Source: Ianthella basta | Taxonomy: Eukaryota; Porifera; Demospongiae; Verongiida; Ianthellidae | Assembly (NCBI GenBank): GCA_964019415.1 | Contig: OZ025875.1 | Span: 2,779,501 to 2,843,500 of the forward strand | Reading direction: 5' to 3' | Length of the DNA: 64,000 bases | Part shown: piece by piece, positions 1 through 64,000 of the stretch | How positions within the stretch are numbered: position 1 is the stretch's first letter | Layout of the letters: every line of letters starts with the position of its first letter | Position numbers and translations under genes: made by a program | Notes under the pieces: model-generated | What the model was told of the DNA's origin: nothing | The model's database searches: none | What the model saw: only the letters and a program-made list of their open reading frames with translations

Positions 1-424
1 TGCAATAGCCCAATCCTCCCGTCACTTGTTCATGACAGCCCACAAGTAGTATGTACGGGAGTTCAAACCTTTCATTTTATGTTACAGTGCACTTTCGTTT
101 GAGCAAAGTGACGCTACCTGATCTCCTAAAATTGTTTTATGCTATAGCTAATTGTTCCTATTTGTATTATACTGCCATGTTCATATGGTTGTGCACAGTA
201 TGCATGGTATGTGAATCTCAGATACTGTATACAGAAACAATGAACAGAGAGTGACATAATAATAGCATGTTAAAATGACTATTTGAGCCAATGATATTTG
301 TGTATGTGTACATGAAAAGTGTTTGCCATCATCTTTACCTTCATATTCATGTATACTTCATTCAGGCACCTAAGACGGGCTGTCCAAAAGTAAAGCTGTT
401 GCTCAACCTCTTCTTTGCTCTGTT
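1..424 (+). pseudogene. Broken 3' remnant of an upstream aGPCR (7TM exon)
   Basis: This stretch aligns by eye with the end of the intron and the start of the TM2-TM4 exon in gene B (about 47970-48385) and in gene A (about 15600-15960 and 16381 on). A recognisable splice acceptor (ttcag) ends at 365, and the exon homologue runs from 366 to about 424. The exon is damaged: relative to gene B it has a 2-nt gain near 384-390, which brings an in-frame TAA, and similarity stops abruptly at about 424. No homologues of the last two 7TM exons follow. I read it as the decayed end of a fourth tandem receptor unit. Whether more of it lies upstream cannot be seen. Confidence 0.75.
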
Positions 425-1334
425 GACATCCAGTTATCAGAGCCTCCAATCTCAGACCTAGGGAATGCTCACAGAATGGGGATTTGGAGATGCATGACGT
501 CCACTTTCCCAATGAAGGAAAAGAGCCATTACATCTCCTACTTCCAACAGCATGCAACACTCTTGGGGACTGGGACCTCCTGGTGAATGAATCAAAAGGG
601 AATTTGAAGTAATACCTGTATCCACCTATCAGATGCTGACCAACAGTACAACATTGATCAGGTGTGTCCATGGTAATAGGCAATGGCACACTAGCAGATC
701 CATTTGGTTCCACTTATGTAACAGTATGTGGTGTCATGAATAGGATTGTCCTTATACATGCATACAAAACACTGATTTATATATGTACTTTTATAGTTTT
801 AGTTCCCAACTTGTCCCAGTATGAAGATGGTCTGTAATCATGTGGGACCTTATTGCTGTACCCACAGAGTGCATTCAGGAGGAAGTTGAAAGCAGCAATC
901 AGTGATAGTTAGAGACTGTAGATGGAGCAAGTTTAATTGTGAAGATTAAGTGGATATGGAGGAAGCCTCATGCAATTATGGAAGTGGGCATTATGGGGCT
1001 CAGTGTCGAATTCACCCTGATTGGGGCCCAGTGTGGCGTACTGAAGGTTGATATTGGATGGCTGCATGGCTGCTTCTGTTTCCACCACAAGTTATATAAG
1101 CATTTGTGGTTTCAGCTGAAAAACAAGGAGGCTGCTGTCATTGCGACTGAAGCATTGTAGAGAGGGGCAATTGCTTGCAGTTACCACTGCAGAGGGAAAG
1201 TAGTGTATAAAAATTTCTTTGGAATTGAAATGAATTTAGGAATGGTAGAAAAGACAAAGAAACAAACAACAGTAACTCTGAATCAACACCATGATAAAAC
1301 ACATTAATATTCCTGAATTTCGCTCTGAGACTCA
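425..1334. other. Unassigned sequence
   Basis: I recognise no gene here. The open frames are short and unlike the exons of the neighbouring receptors. A short stretch around 960-1040 is rich in Gly, Tyr and Cys in one frame, but it has no complete EGF or other cysteine pattern. Confidence 0.5.
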
Positions 1335-2397
1335 AAGGATGTCAAGAGGACACTACTACAACGAGCAGAAGTGTTTGAGTAGCAGCATGGCGTGCAGTTT
1401 TGCAAACTGGTGGATATCGATGTGCAGGTACATCGACGCTACAAATTTAGAATTTGAGGAGCATGCATGAAACGATCTGAATCTTAGCAACTGCTTGTCA
1501 AAGCAGGGTTGATGGATGTCAAAACACACCAAAAAGAGTTAAGAAATACTCAGAAATTCGAAGTAGGGGGATAAAGTATTCTAGTTTGTTCATTTAACCG
1601 GGAGGATACAAAATAGGGTTAGGTTAGGTTAGGTTATTTTTATCGAAACAGGATAGTCCCTTCAGCTCATATGGTTGGTCTGCCTGGGAGTCCTGAAAAC
1701 ATATACAATACACACAAGCAATAGCAATGCTATATATGTCCAGCTAATGATGATAAGAATAGAATGTGATTGTGATTGACAAAATGGTCTGTAATTGAAA
1801 GTTAATTCATAAGAAAGGAATTTAATGCACTCTTGAAATTAAAGTGAAACGGACTTGATGCTTCTGATCTCCGGAGGAACATTTGACCAGTCTACTGATG
1901 CTCTAAAAAAGAAAGATCTCCTTCCCCACTCAGACTTAACAGGGAAGGGTTGTCAGAGCCCCTTGTCCTGGCATAGCCCAAGGAACAATTTCTGTGAAAA
2001 GATTGAGTAAGGTAGGCTGGGGCCAGATTGTTCAACCATCTGTTTAGAAGGAAAAGCCGAAACATAACTCTACGTCTTTCTAGGGGCATCCAATGCAGAG
2101 TACGCCTCATCTCCCCACTAGGTGTCCTGGGTGGTTGTGATAGGATCAGTTGCATACCATAGTTTAGGATCCCCATCTACTTTAATCTGTGGCTCTTTAG
2201 TACATTCCTGCCAGACAACTGCACAGTAGTCTGCATGCGGCAGTACAAAAGCCTGAAAGAGCTTCCTCTTTAAGGCAATAGGCAGAACCTTCCTGTATCT
2301 TCGTAGCTTTAATTGAGAGCGCCCCCATAACATTTCTGACGCAATCTGGAAATGTGATCCTATAGGGGATGGAGTAAACGGTGACACCGGTTACGGC
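1335..2397. mobile_element. Truncated inverted-repeat element, interrupted by a LINE fragment
   Basis: 1335-1615 and about 2356-2397 match the 3' two thirds of the intact element at 22641-23244, including the terminal motif gtgacaccgg. The left terminal repeat and first part are missing. The two matching parts are separated by about 740 bp carrying a LINE 3' end, so the LINE inserted into this element. Confidence 0.75.
1616..2355 (-). mobile_element. LINE 3' fragment (CR1/L2/RTE-like RT C-terminus), decayed
   Basis: Read on the minus strand, two overlapping frames (about 2387-2118, then 2176-1892) encode the region C-terminal to the reverse transcriptase of many non-LTR elements: LKRKLFQAFVLPHADYCAVVW, then WMPLERRRVMFRLFLLNRWL followed by LAPAYLT. 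A frameshift separates the two parts. The catalytic RT core is absent, as in a 5'-truncated insertion. On the minus strand the element ends in a short (taacc)n tail, seen on the + strand as ttaggttaggttaggtta at about 1618-1635. The family is assigned from the look of the motif only. Confidence 0.7.
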
Positions 2398-2597
2398 AAG
2401 CGCCTCTTGCCGAAAACAGCCCGCGAGGGGGACGTTTTCGGCGGGGTCACTTACTTGCGTGACATGCCCCTCAATGTTGCCAAAACAGTTGTAATAGTAA
2501 GACTTAGTATGATTAGATGCCGCCCAAGCAGTGTCTGCGGGATTTAAAGCACGAAGCTGGAGGGGGCAAAGTGCCCGAGAACGTACTCAAGTGTTGA

Positions 2598-3012
2598 GTG
2601 GTCCGATCAAAGTCGTCTCCCCTTTCTCTTCTTGACGATGTCCGCGTCATTGGCAACCGACGACGATAAAAGAACTCTCCGGCACTTGTGAGCCTTCTTG
2701 CTGTACTCTTTCTCCGTCTGCTGTTGATCCTACGTAAGTCTTAGGGAGGCCATCCGCGACGAGAACTGAAGGAAATCTGAATGAGTGTTGAAACTTGAAA
2801 CTGAAGGCCGTGTTAAGTGGTACAATCAAAGTCGTCTCCCCTTTCTCTTCCTGACGATGTCCGCGTCATTGGCAACCAATGACAATGCGGGAAGCCCAAT
2901 AAAAGAACTCTCCGGCACATGTGAGCCTTCTTGCTGTACTCTTTCGCCGTCTGTTAAGCCTACGTTTTAGGAAGGCCATCCGCGATGAGAACTAAAGGAA
3001 ATCCGAATAGTT
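2598..3012. repeat. Tandem duplication, period about 219 bp
   Basis: A block starting at 2598 recurs at 2817 with few differences. Shared landmarks are cgtctcccctttctctt, gatgtccgcgtcattggcaa, aaaagaactctccggcac and gaggccatccgcga. The second copy has an extra stretch after ggcaacca. No coding function is apparent. Confidence 0.85.
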
Positions 3013-3800
<788 letters not shown>

Positions 3801-3999
3801 AGCACTCAATCATTACTAACTGGTCGACAGGTTACAACGACAGAGGAGTCGCTTAATGGTAAGAGGTAATTATGTGTAAACCAGTCTTGATATTCAAAAA
3901 CAATTTAGTTGCACATGACACATCAAGTGACATCAAAGTGATGCTAGTGATATGACATGCATGGTAAAGCCTATATAGGGTGAAGATACAATAGGTACT

Positions 4000-4163
4000 C
4001 ATTTCCGCTTCCACCCCCGCGAGCGCATTCCTTAGGCTAGCTCTATAAAATGCCTCCCATCGCGCAGTCTTATTATGAACTCCAGTGCGCGTAGCGCATC
4101 CGCTGGCAGCTACTGAGCCGTAGTCTTTGCTTGTGAGTAAAGGCACTCTCTCTCGGATGTAGG
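4000..4163 (+). promoter_or_regulatory. Conserved 5' block upstream of gene A start
   Basis: This block (tttccgcttccacccccgcg, then ggcagctactgagccgta and gagtaaaggc) recurs just upstream of the start codons of gene B (about 21877-22053) and gene C (about 52922-53082). Conservation next to three independent copies of the first coding exon makes it the likely promoter plus 5' UTR of the receptor family. I see no convincing TATA box. The transcription start is not determined. Confidence 0.55.
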
Positions 4164-4322
4164 ATGGGTCCCCTACTTCTCGTTAACATAATTGCAGGTG
4201 AGAAAACAACGCTTTATTACCTTCACTATCCAATAATCAATTTCACTGGCTTCGAATTCATGACAACAGATTTCACCCTTTCCCTTCCACAGGACTTCTC
4301 AGCTGTTTTCTAGTGGCAGTAG
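4164..4322 (+). CDS. Gene A exons 1-2: signal peptide
   Basis: Exon 1 (4164-4197) encodes MGPLLLVNIIA plus one base. The intron runs gtgag...cag. Exon 2 (4293-4322) continues GLLSCFLVAV plus one base, then gtaagc. Joined to the FN3 exon at 8335 this gives a 20-odd residue hydrophobic leader ending ...VAVA before TSE, a good signal-peptidase site. The ATG is chosen because the same two-exon leader recurs at genes B and C. Both exons are too short to be found by an ORF scan. Confidence 0.85.
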
Positions 4323-7300
4323 GTAAGCTTGAGGCACGCTGGCCACTTTACGTATCATAGAGTAGCTAACTTACCAAATTTGGGACACCCTCCTGGTTCT
4401 CAGCGACTACTCGGGCTGCCGACCTCAAACAAGACCGAATTGTAACTCGCAACGAGCCTACAATTGGCATACGTTAGCGGGACGGACTCTTGAGTCAAGC
4501 ACCTTACAGCCCATTTACACTAGTGGAACAGTTCCGTGACGGGTTAAGAGAACCGTTCTATGGATCAGTTCTCAACGATTCGGCCCCCGTTGACACTAAT
4601 TACATCGAAACAGGTTCGAATAATGCAAATGAAGTGTGGAAAAGGACTATAGCAGTCTCCAACAGACGGTTTCCATTGTGTAGGCTCCAGATTTCTGAAC
4701 GAAAGGCGCAGTTATCGGTAATATTATTGCCGCCTGAGCGGCCCTCTCCCACACACTTCGATCGAAAGAAGCACCTTTGCGTCGCTCCAGACACCAGCCA
4801 TTGCTTTTACCTGCTTAGAGCACCACACAGGTAGCTGCTAAATAATCGAACTACTGATTCAGAAGCTTCTCTGTGCTCTCCAACTACCCAGTTACGCGCG
4901 AGACAAGTGGCGTTTACGAACGGTAACTGTATCACTTGCCAACGGAACGGTTCTGGACCGGTTGAATTGGACCAGTTACCCAAGGCGACGCGTTCCACAC
5001 GGAACGGTTCGCTTTAGAACCGTTCCACGCCTGTTTACATTACAGTAAGAACAGTTCTAAAGCCGTTCCACCGCGTAGTGTAAACGGGCTGCGACTCTCA
5101 CAGCAGTTAGAGCAATGCTTTCTCTAAGAAAGTTTCAACACAGACCACTAGATACCCGCTGAATTCGACACACCAATGAGCCGAGTGCCTTTAGGCAATA
5201 AGGCTATTAAACTTTGGTTAAACCTCATTTAACCGAAGGTTAAACAAGGTTAATATCCAGAACAACAAGCCCTCAAGCTCTTGCGCTCCCCCGGCTGTGG
5301 TGCTGCCAAGTTAGCGTAATCCCCGTGCGCTCAAGCAATAACGTTTTTGAATCCGATAGACCGTCACGGTCTATCGGATTCAAACTCACGGTCCTTAGCG
5401 ACGGTTCATTCGCTTGGAAACAGCTACTGAAGCAACTCCCACCAACCTACTACTCACTCCCTTGCATTTGTCAGTCTAGATAGCCATCACATACACGCCA
5501 AAACGGGTTGCAGCATGTGGTTTAATACCACATTTTCAAAGCACATTTGTATGGGAAATCCAAGTTATTTGGAGAGTAGGCTCTACATAACTATCCTTTC
5601 ATCATGGTTGCTTGGCAACTACATTTGCAGTTAATTTAAATCCTTCAGTTGCTTGGTAACCATGTCTGAATTTGAATAGGCTTGGCGGCTAGGTGACCAT
5701 GCTACGTCAGGCTTTGAATGGTCCCATATATGGAACTGTAACACAATATCATTAGATGGGGTTGTTGAGTGATACTCACAACCCACAGAACAATTATTGC
5801 TGCATAACCTGGCCTTCTGCCAACTCATTGTAAAATTATACACATGGGTTAAAGGTATCCCTTCCTATAGAGCTTGGCTGGGAGATGCAGCAAAGGTACA
5901 GTTGTAGTTAGCTGCATACATGTATGCATTGGCTGTTACCATATGCTCTCTATATGGTTGGAGTGTAGGACATTAATTTTGACATAATCTAATTCAGCGA
6001 ATTTTGTGAGTGCAAAATCTAGTCTTGCGCCAGACCCAAATACCCAACTGAGTGAAGTCATACCGCGACCAGCAATATTCTTTGTTCATCGATCCCCTTG
6101 GCTATGGCTGAGGTCAGAATCGCGTAAACAATAGCTAACTCGAAGCACTCTTCTATATAACTATGCTTGGTCTATTGGCTATTAACTGCATGCCAATATG
6201 TTTCACTGTACTATGTTTCTTTTCTAAGGCAGTGCGCTTGTGAGCCATGTATGTATTAATAATATAATTCAGGTGATTACTTACTGTAAAAGACATCCTA
6301 TGAATTCCATTATGCACACAGAAACAGTGGGTCGGAATTGTACAACATTTACTTAATGATAGTAGGTCGCAGTGCAGAGTGGTGCATAACGGAGGATAGT
6401 AGCTATTAAGGTTTCTTTATGAGCCTTTTCACAGTGATGCAAAGGCCTACCACTCTGTGGAAGGGATAACAGTACAGTGGAAGGAACACTTACTTCAGTG
6501 CTCCTGGGAGCTCTCCCCTTGGACTTTTGCTGATGCTGCTTTAGATGAGCATGTCTGGAGTAGCTAGCTATCATGATTATGTCACAGAGAGAACACTGAA
6601 TTGGCTTTATAAATTTAGTTTTTGACCCACATTCTTAGCATACCACAAGGGTAAGTTAAGTCATAGATTGCGTTGCTGTATGATCTTGTCTATTGTTGTA
6701 GCAGATGTCCCATTGCATGCAGTCCACTGACACAGTAACTATAAGATATGTACTAATGGATTTCTGTGGCAAGAAGATCTGCCTTTCGTTTGTTGACAGA
6801 GGCACTGGCAAGAAGACTGTCCAGATTATCTTGTACAAAGCTCGATTGTACTGCTGTACCTGGTCTATCAAGCCCTTGCCAATGACTGGAGGTGCTCGCC
6901 CACGATATCTAGCTTACCAACACATGTATCCCATCTGCAGTAAACAGGATTCATATCCTTTGAGCAAGCCAAAGCTCTGTCTCTAAATGTTAGGCTGATG
7001 TCATACAGCCATTGGCGAATCTGATTGGCCAAGACAGGATCTTGTCCTTGACATGCAAGTCGGCGCATGCAATAATACCAAGCCCTTCCGCAAAGGGGGT
7101 CTGGTGTACAGACTAGTGCAAAATCGCTAAAAATGTACCCAAAACATTTCTTTGTACAGGAAATTTTCTAAATAATTAATATAACTATATAATAAAGTTT
7201 AGAACAATTAATTGGATAATAAATAAATTCAAAACATAGCATTAGGCTTTATATCCACAAATTTGCTAAATTGCATTCCTGCAATTAATTACTAATCGCG

Positions 7301-10300
7301 AGCACTCATTCAAATCCAGTCAATCAAGCCAGACTCAATCTGGCCTGTGGTTCCCATCACTGATTCCCACAATTGACATCCTGCACCGCCACCGACAGTC
7401 TCTGGGTGAGGTAAGTGGTTGCTGCCTCCCTTCCTCGTGGTCTGGGTCATCCGGTGACCTAGTTTTTTGAGGAGTGCCTTGGTACATGGGCCAAACACTT
7501 CGGTTGTCTCCTCCACGACTGTTGGGAAGAGGTGAGTGGTGCTGGCAGAATAGGAAGGAGCAAAAGTGTCCTGGCAGGTTCAAAAAATAATACACAAAGG
7601 CTGAATATCGCTGAAATGTCAGTATTCTCATCAGATTTGGATAAGATCAGAAATGCTACTTGGGTGGGACTCCAGATCTAGAGGCATGCCTGCCTTGTCC
7701 TTCACTGAGCTCATCTCAAGGTGGAATGGTCAGGGTGTGCCCCTGTTTGGAGGGTACTAGGAGAGTTAATGACTCAGATCCATGACTGCTTTGTGTGCAC
7801 GAGCTGTTGAAAATGCTGTAAGTTTTAACCACAATGCATTAAGCACAGAATGTGTTGTTGCTACATTTGCCCTTGCATGGGCTGTATACCATATTAATTT
7901 GGGTTTCCACATACTTAAAACCTCCAAAACTATCTAAATGCAAAATTTTTTCAGAAATTAATTGTCAATTTGAAATGTTCATGCAGTATGTGATGGAGTG
8001 CTTCAATATTTGAATAATGCTATTTGCCTTGATAAATGTAGCACTGCACTTTGTATAATACACATCACTAATTCTTAACTGGAAGGTGTCGTACAATTAA
8101 GTTGTGCAAGTCATAATGTATGCACTAGTTTGTGCAATTAAATGCATACATGAAGTGCTGAGCATTTCCACTAGAAAGAAGACTTTCAGTGATTAAATTT
8201 GAACTGGAAGTTACATTAAATATGTTATTAGCTTCCCCCTTTGTGTATGTACCTAGGTTATCATGCAAAATATGCAATAACTGTTGTATAGTTTGTTTAA
8301 AGCGCCTGTCATGTCTATATCTCTCTTTATGCAGCTACTTCTGAATTAGTACCCTTTAACCAGACCCTGCTTCCAGCAAGTGTCCTCAATGACAGCATCA
8401 CATTTATCCTTCAGAACCGCAGTACTGGTGTCGAGCGCTATGAACTGCAGCAGTCAGCTCCTAGTTCGAAAAACTTAAGGTGTTTCCGTGGAAATAGATT
8501 GGATCCTATCATGTTGAACAACTCAGTGCCTGGTACTCAGTACATTTTCTCATTGAGGGCATGCATGGGCAAAATTGATAAAATCTGTTCCGACTGTGAA
8601 CCATTCAGTGATGAGCTCACCTTGTACACTGCTGATGGTGAGGAGTTTATGAGCTCTCATTACTATCGTAAAGGCTAATGCTGGAATGAAAAGAATGAAC
8701 ATAATTTGCTTTCAGTTTCTCCTTCTTTCTCCCTCACTTCAGTACCCTGGATGCCTCAGAATGTCAGTGCCATCAGCGCTGGTTCTACCATTGTGTCAGT
8801 GACCTGGAAGGAGCCTGCTGTATTTTTCCGTGAGCACCTTATGCCACTGTTAATTGCATGCATTAGTAATCCTGAGTGAAACACTAATGCAATGATGTGC
8901 AAAACATTCTCAGTTGGTGACCAAAATTTCTTCCAACAGAACGTATCAGTGATTCCAGTGACTAATCTCACTTTACCACAGCCTAAATGCTGTATGTAGT
9001 TGTCTGGAGCAAATTTGGCTAATGTTCAGTGCATAGTTAGATAGCTAGGATGTGCAGGCAGCTAGGGATGGTAGTCAATAGAAATGTTGGCTTTGCATGC
9101 TAATACCTTGAAGTTACTAATTATAACAGGTACAATTTTTTAGTTTGAATAATCCAGGATCTTTTGTGTGCAATGGTGAGTGACTTTACACTGCTTCCTA
9201 AATTGCTCAAATTACGTTAAGAGTGGTTTCTGTGTGTATTACAATTAGCGAATTTGGAAGACTAACTTTACTAGACTAAATTTATGCAGATCCAGTTGAG
9301 TAAATATATGAACCCAGCAATAATAAATGACATCAAGGTGATTGGCCAACAGTTATATGGCTACTTGTAGCAGGAAAGAAAGGATCTGTACGTGGCAGTT
9401 CAGTATAATTATTGGTGTGTCTAATAACCATGACACAATTCAAAGTAATGTGAAGGCTTTGGGTACAAAACCAGACTGTACCAGAGCCAGACACAGACAG
9501 CTGGGACAGAGGAGACAAGGATAGCCTGGTTGGTGAAGACACAGATAGACAGGTTGGTGGCAGATAAGTCAAAGAGTACGCAGACAAGGAAGTATTGGAG
9601 ACAGATGCGTTAAGCAGGATTATACCCAGGAATTTACTGTATGGACATTTTGTAGCAATTATGGCATTGCTCGCTAAATTTGCTAAAATGAATACCCATA
9701 GATACCTGTTACAATTGGTCACCTTGCAGAAACATAGCTTCACCATCTCTCCTTGCCTGTACTATGCTCTGACAATTTTGCACCAGATGGCTACATTGTG
9801 TATGACATGTATGTAGCTAAATTTGAGTTTACTCAATAGCATCACCACCATTTCTGGTTGGAATAGAGTAAATAATATTATTCTGCACTGTTTGTTAGCT
9901 GATAGTTTAGGTAGGTTAGTTTCCACTATACAGCCCATGACAACAGCCAGACCACTTATGAGGTGCAGTACCGAGGAGTAGCCACTTCTAATAATGTGAG
10001 TGGAGCTTTCTCTGAAGCAGTCACTGAACCTGCTGGGATGATGTTGTCCTATGACATTCTTGGTCTGATGGCCTACTCTACCTACAATGTGTCTGTGAGA
10101 GCAACAAACCAGTATGGAGTGGGAAACTTTAGTGAAGAAGTGACTGTGCGGACAGAGGAGGGAGCTCGAGGTTGGTTACAAGCTTTTTATTGTACAAGTA
10201 ATGTCTAGTCCTGCCTCAAACATGCAATAATAAAATGATTATAGTATGAAATGCTATAGAGTCACTAACAAGGGGGGTTCATGACAGTTGTGTTGTGGGT

Positions 10301-13300
10301 GCTTTTCACAAGAATGAGGCATTCAGTCTTTCTTCATGTGTTTATGCAGTTCCCTCTGCTCCGTTGGGTTTACGCATTCCGGATATCACTGCCAATGGGT
10401 TCACTCTTGAGTGGACCCCTCCCAGCACTCCAAATGGAATCATTGAATTTTACCAAGTGGCACTGTTCACATCCAACAACCTAGACCTGCTTACATTGAA
10501 CCCCATCAATGTTAGCAGTACATCATACACCTTCACTGGCCTGGCACCTTTCACTGGGTATTCAGTCCAAGTGTGTGCCTACACCATTGGATGTGGCGAC
10601 ATTGCTACCTTGAATGCTACAACATTGGGAGGTGAGCAAGAATTGTATTCAGCAATAGCTGGGCAGAGTGCCACACAATCTATGTACGTACTTGTACTGA
10701 TAACACATTACATTTTATTTAAGCTTAATTGCAATATTTATTGTATAATACTGTTTGTTCCAGTGCCCCCTAAAGTATCCCCCTCAGATGGAATAAGCAA
10801 CAAGCCAATACACACGGGAGACCTAGTGACCATCTCCTTCACTGTTATGAATGAGCCTGTTCCAAAAGTCACAAGGGAGGGTATCCAGTGGATGTTCATG
10901 GGAAGTGGAGGTGCTGTCAACCTCTCCTGCACTAGTACCCTCAAGTACACCTTCTCTGATGACTGCCTCAACCTCACTGTGAACAACACAGTGGGCAGTG
11001 ATGCTGGCCTGTATCAGATAACAATCACAACTGAAGCTGGAGTAGGTATGAGTGCAGTTGGGATATCAGTCAGTGGAGGTGAGTTGTGTGAGATGGTGTG
11101 TGTGTAATATGTACATATGTACCTATGTGTGCAAATGTATACGTAAGTGTGAAAATGTATACGTACCTATGTATGTGCACTCCACCATAGCACTGGTCAA
11201 TACAAATTGTTACGTGCCATCTTATGCTGCAGTTGTACCTGAGATAATGACTACTCGATCTCGAGCATCCTGTATGCAGCTTCATGCCAGTAGCTGATTC
11301 CTTACAATGGCTATGACTACTGTGAATGTGTTGTAGTGATCATGCAACACTCATACCTCATTCACTACTCCTCTTTACCAAGATGGCTGTCCTGAACTGC
11401 CTGACTCACCCTGTGGTAATGTTGGTCCAGTGACTTGGCCTCAGACTGAAATAGGCCAGGTAGCCTCAGTCCAATGCTGGTGTGGGTTAAATGATACACT
11501 GATCCAGCAATTGAGAGGCACTCGGAGATGTGGTGGGAGGTATGAAACTGGTGCAGTGTGGGAACAACCACAGTGTGAGAGCTGCCAGTTCAGCGAGACG
11601 AGGAGAATGCTTTGTGCACTTGCTGAGGTTGGTTGATTCATTGGACAGGTGGTTATGAGAAAGATTAAAGATATACATTGGCTATGGACATCTCATGTGC
11701 ATGTTACCGGATTCTGATTTGGCCATTTTCTTGGTCTATCCATGCATATGATGCCACTCTCTATAGATTGATAACCCAGCCCAGCTTGCCGCCAGTGAGA
11801 GGTTGTGGTTATGATTTGAATGAGGGAAATATCAGATATCTTATATGCAATTATCAGACAGCACGGTAGTGCTGTCTATGTAGGGATGGCAGTGGTTGTT
11901 TGTATGCTGTAATACAAACGAAAAGTCGCGCTACTCCTGAACAGGACCGAAAACCGGCAAACGAAGCTTCCCATGACGAAGCGGGGACTGAACAGTGCAC
12001 ACAACTAACCTTACTTCACAGCGAAGGTGCGCCTACACGCAGATAGCGCCCTCGACATTTCCCACGTTTCGTCTTCTTCTTCTTCTTCTTCTTTGACAGC
12101 CGTAGCGTACGAACCAGAGGGACCAGGAGAATACTTCACCCACCATATTGCACCATTTTTGGCTGGCTGCATTCCTTTGTAGGTTAGAAGGCGGCGCGAG
12201 TTAGTGCGGAAGACGGCGCTTGCCACGACTCTTGCCGTGTTGCTTGGCCAAGCGGGACGGACGCCATTTTCAAATTACGTAATTAAACCGGATGAAACCG
12301 GAGTGACTGGTGCCATTTATTAGCAGCTGCAGCAGTTAGCTTGCGCGCCGTTTGAAGGACTTTCGCGCTCGTGCGTGCATTTCCCAGCCACGGTTGACTT
12401 CCGGTCGCCGTTCCTCGCTGGGTTAACGCGGAACCTAGGTGCTAGCCCACACCTTGAGTTCTAGGATTACAGAAATGAGGTATAATGCCTTCACTAATGC
12501 CCTATGGTTGAGATTAAGTGACTGTGTGTTGCTTAAGCTTAGCTGCCCACTATCAAAAGTACAGAAACTAGAAATAATAAAAATTTTCTACAAAAATTGT
12601 AAGGATGTAGGGATGGCATAAAAAGGACAGAAACAAGTAAAGGCTGTTACACAGTGGAGCATTAACCATCGTCCCTACATTCAAGGATGTAGGACTATAA
12701 GGTGCAACATTCTTGCATGTAGGGATTATGGTTAATGCTCCACTGTGTAACAGCCTTTACTTGTTTCTGTCCTTTTTATGCCATCCCTACATCCTTACAA
12801 TTTTTGTAGAAAATTTTTATTATTTCTATGTTACTGAGTATACTATTGCATACATTATTCTGCCACTTTTTAGATTGATAACCCAGCCCAGCTTGCCACT
12901 GTTCTGGTGAATATAACTGGTTCTGGTAGTGATGAGATTGAGAGTGAAGATGTCTCCCTTATTGTGGGGCTGCTGGAAACTGTCACACAATCCACAGAAG
13001 ACCTACAACAGGAGGATGTGAGTGGCTAAATCCTCTGATGGCTAGTCAATGTCATTCTTCACTATTGTTGCTGTTGGTTGTATTCTGTATGTTGCAGGTT
13101 CAGATGGATGTCCTCTTGATTGTGAGCAATGTACAGCAAGTGCCTCCTGACCAGCTGGCAGCCAGTCAGGAAGAGACAGATTCATCAAACAGGTTTGTGC
13201 ATGCTCTTGCAAGGGTAAATACCTTGACCAGCTGACAGTGAGGGTAACTGCTTGTTTATTGTCATTTTGGTGCACTTACAGAATTTTAAGGATTGTGGAT

Positions 13301-16300
13301 GACGTGCTGAATGTTGTTGAGGTGGCTCCTGAAAAACCTTTTGAGTTTGCTGCTCCATACTTTGGTGTTCAAGTTGAGGAGCCTCCTGAAGATCTAGATG
13401 ATGAGAAACTCTTTGCCCCTGACTTAGGAGACTTGTTGAGCCAAGTAATGACCAGTACTGCAGCAAGCATGCAGATGGAAGAAATTCCGGAAGTGCCATC
13501 TGCTGCAATTTCTCTCTTATCGACTCTTCTGAGAGGCGACAATGGAACGAGACGACTTATATCAATATCTGTTTTCGTACGTGATTCTCTGTTTCAAGAA
13601 CGGGCAAGTATGACAACGGACAACCGCACCAGAGAAATTGTTGGAAGCATTGTCGTTGATTTATCTTTGCGATCAAGTGGAAAAGTAATTTCATTTGCTA
13701 AACCTCCAAACAGCAATGTAGTGCAGCCACGCTTCACTAAAACAATGGTAAGCTGTTACAAATGAGAACATGAGAATTACAATACTGCAGACTGTGTGTT
13801 CTAGCACTGCTTGTGGTCTCTTCTCACATTCAGCTTGCTAGAGAGAAAGGAAGGAACACTAGCTGCCGATTTTGGAATTTCACTGCTGATGGTGAGCTAC
13901 TCAGATCCATTCATAGGAATTGCTCACTCGGCCTGTTTATGACAGTGTGCATTAACTGTATACTGTAGGTATAGTGCATTCTGATTCCTCAACTATAATG
14001 TGCATATCTTCCTATAATGCAGGTGGTTCTGGTGCATGGGACGGTAGCAACTGCAGAGTGCTCAATGAAACAACAGAGGAAGTGGAGTGTGGCTGCGATC
14101 ATCTCACTCACTTTGCCATTCTGCTGGTGAGTAACCAACAACTTGCATATAAATAATGCCAGCAGTACACTTCTTGCCATGCATGAATAGTGTAATGGGC
14201 TGTTCTTGCATGCCATTCTCAGTGTGCATAGTCTATATAGCAACTTTCCCATTACCAGCCTGTTCTTCTTTCCTGTTACCATGCAAGTATTCTGCTTGCC
14301 TCACAGTGTCCTTCCTTTCCATTTCTCATCGGTAGGACGTCACCCCTGACTCACCAACAATGTCTACTCCAGCTAGTACTGCCCTTGAAGGAGTGTCTTA
14401 CATTGGCACTGTACTCTCCATCATTGGCCTCATCATTACAATCATCACATACCTCGGAGAGACGTGAGTAGTACTATGTTGCTAGAGCATATATACGCAA
14501 CTAATTGCTGGTGTATGAAGCCATTCTTCTGTGCAAATGTCTCTGCATATATACCGTATATGTCCGAATAGAGGCCCGGGCCTCTATTTCTTTCAAGAGG
14601 TTTTTGACCTGGCCTCTATTCAAGTCCGCTTCTATTTAAATGAACTGATTCCTAGCCATGTTTTCTATATGAAATCTCTGAAAAGACATGGCTGTTGTTG
14701 AAGATCCACACGTGCTGAGAAGGCACGAGTTCTCAGAAGTCGTCAAGCTCGCAATTTGGTCTCATCCAGCAACTCCCATCTCTCTCGCAAGCAGCGGCTC
14801 CTTTCGCATCTCCACTACATTCGCTCCATACCCTCAGAAAGAATTAGCTACGCAGTGTGCTTCTCTTCTGACTTGGACATTGCTACTGCAGCAGGAACTA
14901 ATTAAGTAACGCGTGTGCACTGTGTTCAATTCGTACCTAAAGCGTGCACCTCAGATGCTGCAGAGTGCCAGTGTGTGGGTTCCGGATCCGGCTTCAGTTC
15001 GAACTTGGCTTCTATTCAAGCCCCGGGCTCTATTAAAGATTCGCTGCTCTGACCCCCGGCCTCTGTTTGAGCCTGGCCTCTATACGGACATATACGGTAT
15101 GTATTGCATGTGGGTTATGGCAAACACTGTTTACATAGGGTGAACCGTGTGGATAATCACATTCTTCTATGTTACCATGGCTACGCATGTGACTGTGCGT
15201 GATGTGCACATGATTTGAGAGCTGAATTGAACAGAATGCAAAATTCGTCCTGCCTGTCTGAAGCAGTTACGAATAAAAGCGTTTTTTGTTGCAGCAAGAC
15301 GTCCGTGCGCGGCGTGAAGATGGTTACGCGGTCAATTTTGAGGGCTTGTTCGAACAAATTATGACGTTTCAGCATTAACAATCATGAAGGTCTTCCTCAG
15401 CTAGTAAGGAGACTGCATGGCAATACTTCTGCATAGTAACTTTTCTAAGGCAATGTTAGCGTTGAATGCCTTTGGAGCAGGCGGTTATAAATTGTACTGA
15501 CCACATTTGGCCCAGGTGTATGAACCATGTAGTGGCAAAGCTTCTATATAGCCTACGTATATATGTCATGGCCTTCATTCTATAAATCATCCATCCAACA
15601 CACTATAATAGTCCAATAAGTTCCTCCTGACACGTGTTCACGACAGCCCACACACAGTATGCATGGGAGCAAGTCCTCCCTACCAGTCCAGTGCCATGTA
15701 ACATAACGCTTCATTTTCTGTTTCAGTGCACTTTTGTTTGAGCAAAGTGACTTTACCTAATCTCCTAAAATTGCTTTAAACTTAATGTACTTTTACATAT
15801 ACTGTCATATTCATATGAATGCAGAATCTGTGCACAGTATGCATGGTATGTGAATTTCAGATACTGTATACAGAAACAATGAACAGAGAGTGTCCTAATA
15901 ATAACAATATAAAATGACTATGTAAGTCAATAATATTTGCATAAGTGTATGTGAAGAGTTAATTACAATGGTCTATGTACCATGGTAACACGAATGAAAG
16001 ATAACATTTGAAACTACACATGGTAAGGAAAGAAAGGGTGAAGGGATAAATGGCAGTGAACTGGACCAGCAATGGCGACCTCCAGATCATAAGCCAACCC
16101 TTTAGCAGCCAAGTCACTGGTCACCGCCAACAGCCACCGATCCATTCCCTCCTTATATACCAATCTGGGCAGGCTCCATCCAGAGCCTCCTTTGAAACTT
16201 CCGCACTGACTAATCAGGTTAGTAGCACTGGAGGTTGCCAGTGCTGGTCCGGTTCACTGCCATTTTCCCTTCCACCCCTTCTTTCTTTACCATGTGTAGT

Positions 16301-17367
16301 TTCAAACATTATCTTTCCTTTGTACGTACATGAAAGTATTTCTCATCATCTTTACCTTTACACTCCTGTACTCCACTCAGGAAACTGAGGAAGGCTATCC
16401 ATGTAAAGCTGTTGCTCAACCTCTGCTTTGCTCTGTTGGGGCTGTATGTCACCTTCATCATCAGCACTGTCTCAACTGGTGTACCTGTGCTCTGTGGAGT
16501 GGTCTCTGCTCTCATGCACTACTTCTTCCTGGCTGTGTTCTTCTGGATGGCAGCAGAAGCCATCCAGTTACACAGGAAGTTGGTGACTGTGTTCAAACCA
16601 AACATCACAAGCTATGTCAAGATTGCCATGGCAATATGCTGGGGTAGGTTGGTGCATGTGGAGAGGGAAAGTAACGCAATAACTTGCATTTTCTTTGTAC
16701 TTTATTGCCTTCATGTGCAATCCTACCTCCTACAGTGGTTCCAGCTTTCATTGTGGTGTTCTCCTTGGCTCCATACTACCACAACTACATTCATTCAAGA
16801 TTGTAAGGAGCTTGACAGAATACTGCACTGTAATGCCTGTGTTCAGTGTACTTAAAGTTGGTGTTTTCTCTTTCTACAAACTGCAGCTGCCGTGTGTATG
16901 GCTACTCCTTCTATATTGGTCTGCTTGTACCATTTGGTGTCATCTACATTATGAACTGGGTCATATTCATCCTCATCTTTGCCAATCTGGTGTGTAAGTC
17001 CAATGTTAGGGAGGAGACAAGCAAGAATGGGAACCTTCGCAAACTGAAAGAGAACTTTATGATTGCCCTGGGACTGTCTCTTCTCTTTGGAATGGGCTGG
17101 GCCATTGGTCTGCTAGCCACCAGTGATCTTCCTGATGCAGTGCGCTACCCTGCTGAGTGGGTCTTCACCCTGACTACTGCCTTCCTGGGTGTGTACCTGT
17201 TTGTCCTGCATGTTCTAAAATCTCAAGAAGCACGTAGACTTTGGAAGAGGTGGCTTCTCTGCCAGCATAAGCGGGCTGCTTATGGCATGTCAACCAGTAA
17301 TACAAGCAAGTCTCGCTTGACTTCCACTCTCATATCCTGGACAAGGACTTTTAGACGTAGCCACTGA
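4164..17367 (+). CDS. Gene A: adhesion GPCR with short ectodomain and truncated tail
   Basis: My 17-exon model: 4164-4197, 4293-4322, 8335-8637, 8743-8829, 9934-10170, 10350-10631, 10764-11078, 11383-11627, 12874-13017, 13098-13192, 13282-13747, 13834-13891, 14023-14126, 14336-14463, 16381-16643, 16736-16802, 16887-17367. It is 3339 nt, about 1112 residues, with no internal stop and all phases compatible. Order: signal peptide, a degenerate FN3, an FN3 split by an intron, an FN3, an Ig-like domain, HRM-like, GAIN with GPS (cleavage motif HLT), and 7TM. This is the architecture of an adhesion (family B2) receptor: a surface protein that self-cleaves at the GPS, with a tethered agonist just after it. 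Relative to gene B it lacks about six FN3, six Ig, the EGF and the furin-site segment, and its tail ends early by frameshift. It could still be functional; ligand and G-protein coupling cannot be inferred. Confidence 0.85.
4508..5090. mobile_element. Short inverted-repeat DNA element in gene A intron 2
   Basis: The left end agcccatttacacta is the inverted complement, with one mismatch, of the right end tagtgtaaacgggct at 5076-5090. Internally the motif gaaccgttc/gaacagttc recurs many times in both orientations, as in a sub-terminal repeat cluster. There is no transposase. If the ends are extended by one base (cagccc...gggctg) they resemble hAT-type termini, but I found no matching 8-bp target duplication, so the superfamily is unresolved. 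Confidence 0.75.
5346..5384. repeat. Perfect 39-bp palindrome (19-bp arms, 1-nt centre)
   Basis: The left arm tttgaatccgatagaccgt is followed by a single c and its exact inverted complement. It lies in gene A intron 2, just right of the inverted-repeat element. No flanking feature explains it. Confidence 0.95.
5385..7310. other. Gene A intron 2, no recognised feature
   Basis: I see no exon of the receptor and no domain in the short frames of either strand. A tract around 6870-7080 has an open minus-strand frame of about 66 codons without recognisable motifs. Confidence 0.5.
7311..7640 (-). mobile_element. 3' end fragment of an R2/R4-like LINE
   Basis: The minus-strand frame (7516-7310) reads EETTEVFGPCTKALLKKLG, then TTRKG. 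This parallels the C-terminus of the intact LINE at 36322-39312 ([19 protein letters not shown], then ATTGE). An overlapping frame upstream is shifted. This is a short, old, 5'-truncated copy of a related element inside gene A intron 2. Confidence 0.6.
8335..10170 (+). CDS. Gene A exons 3-5: degenerate FN3 and split FN3
   Basis: 8335-8637 aligns with the first FN3 of gene B (shared VLNDSIT and PGTQY, FS.RA, PFSDELTL.TADG). It has lost the domain's early Trp (TFILQNRS where B has TLTWHSPE) and gained several Cys, so the fold may be compromised. 8743-8829 is the N-terminal third of the next FN3 ([15 protein letters not shown]). 9934-10170 supplies the rest ([25 protein letters not shown]). Exon 9934 resembles gene B exon 28067 more than 26613, so gene A joins an e4-type first part to an e8-type second part. 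Donor use at 10171 follows an in-frame extension of two codons relative to gene B. Confidence 0.8.
10350..11078 (+). CDS. Gene A exons 6-7: FN3 and Ig-like domain
   Basis: 10350-10631 encodes an FN3 ([34 protein letters not shown]). 10764-11078 encodes an Ig-like module ([29 protein letters not shown]). The Ig-like module has the DxGxY signature, but the residue where the second disulphide Cys normally sits is not Cys. Both are close to gene B exons 40664-40945 and 41114-41428, and both are phase 1-1. Potential N-glycosylation sites are frequent. Confidence 0.85.
11231..11300 (+). pseudogene. Remnant of a lost Ig exon (deletion scar) in gene A
   Basis: ctgcag|TTGTACCTGAGATAATGACT matches the acceptor and start of the gene B Ig exon at 41577 (ctgcag|TTCCACCTGAGCTAGTGACC). 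After about 50 nt the similarity stops. From about 11304 the sequence (gctatgactactgtgaatgt) matches the intron before gene B's HRM exon at about 44091. Everything between those points in gene B (four Ig domains, the EGF and the furin-site exons, about 2.4 kb) is absent. The remnant frame hits TGA, so it is presumably skipped. Confidence 0.75.
11383..11627 (+). CDS. Gene A exon 8: HRM-like domain
   Basis: The encoded segment has the spacing of a hormone-receptor motif: C, then VTWPQT..G, C.C, TRRCGG, ETGAVWEQPQC. The HRM is common just N-terminal of GAIN in aGPCRs. The exon starts phase 1 and ends phase 0 before a gttggt donor. Gene B carries a nearly identical exon at 44163-44407. Confidence 0.75.
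11767..11796 (+). repeat. Duplicated start of the GAIN exon (decoy acceptor)
   Basis: tag|attgataacccagccc appears here and again at the true exon start (12874). The first copy diverges after 27-28 nt and soon reads into a stop. Between the two copies lies about 1.1 kb holding two interspersed repeats. Gene B has the exon start once. Confidence 0.85.
11855..12323. mobile_element. Interspersed repeat with internal (TTC)n, copy 1
   Basis: The same sequence recurs at 32140-32660 and, inverted and partial, at about 23640-23832. It starts with a hairpin (cagacagca..tgctgtct), has a TTC microsatellite in the middle (12072-12093 here; about 104 bp in copy 2) and ends near gtaattaaa. The minus strand has an open frame across the TTC run (poly-Glu or poly-Lys depending on copy), not convincingly coding. 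The repeat class is unknown. Confidence 0.75.
12571..12826. mobile_element. Foldback MITE with TA target duplication
   Basis: The two halves are near-perfect inverted complements. The left half begins gaaataataaaaattttcta and runs to about 12695; the right half ends with its complement at 12826. TA flanks both ends (12569-12570 and 12827-12828), as expected for a Tc1/mariner-type mobilised element. Related copies are at 22244-22517 and about 39766-40029. Confidence 0.9.
12874..14126 (+). CDS. Gene A exons 9-13: GAIN domain and GPS
   Basis: Exons 12874-13017, 13098-13192, 13282-13747, 13834-13891 and 14023-14126 encode the GAIN domain, beginning [18 protein letters not shown]. The last two make the GPS: CRFWNF, a Trp, a Cys, then [18 protein letters not shown] is the canonical autoproteolytic tripeptide (cleavage between Leu and Thr), and all GPS Cys and Trp are present. 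Cleavage would leave THFAILL as the start of the tethered agonist. This part is closely matched by gene B. Confidence 0.9.
14336..17367 (+). CDS. Gene A exons 14-17: 7TM domain
   Basis: 14336-14463 encodes the linker and TM1 ([20 protein letters not shown]). 16381-16643 encodes TM2, TM3 and the start of TM4 ([36 protein letters not shown]). 16736-16802 finishes TM4. 16887-17367 gives the extracellular-loop Cys, TM5, TM6 ([20 protein letters not shown]) and TM7 ([19 protein letters not shown]). These are family B2 features. The frame ends at TGA 17365-17367, about 46 residues after TM7. In gene B the equivalent exon continues about 130 residues further. Confidence 0.9.
14554..15097. mobile_element. 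TIR element (ccgtatatgtccg ends) with TA target duplication
   Basis: The left end ccgtatatgtccgaatagag is the inverted complement, one mismatch aside, of the right end ending cggacatatacgg at 15097. TA flanks both sides. It lies in the gene A intron after TM1. A partial copy of the left end is at about 52435-52505. No transposase is seen. Confidence 0.85.
15996..16317. mobile_element. Foldback element with about 85-bp arms in gene A intron
   Basis: The arm from 15996 (gaaagataac, tttgaaactacacatggta) is inverted at the right end (taccatgtgtagtttcaaac, then tatctttc) to 16317. The arms also share tggcagtgaac, ggaccagca and acctcca. The element is absent from the equivalent gene B intron, so it inserted into gene A after duplication, or was lost from B. 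Confidence 0.85.
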
Positions 17368-17774
17368 GGGAGGATGGCAAAAGTACTGACACAATGACAC
17401 ATAACACACCTGCTGCATCTGATAATCTACACTTTTTCTCTAGTCCTACTAGAAGGATGATAGACACTGCCTTCACTTTTGCTGAGCCATCCTCTGTGAA
17501 GGGAAATACCACTGCTGAGGGCCCATCTCCCATTTTGCCACCAGTGGAGTCTCAGTTAGTCAGCAAATTGGACCAAGATGAACAGTCCAACAATGAAGAT
17601 CCTGTGAAAGTGGACATTGACGCTGACTCCATCATTGAAACCATGAGTTTCCATGACAACTCCTCTTTGTTGGGCTTTAATGTTCTCTCTGCTCAGCAAG
17701 ACCCAACTCCAACTGGCACAGATGGAGATTGCAACACAGTCCAGAACAAGGAAACTGATCATGAAGGGCTCTGA
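17368..17774 (+). pseudogene. Former cytoplasmic-tail sequence of gene A, out of frame
   Basis: After the premature TGA the sequence still aligns with gene B's tail (shared [47 protein letters not shown]). It stays open for 126 codons to a stop at the same place. The cause is a 1-nt deletion: cgtagccactga here, cgtagcacactg in gene B near 49305. The intact frame suggests a recent loss, or restoration in other alleles. Confidence 0.9.
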
Positions 17775-18430
17775 CACATTTCCATCATCTGCACCTATAC
17801 TATTTACAGCATACTGTATATCCTCAGTGTGACACAGAATGCACTATGCTAATCAACACTGTGCAATACATATCTAGGCTGTATTATGCATGCAAAAGTA
17901 GTAAGATAATCAGTACATACACTGATTGCTTTATAGTATTAAGTGTGTGCTTCTATTTTGTAGCCCTATTATAGAGGATGCCAAAATATAATGTACTTGA
18001 ACGTGTGCACTGTTTTAATGTATGAATATAGTTTAACTGAAGTGAAGGGGGTTGGCTAGTCAGAAGCTGCTCAACTAAATTTGGCTTATGATCACTGATA
18101 ACAATTCCTGAAAGCAGTTGTTTGAAAAAGTCAAAAAGGAATGTTAAAATAAATAGAAAAAGTGAACAACATCTTCACTGGTGCTTCACAAGGGAGTTTC
18201 AAGCAGACCACAGCTGTGCAGACTTGGTCTGGGCATGCATATGGTGTGTATATTATGCTCATGGCCACCAGATGTACAGTGTTGTCACTGGGATTTCCAT
18301 AAAGAGGCATAGACATATATCTATGCATTCTTCATGCATTTGATATATACCATCATCAGGAGAAGGACGCGAAAGCACTGGAAGTCCAAGATATGGCTAG
18401 ATACAATGAAGATGATCATCAGTTGGTCAG
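17775..18430. other. Gene A 3' flank
   Basis: The first part (gtgacacagaatgcactatgc, then catatctaagctgt-like sequence) matches gene B's 3' flank at 49743-49800, so it is probably 3' UTR. A candidate AATAAA signal is at about 18148. Nothing else is recognised. Confidence 0.4.
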
Positions 18431-19090
18431 TTGGTCAGCTGCACCACACTGTTAAACATATGGTTTGACCATCACACCATGGCTAGTCAGTGCTCACACC
18501 AAAGGTGTGGTCACTCACATCTTTACTTTACTGTGATTGAAGTTCACACTGACACCAGTGCACTGTCGCTCACATCATTTCTGATAGATTAAGGGAAGAA
18601 TTTCACACACAAAGATGAGTGTTAACTTTGAATCCTATAAGATCTAAGTATAATAGCTACTGTCAGAGATGGCTTAGCCGTATGGTATGTTGAGTACAGT
18701 GGGAGGACCTCCTCAAACTAAGTATAATATGTGCCCAGTGTAATGTACCATGAGTTACTTAACAACCCCACCAGGTGGTATTCTGCATACTACATATATG
18801 CATATCGTAGTGTACCATATCTGCAGTGAAATGCACCGTGAAGCTGAATTATTTAGTGATTAGTCTTGTTACAAACTGTTCTAATAAATGGTTTGCTGCA
18901 TGTTATACTATGCAAATCATGGTTGCTCACATCATTTCTGATAGATTAAGAGAAGAATTTCACACACAAAGATGAGAGTTAATCATTATATGAATCCTGC
19001 AAGATCTAAGTATAATGGCTACTGTCAGAGATGGCTTAGCCATATGGTATGTTGTGTACAGTGGGAGGACCTCCTCAAACTATGTATACT
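18430..19090. repeat. Spacer module X with internal duplication
   Basis: 18430-18725 matches 50970-51260 downstream of gene B (caccacactgttaaacata, caccaaaggtgtg, atttcacacacaaa). A second partial copy follows at about 18924-19085. Both contain cagtgggaggacctcctcaa. Non-coding. Confidence 0.75.
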
Positions 19091-19101
19091 ATTTGCCCAG
19101 T

Positions 19102-19104
<3 letters not shown>

Positions 19105-19157
<53 letters not shown>
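19105..19157. repeat. (AC)n microsatellite
   Basis: A pure AC run followed by the tandem phrase acttattacttaatcatta and sequence shared with the flank of the 3605-3795 AC array. Confidence 0.95.
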
Positions 19158-19158
<1 letters not shown>

Positions 19159-19944
19159 CTTATTACTTAATCATTAAACTTATTACTTAATCATTAATAA
19201 CCTGTGGACAGGTTGCAACAACAGAGGAATCACTTCTAAGGTGACATAAGCCAGTCTTGATATTTGAAAACAAGACACACATGACATGACACGTCAAGTG
19301 ACATCAAAGTGAACCATACACATGCACACACACAACTTATTACTTAATCATTAATAACCTGTGGCAGGTTACAATAACGGAGGAATCACTTCTAAGGTGA
19401 TATAAGCCAAAGTAAACCATACACGTGTCGTAGTGCTATAACATGTATAGCAATGGCCTAGGGTAATCGAAGATACCAGTGGTACCTGTACAGACTAGTC
19501 AAATGTGCCTAACTAGATAACTCGTTCCTAGAACATCAAATACTGAAGGCTGTCAGGACTAAACTGAACAAGTACACAGCAAAGAGCATGCAGGTGTTGG
19601 AAGCTTGTCTCACCAATGTTCACCTAGCTCGATCCAACTTGTGCCAACCACAGATGACGTACAAGTGTGGCCTGAGGCCTTTAGTTGCTTTGCAAGGTCA
19701 CTGCATGTACCCATTTCTCTTCATGCTGGCATCGGCAAAGTTCTTTTCTAAACATACAGTAAGTTCCATGAGGAAGATCAGCTTGTCTGTTCTTTCCAAA
19801 GGGCAATGTTTGAAGTTTCTGTTTGGGGCAAATGTGGGTTGGAAAGTCATAGACTTCTGCATTGAGGTGTCTGGAAATGTGGAATCAAGGGTATGGAGGT
19901 GTGTACTGATGTATGATAGGGCTACCTTGAGCACCTCATCATGA
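19158..19944. other. Gene A-B spacer, partly shared with the region upstream of gene A
   Basis: 19190-19330 matches 3808-3950, and part of it is repeated again at 19330-19420. A 118-codon frame at 19588-19944 has no recognisable motif and no support from a paralogous copy, so I do not call it. Confidence 0.5.
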
Positions 19945-20567
19945 CTTGAGTTGTAGTGTCTGTTTTGGAGGTGCATTCATAGCATTGAAGGCATGCTTTG
20001 AGGTCTGTAGGCCTCTGAATAGGGGGTATGATGATTTCACGAGTCTCTGCCTTTGACAAATTAGAGTTGTGTGGCCGTCTGTCTTGTGCACTGTTTTCAG
20101 GAAAGGACCAAAGCTTTAGACCACAATAGTCAGCTGGTTGGTTGTGTTCAGCATTCAAAGTTCTGGCAAAGTGAAGTGGCCTTACACCTGCAGTTTACTC
20201 TCAAAGCATTCCTAGTTCGCTTTGATTTTCATTGTCTTCAAAGTCTTGTGTTTGAGTTGGTCCACTGACAGATCTAAGTTGTCAACATGCACAGACATCC
20301 AGAACACCACACAACTAAGTCTTGGGAATGGGTGAGCCTGGTTCACTCCCTAGTGGTCACTGATGAGTAGAATGTTGCGATGGACTGCATGTGAGGCCAA
20401 GGCCACCTTTAGCTGGCTCAAGGTGTATACAAGGTAACCTCAGCCACTCTTGAGGATTGAACCAGGTTCAAGAGATCTCTGAATGAAGTTCTTAGGGAGA
20501 TGGTATAACTGCAAATCCTATGTTTCATTTTAGCTCACACACAAGCACACACACAAGCACATGAATG

Positions 20568-20663
<96 letters not shown>

Positions 20664-20900
20664 CACGTACACACACAAGCACATGCACGTACATGAACAT
20701 ATACATTACACTGACATGAACATATACATTACACTGCACCTAGATGTGCACACACCCTGTATGAAAGGGATATAATGTAAAGGAATGTTGTGTACTGTAG
20801 ATTGTGTTCCAACTTCCAGATTGGGTTACATTGCAATAATGTTTAGAGCATTTATAGCATGTTTTAGTGCACTCCTACTGACTCACATGTCACACCCCAG
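19945..20900. repeat. Spacer modules Y and Z with AC array
   Basis: 19945-20530 (module Y: gtctgtaggcctctg, cttgtgcactgtt, aaagttctggcaaagtg) matches 50270-50700. An AC array follows at 20570-20666. 20690-20900 (module Z: acattacactgca, ggaatgttgtgtactgtag, gattgggttaca) matches 50755-50945. The order is X-Y-Z here but Y-Z-X after gene B. Confidence 0.7.
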
Positions 20901-21876
20901 ACATATCCTGAATGTGCAATGAAACCTATCTAAGACAACCACCTGTGCATATGCCAATTGTAACTGACCATTATAGAGAGGTGGCTGCTTTACAGAGGTA
21001 GATTGCAATGCTTTAGTGCTATTTGGGGAGAGGGAGGCTGCCTGTTTTAGAGATGTGGCTGTTTCATACAGTGACCATCTTAGACACATTCCACTGTATT
21101 GTACAACTTACTAGTCAGACCATGCCATATAACACCACATTCATAACATGCAGGTTGCATTTACTGCGTGGGTCTGTGTCAGTGTTTCTGTCAGTGTCTT
21201 CTGTCAGTACATGTACAGTATTGTGTGAGTCATGTAGATGATACTATGTTATGGAATCTCTCTACACTATACGTAGGTCCACACCTGGTTTGAGGTTCAA
21301 GAAGAGGTACTTTCTTACATTATGGACTGTCAGTCTGAAAGTAGAATGTTGGTTTGTTGGTAGTGTGTATTTCTACAACAAAGGGAGGGTCTCTGTTTAT
21401 CCACAGTAACATGATTCATTGCTATAATGCGTGTGTCAATATGCTTTCTACAGCATGCACCTGAATAGAATGTGTGTGGGCTTCATACACTGTCATGCTT
21501 TACCACTTTCAATGGACCAGTTGCGTATAAGCGTTTAGGAATGCAGTGCGTCGTAATTGCTTATGACGTCATCACAGGTGGCAGGTTAATACATTGAAAA
21601 GAGAAGGGAAAAGGTGTTGCACCGGCAGCCTCGAGCGCTTCGTGCCGAATGTTCCCATTTAGATGTCTCGCCTGGATGGTACGCACGAATACGCACGAAT
21701 ACGCACCCGACGGTCGTTGATTGAGGTTGATACGGCCTACAGTCGCAAATTTGAAAGCATGCATGGTTGGACCAACATCAGAAGGCTGGTCGACCCTGCG
21801 GGTTTAGGTTACAATCGGTTTGCTAATCTAAGCATACTCGTATGCACATGCATGCGTCACTGTCACAGACACACAC
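20901..21876. other. Spacer upstream of gene B
   Basis: About 20945-21115 resembles the spacer upstream of gene A. A small tandem repeat of acgcacgaat occurs at about 21681-21705. No gene is recognised. Confidence 0.5.
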
Positions 21877-22053
21877 ACATTTCCGCTTCCACCCCCGCGA
21901 ACGCGTTCCTAGCTCTATAAACTGTCTCCCATCGCGTATTAATCTTATTTTGAACTCCAGTGCGCGCGTTCAGCGCATCCACTGGCAGCTACTGAGCCGT
22001 ACGTTCTTTGTTTGTGAGTAAAGGCGGCGCGTACGCACTCTCTTACGGATGTA
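21877..22053 (+). promoter_or_regulatory. Conserved 5' block upstream of gene B start
   Basis: Closely similar to 4000-4163 and 52922-53082: atttccgcttccacccccgc, actggcagctactgagccgt, gtgagtaaaggc. It ends at the gene B ATG. Probably promoter and 5' UTR; inferred only from position and conservation. Confidence 0.55.
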
Positions 22054-22203
22054 ATGGGCCCCCTACTCCTCATTAACATTGCAGGTGAGAAAACAACGAT
22101 CTATTACCGCATCTATGATTAGCCTCACTGTCCGAATGTCCATTCCACGGGCTTCTCTCCTTCTCCTCCACAGGACTTCTCAGCTGTGTTCAAGTGGCAG
22201 TAG
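22054..22203 (+). CDS. Gene B exons 1-2: signal peptide
   Basis: 22054-22084 ([10 protein letters not shown] plus one base) and 22174-22203 ([10 protein letters not shown] plus one base). Spliced to 25588 they give a leader ending VAVA before NLNLTF. The intron is short (89 bp) with gtgag and ccacag ends. Confidence 0.85.
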
Positions 22204-25200
22204 GTAAGCTTGAGGCACGCTGACCACTTCGCGTATCCTTCTAGAATCAATAAAATTTTCTACAGAAGTGGTATAAGGATGTATAGGGATAGCACAAAAA
22301 GTACACAGACAGAAACAAGTAACGGCTGTTACACAAAGGAGCATTATTAAACCATGGTCCCTACATGCAAGAATGTCTCACCACATAGTCCTATACGCCC
22401 TTGAATGTAGGGACGAGGATTAATGCTCCACTGTGTAACATGCAGCCTTTACTTGTTTCTGTATTTTTGTGCCATCCCTACATGCTTGCTATATTTGTAG
22501 AAAAGTTTTTCTAATTCTAGTTTCTGCATGTGCTTTTTATGGTGTGCAAGTTGTACATGCTAGGTTGCAACCACAGGACATCCATGTAGGTATAAGACTT
22601 TATTTCTGGAGCTAGTCACTGACCTTTTCGCGCTAGGCTACCGGTGTCACAGTTTATTTTACCCCCCGTATAAAGTATCCCCCCGGGTAATCGAAGGTTG
22701 GTTAAACGGCACAGAAATGCTGATAGAAGCTAGTAAAATGCACCCTACTGCAGGATGAGGCTTACCACTACCAGAAGAGACTGTTAGGTGACGATATCTG
22801 CGAACCCTGCACTTCCTTCGCAGTCCTTGCAGAAGACCACATCAATCTTGTTAACTGGCGACCGCGGTGAGGTTTTTGTCCTTCTACCATGGCTGGGATG
22901 CTTGTGTAGTCCTCTGGGTTCTCGAAGAATGTCAAGAGGGCACTACTACAACGAGAAGAAGTGCTTGAGTAGCAGTACGGCGTGCAGTTTCGTAAACTGG
23001 TGGACATCGATGTGCAGGTACATCGACGCTACAGCGTGAGCATGTGAGGAGCATGAAACGGTCCGAATCTTAGCAACTGCTTGTCAAAGCAGGGTTGATG
23101 GATGTCAAAACAAACCCTCGAGGTGAAACACACCAAAAAGAGTTAAGAAATACTCAGAAATTCGAAGTCAGGGGATAAAGTATCCTAGTTTATTTTACCC
23201 GGGGGGATACAAAACAGGGGGGATGGAATAAACCGTGACACCGGAAAGAGCTGAGAAACGGGCGACGCGGAAGCAAACCGAGTATTAATTATAAAGGGCG
23301 AGATATGCATGACCATGCATGCACGGATGTCCTACACGCAAGCTAACTTCGACCGAAGCTTGTCTCGTATGCGCCTCCGAACGGACATCTAACAGTAGGC
23401 AGAAAACTGCCGGTCGTCAGCGTCATCGTAAACTGACATCTTACGCGTACACAACGTCTCCGGACAGACCTGGTAACGATAATAATTGACACTTGCTCGC
23501 GGCGGTTCTAACCTACAAAGAAACACTTCCAGCTAAAACTAGGGTAATTCTGTGGTAAAATATTACCCTATAGTCGCTGTGATCCGTACGCTATAGAAGA
23601 ATACGAAACACGGAATAGGAAAATGTCGAGGTCTGTTTCTGCGGAAGCGCGCCCTTTCACTTGCGAGTAACTAAAGGTTGGTTCGGCGCAGTGTACAACC
23701 GCGCTTCTTCATGGGTATTCTTTTTGCCAGTTTTGTATAGCCCTAAACGGTAAAAGCGCTACTTTTCATTTGTGTTACATAACGCAAACCAATGCCATCC
23801 CAACACAGACAGTACTACCATGCTGATATTATACCGTACGGCCGGAAATTTTGGCCGGGATTTTTTTTGCTTTGGCGGAATTAACTTCGGCGGTTAGTAA
23901 AGCTATATGCCATAATGATACTCATAGCAAAATGGCAAATCAGGAAACAGAGAGAGAGCTAGGTTGCTATTTTAGTACATGAGGAAGTGTGACGAGGAGT
24001 ACACAAGTCGTTCATCAAATCTGAATAATTTTCGTTCCAATCTTTTGTCTTATCCACGAATTCTTTAACGTGCAAATGACATCCAAGCTTCTTCGTGGTA
24101 GCTAGACTGCTGACGCTGGCCTGCTGCCTTTGACGTCCTACGCAATCGTACCGCTTCGATGCGGAAACAGAAAATGGATGCTGGAACCTTCCTGAGTAAG
24201 TAACCGAAAACTATATCAGTGATAATCTTCACCAATGATCTGGTCATGCCAGTAGCAGGACTGCTTAATTACACTCAAAATGGCTATGATGTATGCATGT
24301 ACAACTACACCATACAACCTCCACCACCCACCACACATGCAGTGCAGTGCAACCTACTAGCCTTTGGATGTCTACTCATTATTGCTTGCAACCATTTGCA
24401 TTTGGCAAATTATCCCCTGTACCACCACATATACTCACACCACCACCACATACAGCCACCACCACGCAGTGCAAGTAACAGTAAGACCAACACATGTGGC
24501 CAAAGATTAATCGTGCTATAGTTTATGCAATAACTTCACCATCACCACCACCACCACCACCACCACCACCACCACCATCACCACCACTACCACACCATCA
24601 CCACCACCACACCATCACCACCACCACACCATCACCACCACCATGTGCACCACACCATCACAACCACCACCACACAGTGCAAGTAAGAATGTGACCACCA
24701 CACTTGGCAGTAGAGGATGTGTGCTAGTTGTTGGTAGACCACCAGAGCAAGTAACAAAGGCTCAGGCTCACAAGTGCCTGCAGAGTAGGTGTACTAGTTA
24801 GTGGTAGACGAAGACCACCAGCACAACTATAACAGAGTATTAGGGTACAGAATGGCAGCCCTTGTGCAAGTAACATTAGCTTGTTGCATCATGCACTCCA
24901 ATGACGCCCATGCTTGTCCTGCATTTCTGTAACTCACACTGGTGGCCTTTTATGGCTTACAGCACTAGCTAAGTGAAGTGGTCTGAATGTCCTGACTTTG
25001 TTTTGCTTATATCCACGTTAAAACTCATCAACTCTTTCTGAATCAACTTTCCTGAATCAACTGAATCAACTTTCCTGAATCAGCAACAACTTTCCTTAAT
25101 CAGCTGCAGTCTGTGTAAAGTCCACTTAGTCTTAATTACAGCCCATTAAGCATCTCAAATGGGACATTGGTGCATGTTTGCCCTTGCATGACATTGCATA

Positions 25201-28200
25201 CTATATTCAAATTCTACTCACATAGAAACCACTAACACAGTAGTATTTCTGAGTGGCTGCAAATCATATCCAGAGTGTGTCAATTTGAATTTATGTGCAA
25301 GTATGTGATGGAGTGCATGCTTCCAAATTAATTCCAATTGTTTCTGGCCTTGATCAATGTTGTACAGCATTTTGCATCCTTGATCTTGACTGGTGGGCAC
25401 CATGCAATTTTGTGCAAGTCATAATGTATGCACTAGTCTGTACACATATCATATAACTTTCCCATGTGCACTTTGTTCACCTTTGTATGCACCTGGGTTA
25501 TTATGCATAATATATAGTATATTATTATAGTTCTTTTAAAGTGCCTGTTATGTCTATTAAATTCTACCTTTCATGCAACTCCTTCAGCCAATCTCAATTT
25601 GACCTTCTCTCCCGGGGCTGTACTCAATGACAGCATCACACTTACCTGGCATTCTCCTGAGGATCCCAATGGTACTGTCCTGTTCTATCAGCTGCAACAG
25701 TCATCTTCTGGTGCGAACATCTTTGTAAACACAACAGACAACAGCACTATGATAGTGCTGTCTGACCTATCCCCTGGTACCCAGTACAATTTCTCAGTGA
25801 GGGCATTTACGAATATCTTTGGACCATTCAGTGATCAGCTCACCTTACACACTGCTGACGGTGAGAAGTGTATTAGCTCTCACTACTTATAAACTTACAT
25901 GGAATGCTGAAATGTAAGAGAATATATCTTTAATGCTTTTCTCTTCTTCAATTTTCCTCACTTCAGTACCCTTGATGCCTCAGAATGTCAATGCCATCAG
26001 CACTGGTTCTACCATTGTGTCAGTGACCTGGAAGGAGCCAGCAGTGATTTTCCGTGAGCAGCATATATGATTATGCCACTGTTAATTGCTTGCATTATTA
26101 ATTCTGAGTGAAATATACTGTAACACAATGTCATGCAAAACATTTCAGTTGGCTATCAAAATTTCTGCTTCCAACAGTTTAAATGTGTTAGTGATTATTG
26201 CTTGCTAAGCTTTGCTGAAATCCGGTCCTGTAAATGTAGCCTAATATGTATGGCCTACAGGTAATACCTGTGAAAGTAGTATGAAGACACCTACGTAGCT
26301 TGGCTAGTCCTCCTTGCCTGTCATACGTATGATCTGACAACTTGTACCAGAAACAAATAGCATGTATGTCTGCATGTAGCTGAAATTTGAATTTATTCAT
26401 GCAGTAGCATCATCAGCATATCTGATTGGAACAGAGAGAATAGTATTTCTGCATTGTTCATCAGCTGATAGAAACTCCTTCTGCATGTCCAGTTGGCTGT
26501 TAGTTGTAATATCCACACATACATACCCATAAAAACATCTTGATACTCTTATTCCAACTGCAATATTGCATCTAACCTGTGCACTATATAGTGTCTCCTT
26601 TCCCTCTCTCAGCCCATAATAACATCAACACAACTTATGAGATACAGTACCGAGGTGTAGACACTCCTAATGCCGTGTGCGATGTGTTCTATCAGACATT
26701 TGGTGTTGCTCCTGGGAAGACACTGTCTGTTAGCTTCTTTGGTCTTGTGGCCTTTTCCACCTACAATGTGTCTGTGAGAGCAACAAACCAGTATGGAGTG
26801 GGAGATTTTAGTGAGGAAGTGACTGTGCAGACAGAAGAGGGCGGTTAGTGTGGGTTACAACTAATATCTGCAATTAATGATTATGAGTGTACACTGCAGT
26901 GAACTGTACACAGCGTATACCTAGGAACCTTGGCACTCGCACAATCTACAAAATACATGCACATGTACACCCCACACTCACCACACATGTACACCCCACA
27001 CTCACCACACATGTACACCCCACACTCACCACACATGCACACCCACACTCACCACACATGTACACCCCACACTCACCACACATGTACATCCCACACTCAC
27101 CACACATGTACACCCCACATTCACCACACATGTACACCCCACACTCACCACATGCACACCCACACTCACCACACATGCACACCCACATTCACCACACGTG
27201 CACCCCACACTCACCACAGCCTCCAACATGCAAGACATAGACAGACATGAAATGCTCTTCTGTTGTACTTTGACTTTGTTTGATTATGCACTATACCATA
27301 CCCTGCCTTGTGCATGCCTTCCCACTGTACAGCTCCCTCTGCACCCCTCAACTTGACCTTCCCTCCTGGGGGTGTTCTCAATGACAGTATCACACTTACT
27401 TGGGTCTCCCCTCTACACCCCAGTGGGGTTGTCTGGTTCTATGAGCTACAACAGTCATCTTCTGCTGGGGTTATATTTGTGAACATAACAGGCAATGCCA
27501 CCACAACAGTACTGTCTAACCTAGTCCCTGGTACCCAGTACAATTTCTCAGTGAGGGCCTTCAATGTGGCCTTTGGACCATTCAGTGCTCAGCTCATTGT
27601 ACACACTGCTGATGGTGAGGGTACATGATGCACCTATATATATAAAGCTATTGGGAACGAGTCCTTTCGGAGAAAGAGGCCAGTCTGTTGATTCTGTATT
27701 GTTTTTCTCTATTCAGTGCCCACTGTACCACGAGATGTCAATGCCATCAGCAATGATTCTACCTCTGTGTTGGTGTTTTGGGAGGAGCCTGCTGTGTTTC
27801 TCCGTAAGCACCTCCACACATACACAAGGAAACCCTGCATTTAATGTAGCTGAGTTATAGTAGGCAATTTGTTCTGTAACGCTGTGAAGTTGAATGTTCA
27901 CATAGCCACCCACTTTCTCTATCATGTAGTACAGCAGAGGCTGTCATTTTATATATGGCAGGAGAAAGTGGTCTTGCTATGCAAGACTATACATATACTT
28001 GGTGCAGATCATGCACTGACCATACATATCTGTATATCAGTAATGTCTTTCTTGTACCTCTCTCAGCCCATAACAACAGCTTGACCACTTATGAGGTGCA
28101 GTACCGAGGAGTAGCCACTCTGAATACTATGAGGGACAATTTCAATAGAACCATCACTGAACCTGCTGGGATGATGTTGTCCTATGACATTCTTGATCTG

Positions 28201-31200
28201 ATGGCCTACTCTACCTACAATGTGTCTGTGAGAGCAACAAACCAGTATGGAGTGGGAGAGTTTAGTGAGGAAGTGACTGTGCAGACAGAGGAGGGAGGTA
28301 AGTATGCGTTGCACTGAGTACAGGTAGCAGCTAGTCATACCTCATGCATGTACTAATGGAGTGTGTTAATAATTGTGTTATGTATTGCCGCTGTATCATC
28401 TCTACAGTTCCATCTGTTCCTCTTCACTTTACTGTGCAAGACATTACGGCCACCTCCCTGCAATTTTCTTGGTCCACACCCACTTTCAGTAATGGACCCA
28501 ACCTCACATATCGTGTGGAGTACACAGGTGTGGATACAGAGAATGCAGTGAATGACTCATTCTTCGTGACCTCCTTCCTTGGGAGAAGCACTACTTCAGT
28601 GACCATCAGTGACCTTGTGCCATTCTCCACCTATACCATTGGAGTGAGAGCTAGCACAAGTGTAGGTGCTGGTCCCACTGCATTCATCAATGCCACCACT
28701 GCCGCAGCTGGTGAGTGACAGCTATGTAGCAATACACCTAGTAAGTATGTTCAGGTGTGCAGCAATGCACTAATGCAAGCATACAGGCCACCATTCACCT
28801 CGTGTTCCTTACAAATAGGTGTGCTGCAGATAGTTTTATAGCTAACTGCATAATGAAGGTCCATGGATTGAAGTGTTGTGTAATTTTTGATGAATCTCTG
28901 CCATGATCTGCTCCGGTGTAGTGAAACATCATAGCCGTATTCTTGCAGAATGATACCTTATCCCACAGTTGTCATCACCTTTTAGCATAAGAGTCATGCA
29001 TGCACACACAAGTACATTCACATTTAGAGGAGTCTATATAAAGCACTTATGCCCTCATATCTCCATATATAGCTCCATCACAGCCTTGGGCTTTGAGGGC
29101 TGACTTCATTAATGCTACTGCCCTATCAGTGGTATGGGGGCTTCCATCAATTCCAAATGGGATCATTTTGAACTACACAGTTGAGGTGCAAATCTCAGGT
29201 TCTCCTCCATTCTTTTCAAGAATATCAGCTGACACCACTGAGGCACTCACTGGGCTTGATCCAGCTACAACTTACCTTGTGGCTGTTAGAGGCATGACTT
29301 CAGGAGGTACCGGTGAAGCTGCCTTCCTTATGGTGACAACCCTCCCCTGTAAGTGGCAATACTTGTATTATACATGTATACTACTGTATGTACATCACAT
29401 TGTGTATGTTAGTGCTTTTGCTTCTGCGACTTCCGATTTGGAGGTAACTGTAAATCAAACAATACTAATAACTATATTTCAAAACAAATTGTGTTGACTT
29501 AAGCACATGTCCATATTCTCTGCTCCCTGTGTACAGTGACGCCAGAGGGCAGTGTGTTTGTAATGCCTCAGAATGTACTTGTCAATGATGGGGAGAGTGT
29601 CACATTCAGGTGTATGGTTAATTTGACTGGCAGCTATGACTTGCAGTGGAGCCACAATGGTGTGGTGCTGCCGGGAGAGAACCAGTCCTTGCTGATGGTC
29701 GGTGAAGTCAAGGCAGCACAAGGAGGGAACTACACTTGCTCAGCTGTCAATGCTGTTGGCAGTGGCATGGATTCAGGGATACTCTATGGTAAGAATATTC
29801 ATTATGCAAATGATGTCTTCAAGTCTATTGGTCTCATGAGGCCCATACCAATGGAGTATGCCTAAGGGCACTAGGGGGACCACGACCTTCTTTAAAGAGT
29901 ATTGCAGTTCAAGTACAAGTTGGAACAACAGTGAAGTATTGTATGAAGGAAGGGCTACACTTCTTCTCTTTATTCCCTTCTTCCTTTCCTACTTGCAGTC
30001 AATGCTTCCTTTGTGGAGCAGCCAATGTCAACAGTGATCTCAGTGGGAGAGAATGCCACTCTCTCCTGCTCTGCTGTTGGCTTCCCTGCTCCTGATATTG
30101 ATTGGACCAGAGATGGAGTGGAATTCCAAAGAAGTAGTGAAAGAATAATTGCCACATTGTTGATTGGCCCTCAAACTACTCAGAGCTTACTAACAATCAC
30201 AAATGCGCACGTGAATCTCACTGGAACATATCAGTGCATAAGTGTGATTGCTGTTGAGGGACCCCCTCCTGCTGTTGAAAGCGACCCAGCAGTCATTACT
30301 GTGCAAGGTATGCATTTCTACAGAGATGCGTTCCAAGTATACTCAATATGAATGCACACATGTCTGCCCCAAAGCTGGCCTCTTCACAGTCTATGTAGTC
30401 TAGAGATTGCTCACTATTTTGGATGCAACCAATGTACCTTAATAATTTATTAGTTTTTTTATTACCCTCTATTTCTGCCATGACTGGTACTCCTTTAATG
30501 TAGTCATTAGTAAGGATGTCTGCTTGTCAATGACATTCACAAGGAATGACTGCATGCCCATTGTGTGAAGGGGATGATAAAATACAGCCTAATTCACTTA
30601 TTAAGACTACTGGATCTTACAAAATAGATGTGCTACCTAGCAATAATATCTACCTTCACTCGTGCACGTAAGAACGCATATTATTATGTTGATACTGAAG
30701 TAACATTTGAATGCTCTGTTCTTTACTCACATCTATAAATGTGTTAGTGTGCATGGTATAGTGGGGCATACATATGTAAGTGCAGAATACGTAGTGGAAC
30801 CATGTTACTTCCCTTCATGGATTTATGTATTCCTCTCTTCATTCCCCTTCTCAATAATTACTGTCCCTTTGTTTTATTTCTCCTCCAGGTCTTCCTGACA
30901 GACCTGTGATAATACAGTTGCAGGCTAACACTATGTCTATCTCCTTGTCATGGAAAGAACCACCAGACAACAATGCTCCTATTCTGAGATACAATGTCAG
31001 TTTGGAAGTAGTGGATGATGGAAGAGGAAATGCACCATTGGTGTTCACAGCTGATCCAAACACTACTGAACTGAGTCTGGATGATCTAACTCCATTCACT
31101 GTGTACTCTGTGCAAGTGGTGGCAGTGAACAGTATAGGGTCAAGTGCACCGAGTGTGCCCATGACAGTGATGACTGCAGAAGGAAGTGAGTGTGTGTGTC

Positions 31201-32422
31201 TGCATGTGTGTACATTTATTTTAAGTCTTTACATAAAATGTGTTTGTGTGTACATATGTACGTATGTTGCTTTTGCATATTAAACCTTGTTGTGAAGATT
31301 TATGGTACATTAGTCTAACAATGTTGAATGCGGACCTTGAAAGAGCATAAATGGTAGATGTTATGTAATGTACAGCAGTGCTGGTGGTTATGTATCTGTG
31401 CAAATGGTCTGGGTACGAATCAGCAAGCACACGTTTCAGAGAAGAGAACTGGTACAATCAGCAATATCCACCATTTGAGAATGGTTCCATTGGTGTATAT
31501 GCTCTAACATTTATATATTACAGCTCACCCATTTACTACATACATTATGTTATATTGTCACATGCAAATAATGTGCAAGGATACTATGTAATTATAATAT
31601 TGTACCTGAACTTCTCTCCTAATTTGATGCTAGCCTCATCTTCACCAGTGAATCTCATGGCAATAGACAATATGAGGGAGTCACAAAGACTTACCATAAC
31701 ATGGGCAGAACCAGTGATAACTAATGGAATCGTATCATCTTACGATATACAGTACAGAGGAATCAGCAGTGTAAACGCAGTATCAAGTAACTTCTCCCAG
31801 GTCCAGATGTTGTCAGTTGGTAGCACCCTGGCACTACTGCAGGACTTGGTTCCCTTCTCAGTCTACAACATTTCAGTCAGGGCCTCCACTGGAGCTGGAC
31901 CTGGTCCTTTCAGTGCAGAGATATCTGTTAGAACTTTAGAGGATGGTGAGTGCTCAGTAGTGTACATGTGCAAGTACATAGTTGTGGGTGAGGGAATGTG
32001 CATGGGTCGATGTATGTATGTAAGTATGTAAGTATGTATGTGTGTATGTATGCATGTATGTATGTATGTATGTATGTATGTATGTATGTATGTATGTATG
32101 TATGTATGTATGTATGTATGTATGTATGTATGTATGTATCAGACAGCATGGTAGTGCTGTCTGTGTAGGGATGGCGGTGGTTATTTGTATGCTGTAATAC
32201 AAACAAAAAGTCGCACTACTCCTGAATAAGACCAAAAACTGACAAAGCTTTCCATGAGGAAGCAGGGACTGAACAGTGCACATAGCTAACCTTACTTCCC
32301 AGCAAAGATGCACCTACATGTAGAAAGCGCCTTCGACATTTCCCACATTTCTTCTTCTTCTTCTTCTTCTTCTTCTTCTTCTTCTTCTTCTTCTTCTTCT
32401 TCTTCTTCTTCTTCTTCTTCTT

Positions 32423-32453
<31 letters not shown>

Positions 32454-35400
32454 GACAGCCGTAGCGCACGAACCAGAGGAACCAGGAAAATACCTCTTGC
32501 ACCATATTGCACCAATTTCATTCCTTTGTGGGTTAGGCTGCAGCGTAGTTTAGTGCTGAAGAAGGCGCTTACATTGCCAAGGGAGAGTGGACGCCATTTT
32601 TGGTTGACGTAATTAAAACAGGATAAAACAGGCATGACTTTGCCATTGTGAGCAGCTTTATTCCAAGACCATTGGCTGGAATCCAAGTGTCCTGAACTTC
32701 TCACTGATCTGTTCAGCAGTTCTGTGCATTTGTGGTGCATGCTCTTCTAAACACAGGCCATGCAGACCAACCACTAATTCCTCAGTTGTACTTGCAACTT
32801 AGGAAGGCAAGATCCACTGCTACTAATCAGCCTTGGCCCAACATGTTTATGTTGTAGTCTTTTCTATTATTATTATTAACAATTGTACAATACCGTAGTG
32901 ATAAAACATAATGTGGGAAGGGTCACTTTATTATAATAGTAATAATAAATGATAATAATGATAATTATTATTATAAGACAAAGGGACACAGATACGCATT
33001 ACAATAATTGAACAATCATACTGATAAATTAAATTAAATTAAATCAATCAAATCAATTCAATTAAATCAATCAATCAATCAATAGACTGGAGTCCTGGCA
33101 GCTCCAAAGTGCTCTGCACAGAGGCAGAGTTCCCCATCTGGATAGCCACGGATAGTCGCTGGAGCATGTAGGCGAAAGACTGAGGCTCCCCTGTGGTTGC
33201 CTTCAGCCTGTGGCCTAGGTTTCAGAGGAAACTCAATGAATCTGGACCTATTGTGCCGCAGGTTTCCACTGCAATAGGCTGGAATACATAGGACCTGTCA
33301 AGGTGGGCGTACTTGCTCTGCTTGTTCTTCTCTGCTGCAGCTGCAGCCCCTCCCGCTTCCCTGGACGACCCCCGAATGCGGGAGTCACAAAAGGAGTCCA
33401 CGCATGTTGCGTCCCACACGAGGAACTTTCCCTCCGTCCATGGGATGAGGGTAACACCATCTGGGCGCTTCCCATCAGCTCTGTGAAGGCCAGATGGTTC
33501 AAGTCTGCTGGGGATGTTGGCTGAAGCTAACGAGTGGTAGATGGTGTTATTCAGCATCTGATGGCGAGGGATTCTGCCTTGGTTCATCCTGCAGCTCAGA
33601 CCATGAAGGCCAAGCTTGTCGACAGGTCCTCCACAGAAGCTGCAGGAGTGGGGTAGGCATATGGAGGCGCCCACTCTGAGACCAATGGCAATACGGATAG
33701 CCTCGTTGGGCATGCGAAGACCCAGTGAGGAGATAGGTGGTGCGTTCAACCATGCCCCAGACTCGAATGAGCCGGCACCAAGCAGCCGTGATCTTGAGAT
33801 CTCATTGGTGCAGTGCTCCAGAAGGGTGTCGAATGTGTGCTGGACTACAGGCCCGTCCCAGGATTTCTGGCGATTTACGGCAGAAGGGACCGGTGTGTCT
33901 TCAGGCAGTGCCTGTTTCCATCTAGACAGAGCCAGGTCCCTGTCAAGGTATGGGGTAGATGGCAGGTGGTCGGGGAGAAGCTCCTGCATTAGGTCTGAGG
34001 CCCCACCAGCAGATGCCAAAAAGGCAGATGGTGCAAGAGTGGAGGCACTTCGAAACCCAAGGCCACCTGATTTCACAGGGAGGGTTGCCTGGAGCCATGA
34101 GTCTCCCTGATCAAAATCAATGTTGGTGATCCTCGAAACAATGGACTCCAGAAGGTGGTCCCAAGACTCAAGGAGTGGGGACGAAAAGGCTGGTGACGTT
34201 CGTAAGATGTGCAAGAGCTTCGGGATGGAAAGGGAGTGTCGCAGGATAGTGATGGCATCGTGCATTTGGAGGTGGCAAAGTCGTTCCCCCATCACTTTCA
34301 ACTGGCGACATTGTTCCTGAATGCAAGCCTGCAGTGCCTCCTTCCCTAGGGGAGAACCCAACAAGATGGCATGGGAGGCATGAACATACTGCAGACCTGG
34401 AAAAGCTGACAGAACAGGGCTGACTGAGGACTCACTGTGAGACAGCACTTCAGACTTGTCTACATTTAGGAATAGCCCTAATGCCTTCCCCTGATTCTCA
34501 ATTTTCAATAGGTCTGATTCGATGTCCTCAAAACTCCCGCCAATTGTGCCGTCATCAAGGTAGAACACTGTGAATTCCGATGACAGGCTGGATACCAGGT
34601 TGTGAATACCCAGGCAAAACAGCATTGGGCCCAGGGGGTCCCCCTGCTGTATGCCCTCAGCAGACGACGCTTGCACATCGTTCCACAAAAGGATGGAAGG
34701 AGAACTGTATGCTGAGTGGACGAAAGGCAGCAGATCTGGGATGTGGTCCTTGACAGCTCTCAGCATTTTGTCCCGACGAAGAGAGTTGAATGCATTCTTA
34801 AAATCCACTTTTACCATGGCTTGGTGGGGGGGGGGGCAGGTGATTCAAGTAAATTCGGCTGGCATGGACAGCTGCCTCGATGCCGCCCGCGACTCCAAAA
34901 CCCAGCTGGCGGGGTGCCAGCATCTGGGGAATGGATTCGAGGGCATGTAGGCTGGCACATTGTGAGGCAAGTCTTCTCAGAGTGCAACCTACTGCAATTG
35001 GGCGAATACCACCACTTTTCTTAGTTAGGGCAGTCAGATTTGCTCCAAAGAAGAGGGGGTGGATAGAGGTGGGGGTTCTGCCTTCAAGAATCAGTGTGGT
35101 AAGGCCTACTAGAGCTGTTAAGAGGGATGCGCCCCCATCACCTGCTGATGGACTTGTAAGGTCTTTGAGATGTTGAGGGAGTAGGCCATCAAAGCCCCCA
35201 CTCGATCCTTTGGGGAAGGATGAGATTACCTTCATGATGACTTGGGTATCAACGGTGAAAGCGAGTGGTGATGTGTGTTCCAAGGAAGGGATGTCAGAGT
35301 CAGGCGGTGGCAGAGGATGCTTAGCTTTGAGGGCTTGTAGGGTCTCACTACTGGGTTCTGCAATAGCATCCTCGCTCCAAGCCAGCCGGACAGCCTCTCG

Positions 35401-38400
35401 GTAATCACCCTCTTCCAGTTTACTGGAGACCCTGGAGGCCAGTTGCTCCATCTGGTTGTGCTTTTTGGGTGGTCTCACTCGCTGGGGAGGCCGAGTAGCA
35501 GGTGTCTCGGTGGACGGCTCCTGGGTCACCTGCTTGTTGATCAGGGTTGCCAAACTCCAGCGCTTACCCCCTCTGGCAGGTGTTTGCAGACATTTCTTGG
35601 AAAAGGAGAGCAATCCCACCCAAGAGGACACATCGTTTCTAGAGACGACCTGCTTAATCACATTGGCCAGCCTTTGCGCGACAGTCACTCTAGAGAGCCG
35701 AGGTATTCGCTTCACAGTCCTAATCGGCGAGCTAAGGTGTGAAATCAGGGATTCAATTTCAGCTTGTGTAGAGATATCAAGTTGTTGATCACTGGCTACG
35801 AACGGTTTCTGGTGGTGGAACGGTGTCCGGTTGTAGATCAACGGCAGGCTGGTGATCGATAGCGCCATTCACAGCAGATCGTTGACCCACCTCAGGCTTG
35901 TTCATACATCGATTGGGCTGGGATGTGGACGGCCAGCAATCTACACAAAGTCTGCCATTCTTCACGCACAGGCATCTGACACATCGGCCATTCTTCATGC
36001 AGGGGCAGCACCGTGAATTGGACTGAGATTGACAGCGCGGTGCTGCCGCCATTTTGCCACCATTATTATTAATATTATTATTAATATCATTATTATTATT
36101 ATTATTATTATCATTATTATTATTATTATTATTATAATACAGTAGTGATAAAACATAATATGGGAAGGGTCACTTTATTATAATAGTAATAATAAATGAT
36201 AATAATGATAATTATTATTATAAGACAAAGGGACACAGATACGCATTACAATAATTGAACAATCATACTGATAAATTAAATTAAATTAAATCAATCAAAT
36301 CAATTCAATTAAATCAATCAATCAATCAATAGACTGGAGTCCTGGCAGCTCCAAAGTGCTCTGCACAGAGGCAGAGTTCCCCATCTGGATAGCCACAGAT
36401 AGTCGCTGGAGCAGGTAGGCGAAAGACTGAGGCTCCCCTGTGGTTGCCTTCAGCCTGCGGCCTAGGTTTCGGAGGAAACTCAATGAATCTGGACCTATTG
36501 TGCCGCAGGTTTCCACTGCAATAGGCTGGAATACATAGGACCTGTCAAGGTGGGCGTACTTGCTCTGCTTGTTCTTCTCTGCTGCAGCTGCAGCCCCTCC
36601 CGCTTCCCTGGACGACCCCCGAATGCGGGAGTCACAAAAGGAGTCCACGCATGTTGCGTCCCACACGAGGAACTTTCCCTCCGTCCATGGGATGAGGGTA
36701 ACACCATCTGGGCGCTTCCCATCAGCTCTGTGAAGGCCAGATGGTTCAAGTCTGCTGGGGATGTTGGCTGAAGCTAACGAGTGGTAGATGGTGTTATTCA
36801 GCATCTGATGGCAAGGGATTCTGCCTTGGCTCATCCTGCAGCTCAGACCATGAAGGCCGAGCTTGTCGACAGGTCCTCCGCAGAAGCTGCAGGAGTGGGG
36901 TAGGCATATGGAGGCGCCCACTCTGAGACCAATGGCAATACGGATAGCCTCGTTGGGCATGCGAAGACCCAGTGAGGAGATAGGTGGTGCGTTCAACCAT
37001 GCCCCAGACTCGAATGAGCCGGCACCAAGCAGCCGTGATCTTGAGATCTCATTGGTGCAGTGCTCCAGAAGGGTGTCGAATGTGTGCTGGACTACAGGCC
37101 CGTCCCAGGATTTCTGGCGATTTACGGCAGAAGGGACCGGTGTGTCTTCAGGCAGTGCCTGTTTCCATTTAGACAGAGCCAGGTCCCTGTCAATGTATGG
37201 GGTAGACGACAGGTGGTCGGGGAGAAGCTCCTGCATTAGGTCTGAGGCCCCACCAGCAGATGCCAAAAAGGCAGATGGTGCAAGAGTGGAGGCACTTCGA
37301 AACCCAAGGCCACCTGATTTCACAGGGAGGGTTGCCTGGAGCCATGAGTCTCCCTGATCAAAATCAATGTTGGTGATCCTCGAAACAATGGACTCCAGAA
37401 GGTGGTCCCAAGACTCAAGGAGTGGGGACAAAAAGGCTGGTGACGTTCGTAAGATGTGCAAGAGCTTTGGGATGGAAAGGGAGTGTCGCAGGATAGTGAT
37501 GGCATCGTGCATTTGGAGGTGGCAAAGTCGTTCCCCCATCACTTTCAACTGGCGACATTGTTCCTCAATGCAAGCCTGCAGTGCCTCCTTCCCTAGGGGA
37601 GAACCCAACAAGATGGCATGGGAGGCATGAACATACTGCAGACCTGGAAAAGCCGACAGAACAGGGCTGACTGAGGACTCACTGTGAGACAGCACTTCAG
37701 ACTTGTCTACATTTAGGAATAGCCCTAATGCCTTCCCCTGATTCTCAATTTTCAATAGGTCTGATTCGATGTCCTCAAAACTCCCGCCAATTGTGCCGTC
37801 ATCAAGGTAGAACACTGTGAATTCCGATGACAGGCTGGATACCAGGTTGTGAATACCCAGGCAAAACAGCATTGGGCCCAGGGGGTCCCCCTGCTGTATG
37901 CCCTCAGCAGACGACACTTGCACATCGTTCCACAAAAGGATGGAAGGAGAACTGTATGCTGAGTGGACGAAAGGCAGCAGATCTGGGATGTGGTCCTTGA
38001 CAGCTCTCAGCATTTTGTCCCGGCGAAGAGAGTTGAATGCATTCTTAAAATCCACTTTTACCATGGCTTGGTGGGGAGGTAGGTGATTCAAGTAAATTCG
38101 GCTGGCATGGACAGCTGCCTCGATGCCGCCCGCGACTCCAAAACCCAGCTGGCGGGGTGCCAGCATCTGGGGAATGGATTCGAGGGCATGTAGGCTGGCA
38201 CATTTTGAGGCAAGTCTTCTCAGAGTGCAACCTACTGCAATAGGGCGAATACCACCACTTTTCTTAGTTAGGGCAGTCAGATTTGCTCCAAAGAAGAGGG
38301 GGCAGATAGAGGTGGGGGTTCTGCCTTCAAGAATCAGTGTGGTAAGGCCTACTAGAGCTGTTAAGAGGGATGCGCCCCCATCACCTGCTGATGGACTTGT

Positions 38401-41400
38401 AAGGTCTTTGAGATGTTGAGGGAGTAGGCCATCAAAGCCTCCACTCGATCCTTTGGGGAAGGATGAGATTACCTTCATGATGACTTGGGTATCAACGGTG
38501 AAAGCGAGTGGTGATGTGTGTTCCAAGGAAGGGATGTCAGAGTCAGGCGGTGGCAGAGGATGCTTAGCTTTGAGGGCTTGTAGGGTCTCACTACTGGGTT
38601 CTGCAATAGCATCCTCGCTGCAAGCCAGCCGGACAGCCCCTCGGTAATCACCCTCTTCCAGTTTACTGGAGACCCTGGAGGCCAGTTGCTCCATCTGGTT
38701 GTGCTTTTTGGGTGGTCTCACTCGCTGGGGAGGCCGAGTAGCAGGTGTCTCCGTGGACGGTTCCTGGGTCACTTGCTTGTTGATCAGGGTTGCCAAACTC
38801 CAGCGCTTACCCCCTCTGGCAGGTGTTTGCAGACATTTCTTGGAAAAGGAGAGCAATCCCACCCAAGAGGACACATCGTTTCTAGAGACGACCTGCTTAA
38901 TCACATTGGCCAGCCTTCGCGCGACAGTCACTCTAGAGAGCCGAGGTATTCGCTTCACAGTCCTAATCGGCGAGCTAAGGTGTGAAATCAGGGATTCAGT
39001 TTCAGCTTGTGTAGAGATATCAAGTTGTTGATCACTGGCTAATTGATGAACGGTTTCTGGTGGTGGAACGGTGTCCGGTTGTAGATCAACGGCAGGCTGG
39101 TGATCGATAGCGCCATTCACAGCAGATCGTTGACCCACCTCAGGCTTGTTCATACATCGATTGGGCTGGGATGTGGACGGCCAGCAATCTACACAAAGTC
39201 TGCCATTCTTCACGCACAGGCATCTGACACATCGTCCATTCTTCATGCAGGGGCAGCACCGTGAATTGGACTGAGATTGACAGCGCGGTGCTGCCGCCAT
39301 TTTTGCCGCCATTATTATTATTATTATTATGATTGAGTTATTATTATCATTCTAATAATAACTCGTCTTTAAAGTGTTTGACGTTCCGTTTGCTAGAGAC
39401 ATTGAGTCTGATTTTTTGATGACTTGTTATGATAGCTGTTCAAAGCATCCGACAATCGTGGACTCCTTCCCATTGCTCTGCCAACAACTGGAGCTCTTTG
39501 CATTGCTCTATGCCTCAGTCAAAGCAATTGGAAAATAGTTAATAGCTTGCATGTTATTTGAAGGACATCCATGGTCATGCATTTCCCTAGCATTTCCAAT
39601 ACTGCCAGTTGACGTCTGGTTGGTAGCTACAGTGCTAGCCTAAACCATGAGCCTCAGTTAGGGATACAGTAATAAGTCCAATAGCAGCATCAACGTCCTA
39701 TATAATTATGATTGTGGGTTAGTGTGTAGCTAGCTGACTGCACACTATAATAGTACAGAAACTAAAAATTATAATAATTTTCTGCAAAAATAGTAATGAT
39801 GTAGGAATGGCATAAAAAGGACAGAAACAAGTAAAGGCTGTTACACAGTGAAGCATTAACCATCATCCCTACATTCAAGGATGTAGGATCTCTATGCGGT
39901 GCAACATTCTTGCATGTAGGGACCATGGTTAATGCTCCACTGCGTATGTAACAGCCTTTACTTTGTTTCTGTCCTTTTTATGCCATCCCTACATCCTTAC
40001 TATTTTTATAGAAAATGTTTATTATTTCTAATGTATGTATGTATGTATGTATGTATGTACTTATGTACGTATGCATATCAATCAATCGATCAATCATTAT
40101 TAAAGTGCACCATGCCCATTGGCACTAGGTCACAGATTGGCCCCATGCAGTACTTACACATAAGAGGCAAAATGAATACTCATGAACCTGCAGTAGTGTT
40201 ACCCGAACCTTGCATGCCACATACATACAATGATAGATAGCAGTTCATAGTTGTGGCATGCAGCAGACAGCAGGGACGCAGTGGGATCCTGGGTACTGCC
40301 CTTGTCACTGTGTCATCACATCCAGGCCTCCAATAGTCCACGTTGGGATTTCCAAGCTTCGCACCTCATCAACTAATGTTCTACATCTTCCATTTCACCA
40401 CTGTCACATTCCTTACACACTCTCTCCTGTCTGGTCACCCCCCTCCATCTTCCATCTGTATAATATATATATGTATGCATGTATGTATGCACGTACGTAC
40501 GTATGTATGTATGCATGTATGTATGCACGTACGTACGTATGTATGTATGCATGTATGTTCATTTTCCGTATATGTATCTTGTATACTGTATGGCATAAGA
40601 TACCAGTTGCACATGCGCAGTTTCTGATCGGTCTTGTTGTTTTATATTCTACCCACTGTTTAGTTCCTTCTGCTCCATTGGAATTGCTGGTGGAAGATGT
40701 TAGTTCCGGAGGGTTCACTTTGGAGTGGAACCCTCCCAGCACTCCAAATGGAATAATTGACTTCTACCTGCTGGAGCTATTTGCAGACAATAACCTAGAC
40801 CTGCCTGCATTGAACCCCATCAATGTTAGCAGTACATCATACACCTTCACTGGCCTGGCACCTTTCACTGGGTATTCAGTCCAAGTGTGTGCCTACACCA
40901 TTGGATGTAGCGACAGTGCTTCCCTGAATGTTACAACATTGGGAGGTGAGATATGTGAGATATGTAGGGCAACATAGCTCTAGTTAAGATGAAGAACATT
41001 GCACTGGTCATCTTTCCATGCATGCACTGGTACAATATCCAGAGTAGGCCAATCTGTCTCATGTGAACATTCTATGGATTCACTCTTAACTCCATATTAT
41101 TTAATTTCTGCAGTACCTCCTGAAGTGGCCCCCTTCAATGGAGTGACCAACAGGCCAATCAGCATGGGAGACCCAGTAACCTTTTCCTTTGTCAGTGTGA
41201 ATAAGCCAGTCCCACCTGTCACAAGGGAGGCTATCCAGTGGGTGTTCATGGGAAGTGGAGGTGCTGTCAACCTTTCCTGCACTAGTACCCTCAAGTACAC
41301 CTTCTCTGATGACTGCCTCAACCTCACTGTGAACAACACAGTGGGCAGTGATGCTGGCCTGTATCAAATAACAATCACAACTGAAGTTGGAGTAGGGATG

Positions 41401-41469
41401 AGTGCAGTTGGAATATCAGTCAGTGGAGGTGAGTGGAGAAAACAAGGCTTGATGTTTGCTTATGTGCGC

Positions 41470-41507
<38 letters not shown>

Positions 41508-44500
41508 ATGTGTGTGTACTATATTTGCCACAGCTCAATGCCTTTAACACACTTTCATGTGTGATTTGGACTGCAGTTCCACCTGAGCTAGTGACCTCTC
41601 TGATGAATGCCACACGGGCCCAGGGAAGCTCCCAAATGTTTGTGTGTGCTGCAGTGTCTGATCCTCGTCCTCTGTTTGTCTTCCGCTTCAATGGGGAAAG
41701 AATAACACTGGACAGTGCAAAATATGCCTTGGTCACCAACAGCACTCATGGCACTCTGACTGTGTTCAACCTACAAGGCAGTGATGAAGGGACCTACACC
41801 TGTTCTGCTTCCAACAGATATGGAAGTGTGAGCACTGCAGCTGAACTAACAGTTCAAGGTGTGTTTGGGTTGGGATTTGGAGTATATTATGCATTATTTG
41901 TGTGATGTCACGATATGCATTAGCTATGCCTGCAATCCTGACTGCCTTCTGATGTTCTACTTTTTGTTTCTCAGTTCCCCCAACTATTGTCTTCTCCCCT
42001 TCTGCTGTCCGTGATGTTGTGGCAGGAGAAATCTTGGTTGTTTCTTGTCGAGCTAGTGCTGATCCACCACCAATGATTCAGTGGTTCAGAGGAGACCAGA
42101 TGCTTAATAATGGAGACCAATCTTCAGGAAACGTATCAATATCACAAAATATTGAAAGCATGACTGCCAGCAGCCAGCTCACTATTACTGGGATCACATC
42201 TGAAGGGTCAGGAGTGTACTCTTGTGTAGCCATCAACAGTCTGGGGAATGATTCTAGGTCATTTCAAGTCAATACAATTGGTGAGTCAGCTATACTAAAA
42301 TTTCTGTCATTGCCAGCTTGGTAAACAGACTGTCAACTGTTTCCTGCCCTAGCATTGGCTCGGATGCTACATTACACTTCTCTGTATGCAGTTAGACCAA
42401 ACATTTCCAGTATTAATCAAACTGTTGATGGCGTAGAAAAACCAGGTCTGTTCCATCAAGGGATGTTGACATTGGATGAATTCACTCCCCAACTTGAGCT
42501 GACATGTGAAGCTTACGGTGATCCTCCACCTGACGTTGTCTGGCTGAATAACGGCATTGCTCTGCAGAACATTCCAGTTAGAAGGACCATCACAGTTGAA
42601 GATGGAGGATCACTTGGTGAACTGGGTACCATCACCCGGTCCACTCTCAGCCTCTCAGAGGTGCAGCTATCTGATGCAGGAGAGTACACTTGTAGAGCAA
42701 TCAGTGGCAATGTCTCCCCCATCCCTGGTACCACTGCATGGACATTCACATTCAAAGTTAAGGGTGAGTTTTGTCCATATAACGTGAGATGTTTATTTAT
42801 GCTCAGTTTTAAATGTTGCTGGTCTGTGGCATGAAAATGTATAATCCATTTATGATGTTAGAATAACATTTGTTGGTGAAGACTTGATAAGTTGATGAAC
42901 AAAATTCATTATATAAATTGCTGTATACGTTCGTACTTGGCTTTCCTTCCCCATCATAAACATTTTTGTTGCATCCTGGTAACTGCTTATTGACAATAAT
43001 CAGTGATTTTGCCTTTGCCATTTCAAGAACTGAATGAATGTGACCCAAACCCCTGTCTGAACAATGGCACATGTGTGGATGGAGTGCGAAACTACACATG
43101 CAATTGTGCTTCATTCACTGAAGGCAACATATTGATATTCTTCACTGGACGGAACTGCAGTACAAGTGAGAAGGAAAATGTTACAATGCTGTGACATGTT
43201 GTATATCTTATGTTTTAACCTCTCCATCCACAGAGGTTGACAATCGAGTAGCCCCCTCTCTTACCAACACTCCCATAAGTATGACAGTGGATCTCAATGA
43301 CAAGGTGGTGCTGAGCTGCTCTGCTACTGGCAATCCCACCCCAAATATCCAGTGGTACAAGGATGGCTTTGAAATTAAGGGCCCCCAGGCCATTGGAAGT
43401 GAATTTGTGATCACAGAAACAACCCCCAAAGAACGAGGATTCTATCAATGTGTAGCCTTCAGCAGCTTTGGTCCACCAGCAAGATCTGATGAAGTATTAA
43501 TATTAATCAATGGTAGGAGTGTTATAATGCTCACCTGAGACTGAAACTGACTGACAGTGTGTGTCAATGTTTCGTTGTGCAGGCATTGTTCAGTTTCGCA
43601 TTCAAATTGACTTTGGGAGTAGGAGGAAACGCCAAGTCACTTCCAATGCTGACATTATAGAAACTGTGAGTGACTTAACATACTGGTACATACTAGGTAA
43701 CCATTGGATGAAAGTGTGTGCTTTTGTTTCTCCTGTTATTAGCTGCGGCTACAAATAGTGAACCAACCTCTAGCAGTGGAAGGAGACTATACAGCCACTG
43801 TGTACTCAGTGGAATCTGCTGGGGACAACACCACTGACATTGTGATCACCGTGGCAACAAACAGCTCTGATACTCCTACAAATCTCACGGAGCAGCTGAC
43901 ACAGCCTCTTGAACAAACACTGGAAGAAGTTCCAGACATCAACGAGCAACTCTCATTTACTGTAGACACCACTGGGCGATTTGGTATGTAGTTCTCTTGC
44001 TAACTGATGTGAGAGCCTGTGTGCATGGCACTGCAGTACAGTGAATGCACAACATTCTGTATGTAATCTCATGCTGTTTCCTTACATTAGCTATGACTAC
44101 TGTGAATGTGTTGTGGTAATCATGCAGTACTCATACCTCATTCACTCCTCCCCTTTACCAAGATGGCTGTCCTGAACTGCCTGACTCACCCTGTGGTAAT
44201 GTTGGTCCAGTGACTTGGCCTCAGACTGAGATAGGCCAGGTAGCCTCAGTCCAATGCCAGTGTGGGTTAGATGACCCACTGATCCAGCAACTGACAGGCA
44301 CTCGGAGGTGTGGTGGGAGGTATGAAACTGGTGCAGTGTGGGAGGAGCCACAGTGTGAGAGCTGCCAGTTCAGCAAGACGAGGAGAATGCTTTGTGCATT
44401 AGCTGAGGTTGGTTGATTCAGTGATGTGACAATTTGTGGTTATCAGAAAGATCAGGGAGATATACATAGGCTATGGACATCTCTTGTGCATGTTACTGAA

Positions 44501-47500
44501 TTCTGATTCAGCCACTTTCTTGGCCTATATATCTGTGCATATGCTGCCACTCTTCAGATTGATAACCCAGCCCAGCTGGCCACTGTTCTGGTGAATATAA
44601 CTGGTTCTGGTAGTGCTGAGATTGAGAGTGCAGATGTCTCCCTCACTGTGGGGCTGCTGGATACTGTCGCACAATCCACTGAAGACCTACAACAAAAGGA
44701 TGTGAGTAGCTGAATACTACTGAAAATGATTATTGCTATCTTGCTCTATTGTTGCTGTTGGTTGTATTCTGCATGTTGTAGGTTCAGATGGATGTCCTTT
44801 CCATTGTGAGCAATGTGCAACAAGTATCTCCCGACCAGTTGGCAGCCAGTCAGGGAGAGACAGGGTCATCAAATAGGTTTGTCTTGACTGATAGACAAAA
44901 CAAATTAATTATAGCAGTACTTGTACTCAGTGTATTAAAATGTTAACTCTATTTAGCTAGATGACTAATGCACATTAAGCCCAGCTAAGACATGGAATAG
45001 ATACAGCTTGACCAGCTGGTAGTGAGAGTAACTGCTTGTTTATTGTCATTTTGGTGCACTTACAGAATCTTAGGGATTGTGGATGATGTACTGAATGTTG
45101 TTGAGGTGGCTCCTGAAAAACCTTTTGAGTTTTCTGCTCCTGACTTTGGTGTTCGAGTAGAGGAGCCTCCTGAAGATCTAGATGATGAGAAACTCTTTGC
45201 CTCTGAATTAGGAGACTTGTTGAGCCAAGTAATGACCAGTACTGCAGCAAGCATGCAAATGGAAATGCCATCTGCTACCATAGCTCTCTCCTCAACACTG
45301 TTGAGTCAAGATAGCAATGGAAGTAGACCACGTATATCAACATCAGTGTTTGTACGCGATTCTCTGTTTCAACAACAAGCAAGTACAGCAATGGACAATA
45401 GTACCAGAGAGATTGTTGGAGGCATTGTAGTTGATGTATCTTTGCAGTCAGATGGAAAAGTGAAGGAGGTTGTTCAATCTCCAAACAGCAATGTAGTGCA
45501 GCTACACTTCACTAAATCAATGGTAAGATGGTGCAAAATAGAATGTTGTATGAGAATTGCAATGCTGCAGACTGTGTGTTCTAGCACTACTTGTAATTTC
45601 TTCTTCAGCTTGCTAGAGAAAAGGGAAGCAACACAAGCTGTCGGTTTTGGAACTTCACTGCTGATGGTGAACAACTCTGATTCATGCACATGCAGGAATT
45701 GCTCGCTCAGCCTATTTAAGGCAGTTGTGTGTACATGACACATGCACACACATGTACTTGACACACACACACATGTCTGATTGTTTGCACAATGTCTATT
45801 ACAGAAATAGGTAGCCTATCATACACTCCTATCCATTAACAATGCATACGTGCTGTACTTGTATCCAATACATACAGCTGGCTCTGGTGCATGGGATGGT
45901 AGCAATTGCAGAGTGCTCAATGAAACTGCAGAGGAAGTGGAGTGTGGCTGTGATCATCTCACTCACTTTGCCATTCTGCTGGTGAGTGACTGACAACTTG
46001 CATAAATAATTCCAGCAGTACACTTCTTGCCATGAATGGTGTAATGGGCTGACAACTTACAGAAAAACATGCCAGCCTGGTAACTACTATTACCAGGCTG
46101 TTCTTCCTCTAGTTACCAAGCAAGCATTCCCTTGTATTAGAGTATCTCCATTCAATTTCTCATCTGTAGGACATCACCCCTGACTCACCAACATTGTCTA
46201 CTCCAGCTAGTACTGCCCTTGAAGGAGTGTCTTACATTGGCACTGTACTCTCCATCATTGGCCTCATCATCATTATCATCACATACCTTGGAGAGAAGTG
46301 AGTAGTACTGTGTTGCTAGAGCGTATTGCCTATGCATATGTACATATGTGGGCACACTATATGGTGATGGAAGTGGGAAGTCATTTTATGGAGACTGCAT
46401 TACATGGCAACTTTGTTGCAGTGTGGATGTGCATTCATTGAACAGCAAAATTATATAGTTACTGATAATCTACATAAGAAATTGTAAATGGTAACTATTT
46501 CCCATTACGAGGTGTGATTAATTGTGTATAACTTGGTGAAAGAGCTTAATTATAGGCAGCATATTGTTTAAATCTTTAAAGCTCTTTTTGCTGTGCAAAG
46601 TCCACTATCATCTGTATTCAAAGCAATTTGAACAAGCATATAGACTAAAGTTGCACCAATAATCGGATCGGCAATCGGTATCGGCCGATATTGGGTCTCT
46701 GTAACCTTATCGGTAATCGGTTATTTCCTTCATCCCTTACCGATTATGTCACCTCGAGCACGTGACGTTTGCGAGTAAAGTGTTATGTCGAGTAGTTACG
46801 TTGTTGCAGCGTTTGCCATTGGTTTGTTCTGGGTCTGCGGGGCATGGAATCGCCAGGAAGAAAGATTCACCAGCATGGGACTACTTCGCTGTCGACGAGG
46901 ACCTCAACTTTGTAGTGTGCCAGGCCTGCAACAAGAAGGAATCCGCGCGGCGGTAGGAATTGCATGCACGAGTTGTATTATGAGCCGATTATACGAATTT
47001 GGTGCAGAATCTGAAGGACAAGCACGCTCAACTACACAGAGAGTTTCAACAAAAGGTTGAAGTGCAGAGTGCAGCGACTTTATCAAGTAGTCCAGCGCCT
47101 TTCTGGCAAATATCGCTTCGAGCCTGAAAGTGTAGACCGCATATGAATCTGACGTAGGCTAAGCTGTATCAGTGATGCGCGCACACAGTGTATTCACGGG
47201 AGAACTGGTGAGATGATTGCACTCTATTGTCAGCCGTTCTCTGTGGCTGAGGACCAGGGCTTCAGGCAGTAAATCAAAGAAACCGAGGTACACATTGTGA
47301 AGCAAAAATCGGAATATCGGATCGGTATCGGCACTTAAATATCGAAAATCGGATAATCGGTAAAAACCTATATCGGTGCAACTCTAATATAGACACAATG
47401 CCATGTCAATGAGCAAAGGATGAACAATAAATGCAATTGAGTGCGTTCACAATGAACTATTGATCTGACCTTTGTTAAAGTTGATATTATGCTGAGTTTA

Positions 47501-49709
47501 TGAAGAACAATTACCATACCTATATAGCATTCCTTGTTAGCTGATTGTGATGTCCATTCTGCCATAAGCTGAGATGGAGTTGTTTGCATCGCATGTATGT
47601 AGGTTAACAATTAAGTCACAGTACTTGCTTCACTCACTTCAGTGAACTAATATGGGTGCTTAGTTAGTAGACACATAGCAATGCAGCAAATACTTGTGTG
47701 GGGTTTCGACCATGAAGGTCTTTCTCAGCTAGTAAGGAGACTGCATGGCAATACTTCTGCATTGTAACTTTTCTAAGGCAGTATTTGTGTTGAAAGTCTT
47801 TGAAACAAATGGTCACAAATTGTACTAACCGTGTGGCCCAGGGGGTGTGTAGTACCCCCTGTGCTACACACCACATTTGGCCCAGGTATGCGAATGTACT
47901 ATGTAATGGCAAAGCTTCTAGCCTATGTCATGGCCTTCACTCTATAAATCATCCATTGCAACACACTGCAATAGCCCAATTCTAAGTTCCTCCCATCACT
48001 TGTCCATGACAGCCCAAACGCAGTACGTATGGGAGCAAGTCATCCCTACTAGTCCATTGCCTTGTGGTTCAAAACCTTTCATTTTTTGCTACAGTGCATG
48101 CACTTTTGTTTTGTATACTGCCATATTCATATATATGGATGCAGAATCTGTGCACAGTATGCATGGTATGTGAATCTCAGATACTGTATAGAGAAACAAT
48201 GAACAGAGAGTGACCTAATAATAGCATGTTAAAATGACTATGTGAGTCAATGATATTTGCGTATGTGTACATGAAAAGTGTTTGCCATCATCTTTACCTT
48301 CATATTCATGTACGTATACTTCATTCAGGAAACTAAGACGGACTGTTCATGTAAAGCTGTTACTCAACCTCTGCTTTGCTCTGTTGGGGCTGTATGTCAC
48401 CTTCATCATCAGCACTGTCTCAACTGGTGTACCTGTGCTCTGTGGAGTGGTCTCTGCTCTCATGCACTACTTCTTCCTGGCTGTGTTCTTCTGGATGGCA
48501 GCAGAAGCCATCCAGTTGCACAGGAAGTTGGTGACTGTGTTCAAACCAGACATCACCAGCTATGTCACCATTGCCATGGCAATATGCTGGGGTAGGTTGG
48601 TGCATGTGGAGAGGGAGAGTAACACACATTATCTTTGTACCGTATTGCCTTCATGTGCAATCCTACCTCCTACAGTGGTTCCAGCTTTCATTGTGGTGTT
48701 CTCCTTGGCTCCATATTACCACAACTACATTCATCCACAATTGTAAGGAATTTCAGAGAATGCTGCACCGTACTGACTATGTGGAGTATACTAAAAAATT
48801 GTTTTGTTCCCCGTATTCTCTATGAATTGCAGCTGCCGTGTGTATGGATATTCCTTCTATATTGGTCTACTCGTACCATTTGGTGCCATCTACATTATGA
48901 ACTGGATATTATTCATCCTCATTTTTACCAATCTGGTGTGTAGACCCAATGTTAGAGAGGAGACAAGCAAGAATGGGAACCTTCGCAAACTGAAGGAGAA
49001 CTTTATGATTGCCCTGGGACTGTCCCTTCTCTTTGGAATGGGCTGGGCTATTGGTCTGCTAGCCACCAGTGATCTTCCTGATGGAGTGCGCTACCCTGCT
49101 GAGTGGGTCTTCACTCTGATGACTGCTTTCCTGGGTGTGTACCTGTTTGTCCTGCATGTTCTAAAATCTCAAGAAGCTCGTAGACTTTGGAAGAGGTGGC
49201 TTCTCTGCCAGCGTAAGCAGGCTGCTTTTGGTGTGTCAACCAGCAATACAAGCAAGTCTCGCTTGACTTCCACTCTCGTATCCTGGACAAGGACTTTTAA
49301 ACGTAGCACACTGGGGGAGGTTGGCAAAAGCACTGACACAATGACACATAACACACCTGCTGCATCTGAAAATCTATACTCTTCCTCAAGTCTTACTGAA
49401 AGGACAACAGACATCACCTCTACTTTTGTTGTGCCATCCTCTGCAATGGAGAACACCACTTCTGAGGCCACATCTCCCCATTTGCCGCATGCGGAGATTG
49501 AGTTAGTTCACAGATTGGACCAAGATGGACAGTCCAACAACGAGGAACCTTTAAAGGCGAACACTGAGTCCATTGTTGAAACCATGAGCTTCCATGGCAA
49601 CTCCTCTTTGTTGGGCTTTAATGCTCTCTCTGCTCAGCAAGACCCAACTCCAACTGGCACAGATGGAGATTGCTACATAGTCCAGAACAAGGAGACTGAA
49701 GGACTCTGA
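22054..49709 (+). CDS. Gene B: giant adhesion GPCR (FN3 x9, Ig x7, EGF, HRM, GAIN/GPS, 7TM)
   Basis: My model has 32 coding exons totalling 7737 nt, about 2578 residues, all phase-compatible and without internal stop. Approximate residues: signal peptide 1-20; FN3-1 to FN3-6 21-610; Ig 1-2 611-797; FN3-7 to FN3-9 798-1094; Ig 3-6 1095-1519; EGF 1520-1565; Ig 7 1566-1658; a segment with the furin-type site RRKR 1659-1766; HRM-like 1767-1848; GAIN and GPS 1849-2134; 7TM from about 2150; cytoplasmic tail about 178 residues. It is a plasma-membrane adhesion receptor; Ig/FN3 arrays usually bind cell-surface or matrix partners, but the ligand is unknown. Exon coordinates are in the block entries. 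The TM1 intron holds a hAT element, and the intron after FN3-8 holds two LINEs. Confidence 0.88.
22244..22517. mobile_element. Foldback MITE with TA target duplication, copy 2
   Basis: Inverted halves run from gaatcaataaaattttctac to its complement at the right end, with TA at both flanks (22242-22243, 22518-22519). The internal sequence (ggctgttacaca, gtccctacatgcaagaatgt) matches 12571-12826. It is more diverged than the other two copies. Confidence 0.85.
22641..23244. mobile_element. Intact TIR element, 604 bp (ccggtgtcac ends)
   Basis: The left end ccggtgtcacagtttatttt is the inverted complement (two mismatches) of the right end, which terminates at 23244. A second inverted motif pair sits inside (ggataaagtatcc region and gtataaagtatcc region). 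No transposase is present. The truncated copy at 1335-2397 is the same family. No clear target duplication was found. Confidence 0.88.
23245..24540. other. Gene B intron 2, repeats only
   Basis: 23640-23832 is an inverted partial copy of the (TTC)n-bearing repeat seen at 11855 and 32140. accgtacggccggaaatttt at about 23844 looks like one end of another DNA element whose partner I could not find. No exon is seen. Confidence 0.5.
24541..24672. repeat. Imperfect (CCA)n tract
   Basis: CCA/TCA triplets, also scattered from about 24308 on. They give Pro-rich or His-rich frames that are composition artefacts. Confidence 0.9.
25588..26843 (+). CDS. Gene B exons 3-5: FN3-1 and FN3-2
   Basis: 25588-25860 encodes FN3-1 ([39 protein letters not shown]). 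25967-26053 and 26613-26843 encode the two parts of FN3-2 ([31 protein letters not shown]). All are phase 1-1. The acceptor of exon 25588 appears shifted: the position homologous to gene A's gcag|CT reads gcaa, and the next AG, nine bases downstream (ccttcag), keeps the frame. Confidence 0.88.
26953..27218. repeat. Minisatellite (about 21-bp units, cacactcaccacacatgtac)
   Basis: Roughly a dozen units of ccacactcaccacacatgtac with variants (tgcac for tgtac, attcacc for actcacc). It lies in the gene B intron between FN3-2 and FN3-3. The open frames across it on both strands are repeat artefacts. Confidence 0.95.
27333..28297 (+). CDS. Gene B exons 6-8: FN3-3 and FN3-4
   Basis: 27333-27614 ([35 protein letters not shown]), 27717-27803 and 28067-28297 repeat the 1 + 2 exon pattern of exons 3-5, including the split FN3. 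The pair FN3-3/FN3-4 is therefore a tandem exon-triplet duplication of FN3-1/FN3-2. Confidence 0.88.
28408..29348 (+). CDS. Gene B exons 9-10: FN3-5 and FN3-6
   Basis: 28408-28710 ([37 protein letters not shown]) and 29073-29348 ([35 protein letters not shown]). Each is a complete single-exon FN3, phase 1-1, with the early Trp and the late Tyr-x-V.V motif. Confidence 0.88.
29537..30307 (+). CDS. Gene B exons 11-12: Ig-1 and Ig-2
   Basis: 29537-29788 ([27 protein letters not shown]) and 29999-30307 ([34 protein letters not shown]) each show the Ig C..W..YxC pattern. Both are phase 1-1, with an intron of about 210 bp. Confidence 0.9.
30308..30888. other. Gene B intron without recognised feature
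   Basis: No repeat or exon is recognised in this intron. Confidence 0.5.
30889..31945 (+). CDS. Gene B exons 13-14: FN3-7 and FN3-8
   Basis: 30889-31185 ([35 protein letters not shown]) and 31634-31945 ([42 protein letters not shown]) encode two FN3 modules, phase 1-1. A (TATG)n array and interspersed repeats follow in the next intron. Confidence 0.88.
32005..32139. repeat. (TATG)n microsatellite
   Basis: Long TATG run directly abutting the next interspersed repeat. Confidence 0.95.
32140..32660. mobile_element. Interspersed repeat with (TTC)n, copy 2
   Basis: Matches 11855-12323 throughout, starting cagacagcatggtagtgctg. The internal TTC run is expanded to about 104 bp (32349-32452). The poly-Lys and poly-Arg frames seen on the minus strand come from this run. 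Confidence 0.8.
32890..36057 (-). mobile_element. RLE-type LINE copy 1, disabled by frameshifts
   Basis: Nearly identical to the intact copy at 36136-39312, in the same orientation. The reading frame is broken at three places. A run of 11 G (34826-34836; the intact copy has ggggaggt) adds 4 nt just before the [10 protein letters not shown] block. Near 35797 a 5-nt loss follows the ASDQQ region. One A is missing in the first ATG region. The pieces are 36052-35789 (Cys-rich N-terminus), 35868-34798 (linker and RT N-terminal half) and 34817-33222 (RT catalytic half, zinc motif, endonuclease). It lies in a gene B intron, antisense to the gene, flanked by (ATT)n on both sides. Confidence 0.9.
36058..36135. 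repeat. (ATT)n microsatellite between the two LINE copies
   Basis: ATT triplets with a few interruptions separate the 5' end of copy 1 from the 3' end of copy 2. Similar ATT runs flank the outer ends at about 32866-32880 and 39310-39332. Confidence 0.95.
36136..39312 (-). mobile_element. RLE-type LINE copy 2, intact 996-codon ORF
   Basis: One ORF (39312-36322). In order: a Cys-rich N-terminus, residues about 10-52 (CCPC, CVRCLC, CVDC); RT with [20 protein letters not shown] (about 420), [11 protein letters not shown] (about 473) and catalytic YLDD at about 502-505; a zinc motif C-x2-C-x8-H-x4-C; then RPDG near 867 with WD near 885, the PD-(D/E)xK pattern of a restriction-like endonuclease. 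No AP-type endonuclease is present. This fits the R2/R4 group of non-LTR elements, which nick the target with the RLE and prime reverse transcription there. The 3' UTR is AT-rich with aatcaatcaatcaatag. The 5' UTR is nearly absent: the ATG lies beside (ATT)n. It could be active; clade placement needs a tree. Confidence 0.88.
39333..40663. other. Gene B intron right of the LINEs
   Basis: It contains a foldback MITE (39766-40029), (TATG)n at 40030-40060 and a higher-order TATG/ACGT array at about 40470-40560 (unit atgtatgcacgtacgtacgt). About 40130-40460 is unassigned. A short stretch at 40383-40410 (acatcttccatttcaccact) resembles part of the CR1-like LINE at 57037, too short to call. Confidence 0.6.
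39766..40029. mobile_element. Foldback MITE, copy 3
   Basis: Same inverted structure and sequence as 12571-12826 (ggacagaaacaagtaaaggc on the left, gcctttactttgtttctgtc on the right). The end positions are approximate. Confidence 0.85.
40664..41428 (+). CDS. Gene B exons 15-16: FN3-9 and Ig-3
   Basis: 40664-40945 ([27 protein letters not shown]) and 41114-41428 (Ig-like; [16 protein letters not shown]). Both are near-identical to gene A exons 10350 and 10764, much closer than neighbouring exons within gene B are to each other. This marks them as the paralogous positions. Confidence 0.9.
41577..42763 (+). CDS. Gene B exons 17-19: Ig-4, Ig-5, Ig-6
   Basis: 41577-41858 ([23 protein letters not shown]), 41975-42280 ([32 protein letters not shown]) and 42392-42763 ([29 protein letters not shown]). 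All have the Ig Cys/Trp/YxC pattern and phase 1-1. Only a scar of exon 17 remains in gene A. A (TG)n run sits in the preceding intron at 41470-41506. Confidence 0.9.
43028..43512 (+). CDS. Gene B exons 20-21: EGF-like and Ig-7
   Basis: 43028-43165 encodes [19 protein letters not shown], then NYTCNC and GRNCS. This is an EGF pattern with six Cys, but with about 13 extra residues (including ILIFF) between the fifth and sixth Cys. 43234-43512 is an Ig domain ([33 protein letters not shown]). Confidence 0.85.
43583..43983 (+). CDS. Gene B exons 22-23: segment with furin-type site RRKR
   Basis: 43583-43665 encodes [20 protein letters not shown] and ends phase 0. 43743-43983 continues with an acidic, Asn/Thr-rich stretch containing several NxS/T sites. 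RRKR|Q matches the proprotein-convertase consensus, so the ectodomain could be cut about 80 residues before the HRM in addition to the GPS cut. The alternating V.FRI.I and TVYSVES segments could be a SEA-like domain, which I cannot confirm. Gene A lacks this segment. Confidence 0.7.
44163..44407 (+). CDS. Gene B exon 24: HRM-like domain
   Basis: Same Cys/Trp pattern as gene A exon 11383: [36 protein letters not shown]. It ends LCALAE at a phase 0 boundary (gttggt donor). Confidence 0.75.
44558..45981 (+). CDS. Gene B exons 25-29: GAIN domain and GPS
   Basis: 44558-44701, 44782-44876, 45066-45522, 45609-45666 and 45878-45981. It starts [18 protein letters not shown] and ends [15 protein letters not shown] with an intact HL|T cleavage motif, CRFWNF and the second Trp. 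Exon 45609 has a gtgaac donor, where gene A has gtgagc. Confidence 0.9.
46170..49709 (+). CDS. Gene B exons 30-33: 7TM domain and cytoplasmic tail
   Basis: 46170-46297 (TM1), 48329-48591 (TM2 to TM4 start), 48676-48742 (TM4 end) and 48833-49709 (CRVYGYS loop Cys, TM5-TM7, tail). The TM6 motif [15 protein letters not shown] and TM7 [16 protein letters not shown] are shared with gene A. The tail of about 178 residues is Ser/Thr-rich after [10 protein letters not shown] and ends ETEGL. A short phase-1 exon, a 67-nt exon and the last exon keep identical sizes in gene A. Confidence 0.92.
46298..46645. other. Gene B intron after TM1, left of the hAT element
   Basis: No feature recognised apart from the 8-bp target duplication at 46638-46645. 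Confidence 0.5.
46646..47386 (+). mobile_element. hAT element with BED zinc finger, internally deleted
   Basis: An exact 8-bp duplication ATATAGAC flanks the element (46638-46645 and 47387-47394). The ends taaagttgcacc and ggtgcaactcta are inverted complements apart from one position. Inside, on the + strand, [21 protein letters not shown] is followed (after a frame break) by [17 protein letters not shown]. This is the C-x2-C...H-x4-H pattern of a BED zinc finger, found at the N-terminus of hAT transposases. The RNase H-like catalytic region is missing, so this is a non-autonomous derivative. Gene A's equivalent intron lacks it. Confidence 0.92.
47395..48328. other. Gene B intron, right part, shared with gene A and the 5' remnant
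   Basis: 47700-47960 (aaggtctttctcagctagta, ggagactgcatggcaatact) matches gene A 15390-15560. 47965-48328 matches gene A 15600-15955 and window positions 1-365. A short inverted pair, ggtgtgtag/ctacacacc, is at about 47843-47870. Confidence 0.75.
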
Positions 49710-50260
49710 CACTTTTGTAACTGCACCTATACTGTATATTCTCAGTGTGACACAGAATGCACTATGCTAATCAACACCATGTAATACATATCTAAGCTGT
49801 GTTCTATATACTATCATATTAGATTTGCATGTACTACATAACATATATAGCTTAGATATGTATTCACATAGCATTAATGGGTATTAGTGAAACCCAAACG
49901 TTAGGATGACTGTAACTGTATGACATACAGCTGCATGCTTATATATGTATGTTGCTTATGCTAAACTGCTTCTGTCTGCCCAAGTCACTGAGAAGGACTC
50001 TTTACTGTACATATAAACTGCAGCTTATTGCTTATATACTCCACACAGTAGATGGCAAAAGGTTGCTGGTGGTCACTTCATGGTGAAGCCCAAAATGTTA
50101 CTTTATTATTATGTATACGTACACACTGCTTATGTATGCCTCTGTCACTGAGGAAGACTCTTCACTGTATGCCGAACTGCAGATTGTAACTTTATTGCTG
50201 GAGTTGAGGGACACATAATTATGTGTTTACGGATGTAAGATACAATTATCTCAAGCACTT
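49710..50260. other. Gene B 3' flank
   Basis: The start matches gene A's 3' flank (probable 3' UTR). No clear polyadenylation signal was chosen. No other gene is recognised. Confidence 0.4.
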
Positions 50261-51420
50261 TTTTAATGTCTTGATTGGGTCATACTGTCTGTACATGCCT
50301 TGGAGGGTGCATTCATGGCCATTCAATACATGCCTTAGTGTCTGTAGGCCTCTGCAGAAGGGGAAGGACGGTTTCACTGATGTCTTGTGCACTGTTCACA
50401 GTGAAATTCATATGCCTGGCAGGGAGGGACCATATATAAAGCCTATAGCTCAATAGCTCTACAGCTGACTACTAGTCTATTGAACAGTTGTCAATTGTGT
50501 TCAGTATTCAAAGTTCTGGCAAAGTGGCCTTACACTTCCAGTTGGTAGATACTCTCTCAAGGTGTTCCTGATTCTCACTGATTGGCTTCAAGCCTAAATA
50601 TTCTGTTTGTGTTGGGCCACTGACAAATCTACATTGTTGGCACAGGCATTTAAGAACACCTTGCATGGCTGCTTGGGAGTTCAAGTGGGCTTGATGTTGG
50701 ATACACAAGCATACATACATATATGAGCACACACACTCATGTTCACATGTACACACCCACATGCACATTACACTGCACACAGAATTGCACACACCATATA
50801 TGAAAGGAGCGTGTAAGGGAATGTTGTGTACTGTAGTTGTACAGATTCCAGTTTCCGGATTGGGTTACACTGCAATGATGAGTGGAGCATTCCTAGCATG
50901 TTTCAGCGTACTTTCATAAACCCACTTCTCACATTCCAGACATGTACTGAGTATAGCTATAGTGCAGTGGTCAGCTGCACCACACTGTTAAACATAATTA
51001 TGGTTTGACCATCACACCATTCAGTGCTCACACCAAAGGTGTGATCACTCACACCATGCATTACTGTACTGTGATCGAAGTTCGCACTGACACCAGTGCA
51101 TGGTTCTACATCATTTCTGTTAGATTAAGAGAAGAATTTCACACACAAAATGAGAGTTAACCATGAATCCTACAAGATCTAAGTATAACATGTAGCTACT
51201 GTCAGAGACAGCTTAGCCTGATGGTATGTTGTGTACAGTGGGAGGACTTCCTCAGACTAAGTATACATTTGTCCAGTGTAATGTACCATGAGTTACCAAT
51301 CCCACCAGGTGGTATGCTGCATACTGTGTATAATATTATGCAAATCATAGTGTACCATATCTGCAGTGAAATGTACTGTGAAGTGATAGTCTCTTATAGA
51401 TTATTCACAAAATGGTATGT
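50261..51420. repeat. Spacer modules Y, Z, X after gene B
   Basis: 50270-50700 matches 19945-20530 (Y), 50755-50945 matches 20690-20900 (Z) and 50970-51400 matches 18430-18840 (X). The order differs from that after gene A. Confidence 0.7.
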
Positions 51421-51477
51421 TGTGTACTGCATGGTTGGAGTGAGCATCACACTGCAAATGGACATCCTCACTATCAA

Positions 51478-52042
51478 CCCTTTCACACGGACCGCTTAAT
51501 CCGGAATCGTGACCGGATTGAATCCGGGTTCGACACGGATTAGCGTTCACACGGCTACCTCACGATTGGGTACCAAACCCGAGTTTTAAAAAAATGGCGG
51601 ACAATCACCACGTTTTTGATAGCATTTTTCTCGCTGCGCTGGAGGGCCTATGCCCGACCAAGCTAGAAGACGACTGACAGCAGTAGTGCAATGCGTACGA
51701 AGCACAATCCGCGGGTTCTAAGTGGGCATCCAACCCACGCGTGAGTCGCCCGGCTCACCCTCGATCTTACCGAAAAGGATATCATTTCCATACGATCCCA
51801 GTAGCTCTGCGCAGATGGTTGCGTCCGACTATCTGCCCAAAAGGGCCTTGACCGTTCGTCTGCCACGTCTACTCGCACGCCGCCATTTTTAACCCGGATA
51901 AATGTGGGTCGAACCCACCTCGCAAGCAGGGTTAGAACCCGGATTACAACCCGGATTTATCCGGGTTCGACCCGGATTCGACCCGGATTTGACCCCAAAT
52001 GTGAACGCGCTAACCCGGGTTAAGCGGTCCGTGTGAAAAGGG
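51478..52042. mobile_element. TIR element (ccctttcacacggaccgc ends), 565 bp
   Basis: The left end ccctttcacacggaccgctt and the right end aagcggtccgtgtgaaaaggg are inverted complements with one insertion. Internally, ccgggttcgacccggatt-like phrases are repeated near both ends. The element is GC-richer than its surroundings. No transposase is present and no target duplication was identified. Confidence 0.88.
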
Positions 52043-52921
52043 TGTATGGCAACTAGATCACACTAATTTTGGATGTGAACATTTGTGTATTTCAAACAGT
52101 GCACTGTTAAGAGCTATGTGGGAAAGCTGTGCACTGCTGTTTAGGTTGCATCACTAGCTGTAGTATTCTAACAATTCATTTTCAGCTCAAAGGAAGAGTA
52201 CCAGGCAGTATATGCTACTAATAGCTGCACACCTCAACCTACAGCTGGGATGGGTTTGGCTGTATGCAATAGCTAGTGATGATACCATCCACATAGTGTA
52301 AACTATATACACAAGTATGTATGCAGGGGGATAGAAAGAACCCCCTGAAACCCCCCCCCCCCCCCCCCCAACTTGCCTAGGAGTTACACGAGAGAAGCAA
52401 CTCCTATAACCTTTTAGCTATATAAGTACGTACTGTATTTGTCCGAATAGAGGCCCCGGCCTCTATTTCTTTCCCGGGAGTTTTGACCCGGCCTCTATTC
52501 GAGCCCGGCTTCTATTAAAATATTTGTCCTAAGTTTTGACTGTATGAATGGTCCTGTCATGCCAAATATGGACCCCCACAATTAGGCCCCCCGCGGAATC
52601 GAAACAGCAACCGAAATGGTTCCCCTCTGCTAAATCACCAGCGCCAGCGCTGACTGACGGTCAGATTCGTCGTGTACTTGTACCCTGACGTCTTTCCCTA
52701 GATTGGGACGCATTCTCGATCCAGGACAACATGTTTCGTTTGATGAAAAGGCCATTTCGCTCATTGGATGGCGCTTTGGTTCGATTTATAGGCGATTTCG
52801 TTCGATGAGTGGACGATTTTGTTCAATGAATAGACGACTTCAGCTGACAGCTCCATAATCAGCTTGTCAACTTAAGCATACCGTCGTGTATCCGCATGCG
52901 TTAACGTCGCAGGGCGTGCAC
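52043..52921. other. Spacer upstream of gene C
   Basis: It contains a 19-base C run (52351-52369) and, at about 52435-52505, the left end of the ccgtatatgtccg-type element (gtccgaatagaggcc, cggcctctatttcttt) without a recognisable right end. About 52735-52850 has a small degenerate tandem repeat of gcgctttggttcgatt/acgattttgttcaatg phrases. No gene. Confidence 0.55.
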
Positions 52922-53082
52922 ACATTTCCGCTCCCCCCCCCCCGCAAGCGCGTTCCTCTACAAATTGCCTTCCATCGTGCGCAACATTATTGTGAACTCA
53001 AGTGCGTGGAGCGCATCCACTGGCAACTACTGAGCCGTACGGTCTTTGCTGATGAGTAAAGGCGCTCTCTCCTGGATGTAGG
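52922..53082 (+). promoter_or_regulatory. Conserved 5' block upstream of gene C start
   Basis: Third copy of the block before genes A and B (cacatttccgctcccccccc, actggcaactactgagccgt). It supports a third receptor unit. Confidence 0.55.
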
Positions 53083-53219
53083 ATGGGTCTCTTGCTCCTC
53101 AATTACATTGCAGGTGAGCAAACAACGCTTTATTACCCTCACTGTCCGAATGTCCATTCCACGGCTTCACTTCTTCTCCTCCACAGGACTTCTTTGCAGC
53201 TTTCAAGTGGCAGTAGGGG
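53083..53219 (+). CDS. Gene C exons 1-2: aGPCR signal peptide (partial gene)
   Basis: 53083-53113 encodes MGLLLLNYIA plus one base. 53187-53219 encodes GLLCSFQVAVG plus one base, 3 nt longer than in A and B but frame-preserving. The donor is gtaagc. No FN3 exon follows in the remaining 10.8 kb, against 4.0 kb in gene A and 3.4 kb in gene B. Either the intron is swollen by transposons and the body lies to the right of the window, or the unit is an orphan. Confidence 0.7.
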
Positions 53220-53464
53220 GTAAGCTAGAGACACGCTGGTCACTTCAGATATCGTAGAGTAACTTACCATGCAGATTTGGGCAGCCTCCTGGGTCTCAGC
53301 CACTACTTGGGCTATGGACTTCAAACAAAACCGAATTGCGTAGCTCTCGTTAAGCCTGATTGGCATACGTATAGCAGCACGACCGTCGCGGGCTATGTCT
53401 GATTGTCGCAGAGATCGAGCGACTATTCCACTGTTCCTAAATATAATTATCATTAGAAATGGGA

Positions 53465-54491
53465 CTGTCACGGAAATTTTGGTCCGGCAAAAAAAATTGG
53501 TCCGCCGGACCAATATTCCAGGAAAAATGGGCCGGCCGGACCATTTTCCCCTGAAAATATTGGTCCGAGGTTGGAATATTGGTCCGTCTTGTATAAACTG
53601 CATGCAGCGATCGCAGTGGAGTGGCAGCAAGCTCAGTTTAAACGCTCTAACGTCTAAAGGTACTAAGGTATCAATAGTGCTGAGCTTGCAAGGTCTGCCG
53701 TGGCCATGTTAGCTCATTTAGTTGATGCGGTGGCTAGATCGGACCGTGATGATCGTGCGAGAGGTGCCAACAAGAAGAACTTACAGAATTATGGAGCTAT
53801 GGACGACGAAGAGAAGAAGCACAGCGTGGAAAGCGGAGAGGTATACGATGTAGACGAAGAGAAGCACATGCAGTACAGGACCTGGATAAGAGAAGAACGA
53901 CGATTTAATTGAAAAAGCGTATCCCTACCTACCACCCTAAAGGATGCCCTGACAACAGGAAAAGAGTTATTCGAAAGAAGGCCAAGAAGTTTCAGGTGTC
54001 AGAAGGAGAGCTGTAGTATATACAAGATGAAACAAACACATGAAGCAAACAAGAACGTGCATGGTTCTGTAGTGACTGTGCATGTTAGCTAGCAACATTG
54101 TCTATGTACTATTGGGCACTATATAGCTATCCTATGTGTATTGTTTGATGCTGTACTATTATTCTCTCATTGTCTATGTACTATTGGGCACTATATAGCT
54201 ATCCTATGTGTATTGTTTGATGCTGTACTATTATTCTTAGCCATGTACTATTGGACACTATGTACCTATCCCTATGTATTATTAGATGGCATTGCTGTAC
54301 TATTATAATCTACCTTGTATTATGCATACATAGCTAGCTATTTCAAGAATTGTGTTACCCTGCTTAAAGGGACCAAAAGTTTCAAGGTAGGACCATTATT
54401 TTCAGAAAATTCTGGTCCGGGGGACTAATTTTTTTGATGAAAAAATTGATCCTAGGACTATTTTTTTCCAGGACCAATTTTCTAGTGACAG
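53465..54491. mobile_element. TIR element (ctgtcac ends, ggtcc-rich) in gene C intron
   Basis: The left side (ctgtcac, aaattttggtccgg, aaaaattggtcc) is mirrored on the right (ggaccaattt, gtgacag). ggtcc/ggacc phrases recur many times near both ends. Inside is a 70-codon frame at 53700-53912, rich in charged residues, and a tandem repeat of about 74 bp at 54098-54245 (2 to 2.5 copies of tctatgtactattgggcact and following). No transposase motif is recognised. Confidence 0.65.
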
Positions 54492-54959
54492 GACAGCCTG
54501 ATCAAAAATGACAATTTGACACTGGCGACCTCAGTTTCAGATGGGCATTCACATGACAACTCTCACAGCAGTTAGATCTATGTCTCCTCTGAGAAAAACT
54601 CTACTTTCAGCGCATTCTCTTGTTACCCACTGGGTGGTACAGCGTTGAGTATAGTATAAAAGGTAAACTAGGATAATTCCGAAAACACTTCACAGGAATC
54701 GTACGTAGCACCACAACTATAGTACCAAACTTTCTGAAACTTGCACCATATATGTACTAACCTGTTGTCTCAAGACACACAACGTTTCAAGGGAGCTGCT
54801 CGGTCGACGGCGAAATACGCTCCATTTCCTCACTTCAACAAGTATTTCGAGTTAAATAACTCGTGGGGCTGCCACCCCAACTCAAAATGCTTGCTCTCTT
54901 CGGTTGCTGCTCTGTCACTCACAATAAACATGACATTGTGTCATACACTTTTGTGACCT

Positions 54960-55032
<73 letters not shown>

Positions 55033-55746
55033 TATGCACGCACAAGCACAGAGAAATCTCCACCACCACTGACACGTGACTGCTTGCAGCACATGCATTT
55101 ACAAAGAGTATTTACAGAAACATAATGTACGAAGGAACCCACAGTCGCGAGAGTAGCTATTGTTCTGTGATGGCAAAAGCTACGTACGTGGTTTGCTACT
55201 GCGCAGTACCCGTGGGCCAGATTCTGAAGAGCATTTTGAAGGGCAACTGTGCGCGCTAAGCTTTTCAACGCTACAGACGGTTGAAAATGTTAGCGTGAAC
55301 ATATCACGGCGCTCACCAGTTTCTACGTTACTCGTGTCATGTGCTTCAGGCGGCGAAGTGAAGTCCTCCGAGGCGGGCGCGGCCATTATCGAAGAAGGCG
55401 CGTGGTGAAGTCGAGGACCTGTTGGGCGCTGTCTCGAAGCTGTCTCTTTGCCCGTCGACCAGAAGTGTTGTAGGAGTCTGTTCCACGATTGGCGGCGGAA
55501 GAGGACGTTCAAAGTGCCCTAACACGACGTTTAGAAGCCGGTTATGAAAGTCCCTTGGCCTCGCACACGGTCCACTTCCGGCCGAATAGATAGCGTACAA
55601 TATAAATTCCCTATCCTCAATACTTTGGTCACTAAATTATAATATAAATGCTAGCACAGTTAAACTGCCGTAGTTTACGTATTATATAAACCGACATATA
55701 TACCACCAGAAGTGAGACACGAAGCCATACAACAAAATGTATCTAT
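54492..55746. other. Unassigned, GC-rich in part
   Basis: (AC)n at 54963-55030. 55190-55600 is GC- and CpG-richer than the surroundings, with overlapping open frames on both strands, including 55512-55180 and 55600-55346 on the minus strand. None has a recognisable motif. It could be a promoter or part of an unidentified repeat. Confidence 0.4.
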
Positions 55747-56834
55747 ACTAGCTGCAACGCCCCCGCCTTCGGCGAGCCCTGTAGGAGGGTCCGGTGTATA
55801 CTGTAAGGTGGTCGAGTGCTTCCTGTAGGAGGTCCTAGTGCGTCCTGTAGAGGGGTCTTGTACGTTTTTCGCAGATCCAAAATGGCCCACGGTCGGTTCA
55901 TCCTGGGTTTTCACCACGCGCTCCTTGGCGGCAGCTTATTTTAGCACGTCTACCACCTTATATTGATGTGAGGTACAGCGTACGACGGCTGGGAACGTTT
56001 GGGCGCTTTTCGTCGACGTTCGCGCGCGGGAGGTGTTGGCATGCACTGGACGATCATGTATGCTCTGGCAAAGGATAGCCCAGGCTGGCCTGGTGATCAG
56101 TGTGACTGACCTACCATGTGTGCATGCAATTTACATGGAAGATCGCCGTAGACAAACAACGAATAGTTGTAAGAAGCTGATGGTTTCTGTGTGTGAGACA
56201 ACCCCCTTTCCTTTTTCTCCGCTTCAGCATCGCGCTAGCTTGTATGCGCGAACGCCTATGATACGGCATACTTTCTTCCAAGAGCCAAGATGGCCGACCG
56301 TCAGTTCATCCTGGGTTTTCACCACGCGCTCCTCGGCGTCAGCTTATTTTAGCACGTCTACCATTTTATATTGATGTGAGGTACAGCGTGCTATGGCTGG
56401 GAACGTTTGGGCACGTTTCCTCGACGTTCGCGGGAGGAGTTCGCGAACAACGGTTGGAGTTCTTCTTTTGTATTGGCAGCATAGGAGCGTGCGCGGAAAA
56501 CCGTATATTTTCTCCGTAAATCCAAGATGGCGGACGGCTGTTTGGAGGTTTTTCGTCGCGCACTCCTCGGCAGGGGCTTTTTCGCGCACGTCGCCCCCCT
56601 CAGATTGAGACCGGGTGTGGCGTCCATAATCTGGGAAAGTTTGGTGTCGATGCGTCGTTGCTCGCGGGAGGACTTCGCGAACAACCGTTCTGCTCACTAC
56701 CTCTTTATATATTGATATATTATTATTTAAGTGCACCGTGTTGTATAATACAAACACTAGGGTGTCAGCCCCATGCAGCACTATAATATAATTAAATGTA
56801 ACAGTGTCAAAAGAATCACAATGGGCATAGTTCT

Positions 56835-59800
56835 TTAAGGGCAGCTTGTCCTTTTCTGCCACATCCTCTGCAGCGCCTTCCGCACTCTTCCATCTTTGCA
56901 TGCCTCCTCCAGTACCCATATCACCCTGTCATCATCCTTCATGCTCTCCCATCCCACCACTATCTCATTCATCAGCCTTGCCATTTCTCTCCTCTCTTCT
57001 GCCACAAATACACACCGGCACACAAAGTGCTTGACATCTTCCACTTCACCACTGTCACAGTTCTTACAAAGTCGTTCGCCCCTACTTAACCCACACCATC
57101 TGCCAGTTTCTACTCTTAATTCTGCTGTTCCCCCTCGTAGTTTCACCATCATCCTCCTTTGCATCTTACACTCTATCTCCACACACCGCGCCTTGCATTC
57201 AGCATCCATTAAACTCCCAATCACTTCCAGCTTTGGCCGTTCCCTAGCTGCTTCCCTCCATACTTCTCTCACTTCCCTCCATGCTATGTCCTTCAACACC
57301 TGCTTTACTTCTTTCAATGTCAACCCACTCACGGCCTCAGCATCTAACCCCTTCCATTTGAACCTCACCAAATTTTGTTGTAGCTCTTTCACCCACCGTA
57401 CTTTACATCCTACTTCCAAGGCTTCAAGCATCACAACTTTCAATAACCTGCCATCAGTCATCCTCATTACCTGTACCCAGAACTCAATACTTCTCTTCAT
57501 TGCCACCCATTTCATTGGTAGCATGTTCATCTCAAATTGCAGGGAGACCAAAGGGTGTAGTCTCCCCACCCCTAAAAAGATTCTTGCCGCCCGCATCTGC
57601 ACATTTTCAACTGGCCTGAGTTGTGCTCCACAACCCCATACCTCTGCCCCATACAATAGCACAGACTCAACGAGAGATTCCATCAGCCTCACAAAGGTAG
57701 CTCCTCTCACTTCCCCCACAGTGGCCCTGCACCTTCTGAGCCAGTCACTTAGTGCTCTTGCTCCCGCCTTTCCTCTCTCCTCCACCATTCTCGTACCTTG
57801 CAGGTGCTCATCAATCACACACCCAAGATACTTGTACTCCTGCACCACTGCAATCTCTTCACCTCCAACATCAAACTTCTCCTCCGTCCTTTTCATACCT
57901 GTCCTTCTCACATGCATTACCCCGCATTTTTCCACATTCACTTCAACTGACCATTCATTACACCATTCTACTAATGTGTTCAACCCATGCTTCATAGATT
58001 TTTCATCCTCTGCAAGAATCACTGCGTCATCTGCATACAACAACACTGAGATTAGCTGACCCCTGCACTTTACCCCCACTCCTGCCTCTTTCAGCTTAGT
58101 TATCAGTGAATTGATATACAAGGAGAATAACAGTGGCGAAAGGATGCATCCCTGTCTCAACCCACATGTTACTTTGAAAGGTTCACTTCGTCCCTCTCCC
58201 ACCTTCACTTCACAACTCACATCCTCATAAACTGCCTTTAGGAAAGCTGAGAGGCGACCTCCTAACCCCATTCCCTCTAAACACCTCCACAACTTCCCTC
58301 TGTCCACCCTGTCATATGCCTTCTTAAAGTCAATAAAACTGGCAAACATCCCTGTCTTTGTCACTGCTTTCACCTGCCCCAATAATACCAAAGTCATTAA
58401 CTGATCTCTGCACCCTCTTCCTTTTCTAAACCCTCCCTGCTCCTCTGCCACCAGCTTCCTTTCTTCAACTACATGCACCAACCTATTCTGAGCAATACTG
58501 CACATCGCCTTATAAGCAACTGGCAGTAATGAAATGCCCCGGAAATCCTCTGTCTTGCATACCCCACTTCTACTCCTCTTTGGTATGGGGACCACGGTGC
58601 TTCTTCGCCATTCCGAGGGAACCATCCCATTCTTCCAGCACCAACTGAAGAGGCTACACCAAAAATCCACCAGGACATCACTGCATACCATTTCAGCCGT
58701 TAGCCTATCACTCCCAGGGGCTGCTTTCCGCTTCAAAGTGTCCAAAGCCTGCTTCACTTCTTCTCTTGTCACATCTTCATTTAACAATTCATTCCCCCCA
58801 TTTACCTCTTCTCCCCCTTCATCTCCCTGAACCTCTGATCTTCCCCCCTCATTCAACACATTTTGAAAGTATCTCTTCCATACCCCTACGGCTTCCTTAC
58901 CCTGTCTCACCACACCCAGCTCATCATATACCTTACCAATGTCACTCCTCTTTTTTTTACCGTTTGTCAAGCCCAGCTTTCTTGCCATTCTCCACCACTT
59001 CTTAGGATTTCTTATCACTCTATCCAGTTCATTTCGTCTGCTTTCATCAAAACTTCTCTTCGCTCTACTCACTGCTTTCTTATATTCCCTTCTCTTCTTA
59101 ACATAGTCTCTCCTTTTCCCCCTCTTTGCATAACTACCATTACACTCCAACCACTCTCTCTCTGCCCTGTGGAAAGCCTTCCTCAGTTTGGCAATCTCTT
59201 TGGTGAACCATGGTTGCCCACCTTTACCTCTCTTCACCTTCATCTCTACCAATCCCTGTCTCATCATCTCTGTCAATTCTCCGTATATTTCATCAATCAC
59301 TTCCTGGTCATTCCCTGCTGTTTCCACTTTATCCGTCAACAACCTCACCCTCTCCACCTCACCTTCCAAGTATCCCTCTGGGACCGCGTACCGCTTTACC
59401 ATGCCATCTTTAAGTTCACCTTCCTCCTTGCCTTCTTCCATCCCACTAACCCAGTCAGTTGCAACCTCCCAGCTCATAAGGGAGTGGTCAGGTGTTCTAG
59501 TGACCACCCCTCTGCAATCCATCTCCTCCACACTCTCTGACATGGTTGTCACCTTGAAATTTTCAATGATATGGAAATTCTCCTTGCTGACCAGGCAGTA
59601 GTCGACCACTGAACATCCCTTGCCAGAGACACAAGTGAATGCATCCCTTCCCTTCCTCCCATTCACCTCTGTCATACTTGTACTTCGGAGGAAGTCCACC
59701 AATGCTTCGCCTTGACTGTTCTTCACCCCATCAATCACTTTTCTAGGAGGGATGCCATCCCTGTCTGTATTAAGTTCCCCACATCTAGCGTTGAAATCTC

Positions 59801-60353
59801 CACAGATTATCAGAGGCCCCTGTGAGCAAAACTTTGCCACCTGTTCAGATAGCAGCTGGAGGGTTTCCTCTGCCCCCTGTCCCCGGCTTGAGGACTCAGG
59901 TGGGATGTAGCATGCTGCCAATATCAGAGTGTCTTCATTCCCTTGACTTAACTTCACCCATAGAATATCCTCAATGTCTGCGTCTATGACTTCCACTGCC
60001 CACTTCTCCAGCACCTCTTCACGAACCAACAGACCAACCCCACCTGAACCCCTCACTGCCTTCCTATGGAGGTTTCTTCTATTCCGCCCAAACCACCTAT
60101 ATCCTTCCACAGCAATCTCCTCCTCTCCCCTCAACCAAGTTTCCACCAATGCCACCACATCTGGCTTGTAGAAATCTATCACCTTTGCCCTCATATCATG
60201 CCCTTCCCTCATTTTCTCCATTTCACCACCACCTCTTCCCCACCCACAAACATTCCAACACATCATACTCAACCTCCCCTCACCTCTGGTCCCAACATCT
60301 GCAAACAATCCCTCTTCTTCCCCTCCCCCTGCCACCTCACCAGTAGCTTTCAC
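56835..60353 (-). CDS. LINE ORF2: AP-endonuclease and reverse transcriptase
   Basis: About 1172 codons. The N-terminus is an exonuclease-endonuclease-phosphatase domain (MCWNVCGW, VALVETWL, CGDFNARCG, TPDHSLMSWE). The RT follows, with FRGISLLPVAYK, EEQGGFRKGRGC, FIDFKKAYDRVD, GLRQGCILSPLLF and the catalytic YADD at residues 773-776. A C-terminal zinc-type motif reads CKNCDSGEVEDVKHFVC. All catalytic blocks are present, so it may be active. The frame opens with GTG at the ORF1 stop; the true start may depend on reinitiation or frameshifting. Large frames on the + strand here are shadows. Confidence 0.9.
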   Translation of the reverse strand: MKATGEVAGGGEEEGLFADVGTRGEGRLSMMCWNVCGWGRGGGEMEKMREGHDMRAKVIDFYKPDVVALVETWLRGEEEIAVEGYRWFGRNRRNLHRKAVRGSGGVGLLVREEVLEKWAVEVIDADIEDILWVKLSQGNEDTLILAACYIPPESSSRGQGAEETLQLLSEQVAKFCSQGPLIICGDFNARCGELNTDRDGIPPRKVIDGVKNSQGEALVDFLRSTSMTEVNGRKGRDAFTCVSGKGCSVVDYCLVSKENFHIIENFKVTTMSESVEEMDCRGVVTRTPDHSLMSWEVATDWVSGMEEGKEEGELKDGMVKRYAVPEGYLEGEVERVRLLTDKVETAGNDQEVIDEIYGELTEMMRQGLVEMKVKRGKGGQPWFTKEIAKLRKAFHRAEREWLECNGSYAKRGKRRDYVKKRREYKKAVSRAKRSFDESRRNELDRVIRNPKKWWRMARKLGLTNGKKKRSDIGKVYDELGVVRQGKEAVGVWKRYFQNVLNEGGRSEVQGDEGGEEVNGGNELLNEDVTREEVKQALDTLKRKAAPGSDRLTAEMVCSDVLVDFWCSLFSWCWKNGMVPSEWRRSTVVPIPKRSRSGVCKTEDFRGISLLPVAYKAMCSIAQNRLVHVVEERKLVAEEQGGFRKGRGCRDQLMTLVLLGQVKAVTKTGMFASFIDFKKAYDRVDRGKLWRCLEGMGLGGRLSAFLKAVYEDVSCEVKVGEGRSEPFKVTCGLRQGCILSPLLFSLYINSLITKLKEAGVGVKCRGQLISVLLYADDAVILAEDEKSMKHGLNTLVEWCNEWSVEVNVEKCGVMHVRRTGMKRTEEKFDVGGEEIAVVQEYKYLGCVIDEHLQGTRMVEERGKAGARALSDWLRRCRATVGEVRGATFVRLMESLVESVLLYGAEVWGCGAQLRPVENVQMRAARIFLGVGRLHPLVSLQFEMNMLPMKWVAMKRSIEFWVQVMRMTDGRLLKVVMLEALEVGCKVRWVKELQQNLVRFKWKGLDAEAVSGLTLKEVKQVLKDIAWREVREVWREAARERPKLEVIGSLMDAECKARCVEIECKMQRRMMVKLRGGTAELRVETGRWCGLSRGERLCKNCDSGEVEDVKHFVCRCVFVAEERREMARLMNEIVVGWESMKDDDRVIWVLEEACKDGRVRKALQRMWQKRTSCP

Positions 60354-61471
60354 CTGTGCCCCTCCGACACAGGTTCCATCGCTAAAAAATCACGCTCCCC
60401 TCTTCCAACTTTCTGCCACCGCCAATACTTATGCTTCCACTGCTCATCCAATGTCAATAGATCTCTCTCTTGGGCTTTCACAACAAACCACCACACCTTC
60501 TTTTCCTTCCACTGACCCACGTGCTTACTAATGAAGAACCTAGAAGACATCTTCCCCACTACCCTGACCATCTCCTTCGCAATTTCATTGCAGGACTCTC
60601 TCTTCCGGGTTCCCCACACTTTTCGCACCCCTGAAACATATTTGGCTGACTTCTCCCTTCCTACACTCTTTGGACTGTTCCCACCACAGTCATTTTGCCT
60701 CTCACTACTTTCCTGACCAGATCTCTGTAGGCATGTTGCCTGTTTCTCTCGCTCATCTGACACTACCATCTTTTCCACCTTATCACCTGTCACCCCTTCA
60801 CTCTGTGTCATACACTCCAACACCTCCTCTCTCTGGGACCCTCCTAAGCCCAGGCCTCTCAATCTCTCATTCTCCACTCTCATTTCATCCATTTCACTCT
60901 TCATCATGCTCATTTCTTCCCTCAACCCCCCTACTTCTTTGCGCAATTGCACCAGACAAGCAGACAAGCAAAAATAGCAAACAAAGGATTTCCCCTCCAT
61001 CACTCCGGCATCCTCTTTCATTCCCAGGCATCTGATGTGAGACCATCCTTCACAAATCTCGCAGCACACCATTTCCCCTGACTCTACTTCACGAGTACAG
61101 AGACATCTAATTGCTTCGTCCCTGGTCTCCCCTAGTCCTGGCTCACCTTCCTTCACAAGACTCACTTTGCCATCACCACTCCTTCCATCAGTCCCTTCGT
61201 CACTCACATAATCAACCCCTTCTCCAACCACACCATCGACTACTTCCTCCAACTGTCCACCAATCTTGCTCGCGATCTTTGTCCCAATCCCGTCTCCGCT
61301 CTTTTTCTCGACCCCTTCTGCGGTCCTACCATCGATATTGTGAATAATCTCCTTTCTCTCTTGTCCTCTTCTCTTCTGAATCACCCTCCCTACTGATCTT
61401 TTCTCTCTTCGCTCACAGTCGCCCATCAAATCTTTTGTCAATCTACGTGCTCTCACGTTCGAGGCCGCCAT
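60350..61471 (-). CDS. LINE ORF1 with PHD finger and coiled coil
   Basis: 373 codons from the ATG at 61471. The first part is basic. Around residues 120-170 is a C4HC3-type PHD finger: CLCTREVESGEMVCCEIC, then W, SHIRC and CYFC. A heptad-like segment follows (LRKEVGGLREEMSMMKSEMD). PHD fingers are known in ORF1 of CR1-clade LINEs; ORF1 proteins bind the element RNA. The stop TGA overlaps the beginning of the ORF2 frame (gtga), with no ATG at that point. Confidence 0.85.
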   Translation of the reverse strand: MAASNVRARRLTKDLMGDCERREKRSVGRVIQKRRGQERKEIIHNIDGRTAEGVEKKSGDGIGTKIASKIGGQLEEVVDGVVGEGVDYVSDEGTDGRSGDGKVSLVKEGEPGLGETRDEAIRCLCTREVESGEMVCCEICEGWSHIRCLGMKEDAGVMEGKSFVCYFCLSACLVQLRKEVGGLREEMSMMKSEMDEMRVENERLRGLGLGGSQREEVLECMTQSEGVTGDKVEKMVVSDEREKQATCLQRSGQESSERQNDCGGNSPKSVGREKSAKYVSGVRKVWGTRKRESCNEIAKEMVRVVGKMSSRFFISKHVGQWKEKKVWWFVVKAQERDLLTLDEQWKHKYWRWQKVGRGERDFLAMEPVSEGHR

Positions 61472-62306
61472 CTTAATCTCAATCTCAATCCCAAAAAAGC
61501 CGCTAGTCTATATATATAGACTAGCGGACAGACCTGCCCTTCGTGCAGGTCTCTCCGCGTGCTCGGCGTATGCCAGCTGGTCGGACACAGGCTGGTAATG
61601 CCATTGCTACTCAGGCCCCAACTAGTAATGCACTGGCTGGTCATGCATGCTCTGGCAAAGGATAGTCCAGGCTTGCCTGGTGATGTCAGTGTGACCGACC
61701 TACCATGTTCATGCAGACTTTCTGCAATATAAAGACATATAATGTACAAAGGAATGCAGCAAAATGTTGGCAGATGTAGGGATGGTGAAAACGTATTCAA
61801 AGTCAGCGCATGTTAATGACCTGGGTTTTGCATGGACCGGCCCTCCTCCTTGTTACTATGGTTTTTCCACCAGGTGCTTTTGCCATACCTTGCAGGTACG
61901 CACTGCGCACCATCCTTATATCTGCCCTTGTTTTTGGAGGTTTTCCGCCGCGCACTCCTCGGCAGGGACTTCTTCGCGCACGTCGCCGCCCTTAGATCGA
62001 GATCGGGTGTGGCGTCCATAATCTGGGAAAGTTTGGTCTCAATTGGTGGCCGCTCGCGGGAGCACTTCGCGGACAGCTGTCGCACGCTGTACCTCACATC
62101 AATATAAGGTGGTAGACGTGCTAAAATAAGCTGCTGCCGAGGAGCGCATGGTGAAAATCCAGGATGAACCGACCGTCGGCCATCTTGGATCTGCGAAAAC
62201 GTACGGAACGCACTAGACCCCCCGTACAGGAAGCACTCGACCACTTTACAGTATGCACTGGACCATCGTACAGGGCTTGCCGAAGGCGGGGGCCTTGCAG
62301 CTAGTA

Positions 62307-63421
62307 TATAATATATATAAAATTCATGCTTCCGGATAATTCCGGAAATTCAACGTTTCGCGAGTGTTGGAGGCAGCAGAGGACTTTTGCAGGATACTTG
62401 AAGATGTCTCTGCAAAGCCACGGGACAGCCCTGTAACTGAGAGTGCCTCCCTAAAAGAAATTTTAGTAACAGGGAGCGCAGTAGCAGGAAGTCGCTGACA
62501 ATAGAACACTAACCACTCAATTCCTCTGTTGGCACAAACCTAATATCCTGGAGCACCTAGCAGCAGTACGTGGTGTCCTCTTCTTCTAAACTTGTTGATA
62601 TTGCTGGTACTTTGCTCTTTCTTCACTTTATCGTCACATTGTGTGATGTGGACGCTGAAAATACTGCCATATTTCTTCACTTCAACCTCCCTACCTTCAT
62701 CAATTTCGCATCTAGCTGCTGTTTGCTCCCTTGTACATGTTGCAAAGATGATAAGGTAACTACAGTGTCGTTCTCGCTGAAATATTCCAACATTCCCGCC
62801 AACGCGGACGAAGTTTCTGACAAAGTTATTATCCGAGCGTAAATGATTAGCTATACAAATGGTGGCAGAAACCATCTTGTAGCGAATTTTGTTCCCCTGA
62901 AAGCTTCGTACTAGAAGGTGGGGTGATGGTAAGTTAGAAAATCGAAGCAAAGTCTGTGTTTATGCTGCAGTTCTTGGCCAACAAGCGCAGAAGTTTCACG
63001 TTTCCGAATTACCCTGTTTCCAGAAATACCCTGAATTACTAATTTTAGCAAAAATAGTGAGTAGTTCAAAATTGATAGAAATTGTACTACACATGTTTTG
63101 TACAGGAAAATTTCTAGTATATAAAACTGACCATGTCTGTCTATCTGTGTGTCCGCTATGCGCGCATGCCTTTCTTGCACCATTGGCGTCAAACTCGTTG
63201 TGGTTGCTGAGAGCGCCGGGGGTCAGGTTTTAGCGGGGTTGACGTTGCACGTCTTGCAATTCGCAGAGAGTTATCCTTTTTTCAGTGCTCATATTTTTAT
63301 TCAATTATACAAGTGCAGCTAGAAATGCACCATGCATACTACATAGCAAAAGCTAGTGGGTGGTGATAGGATAACGGAGGTCCTCTTTGACAATCAGCCA
63401 GCTCCTCTCTGGATTTGAGAA
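62307..63421. other. Unassigned
   Basis: Frames of 90 codons (62570-62842 +) and 136 codons (62950-62540 -) overlap each other and show no recognised domain. No splice-linked context supports either. Confidence 0.4.
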
Positions 63422-63993
63422 CTAGCCAAAGTCAGGGCCCAATTCTTGGATGCACTCCCACCAGGTTCTTAGGTGATCCAGTTGACCACCCGCAGTTGCA
63501 TCATCTGCAAACCAAATGTGCTGTACGGAATTTGGGAGTTTACAGATGAGGGGGTCCCCTTGGTTAGTACCTTCTTGGGAGTGATCATGATCAATGAACA
63601 GTGGTGAGCCATTACAATAGGTGTTGATCAGGATTCTGGCCAGTGAAGGACAGAGGACCTGAGCATTTCTCGTGGCTGCTTCCTGATTTAGGGAATTTAA
63701 GGCATTACTTGCGTCAACCAATAAGATAGCTTCTGTGCTGAGTTCTCCCCTCAGTTAGCTCTTGGCATGTAGCCCTGCTTCACATCCGCTGAACTGACCC
63801 ACGCACAGCTAGTACCCACCACTGTCCAAATGTCATCTGTAATGATTGCGAGCACAGTCTTTCCAATGACCCTCTGAAGAACTTCTCCCACTCCTGGGCT
63901 TTTGTCCAGGGCAATCAGTCGACAAGCAACAAAGCCTGTAAATCCTCTAGGGTTAACATAGATGGAGCACAATCTTCTGGCTATGCAAGCCAC
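63422..63993 (-). pseudogene. Decayed non-LTR-type reverse transcriptase, partial
   Basis: The minus-strand frames 63993-63751 (GFTGFVACRLIALDKSPGV, then GEVLQRVIGKTV) and 63721-63422 (VDASNALNSLNQEAA, EGTNQGDPLI, HIWFADDATAGG, LRTWWECIQELGPDFG) carry the RT blocks, including the FADD catalytic motif. A frameshift and short gaps separate and compress them. The type is related to, but distinct from, the RLE LINE in gene B. It probably continues beyond the right edge. Confidence 0.8.
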
Positions 63994-64000
63994 TGCACTG

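Follow-up and report, generated by a model that had tools for sequence, protein, structure and literature searches.

Adhesion GPCR genes in the window

The stretch of DNA analysed here, called the window throughout, is 64,000 nucleotides of Ianthella basta contig OZ025875.1 (hereafter C8; C8:2779501-2843500), and numbers given without a contig prefix are window positions. It holds two adhesion GPCR (aGPCR) genes, A and B, the 5′ end of a third, C, and the remnant of a truncated copy, all on the + strand. Module profiles built from the window were iterated over 328 kb (the window and 264 kb more), and 11 units were compared: a local group (U8, V1, V2, A, B and C) and a distant group (U1, U2, U4, U6 and U7). 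V1 is incomplete, being cut by the edge of the 328 kb.

Each of the three genes has a putative two-exon signal peptide, read by eye within a conserved 5′ block that is 76-79% identical among them: exons 4164-4197 and 4293-4322 in A (ATG at 4164), 22054-22084 and 22174-22203 in B (ATG at 22054), and 53083-53113 and 53187-53219 in C (ATG at 53083). The block is promoter-like in A (4042-4322, with a TATA-like motif) and in C (52957-53219). A prior sequence-only reading of the window had taken C to repeat the 5′ end of its neighbours, and the signal-peptide exons at 53083-53219 agree with this; the module exons of C follow outside the window (C8:2848453-2865720). The block also precedes V2, where 286 bp are identical to those of B, and U2; no such block was found for U1, U4, U6, U7 or U8, and the start of V1 lies outside the 328 kb compared. 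With signal peptides of their own and, in A and B, their own GPS-7TM, the three are separate genes, as had been proposed.

The profiles identified 9 FN3, 7 Ig and 1 EGF modules in the ectodomain of B and 3 FN3 and 1 Ig in that of A, exactly the counts given before, and in both genes HRM-like, GAIN, GPS and 7TM exons come after the ectodomain. In B, eight FN3 and two Ig modules, of types f1 f2 f1 f2 f3 f4 g1 g2 f5 f6, occupy 25588-31945. An intron of the gene holds two retroelement copies on the - strand (32866-39351), which are 98.2% alike, RVT_1 having been tested in the second. Downstream lie an FN3 (f7), Ig1-Ig4, the EGF and Ig5 (40664-43512), and then a linker with an RRKR furin-type site and a juxta-HRM exon (43555-43983, the exon itself at about 43743-43983). 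The juxta-HRM exon, which the sequence-only reading had missed, is conserved before HRM at 72-76 residues and gave no Pfam match above cut-off. The RRKR site, likewise missed before, stands ahead of this exon in 9 of 10 units and was not found in C. The remaining part of B, its chassis (44163-49709), consists of the HRM-like exon (44163-44407), GAIN exons (44558-44701, 44782-44876, 45066-45522 and 45609-45666), GPS (45878-45981), TM1 (46170-46297), TM2 (from 48329), and TM3 with the tail to the stop at 49709. Among the ectodomain exons tested in A and B, most are compatible with phase 1-1 splice sites, and the checked exons of B have open frames and splice sites throughout.

Pfam backed the FN3, Ig and EGF labels on sampled exons; Pfam found nothing in the first FN3 of A, and it scored the Ig1-type module below the I-set cut-off in both A (1.6e-4) and B. 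Spliced with its TM2/TM3 junction read by eye, the chassis of B matched 7tm_2 (PF00002) at 1.1e-21 and 77.7 bits (cut-off 20.6). GPS (PF01825) was matched at 2.1e-11, and the best solved-structure (PDB) matches to the chassis were ADGRG6, ADGRG2 and ADGRL3. GAIN in this chassis had no Pfam match up to 0.05; a phmmer alignment to ADGRL3 (8jmt) reaches back beyond the GPS, to query residue 232. An 11-residue stretch of B comprises the GPS motif with its cleavage triad and the hydrophobic agonist segment that follows, a core which we take to resemble the self-cleavage site and tethered agonist of known aGPCRs. Pfam matches to HRM (PF02793) were weak and came from 10 of the 11 members (best 1.3e-5), that of B scoring 18.0 bits where the cut-off is 26.2, and the fold prediction for the HRM exon had a pLDDT of 34. 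By its 7tm_2 and GPS domains, long modular ectodomain and putative signal peptide, B is a class B2 adhesion GPCR. Chance as the source of this gene anatomy is excluded because of the E-values and the co-linear order.

The chassis of A and B had been called nearly identical, which suits HRM, GAIN1, GPS and 7TM (92-95% of nucleotides) and overstates the likeness of the large GAIN exon (85%) and GAIN2 (86%). In A, the HRM-like exon (11383-11627), GAIN (12874-13017, 13098-13192 and 13282-13747), GPS (about 14019-14135) and TM1 (about 14336-14463) lie within 11383-14463, and 7TM exons 2-3 with the tail span 16376-17367. Its ectodomain is made up of a degenerate FN3 (8370-8639) and the first half-exon of a split FN3 (about 8718-8842; together 8370-8842), FN3 modules f2 and f7 (9934-10631; exons about 9934-10170 and 10350-10631), and a single Ig of type g3 (10788-11078, its exon start uncertain). 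Aligned with V1, A matches up to 11256 (V1 2743420, just inside Ig2) and resumes at 11263 (V1 2745766), so that ~2.34 kb present in V1 and V2 are missing at the 11256-11263 junction. This single deletion took six modules of A: nearly all of Ig2, then Ig3, Ig4, EGF, Ig5 and the juxta-HRM exon. Splicing of Ig1 to HRM would keep the frame of A, because the donor of Ig1 and the acceptor of HRM are each phase 1. Compared with V1, B and C, A has lost 1 base of the tail-coding sequence, a change that the sequence-only reading had missed; the cytoplasmic tail is thereby shortened from about 167 to 34 residues, and a sequencing error could account for it. The short variant singled out by the sequence-only reading would thus carry a frameshifted tail, which would count against reading it as a case of recognition diversity.

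Upstream of A lies a truncated copy (C8:2775879-2779925) with HRM, a frame-broken GAIN, GPS, TM1 and part of TM2, its large GAIN exon (GAIN3) being broken into four pieces. Its 3′ remnant (1-425) breaks off inside 7TM exon 2; positions 190-425 are 92.5% identical to the TM2 exon region of B, and no TM3 match follows. What had been described as the 3′ end of a fourth unit (1-424) is instead the end of this truncated, frame-broken copy.

Extent and module order of the array

The window covers only a small part of a tandem aGPCR array of ~1.72 Mb on C8; the tandem cluster that had been claimed does exist, and with 68 HRM loci on C8 it is far larger than the window. The genome searched comprised 209 Mb in 96 contigs. 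Its nuclear-receptor zinc fingers are found at 6 sites, 5 of which form a single local group, and in its mitochondrial COX1 TGA is read as Trp while AGA stands at 6 positions compatible with Arg; among animals, such a combination most likely indicates a sponge. Searches were made exon by exon with a single B exon as each query, under which divergent copies may escape. Array loci were counted on C8 only, an exon being intact when its match carried no stop or fragment flag, and exons were assigned to loci within distances set by ourselves (juxta-HRM ≤1.2 kb and EGF ≤3.5 kb upstream, TM3 ≤12 kb downstream). The HRM exon is intact in 62 of the 68 loci, and 50 of these 62 have an intact, unflagged TM3 (the last 7TM exon) downstream, while in the other 18 of the 68 the HRM or the last 7TM exon is absent or not intact. 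EGF and juxta-HRM exon are both kept in 42 of the 50 intact HRM/TM3 units (150 of 395 EGF candidates being scored), and both are absent among the matches listed in the other 8. At nine C8 loci, the juxta-HRM exon is truncated, with no EGF among the matches listed; TM3 has a stop or is only a fragment in six of them and is absent in three.

Genome-wide, exons of B gave 107 matches for HRM, 76 for juxta-HRM, 100 for TM3, 76 for Ig1 and at least 145 for EGF (again with 150 of 395 candidates scored); the 7TM-family and IgU2 searches each scored 150 of 427 candidates. Close matches lie mostly on C8 at 1.76-3.49 Mb; C21, C2, C6 and C14 carry smaller groups, and the HRM, TM3, EGF and juxta-HRM matches listed are all on contigs C1-C23. 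An Rfam scan gave 0 matches and a tRNA scan 0 genes.

Typing of 148 FN3 and Ig modules from the 11 units, clustered by identity, placed the shared types in one order: (f1 f2)n f3 f4 g1 g2 f5 f6 in the 5′ part, and f7 g3 g4 g5 g6 EGF g7, juxta-HRM, HRM and GAIN-GPS-7TM in the 3′ part. Departures in length include a five-module block of C, f4 g1 g2 f5 f6, which is tandem-duplicated (2.2 kb at 93.1%), and an f2-f7 junction common to V2 and A (92.7% over 1220 bp). U4, U6 and U7 have no FN3 or a single one within the 328 kb compared. Two exceptions to the order itself were found: V2 has an additional broken f7 g3 piece upstream, and U1, with 27 FN3 matches and internal repeats up to 98% alike, has f1, f2 and f3 interleaved with other types. 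FN3 types private among the 11 units number ten in U1, two in U2 and one in U8, and in A the degenerate FN3 is private. Module gain and loss, as previously suggested, thus holds insofar as the lengths of A, B and C differ by complete modules bounded by phase-1 introns; as a general description it needs qualifying, the shared types forming one order that is shortened or internally duplicated around an EGF/juxta-HRM core kept in most intact units. Genuinely new module types appear solely at the far N-terminus, as the private FN3 types of U1, U2 and U8.

Mosaicism and selection within the array

Along its length, B changes partners. Its 5′ block, including the first FN3 and introns (19315-26855), is 95.7-99.3% identical to the neighbouring V2; for 26756-31191 the best match among the units compared is U2/U1 (84-90%), which lie a megabase away; the partners of 31531-32139 are V1 and C (95%), and those of 40457-42748 are the U1/U2/U4/U6/U7 group (85-91%); and 48110-49731 matches C at 92.7%. 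Within the Ig modules, Ig1-Ig3 of B are 93-96% identical to those of U1/U2, whereas Ig5 is only 79-80% identical to U1/U2 and 91-94% to the local units U8, V1, V2 and C; Ig4, at 91-94% to U1, U2, U8 and V2 alike, does not separate the two placements. The EGF protein of B is closest, among the matches listed, to three - strand copies at 3.08-3.21 Mb (91-93%) and one copy on C21 (91%), followed by five units at 1.76-1.87 Mb (78-83%) and, at 60-73%, by 29 of 34 + strand C8 units.

Phylogenetic trees agreed with these shifts. The Ig1-3 tree grouped B with U1/U2/U4/U6 (support 100/100; opposite placement p-AU 0.02), and B fell with the local units in the tree of Ig5 and the juxta-HRM exon (100/100; p-AU 0.002) and in that of TM2 and TM3 (100/99; p-AU 0.0003); the GAIN-exon tree did not separate the two placements of B. 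The two clades subjected to the AU test were picked after the identity table had been seen, and the Ig1-3 test taken alone reached only p 0.02. On this evidence, B is a recombination mosaic, its Ig1-3 grouping with genes 1 Mb away and its Ig5/juxta-HRM and 7TM with neighbours. Nearest partners also shift from module to module in other units such as C and U8, many of the differences being small. The idea of a variable ectodomain on a fixed chassis stands as far as the chassis is shared and the ectodomains are mosaic and variable in length, and to it we add recombination between array members as the probable process.

Selection was compared between FN3 and Ig modules and the HRM, GAIN and 7TM exons by pooled dN/dS, leaving out module pairs that differ at >40% of residues and the truncated tail of A. 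In the local group, the ectodomain was higher (0.58 versus 0.33), whereas in the distant group the two were equal (0.33 versus 0.34), so that the ectodomain-versus-7TM comparison put forward as a check gave a contrast in one group and none overall in the other; faster ectodomain evolution is clear for one subgroup only. FN3 modules alone gave 0.79 in the distant group (5 module pairs), with an interval of 0.54-1.23 that, like all those given, is too narrow, codons being resampled within pairs and pairs treated as independent. In an earlier pairwise run, which left out pairs with pN >0.35 or fewer than 8 synonymous sites, one FN3 pair had a dS of 0. Every pooled estimate is below 1, and positive selection on the whole ectodomain is unsupported. 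These values leave the diversified recognition read from the sequence alone a conjecture.

Interpretation and comparison with known systems

We consider it likely that A, B and C are members of the ~1.72-Mb tandem aGPCR array that evolve by block exchange on a shared chassis. Read from its exons, a full gene like B would encode a signal peptide, an ordered FN3/Ig/EGF ectodomain, a furin-type site, HRM-like and GAIN domains, the GPS, a tethered-agonist-like segment, the 7TM and a cytoplasmic tail. Array members would exchange blocks unequally and pass sequence to one another in the manner of gene conversion, and phase-1 introns would make the exchange of blocks frame-safe. The outcome, which A, B and C do show, is ectodomain blocks that are shortened, duplicated or replaced on the shared chassis. 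The ectodomain would bind a cell-surface or matrix ligand, and binding or force would expose the tethered agonist at the GPS. Members would feed similar G-protein signalling, and the array would therefore offer many binding parts and few outputs. Furin may cut the FN3/Ig part from the chassis at the RRKR site before the juxta-HRM exon; since the deletion in A spans the place of the furin linker, its single Ig would stay attached.

Neutral birth and death, in which copies arise and are lost through unequal crossing-over and the ectodomain varies as a side effect without being selected for recognition, is plausible, if on balance doubtful. The mostly fixed module order with its changes in length is consistent with it, as are pooled dN/dS values below 1, equal for ectodomain and chassis in the distant group, the 18 of 68 HRM loci that are broken or without an intact TM3, and the frameshifted tail of A. 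However, intact HRM and last 7TM exons in 50 of the 68 loci, a local-group ectodomain dN/dS above that of the chassis, and the open frames and splice sites kept by the checked exons of B argue against it. We regard as unlikely the bolder proposal that the array is a germline receptor-making machine, in which ongoing exchange up to a megabase apart puts new ectodomain segments on a conserved 7TM and individuals carry different mosaic sets for self/non-self or microbe recognition. An allorecognition role is speculation. That the array is a sponge allorecognition or self-marker locus, comparable in use to those of Hydractinia and Botryllus, is improbable: the large clustered family, the change in gene content and the Ig/FN3 ectodomains would suit it, and invertebrate allorecognition genes are described as multigene families in variable haplotypes (PMC12065747), but no pooled dN/dS exceeds 1, and the main text of the Amphimedon graft-response paper has neither "GPCR" nor "G protein-coupled" (PMC5450542).

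It is very improbable that the locus is an assembly artefact, with A and B the product of alleles that were collapsed or mis-joined. Some unit pairs elsewhere score equally (e.g., 3065526 and 3140514), which is compatible with false duplication; however, the two are set apart by a difference of several percent in coding exons, by their introns and by the 2.3-kb deletion, and the closest partners of each differ along their lengths, findings on which A and B as alleles were rejected. The confinement of the listed HRM, TM3, EGF and juxta-HRM matches to C1-C23 also stands against an artefact. A single compound locus splicing ectodomain cassettes to a shared chassis, like clustered protocadherins, is barely credible even with ectodomains repeated mostly on one strand, and shared-chassis splicing was rejected on account of the chassis, signal peptide and stop codon that A and B each own and of the chassis of C, which follows its ectodomain outside the window.

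On the sequence evidence, the array is real and unusual, carries clear signs of block exchange, and represents a recognisable kind of gene-family evolution. With 68 loci under one module grammar, deletions and duplications that can be traced, and a gene pieced together from distant relatives, it amounts to a natural swap experiment that tells which parts of the ectodomain are exchangeable on one chassis and, if polymorphic, the array would be a candidate sponge recognition locus.

Adhesion GPCRs are usually viewed as few, conserved genes, and the known precedent for mosaic exchange among them is the small ADGRE (EGF-TM7) group, few genes with EGF ectodomains. B does not share the tandem EGF ectodomain of ADGRE, having a single EGF beside its 9 FN3 and 7 Ig. 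Vertebrate ADGRF receptors combine HRM and GAIN with SEA or Ig modules and have a second cleavage site. Solved ADGRF1 structures do match the chassis, with better matches from ADGRG6, ADGRG2 and ADGRL3; in ADGRF a SEA domain precedes HRM/GAIN. The juxta-HRM exon here gave no Pfam SEA match up to 0.05, and its model is poor (pLDDT 58). The EMR2 finding within ADGRE reportedly goes back to Kwakkenbos 2006, "EGF-TM7 receptor chimera EMR2".

Expansion of aGPCRs in a demosponge is already known: in Amphimedon queenslandica, 40 aGPCRs were kept of 72 7tm_2 genes, at least 8 of them with HRM, and a figure legend names fn3, Ig, EGF, HRM and GPS domains (PMC4302439). The main text of that paper, however, does not have the word "tandem", and no mosaicism is described in the parts consulted (PMC4302439), whereas here the HRM-like aGPCRs form one giant array. 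In sponge immunity, an aGPCR is reported to respond to microbial patterns in one species (PMC6208332), and Halichondria is reported to have 57 GPS-containing GPCRs with no GPCR among its LPS-responding genes (PMC8242945). In the accessible text of the open-licence literature, we found no report of a comparable aGPCR array. Botryllus fuhc and Hydractinia ARC are likewise clustered, changing families of surface receptors (PMC12065747); unlike the present case, "GPCR" is absent from the main text describing them, and polymorphism and function were studied there (PMC12065747), whereas our array comes from one genome. For the human ADGRE genes, gene conversion is reported to make EMR2 evolve in concert with CD97 and EMR3, and a mosaic evolution has been proposed in which some regions stay alike and others diverge (PMC2720389). 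These genes and the array are alike in being adhesion GPCRs with gene conversion or mosaic exchange; the array differs in its 68 HRM loci in 1.7 Mb, its FN3/Ig ectodomains and its several exchange blocks within the single gene B.

Retroelements within genes B and C

Two tandem retroelement copies, both on the minus strand (window 32866-39351), were found in the intron of gene B that separates its f6 and f7 FN3 modules; the copies are 98.2% alike, and the second carries a 1009-codon open frame with RVT_1. In gene C, a LINE-like element with open frames (window 56838-61507, minus strand) lies between the signal-peptide exons and the first FN3, and comprises a 1184-codon frame with endonuclease and reverse transcriptase and a second frame of 385 codons that bears a PHD finger. 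Inverted repeats (94% and 89% complementary) occur on both sides of this element, at 55866-56399 and 62074-62199.

Hairpins in introns of genes A and B

An intron of gene A contains a 127-nt hairpin (window 12569-12828; 95% complementary, 6-nt loop), a relative of which occurs in an intron of gene B (39763-39891; 89% complementary). Both hairpins are MITE-like.

Paired array units and other gene clusters

Elsewhere in the adhesion GPCR array (G000:C8:2994081-3155266), pairs of units spaced about 75-79 kb apart had equal scores in the exon search with gene B queries, which suggests that a segment was either recently duplicated in the genome or falsely duplicated in the assembly.

A second adhesion GPCR cluster, distinct from this array, comprises about 30 genes on another contig (G000:C12:4781447-5038004), with 7TM matches within one exon and long open frames. 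The genome has six matches to nuclear-receptor zinc fingers, five of them within one 48-kb group (G000:C14:7044990-7093263), and Ig-domain matches are packed densely along G000:C19:5765418-6156086, possibly another Ig receptor cluster.
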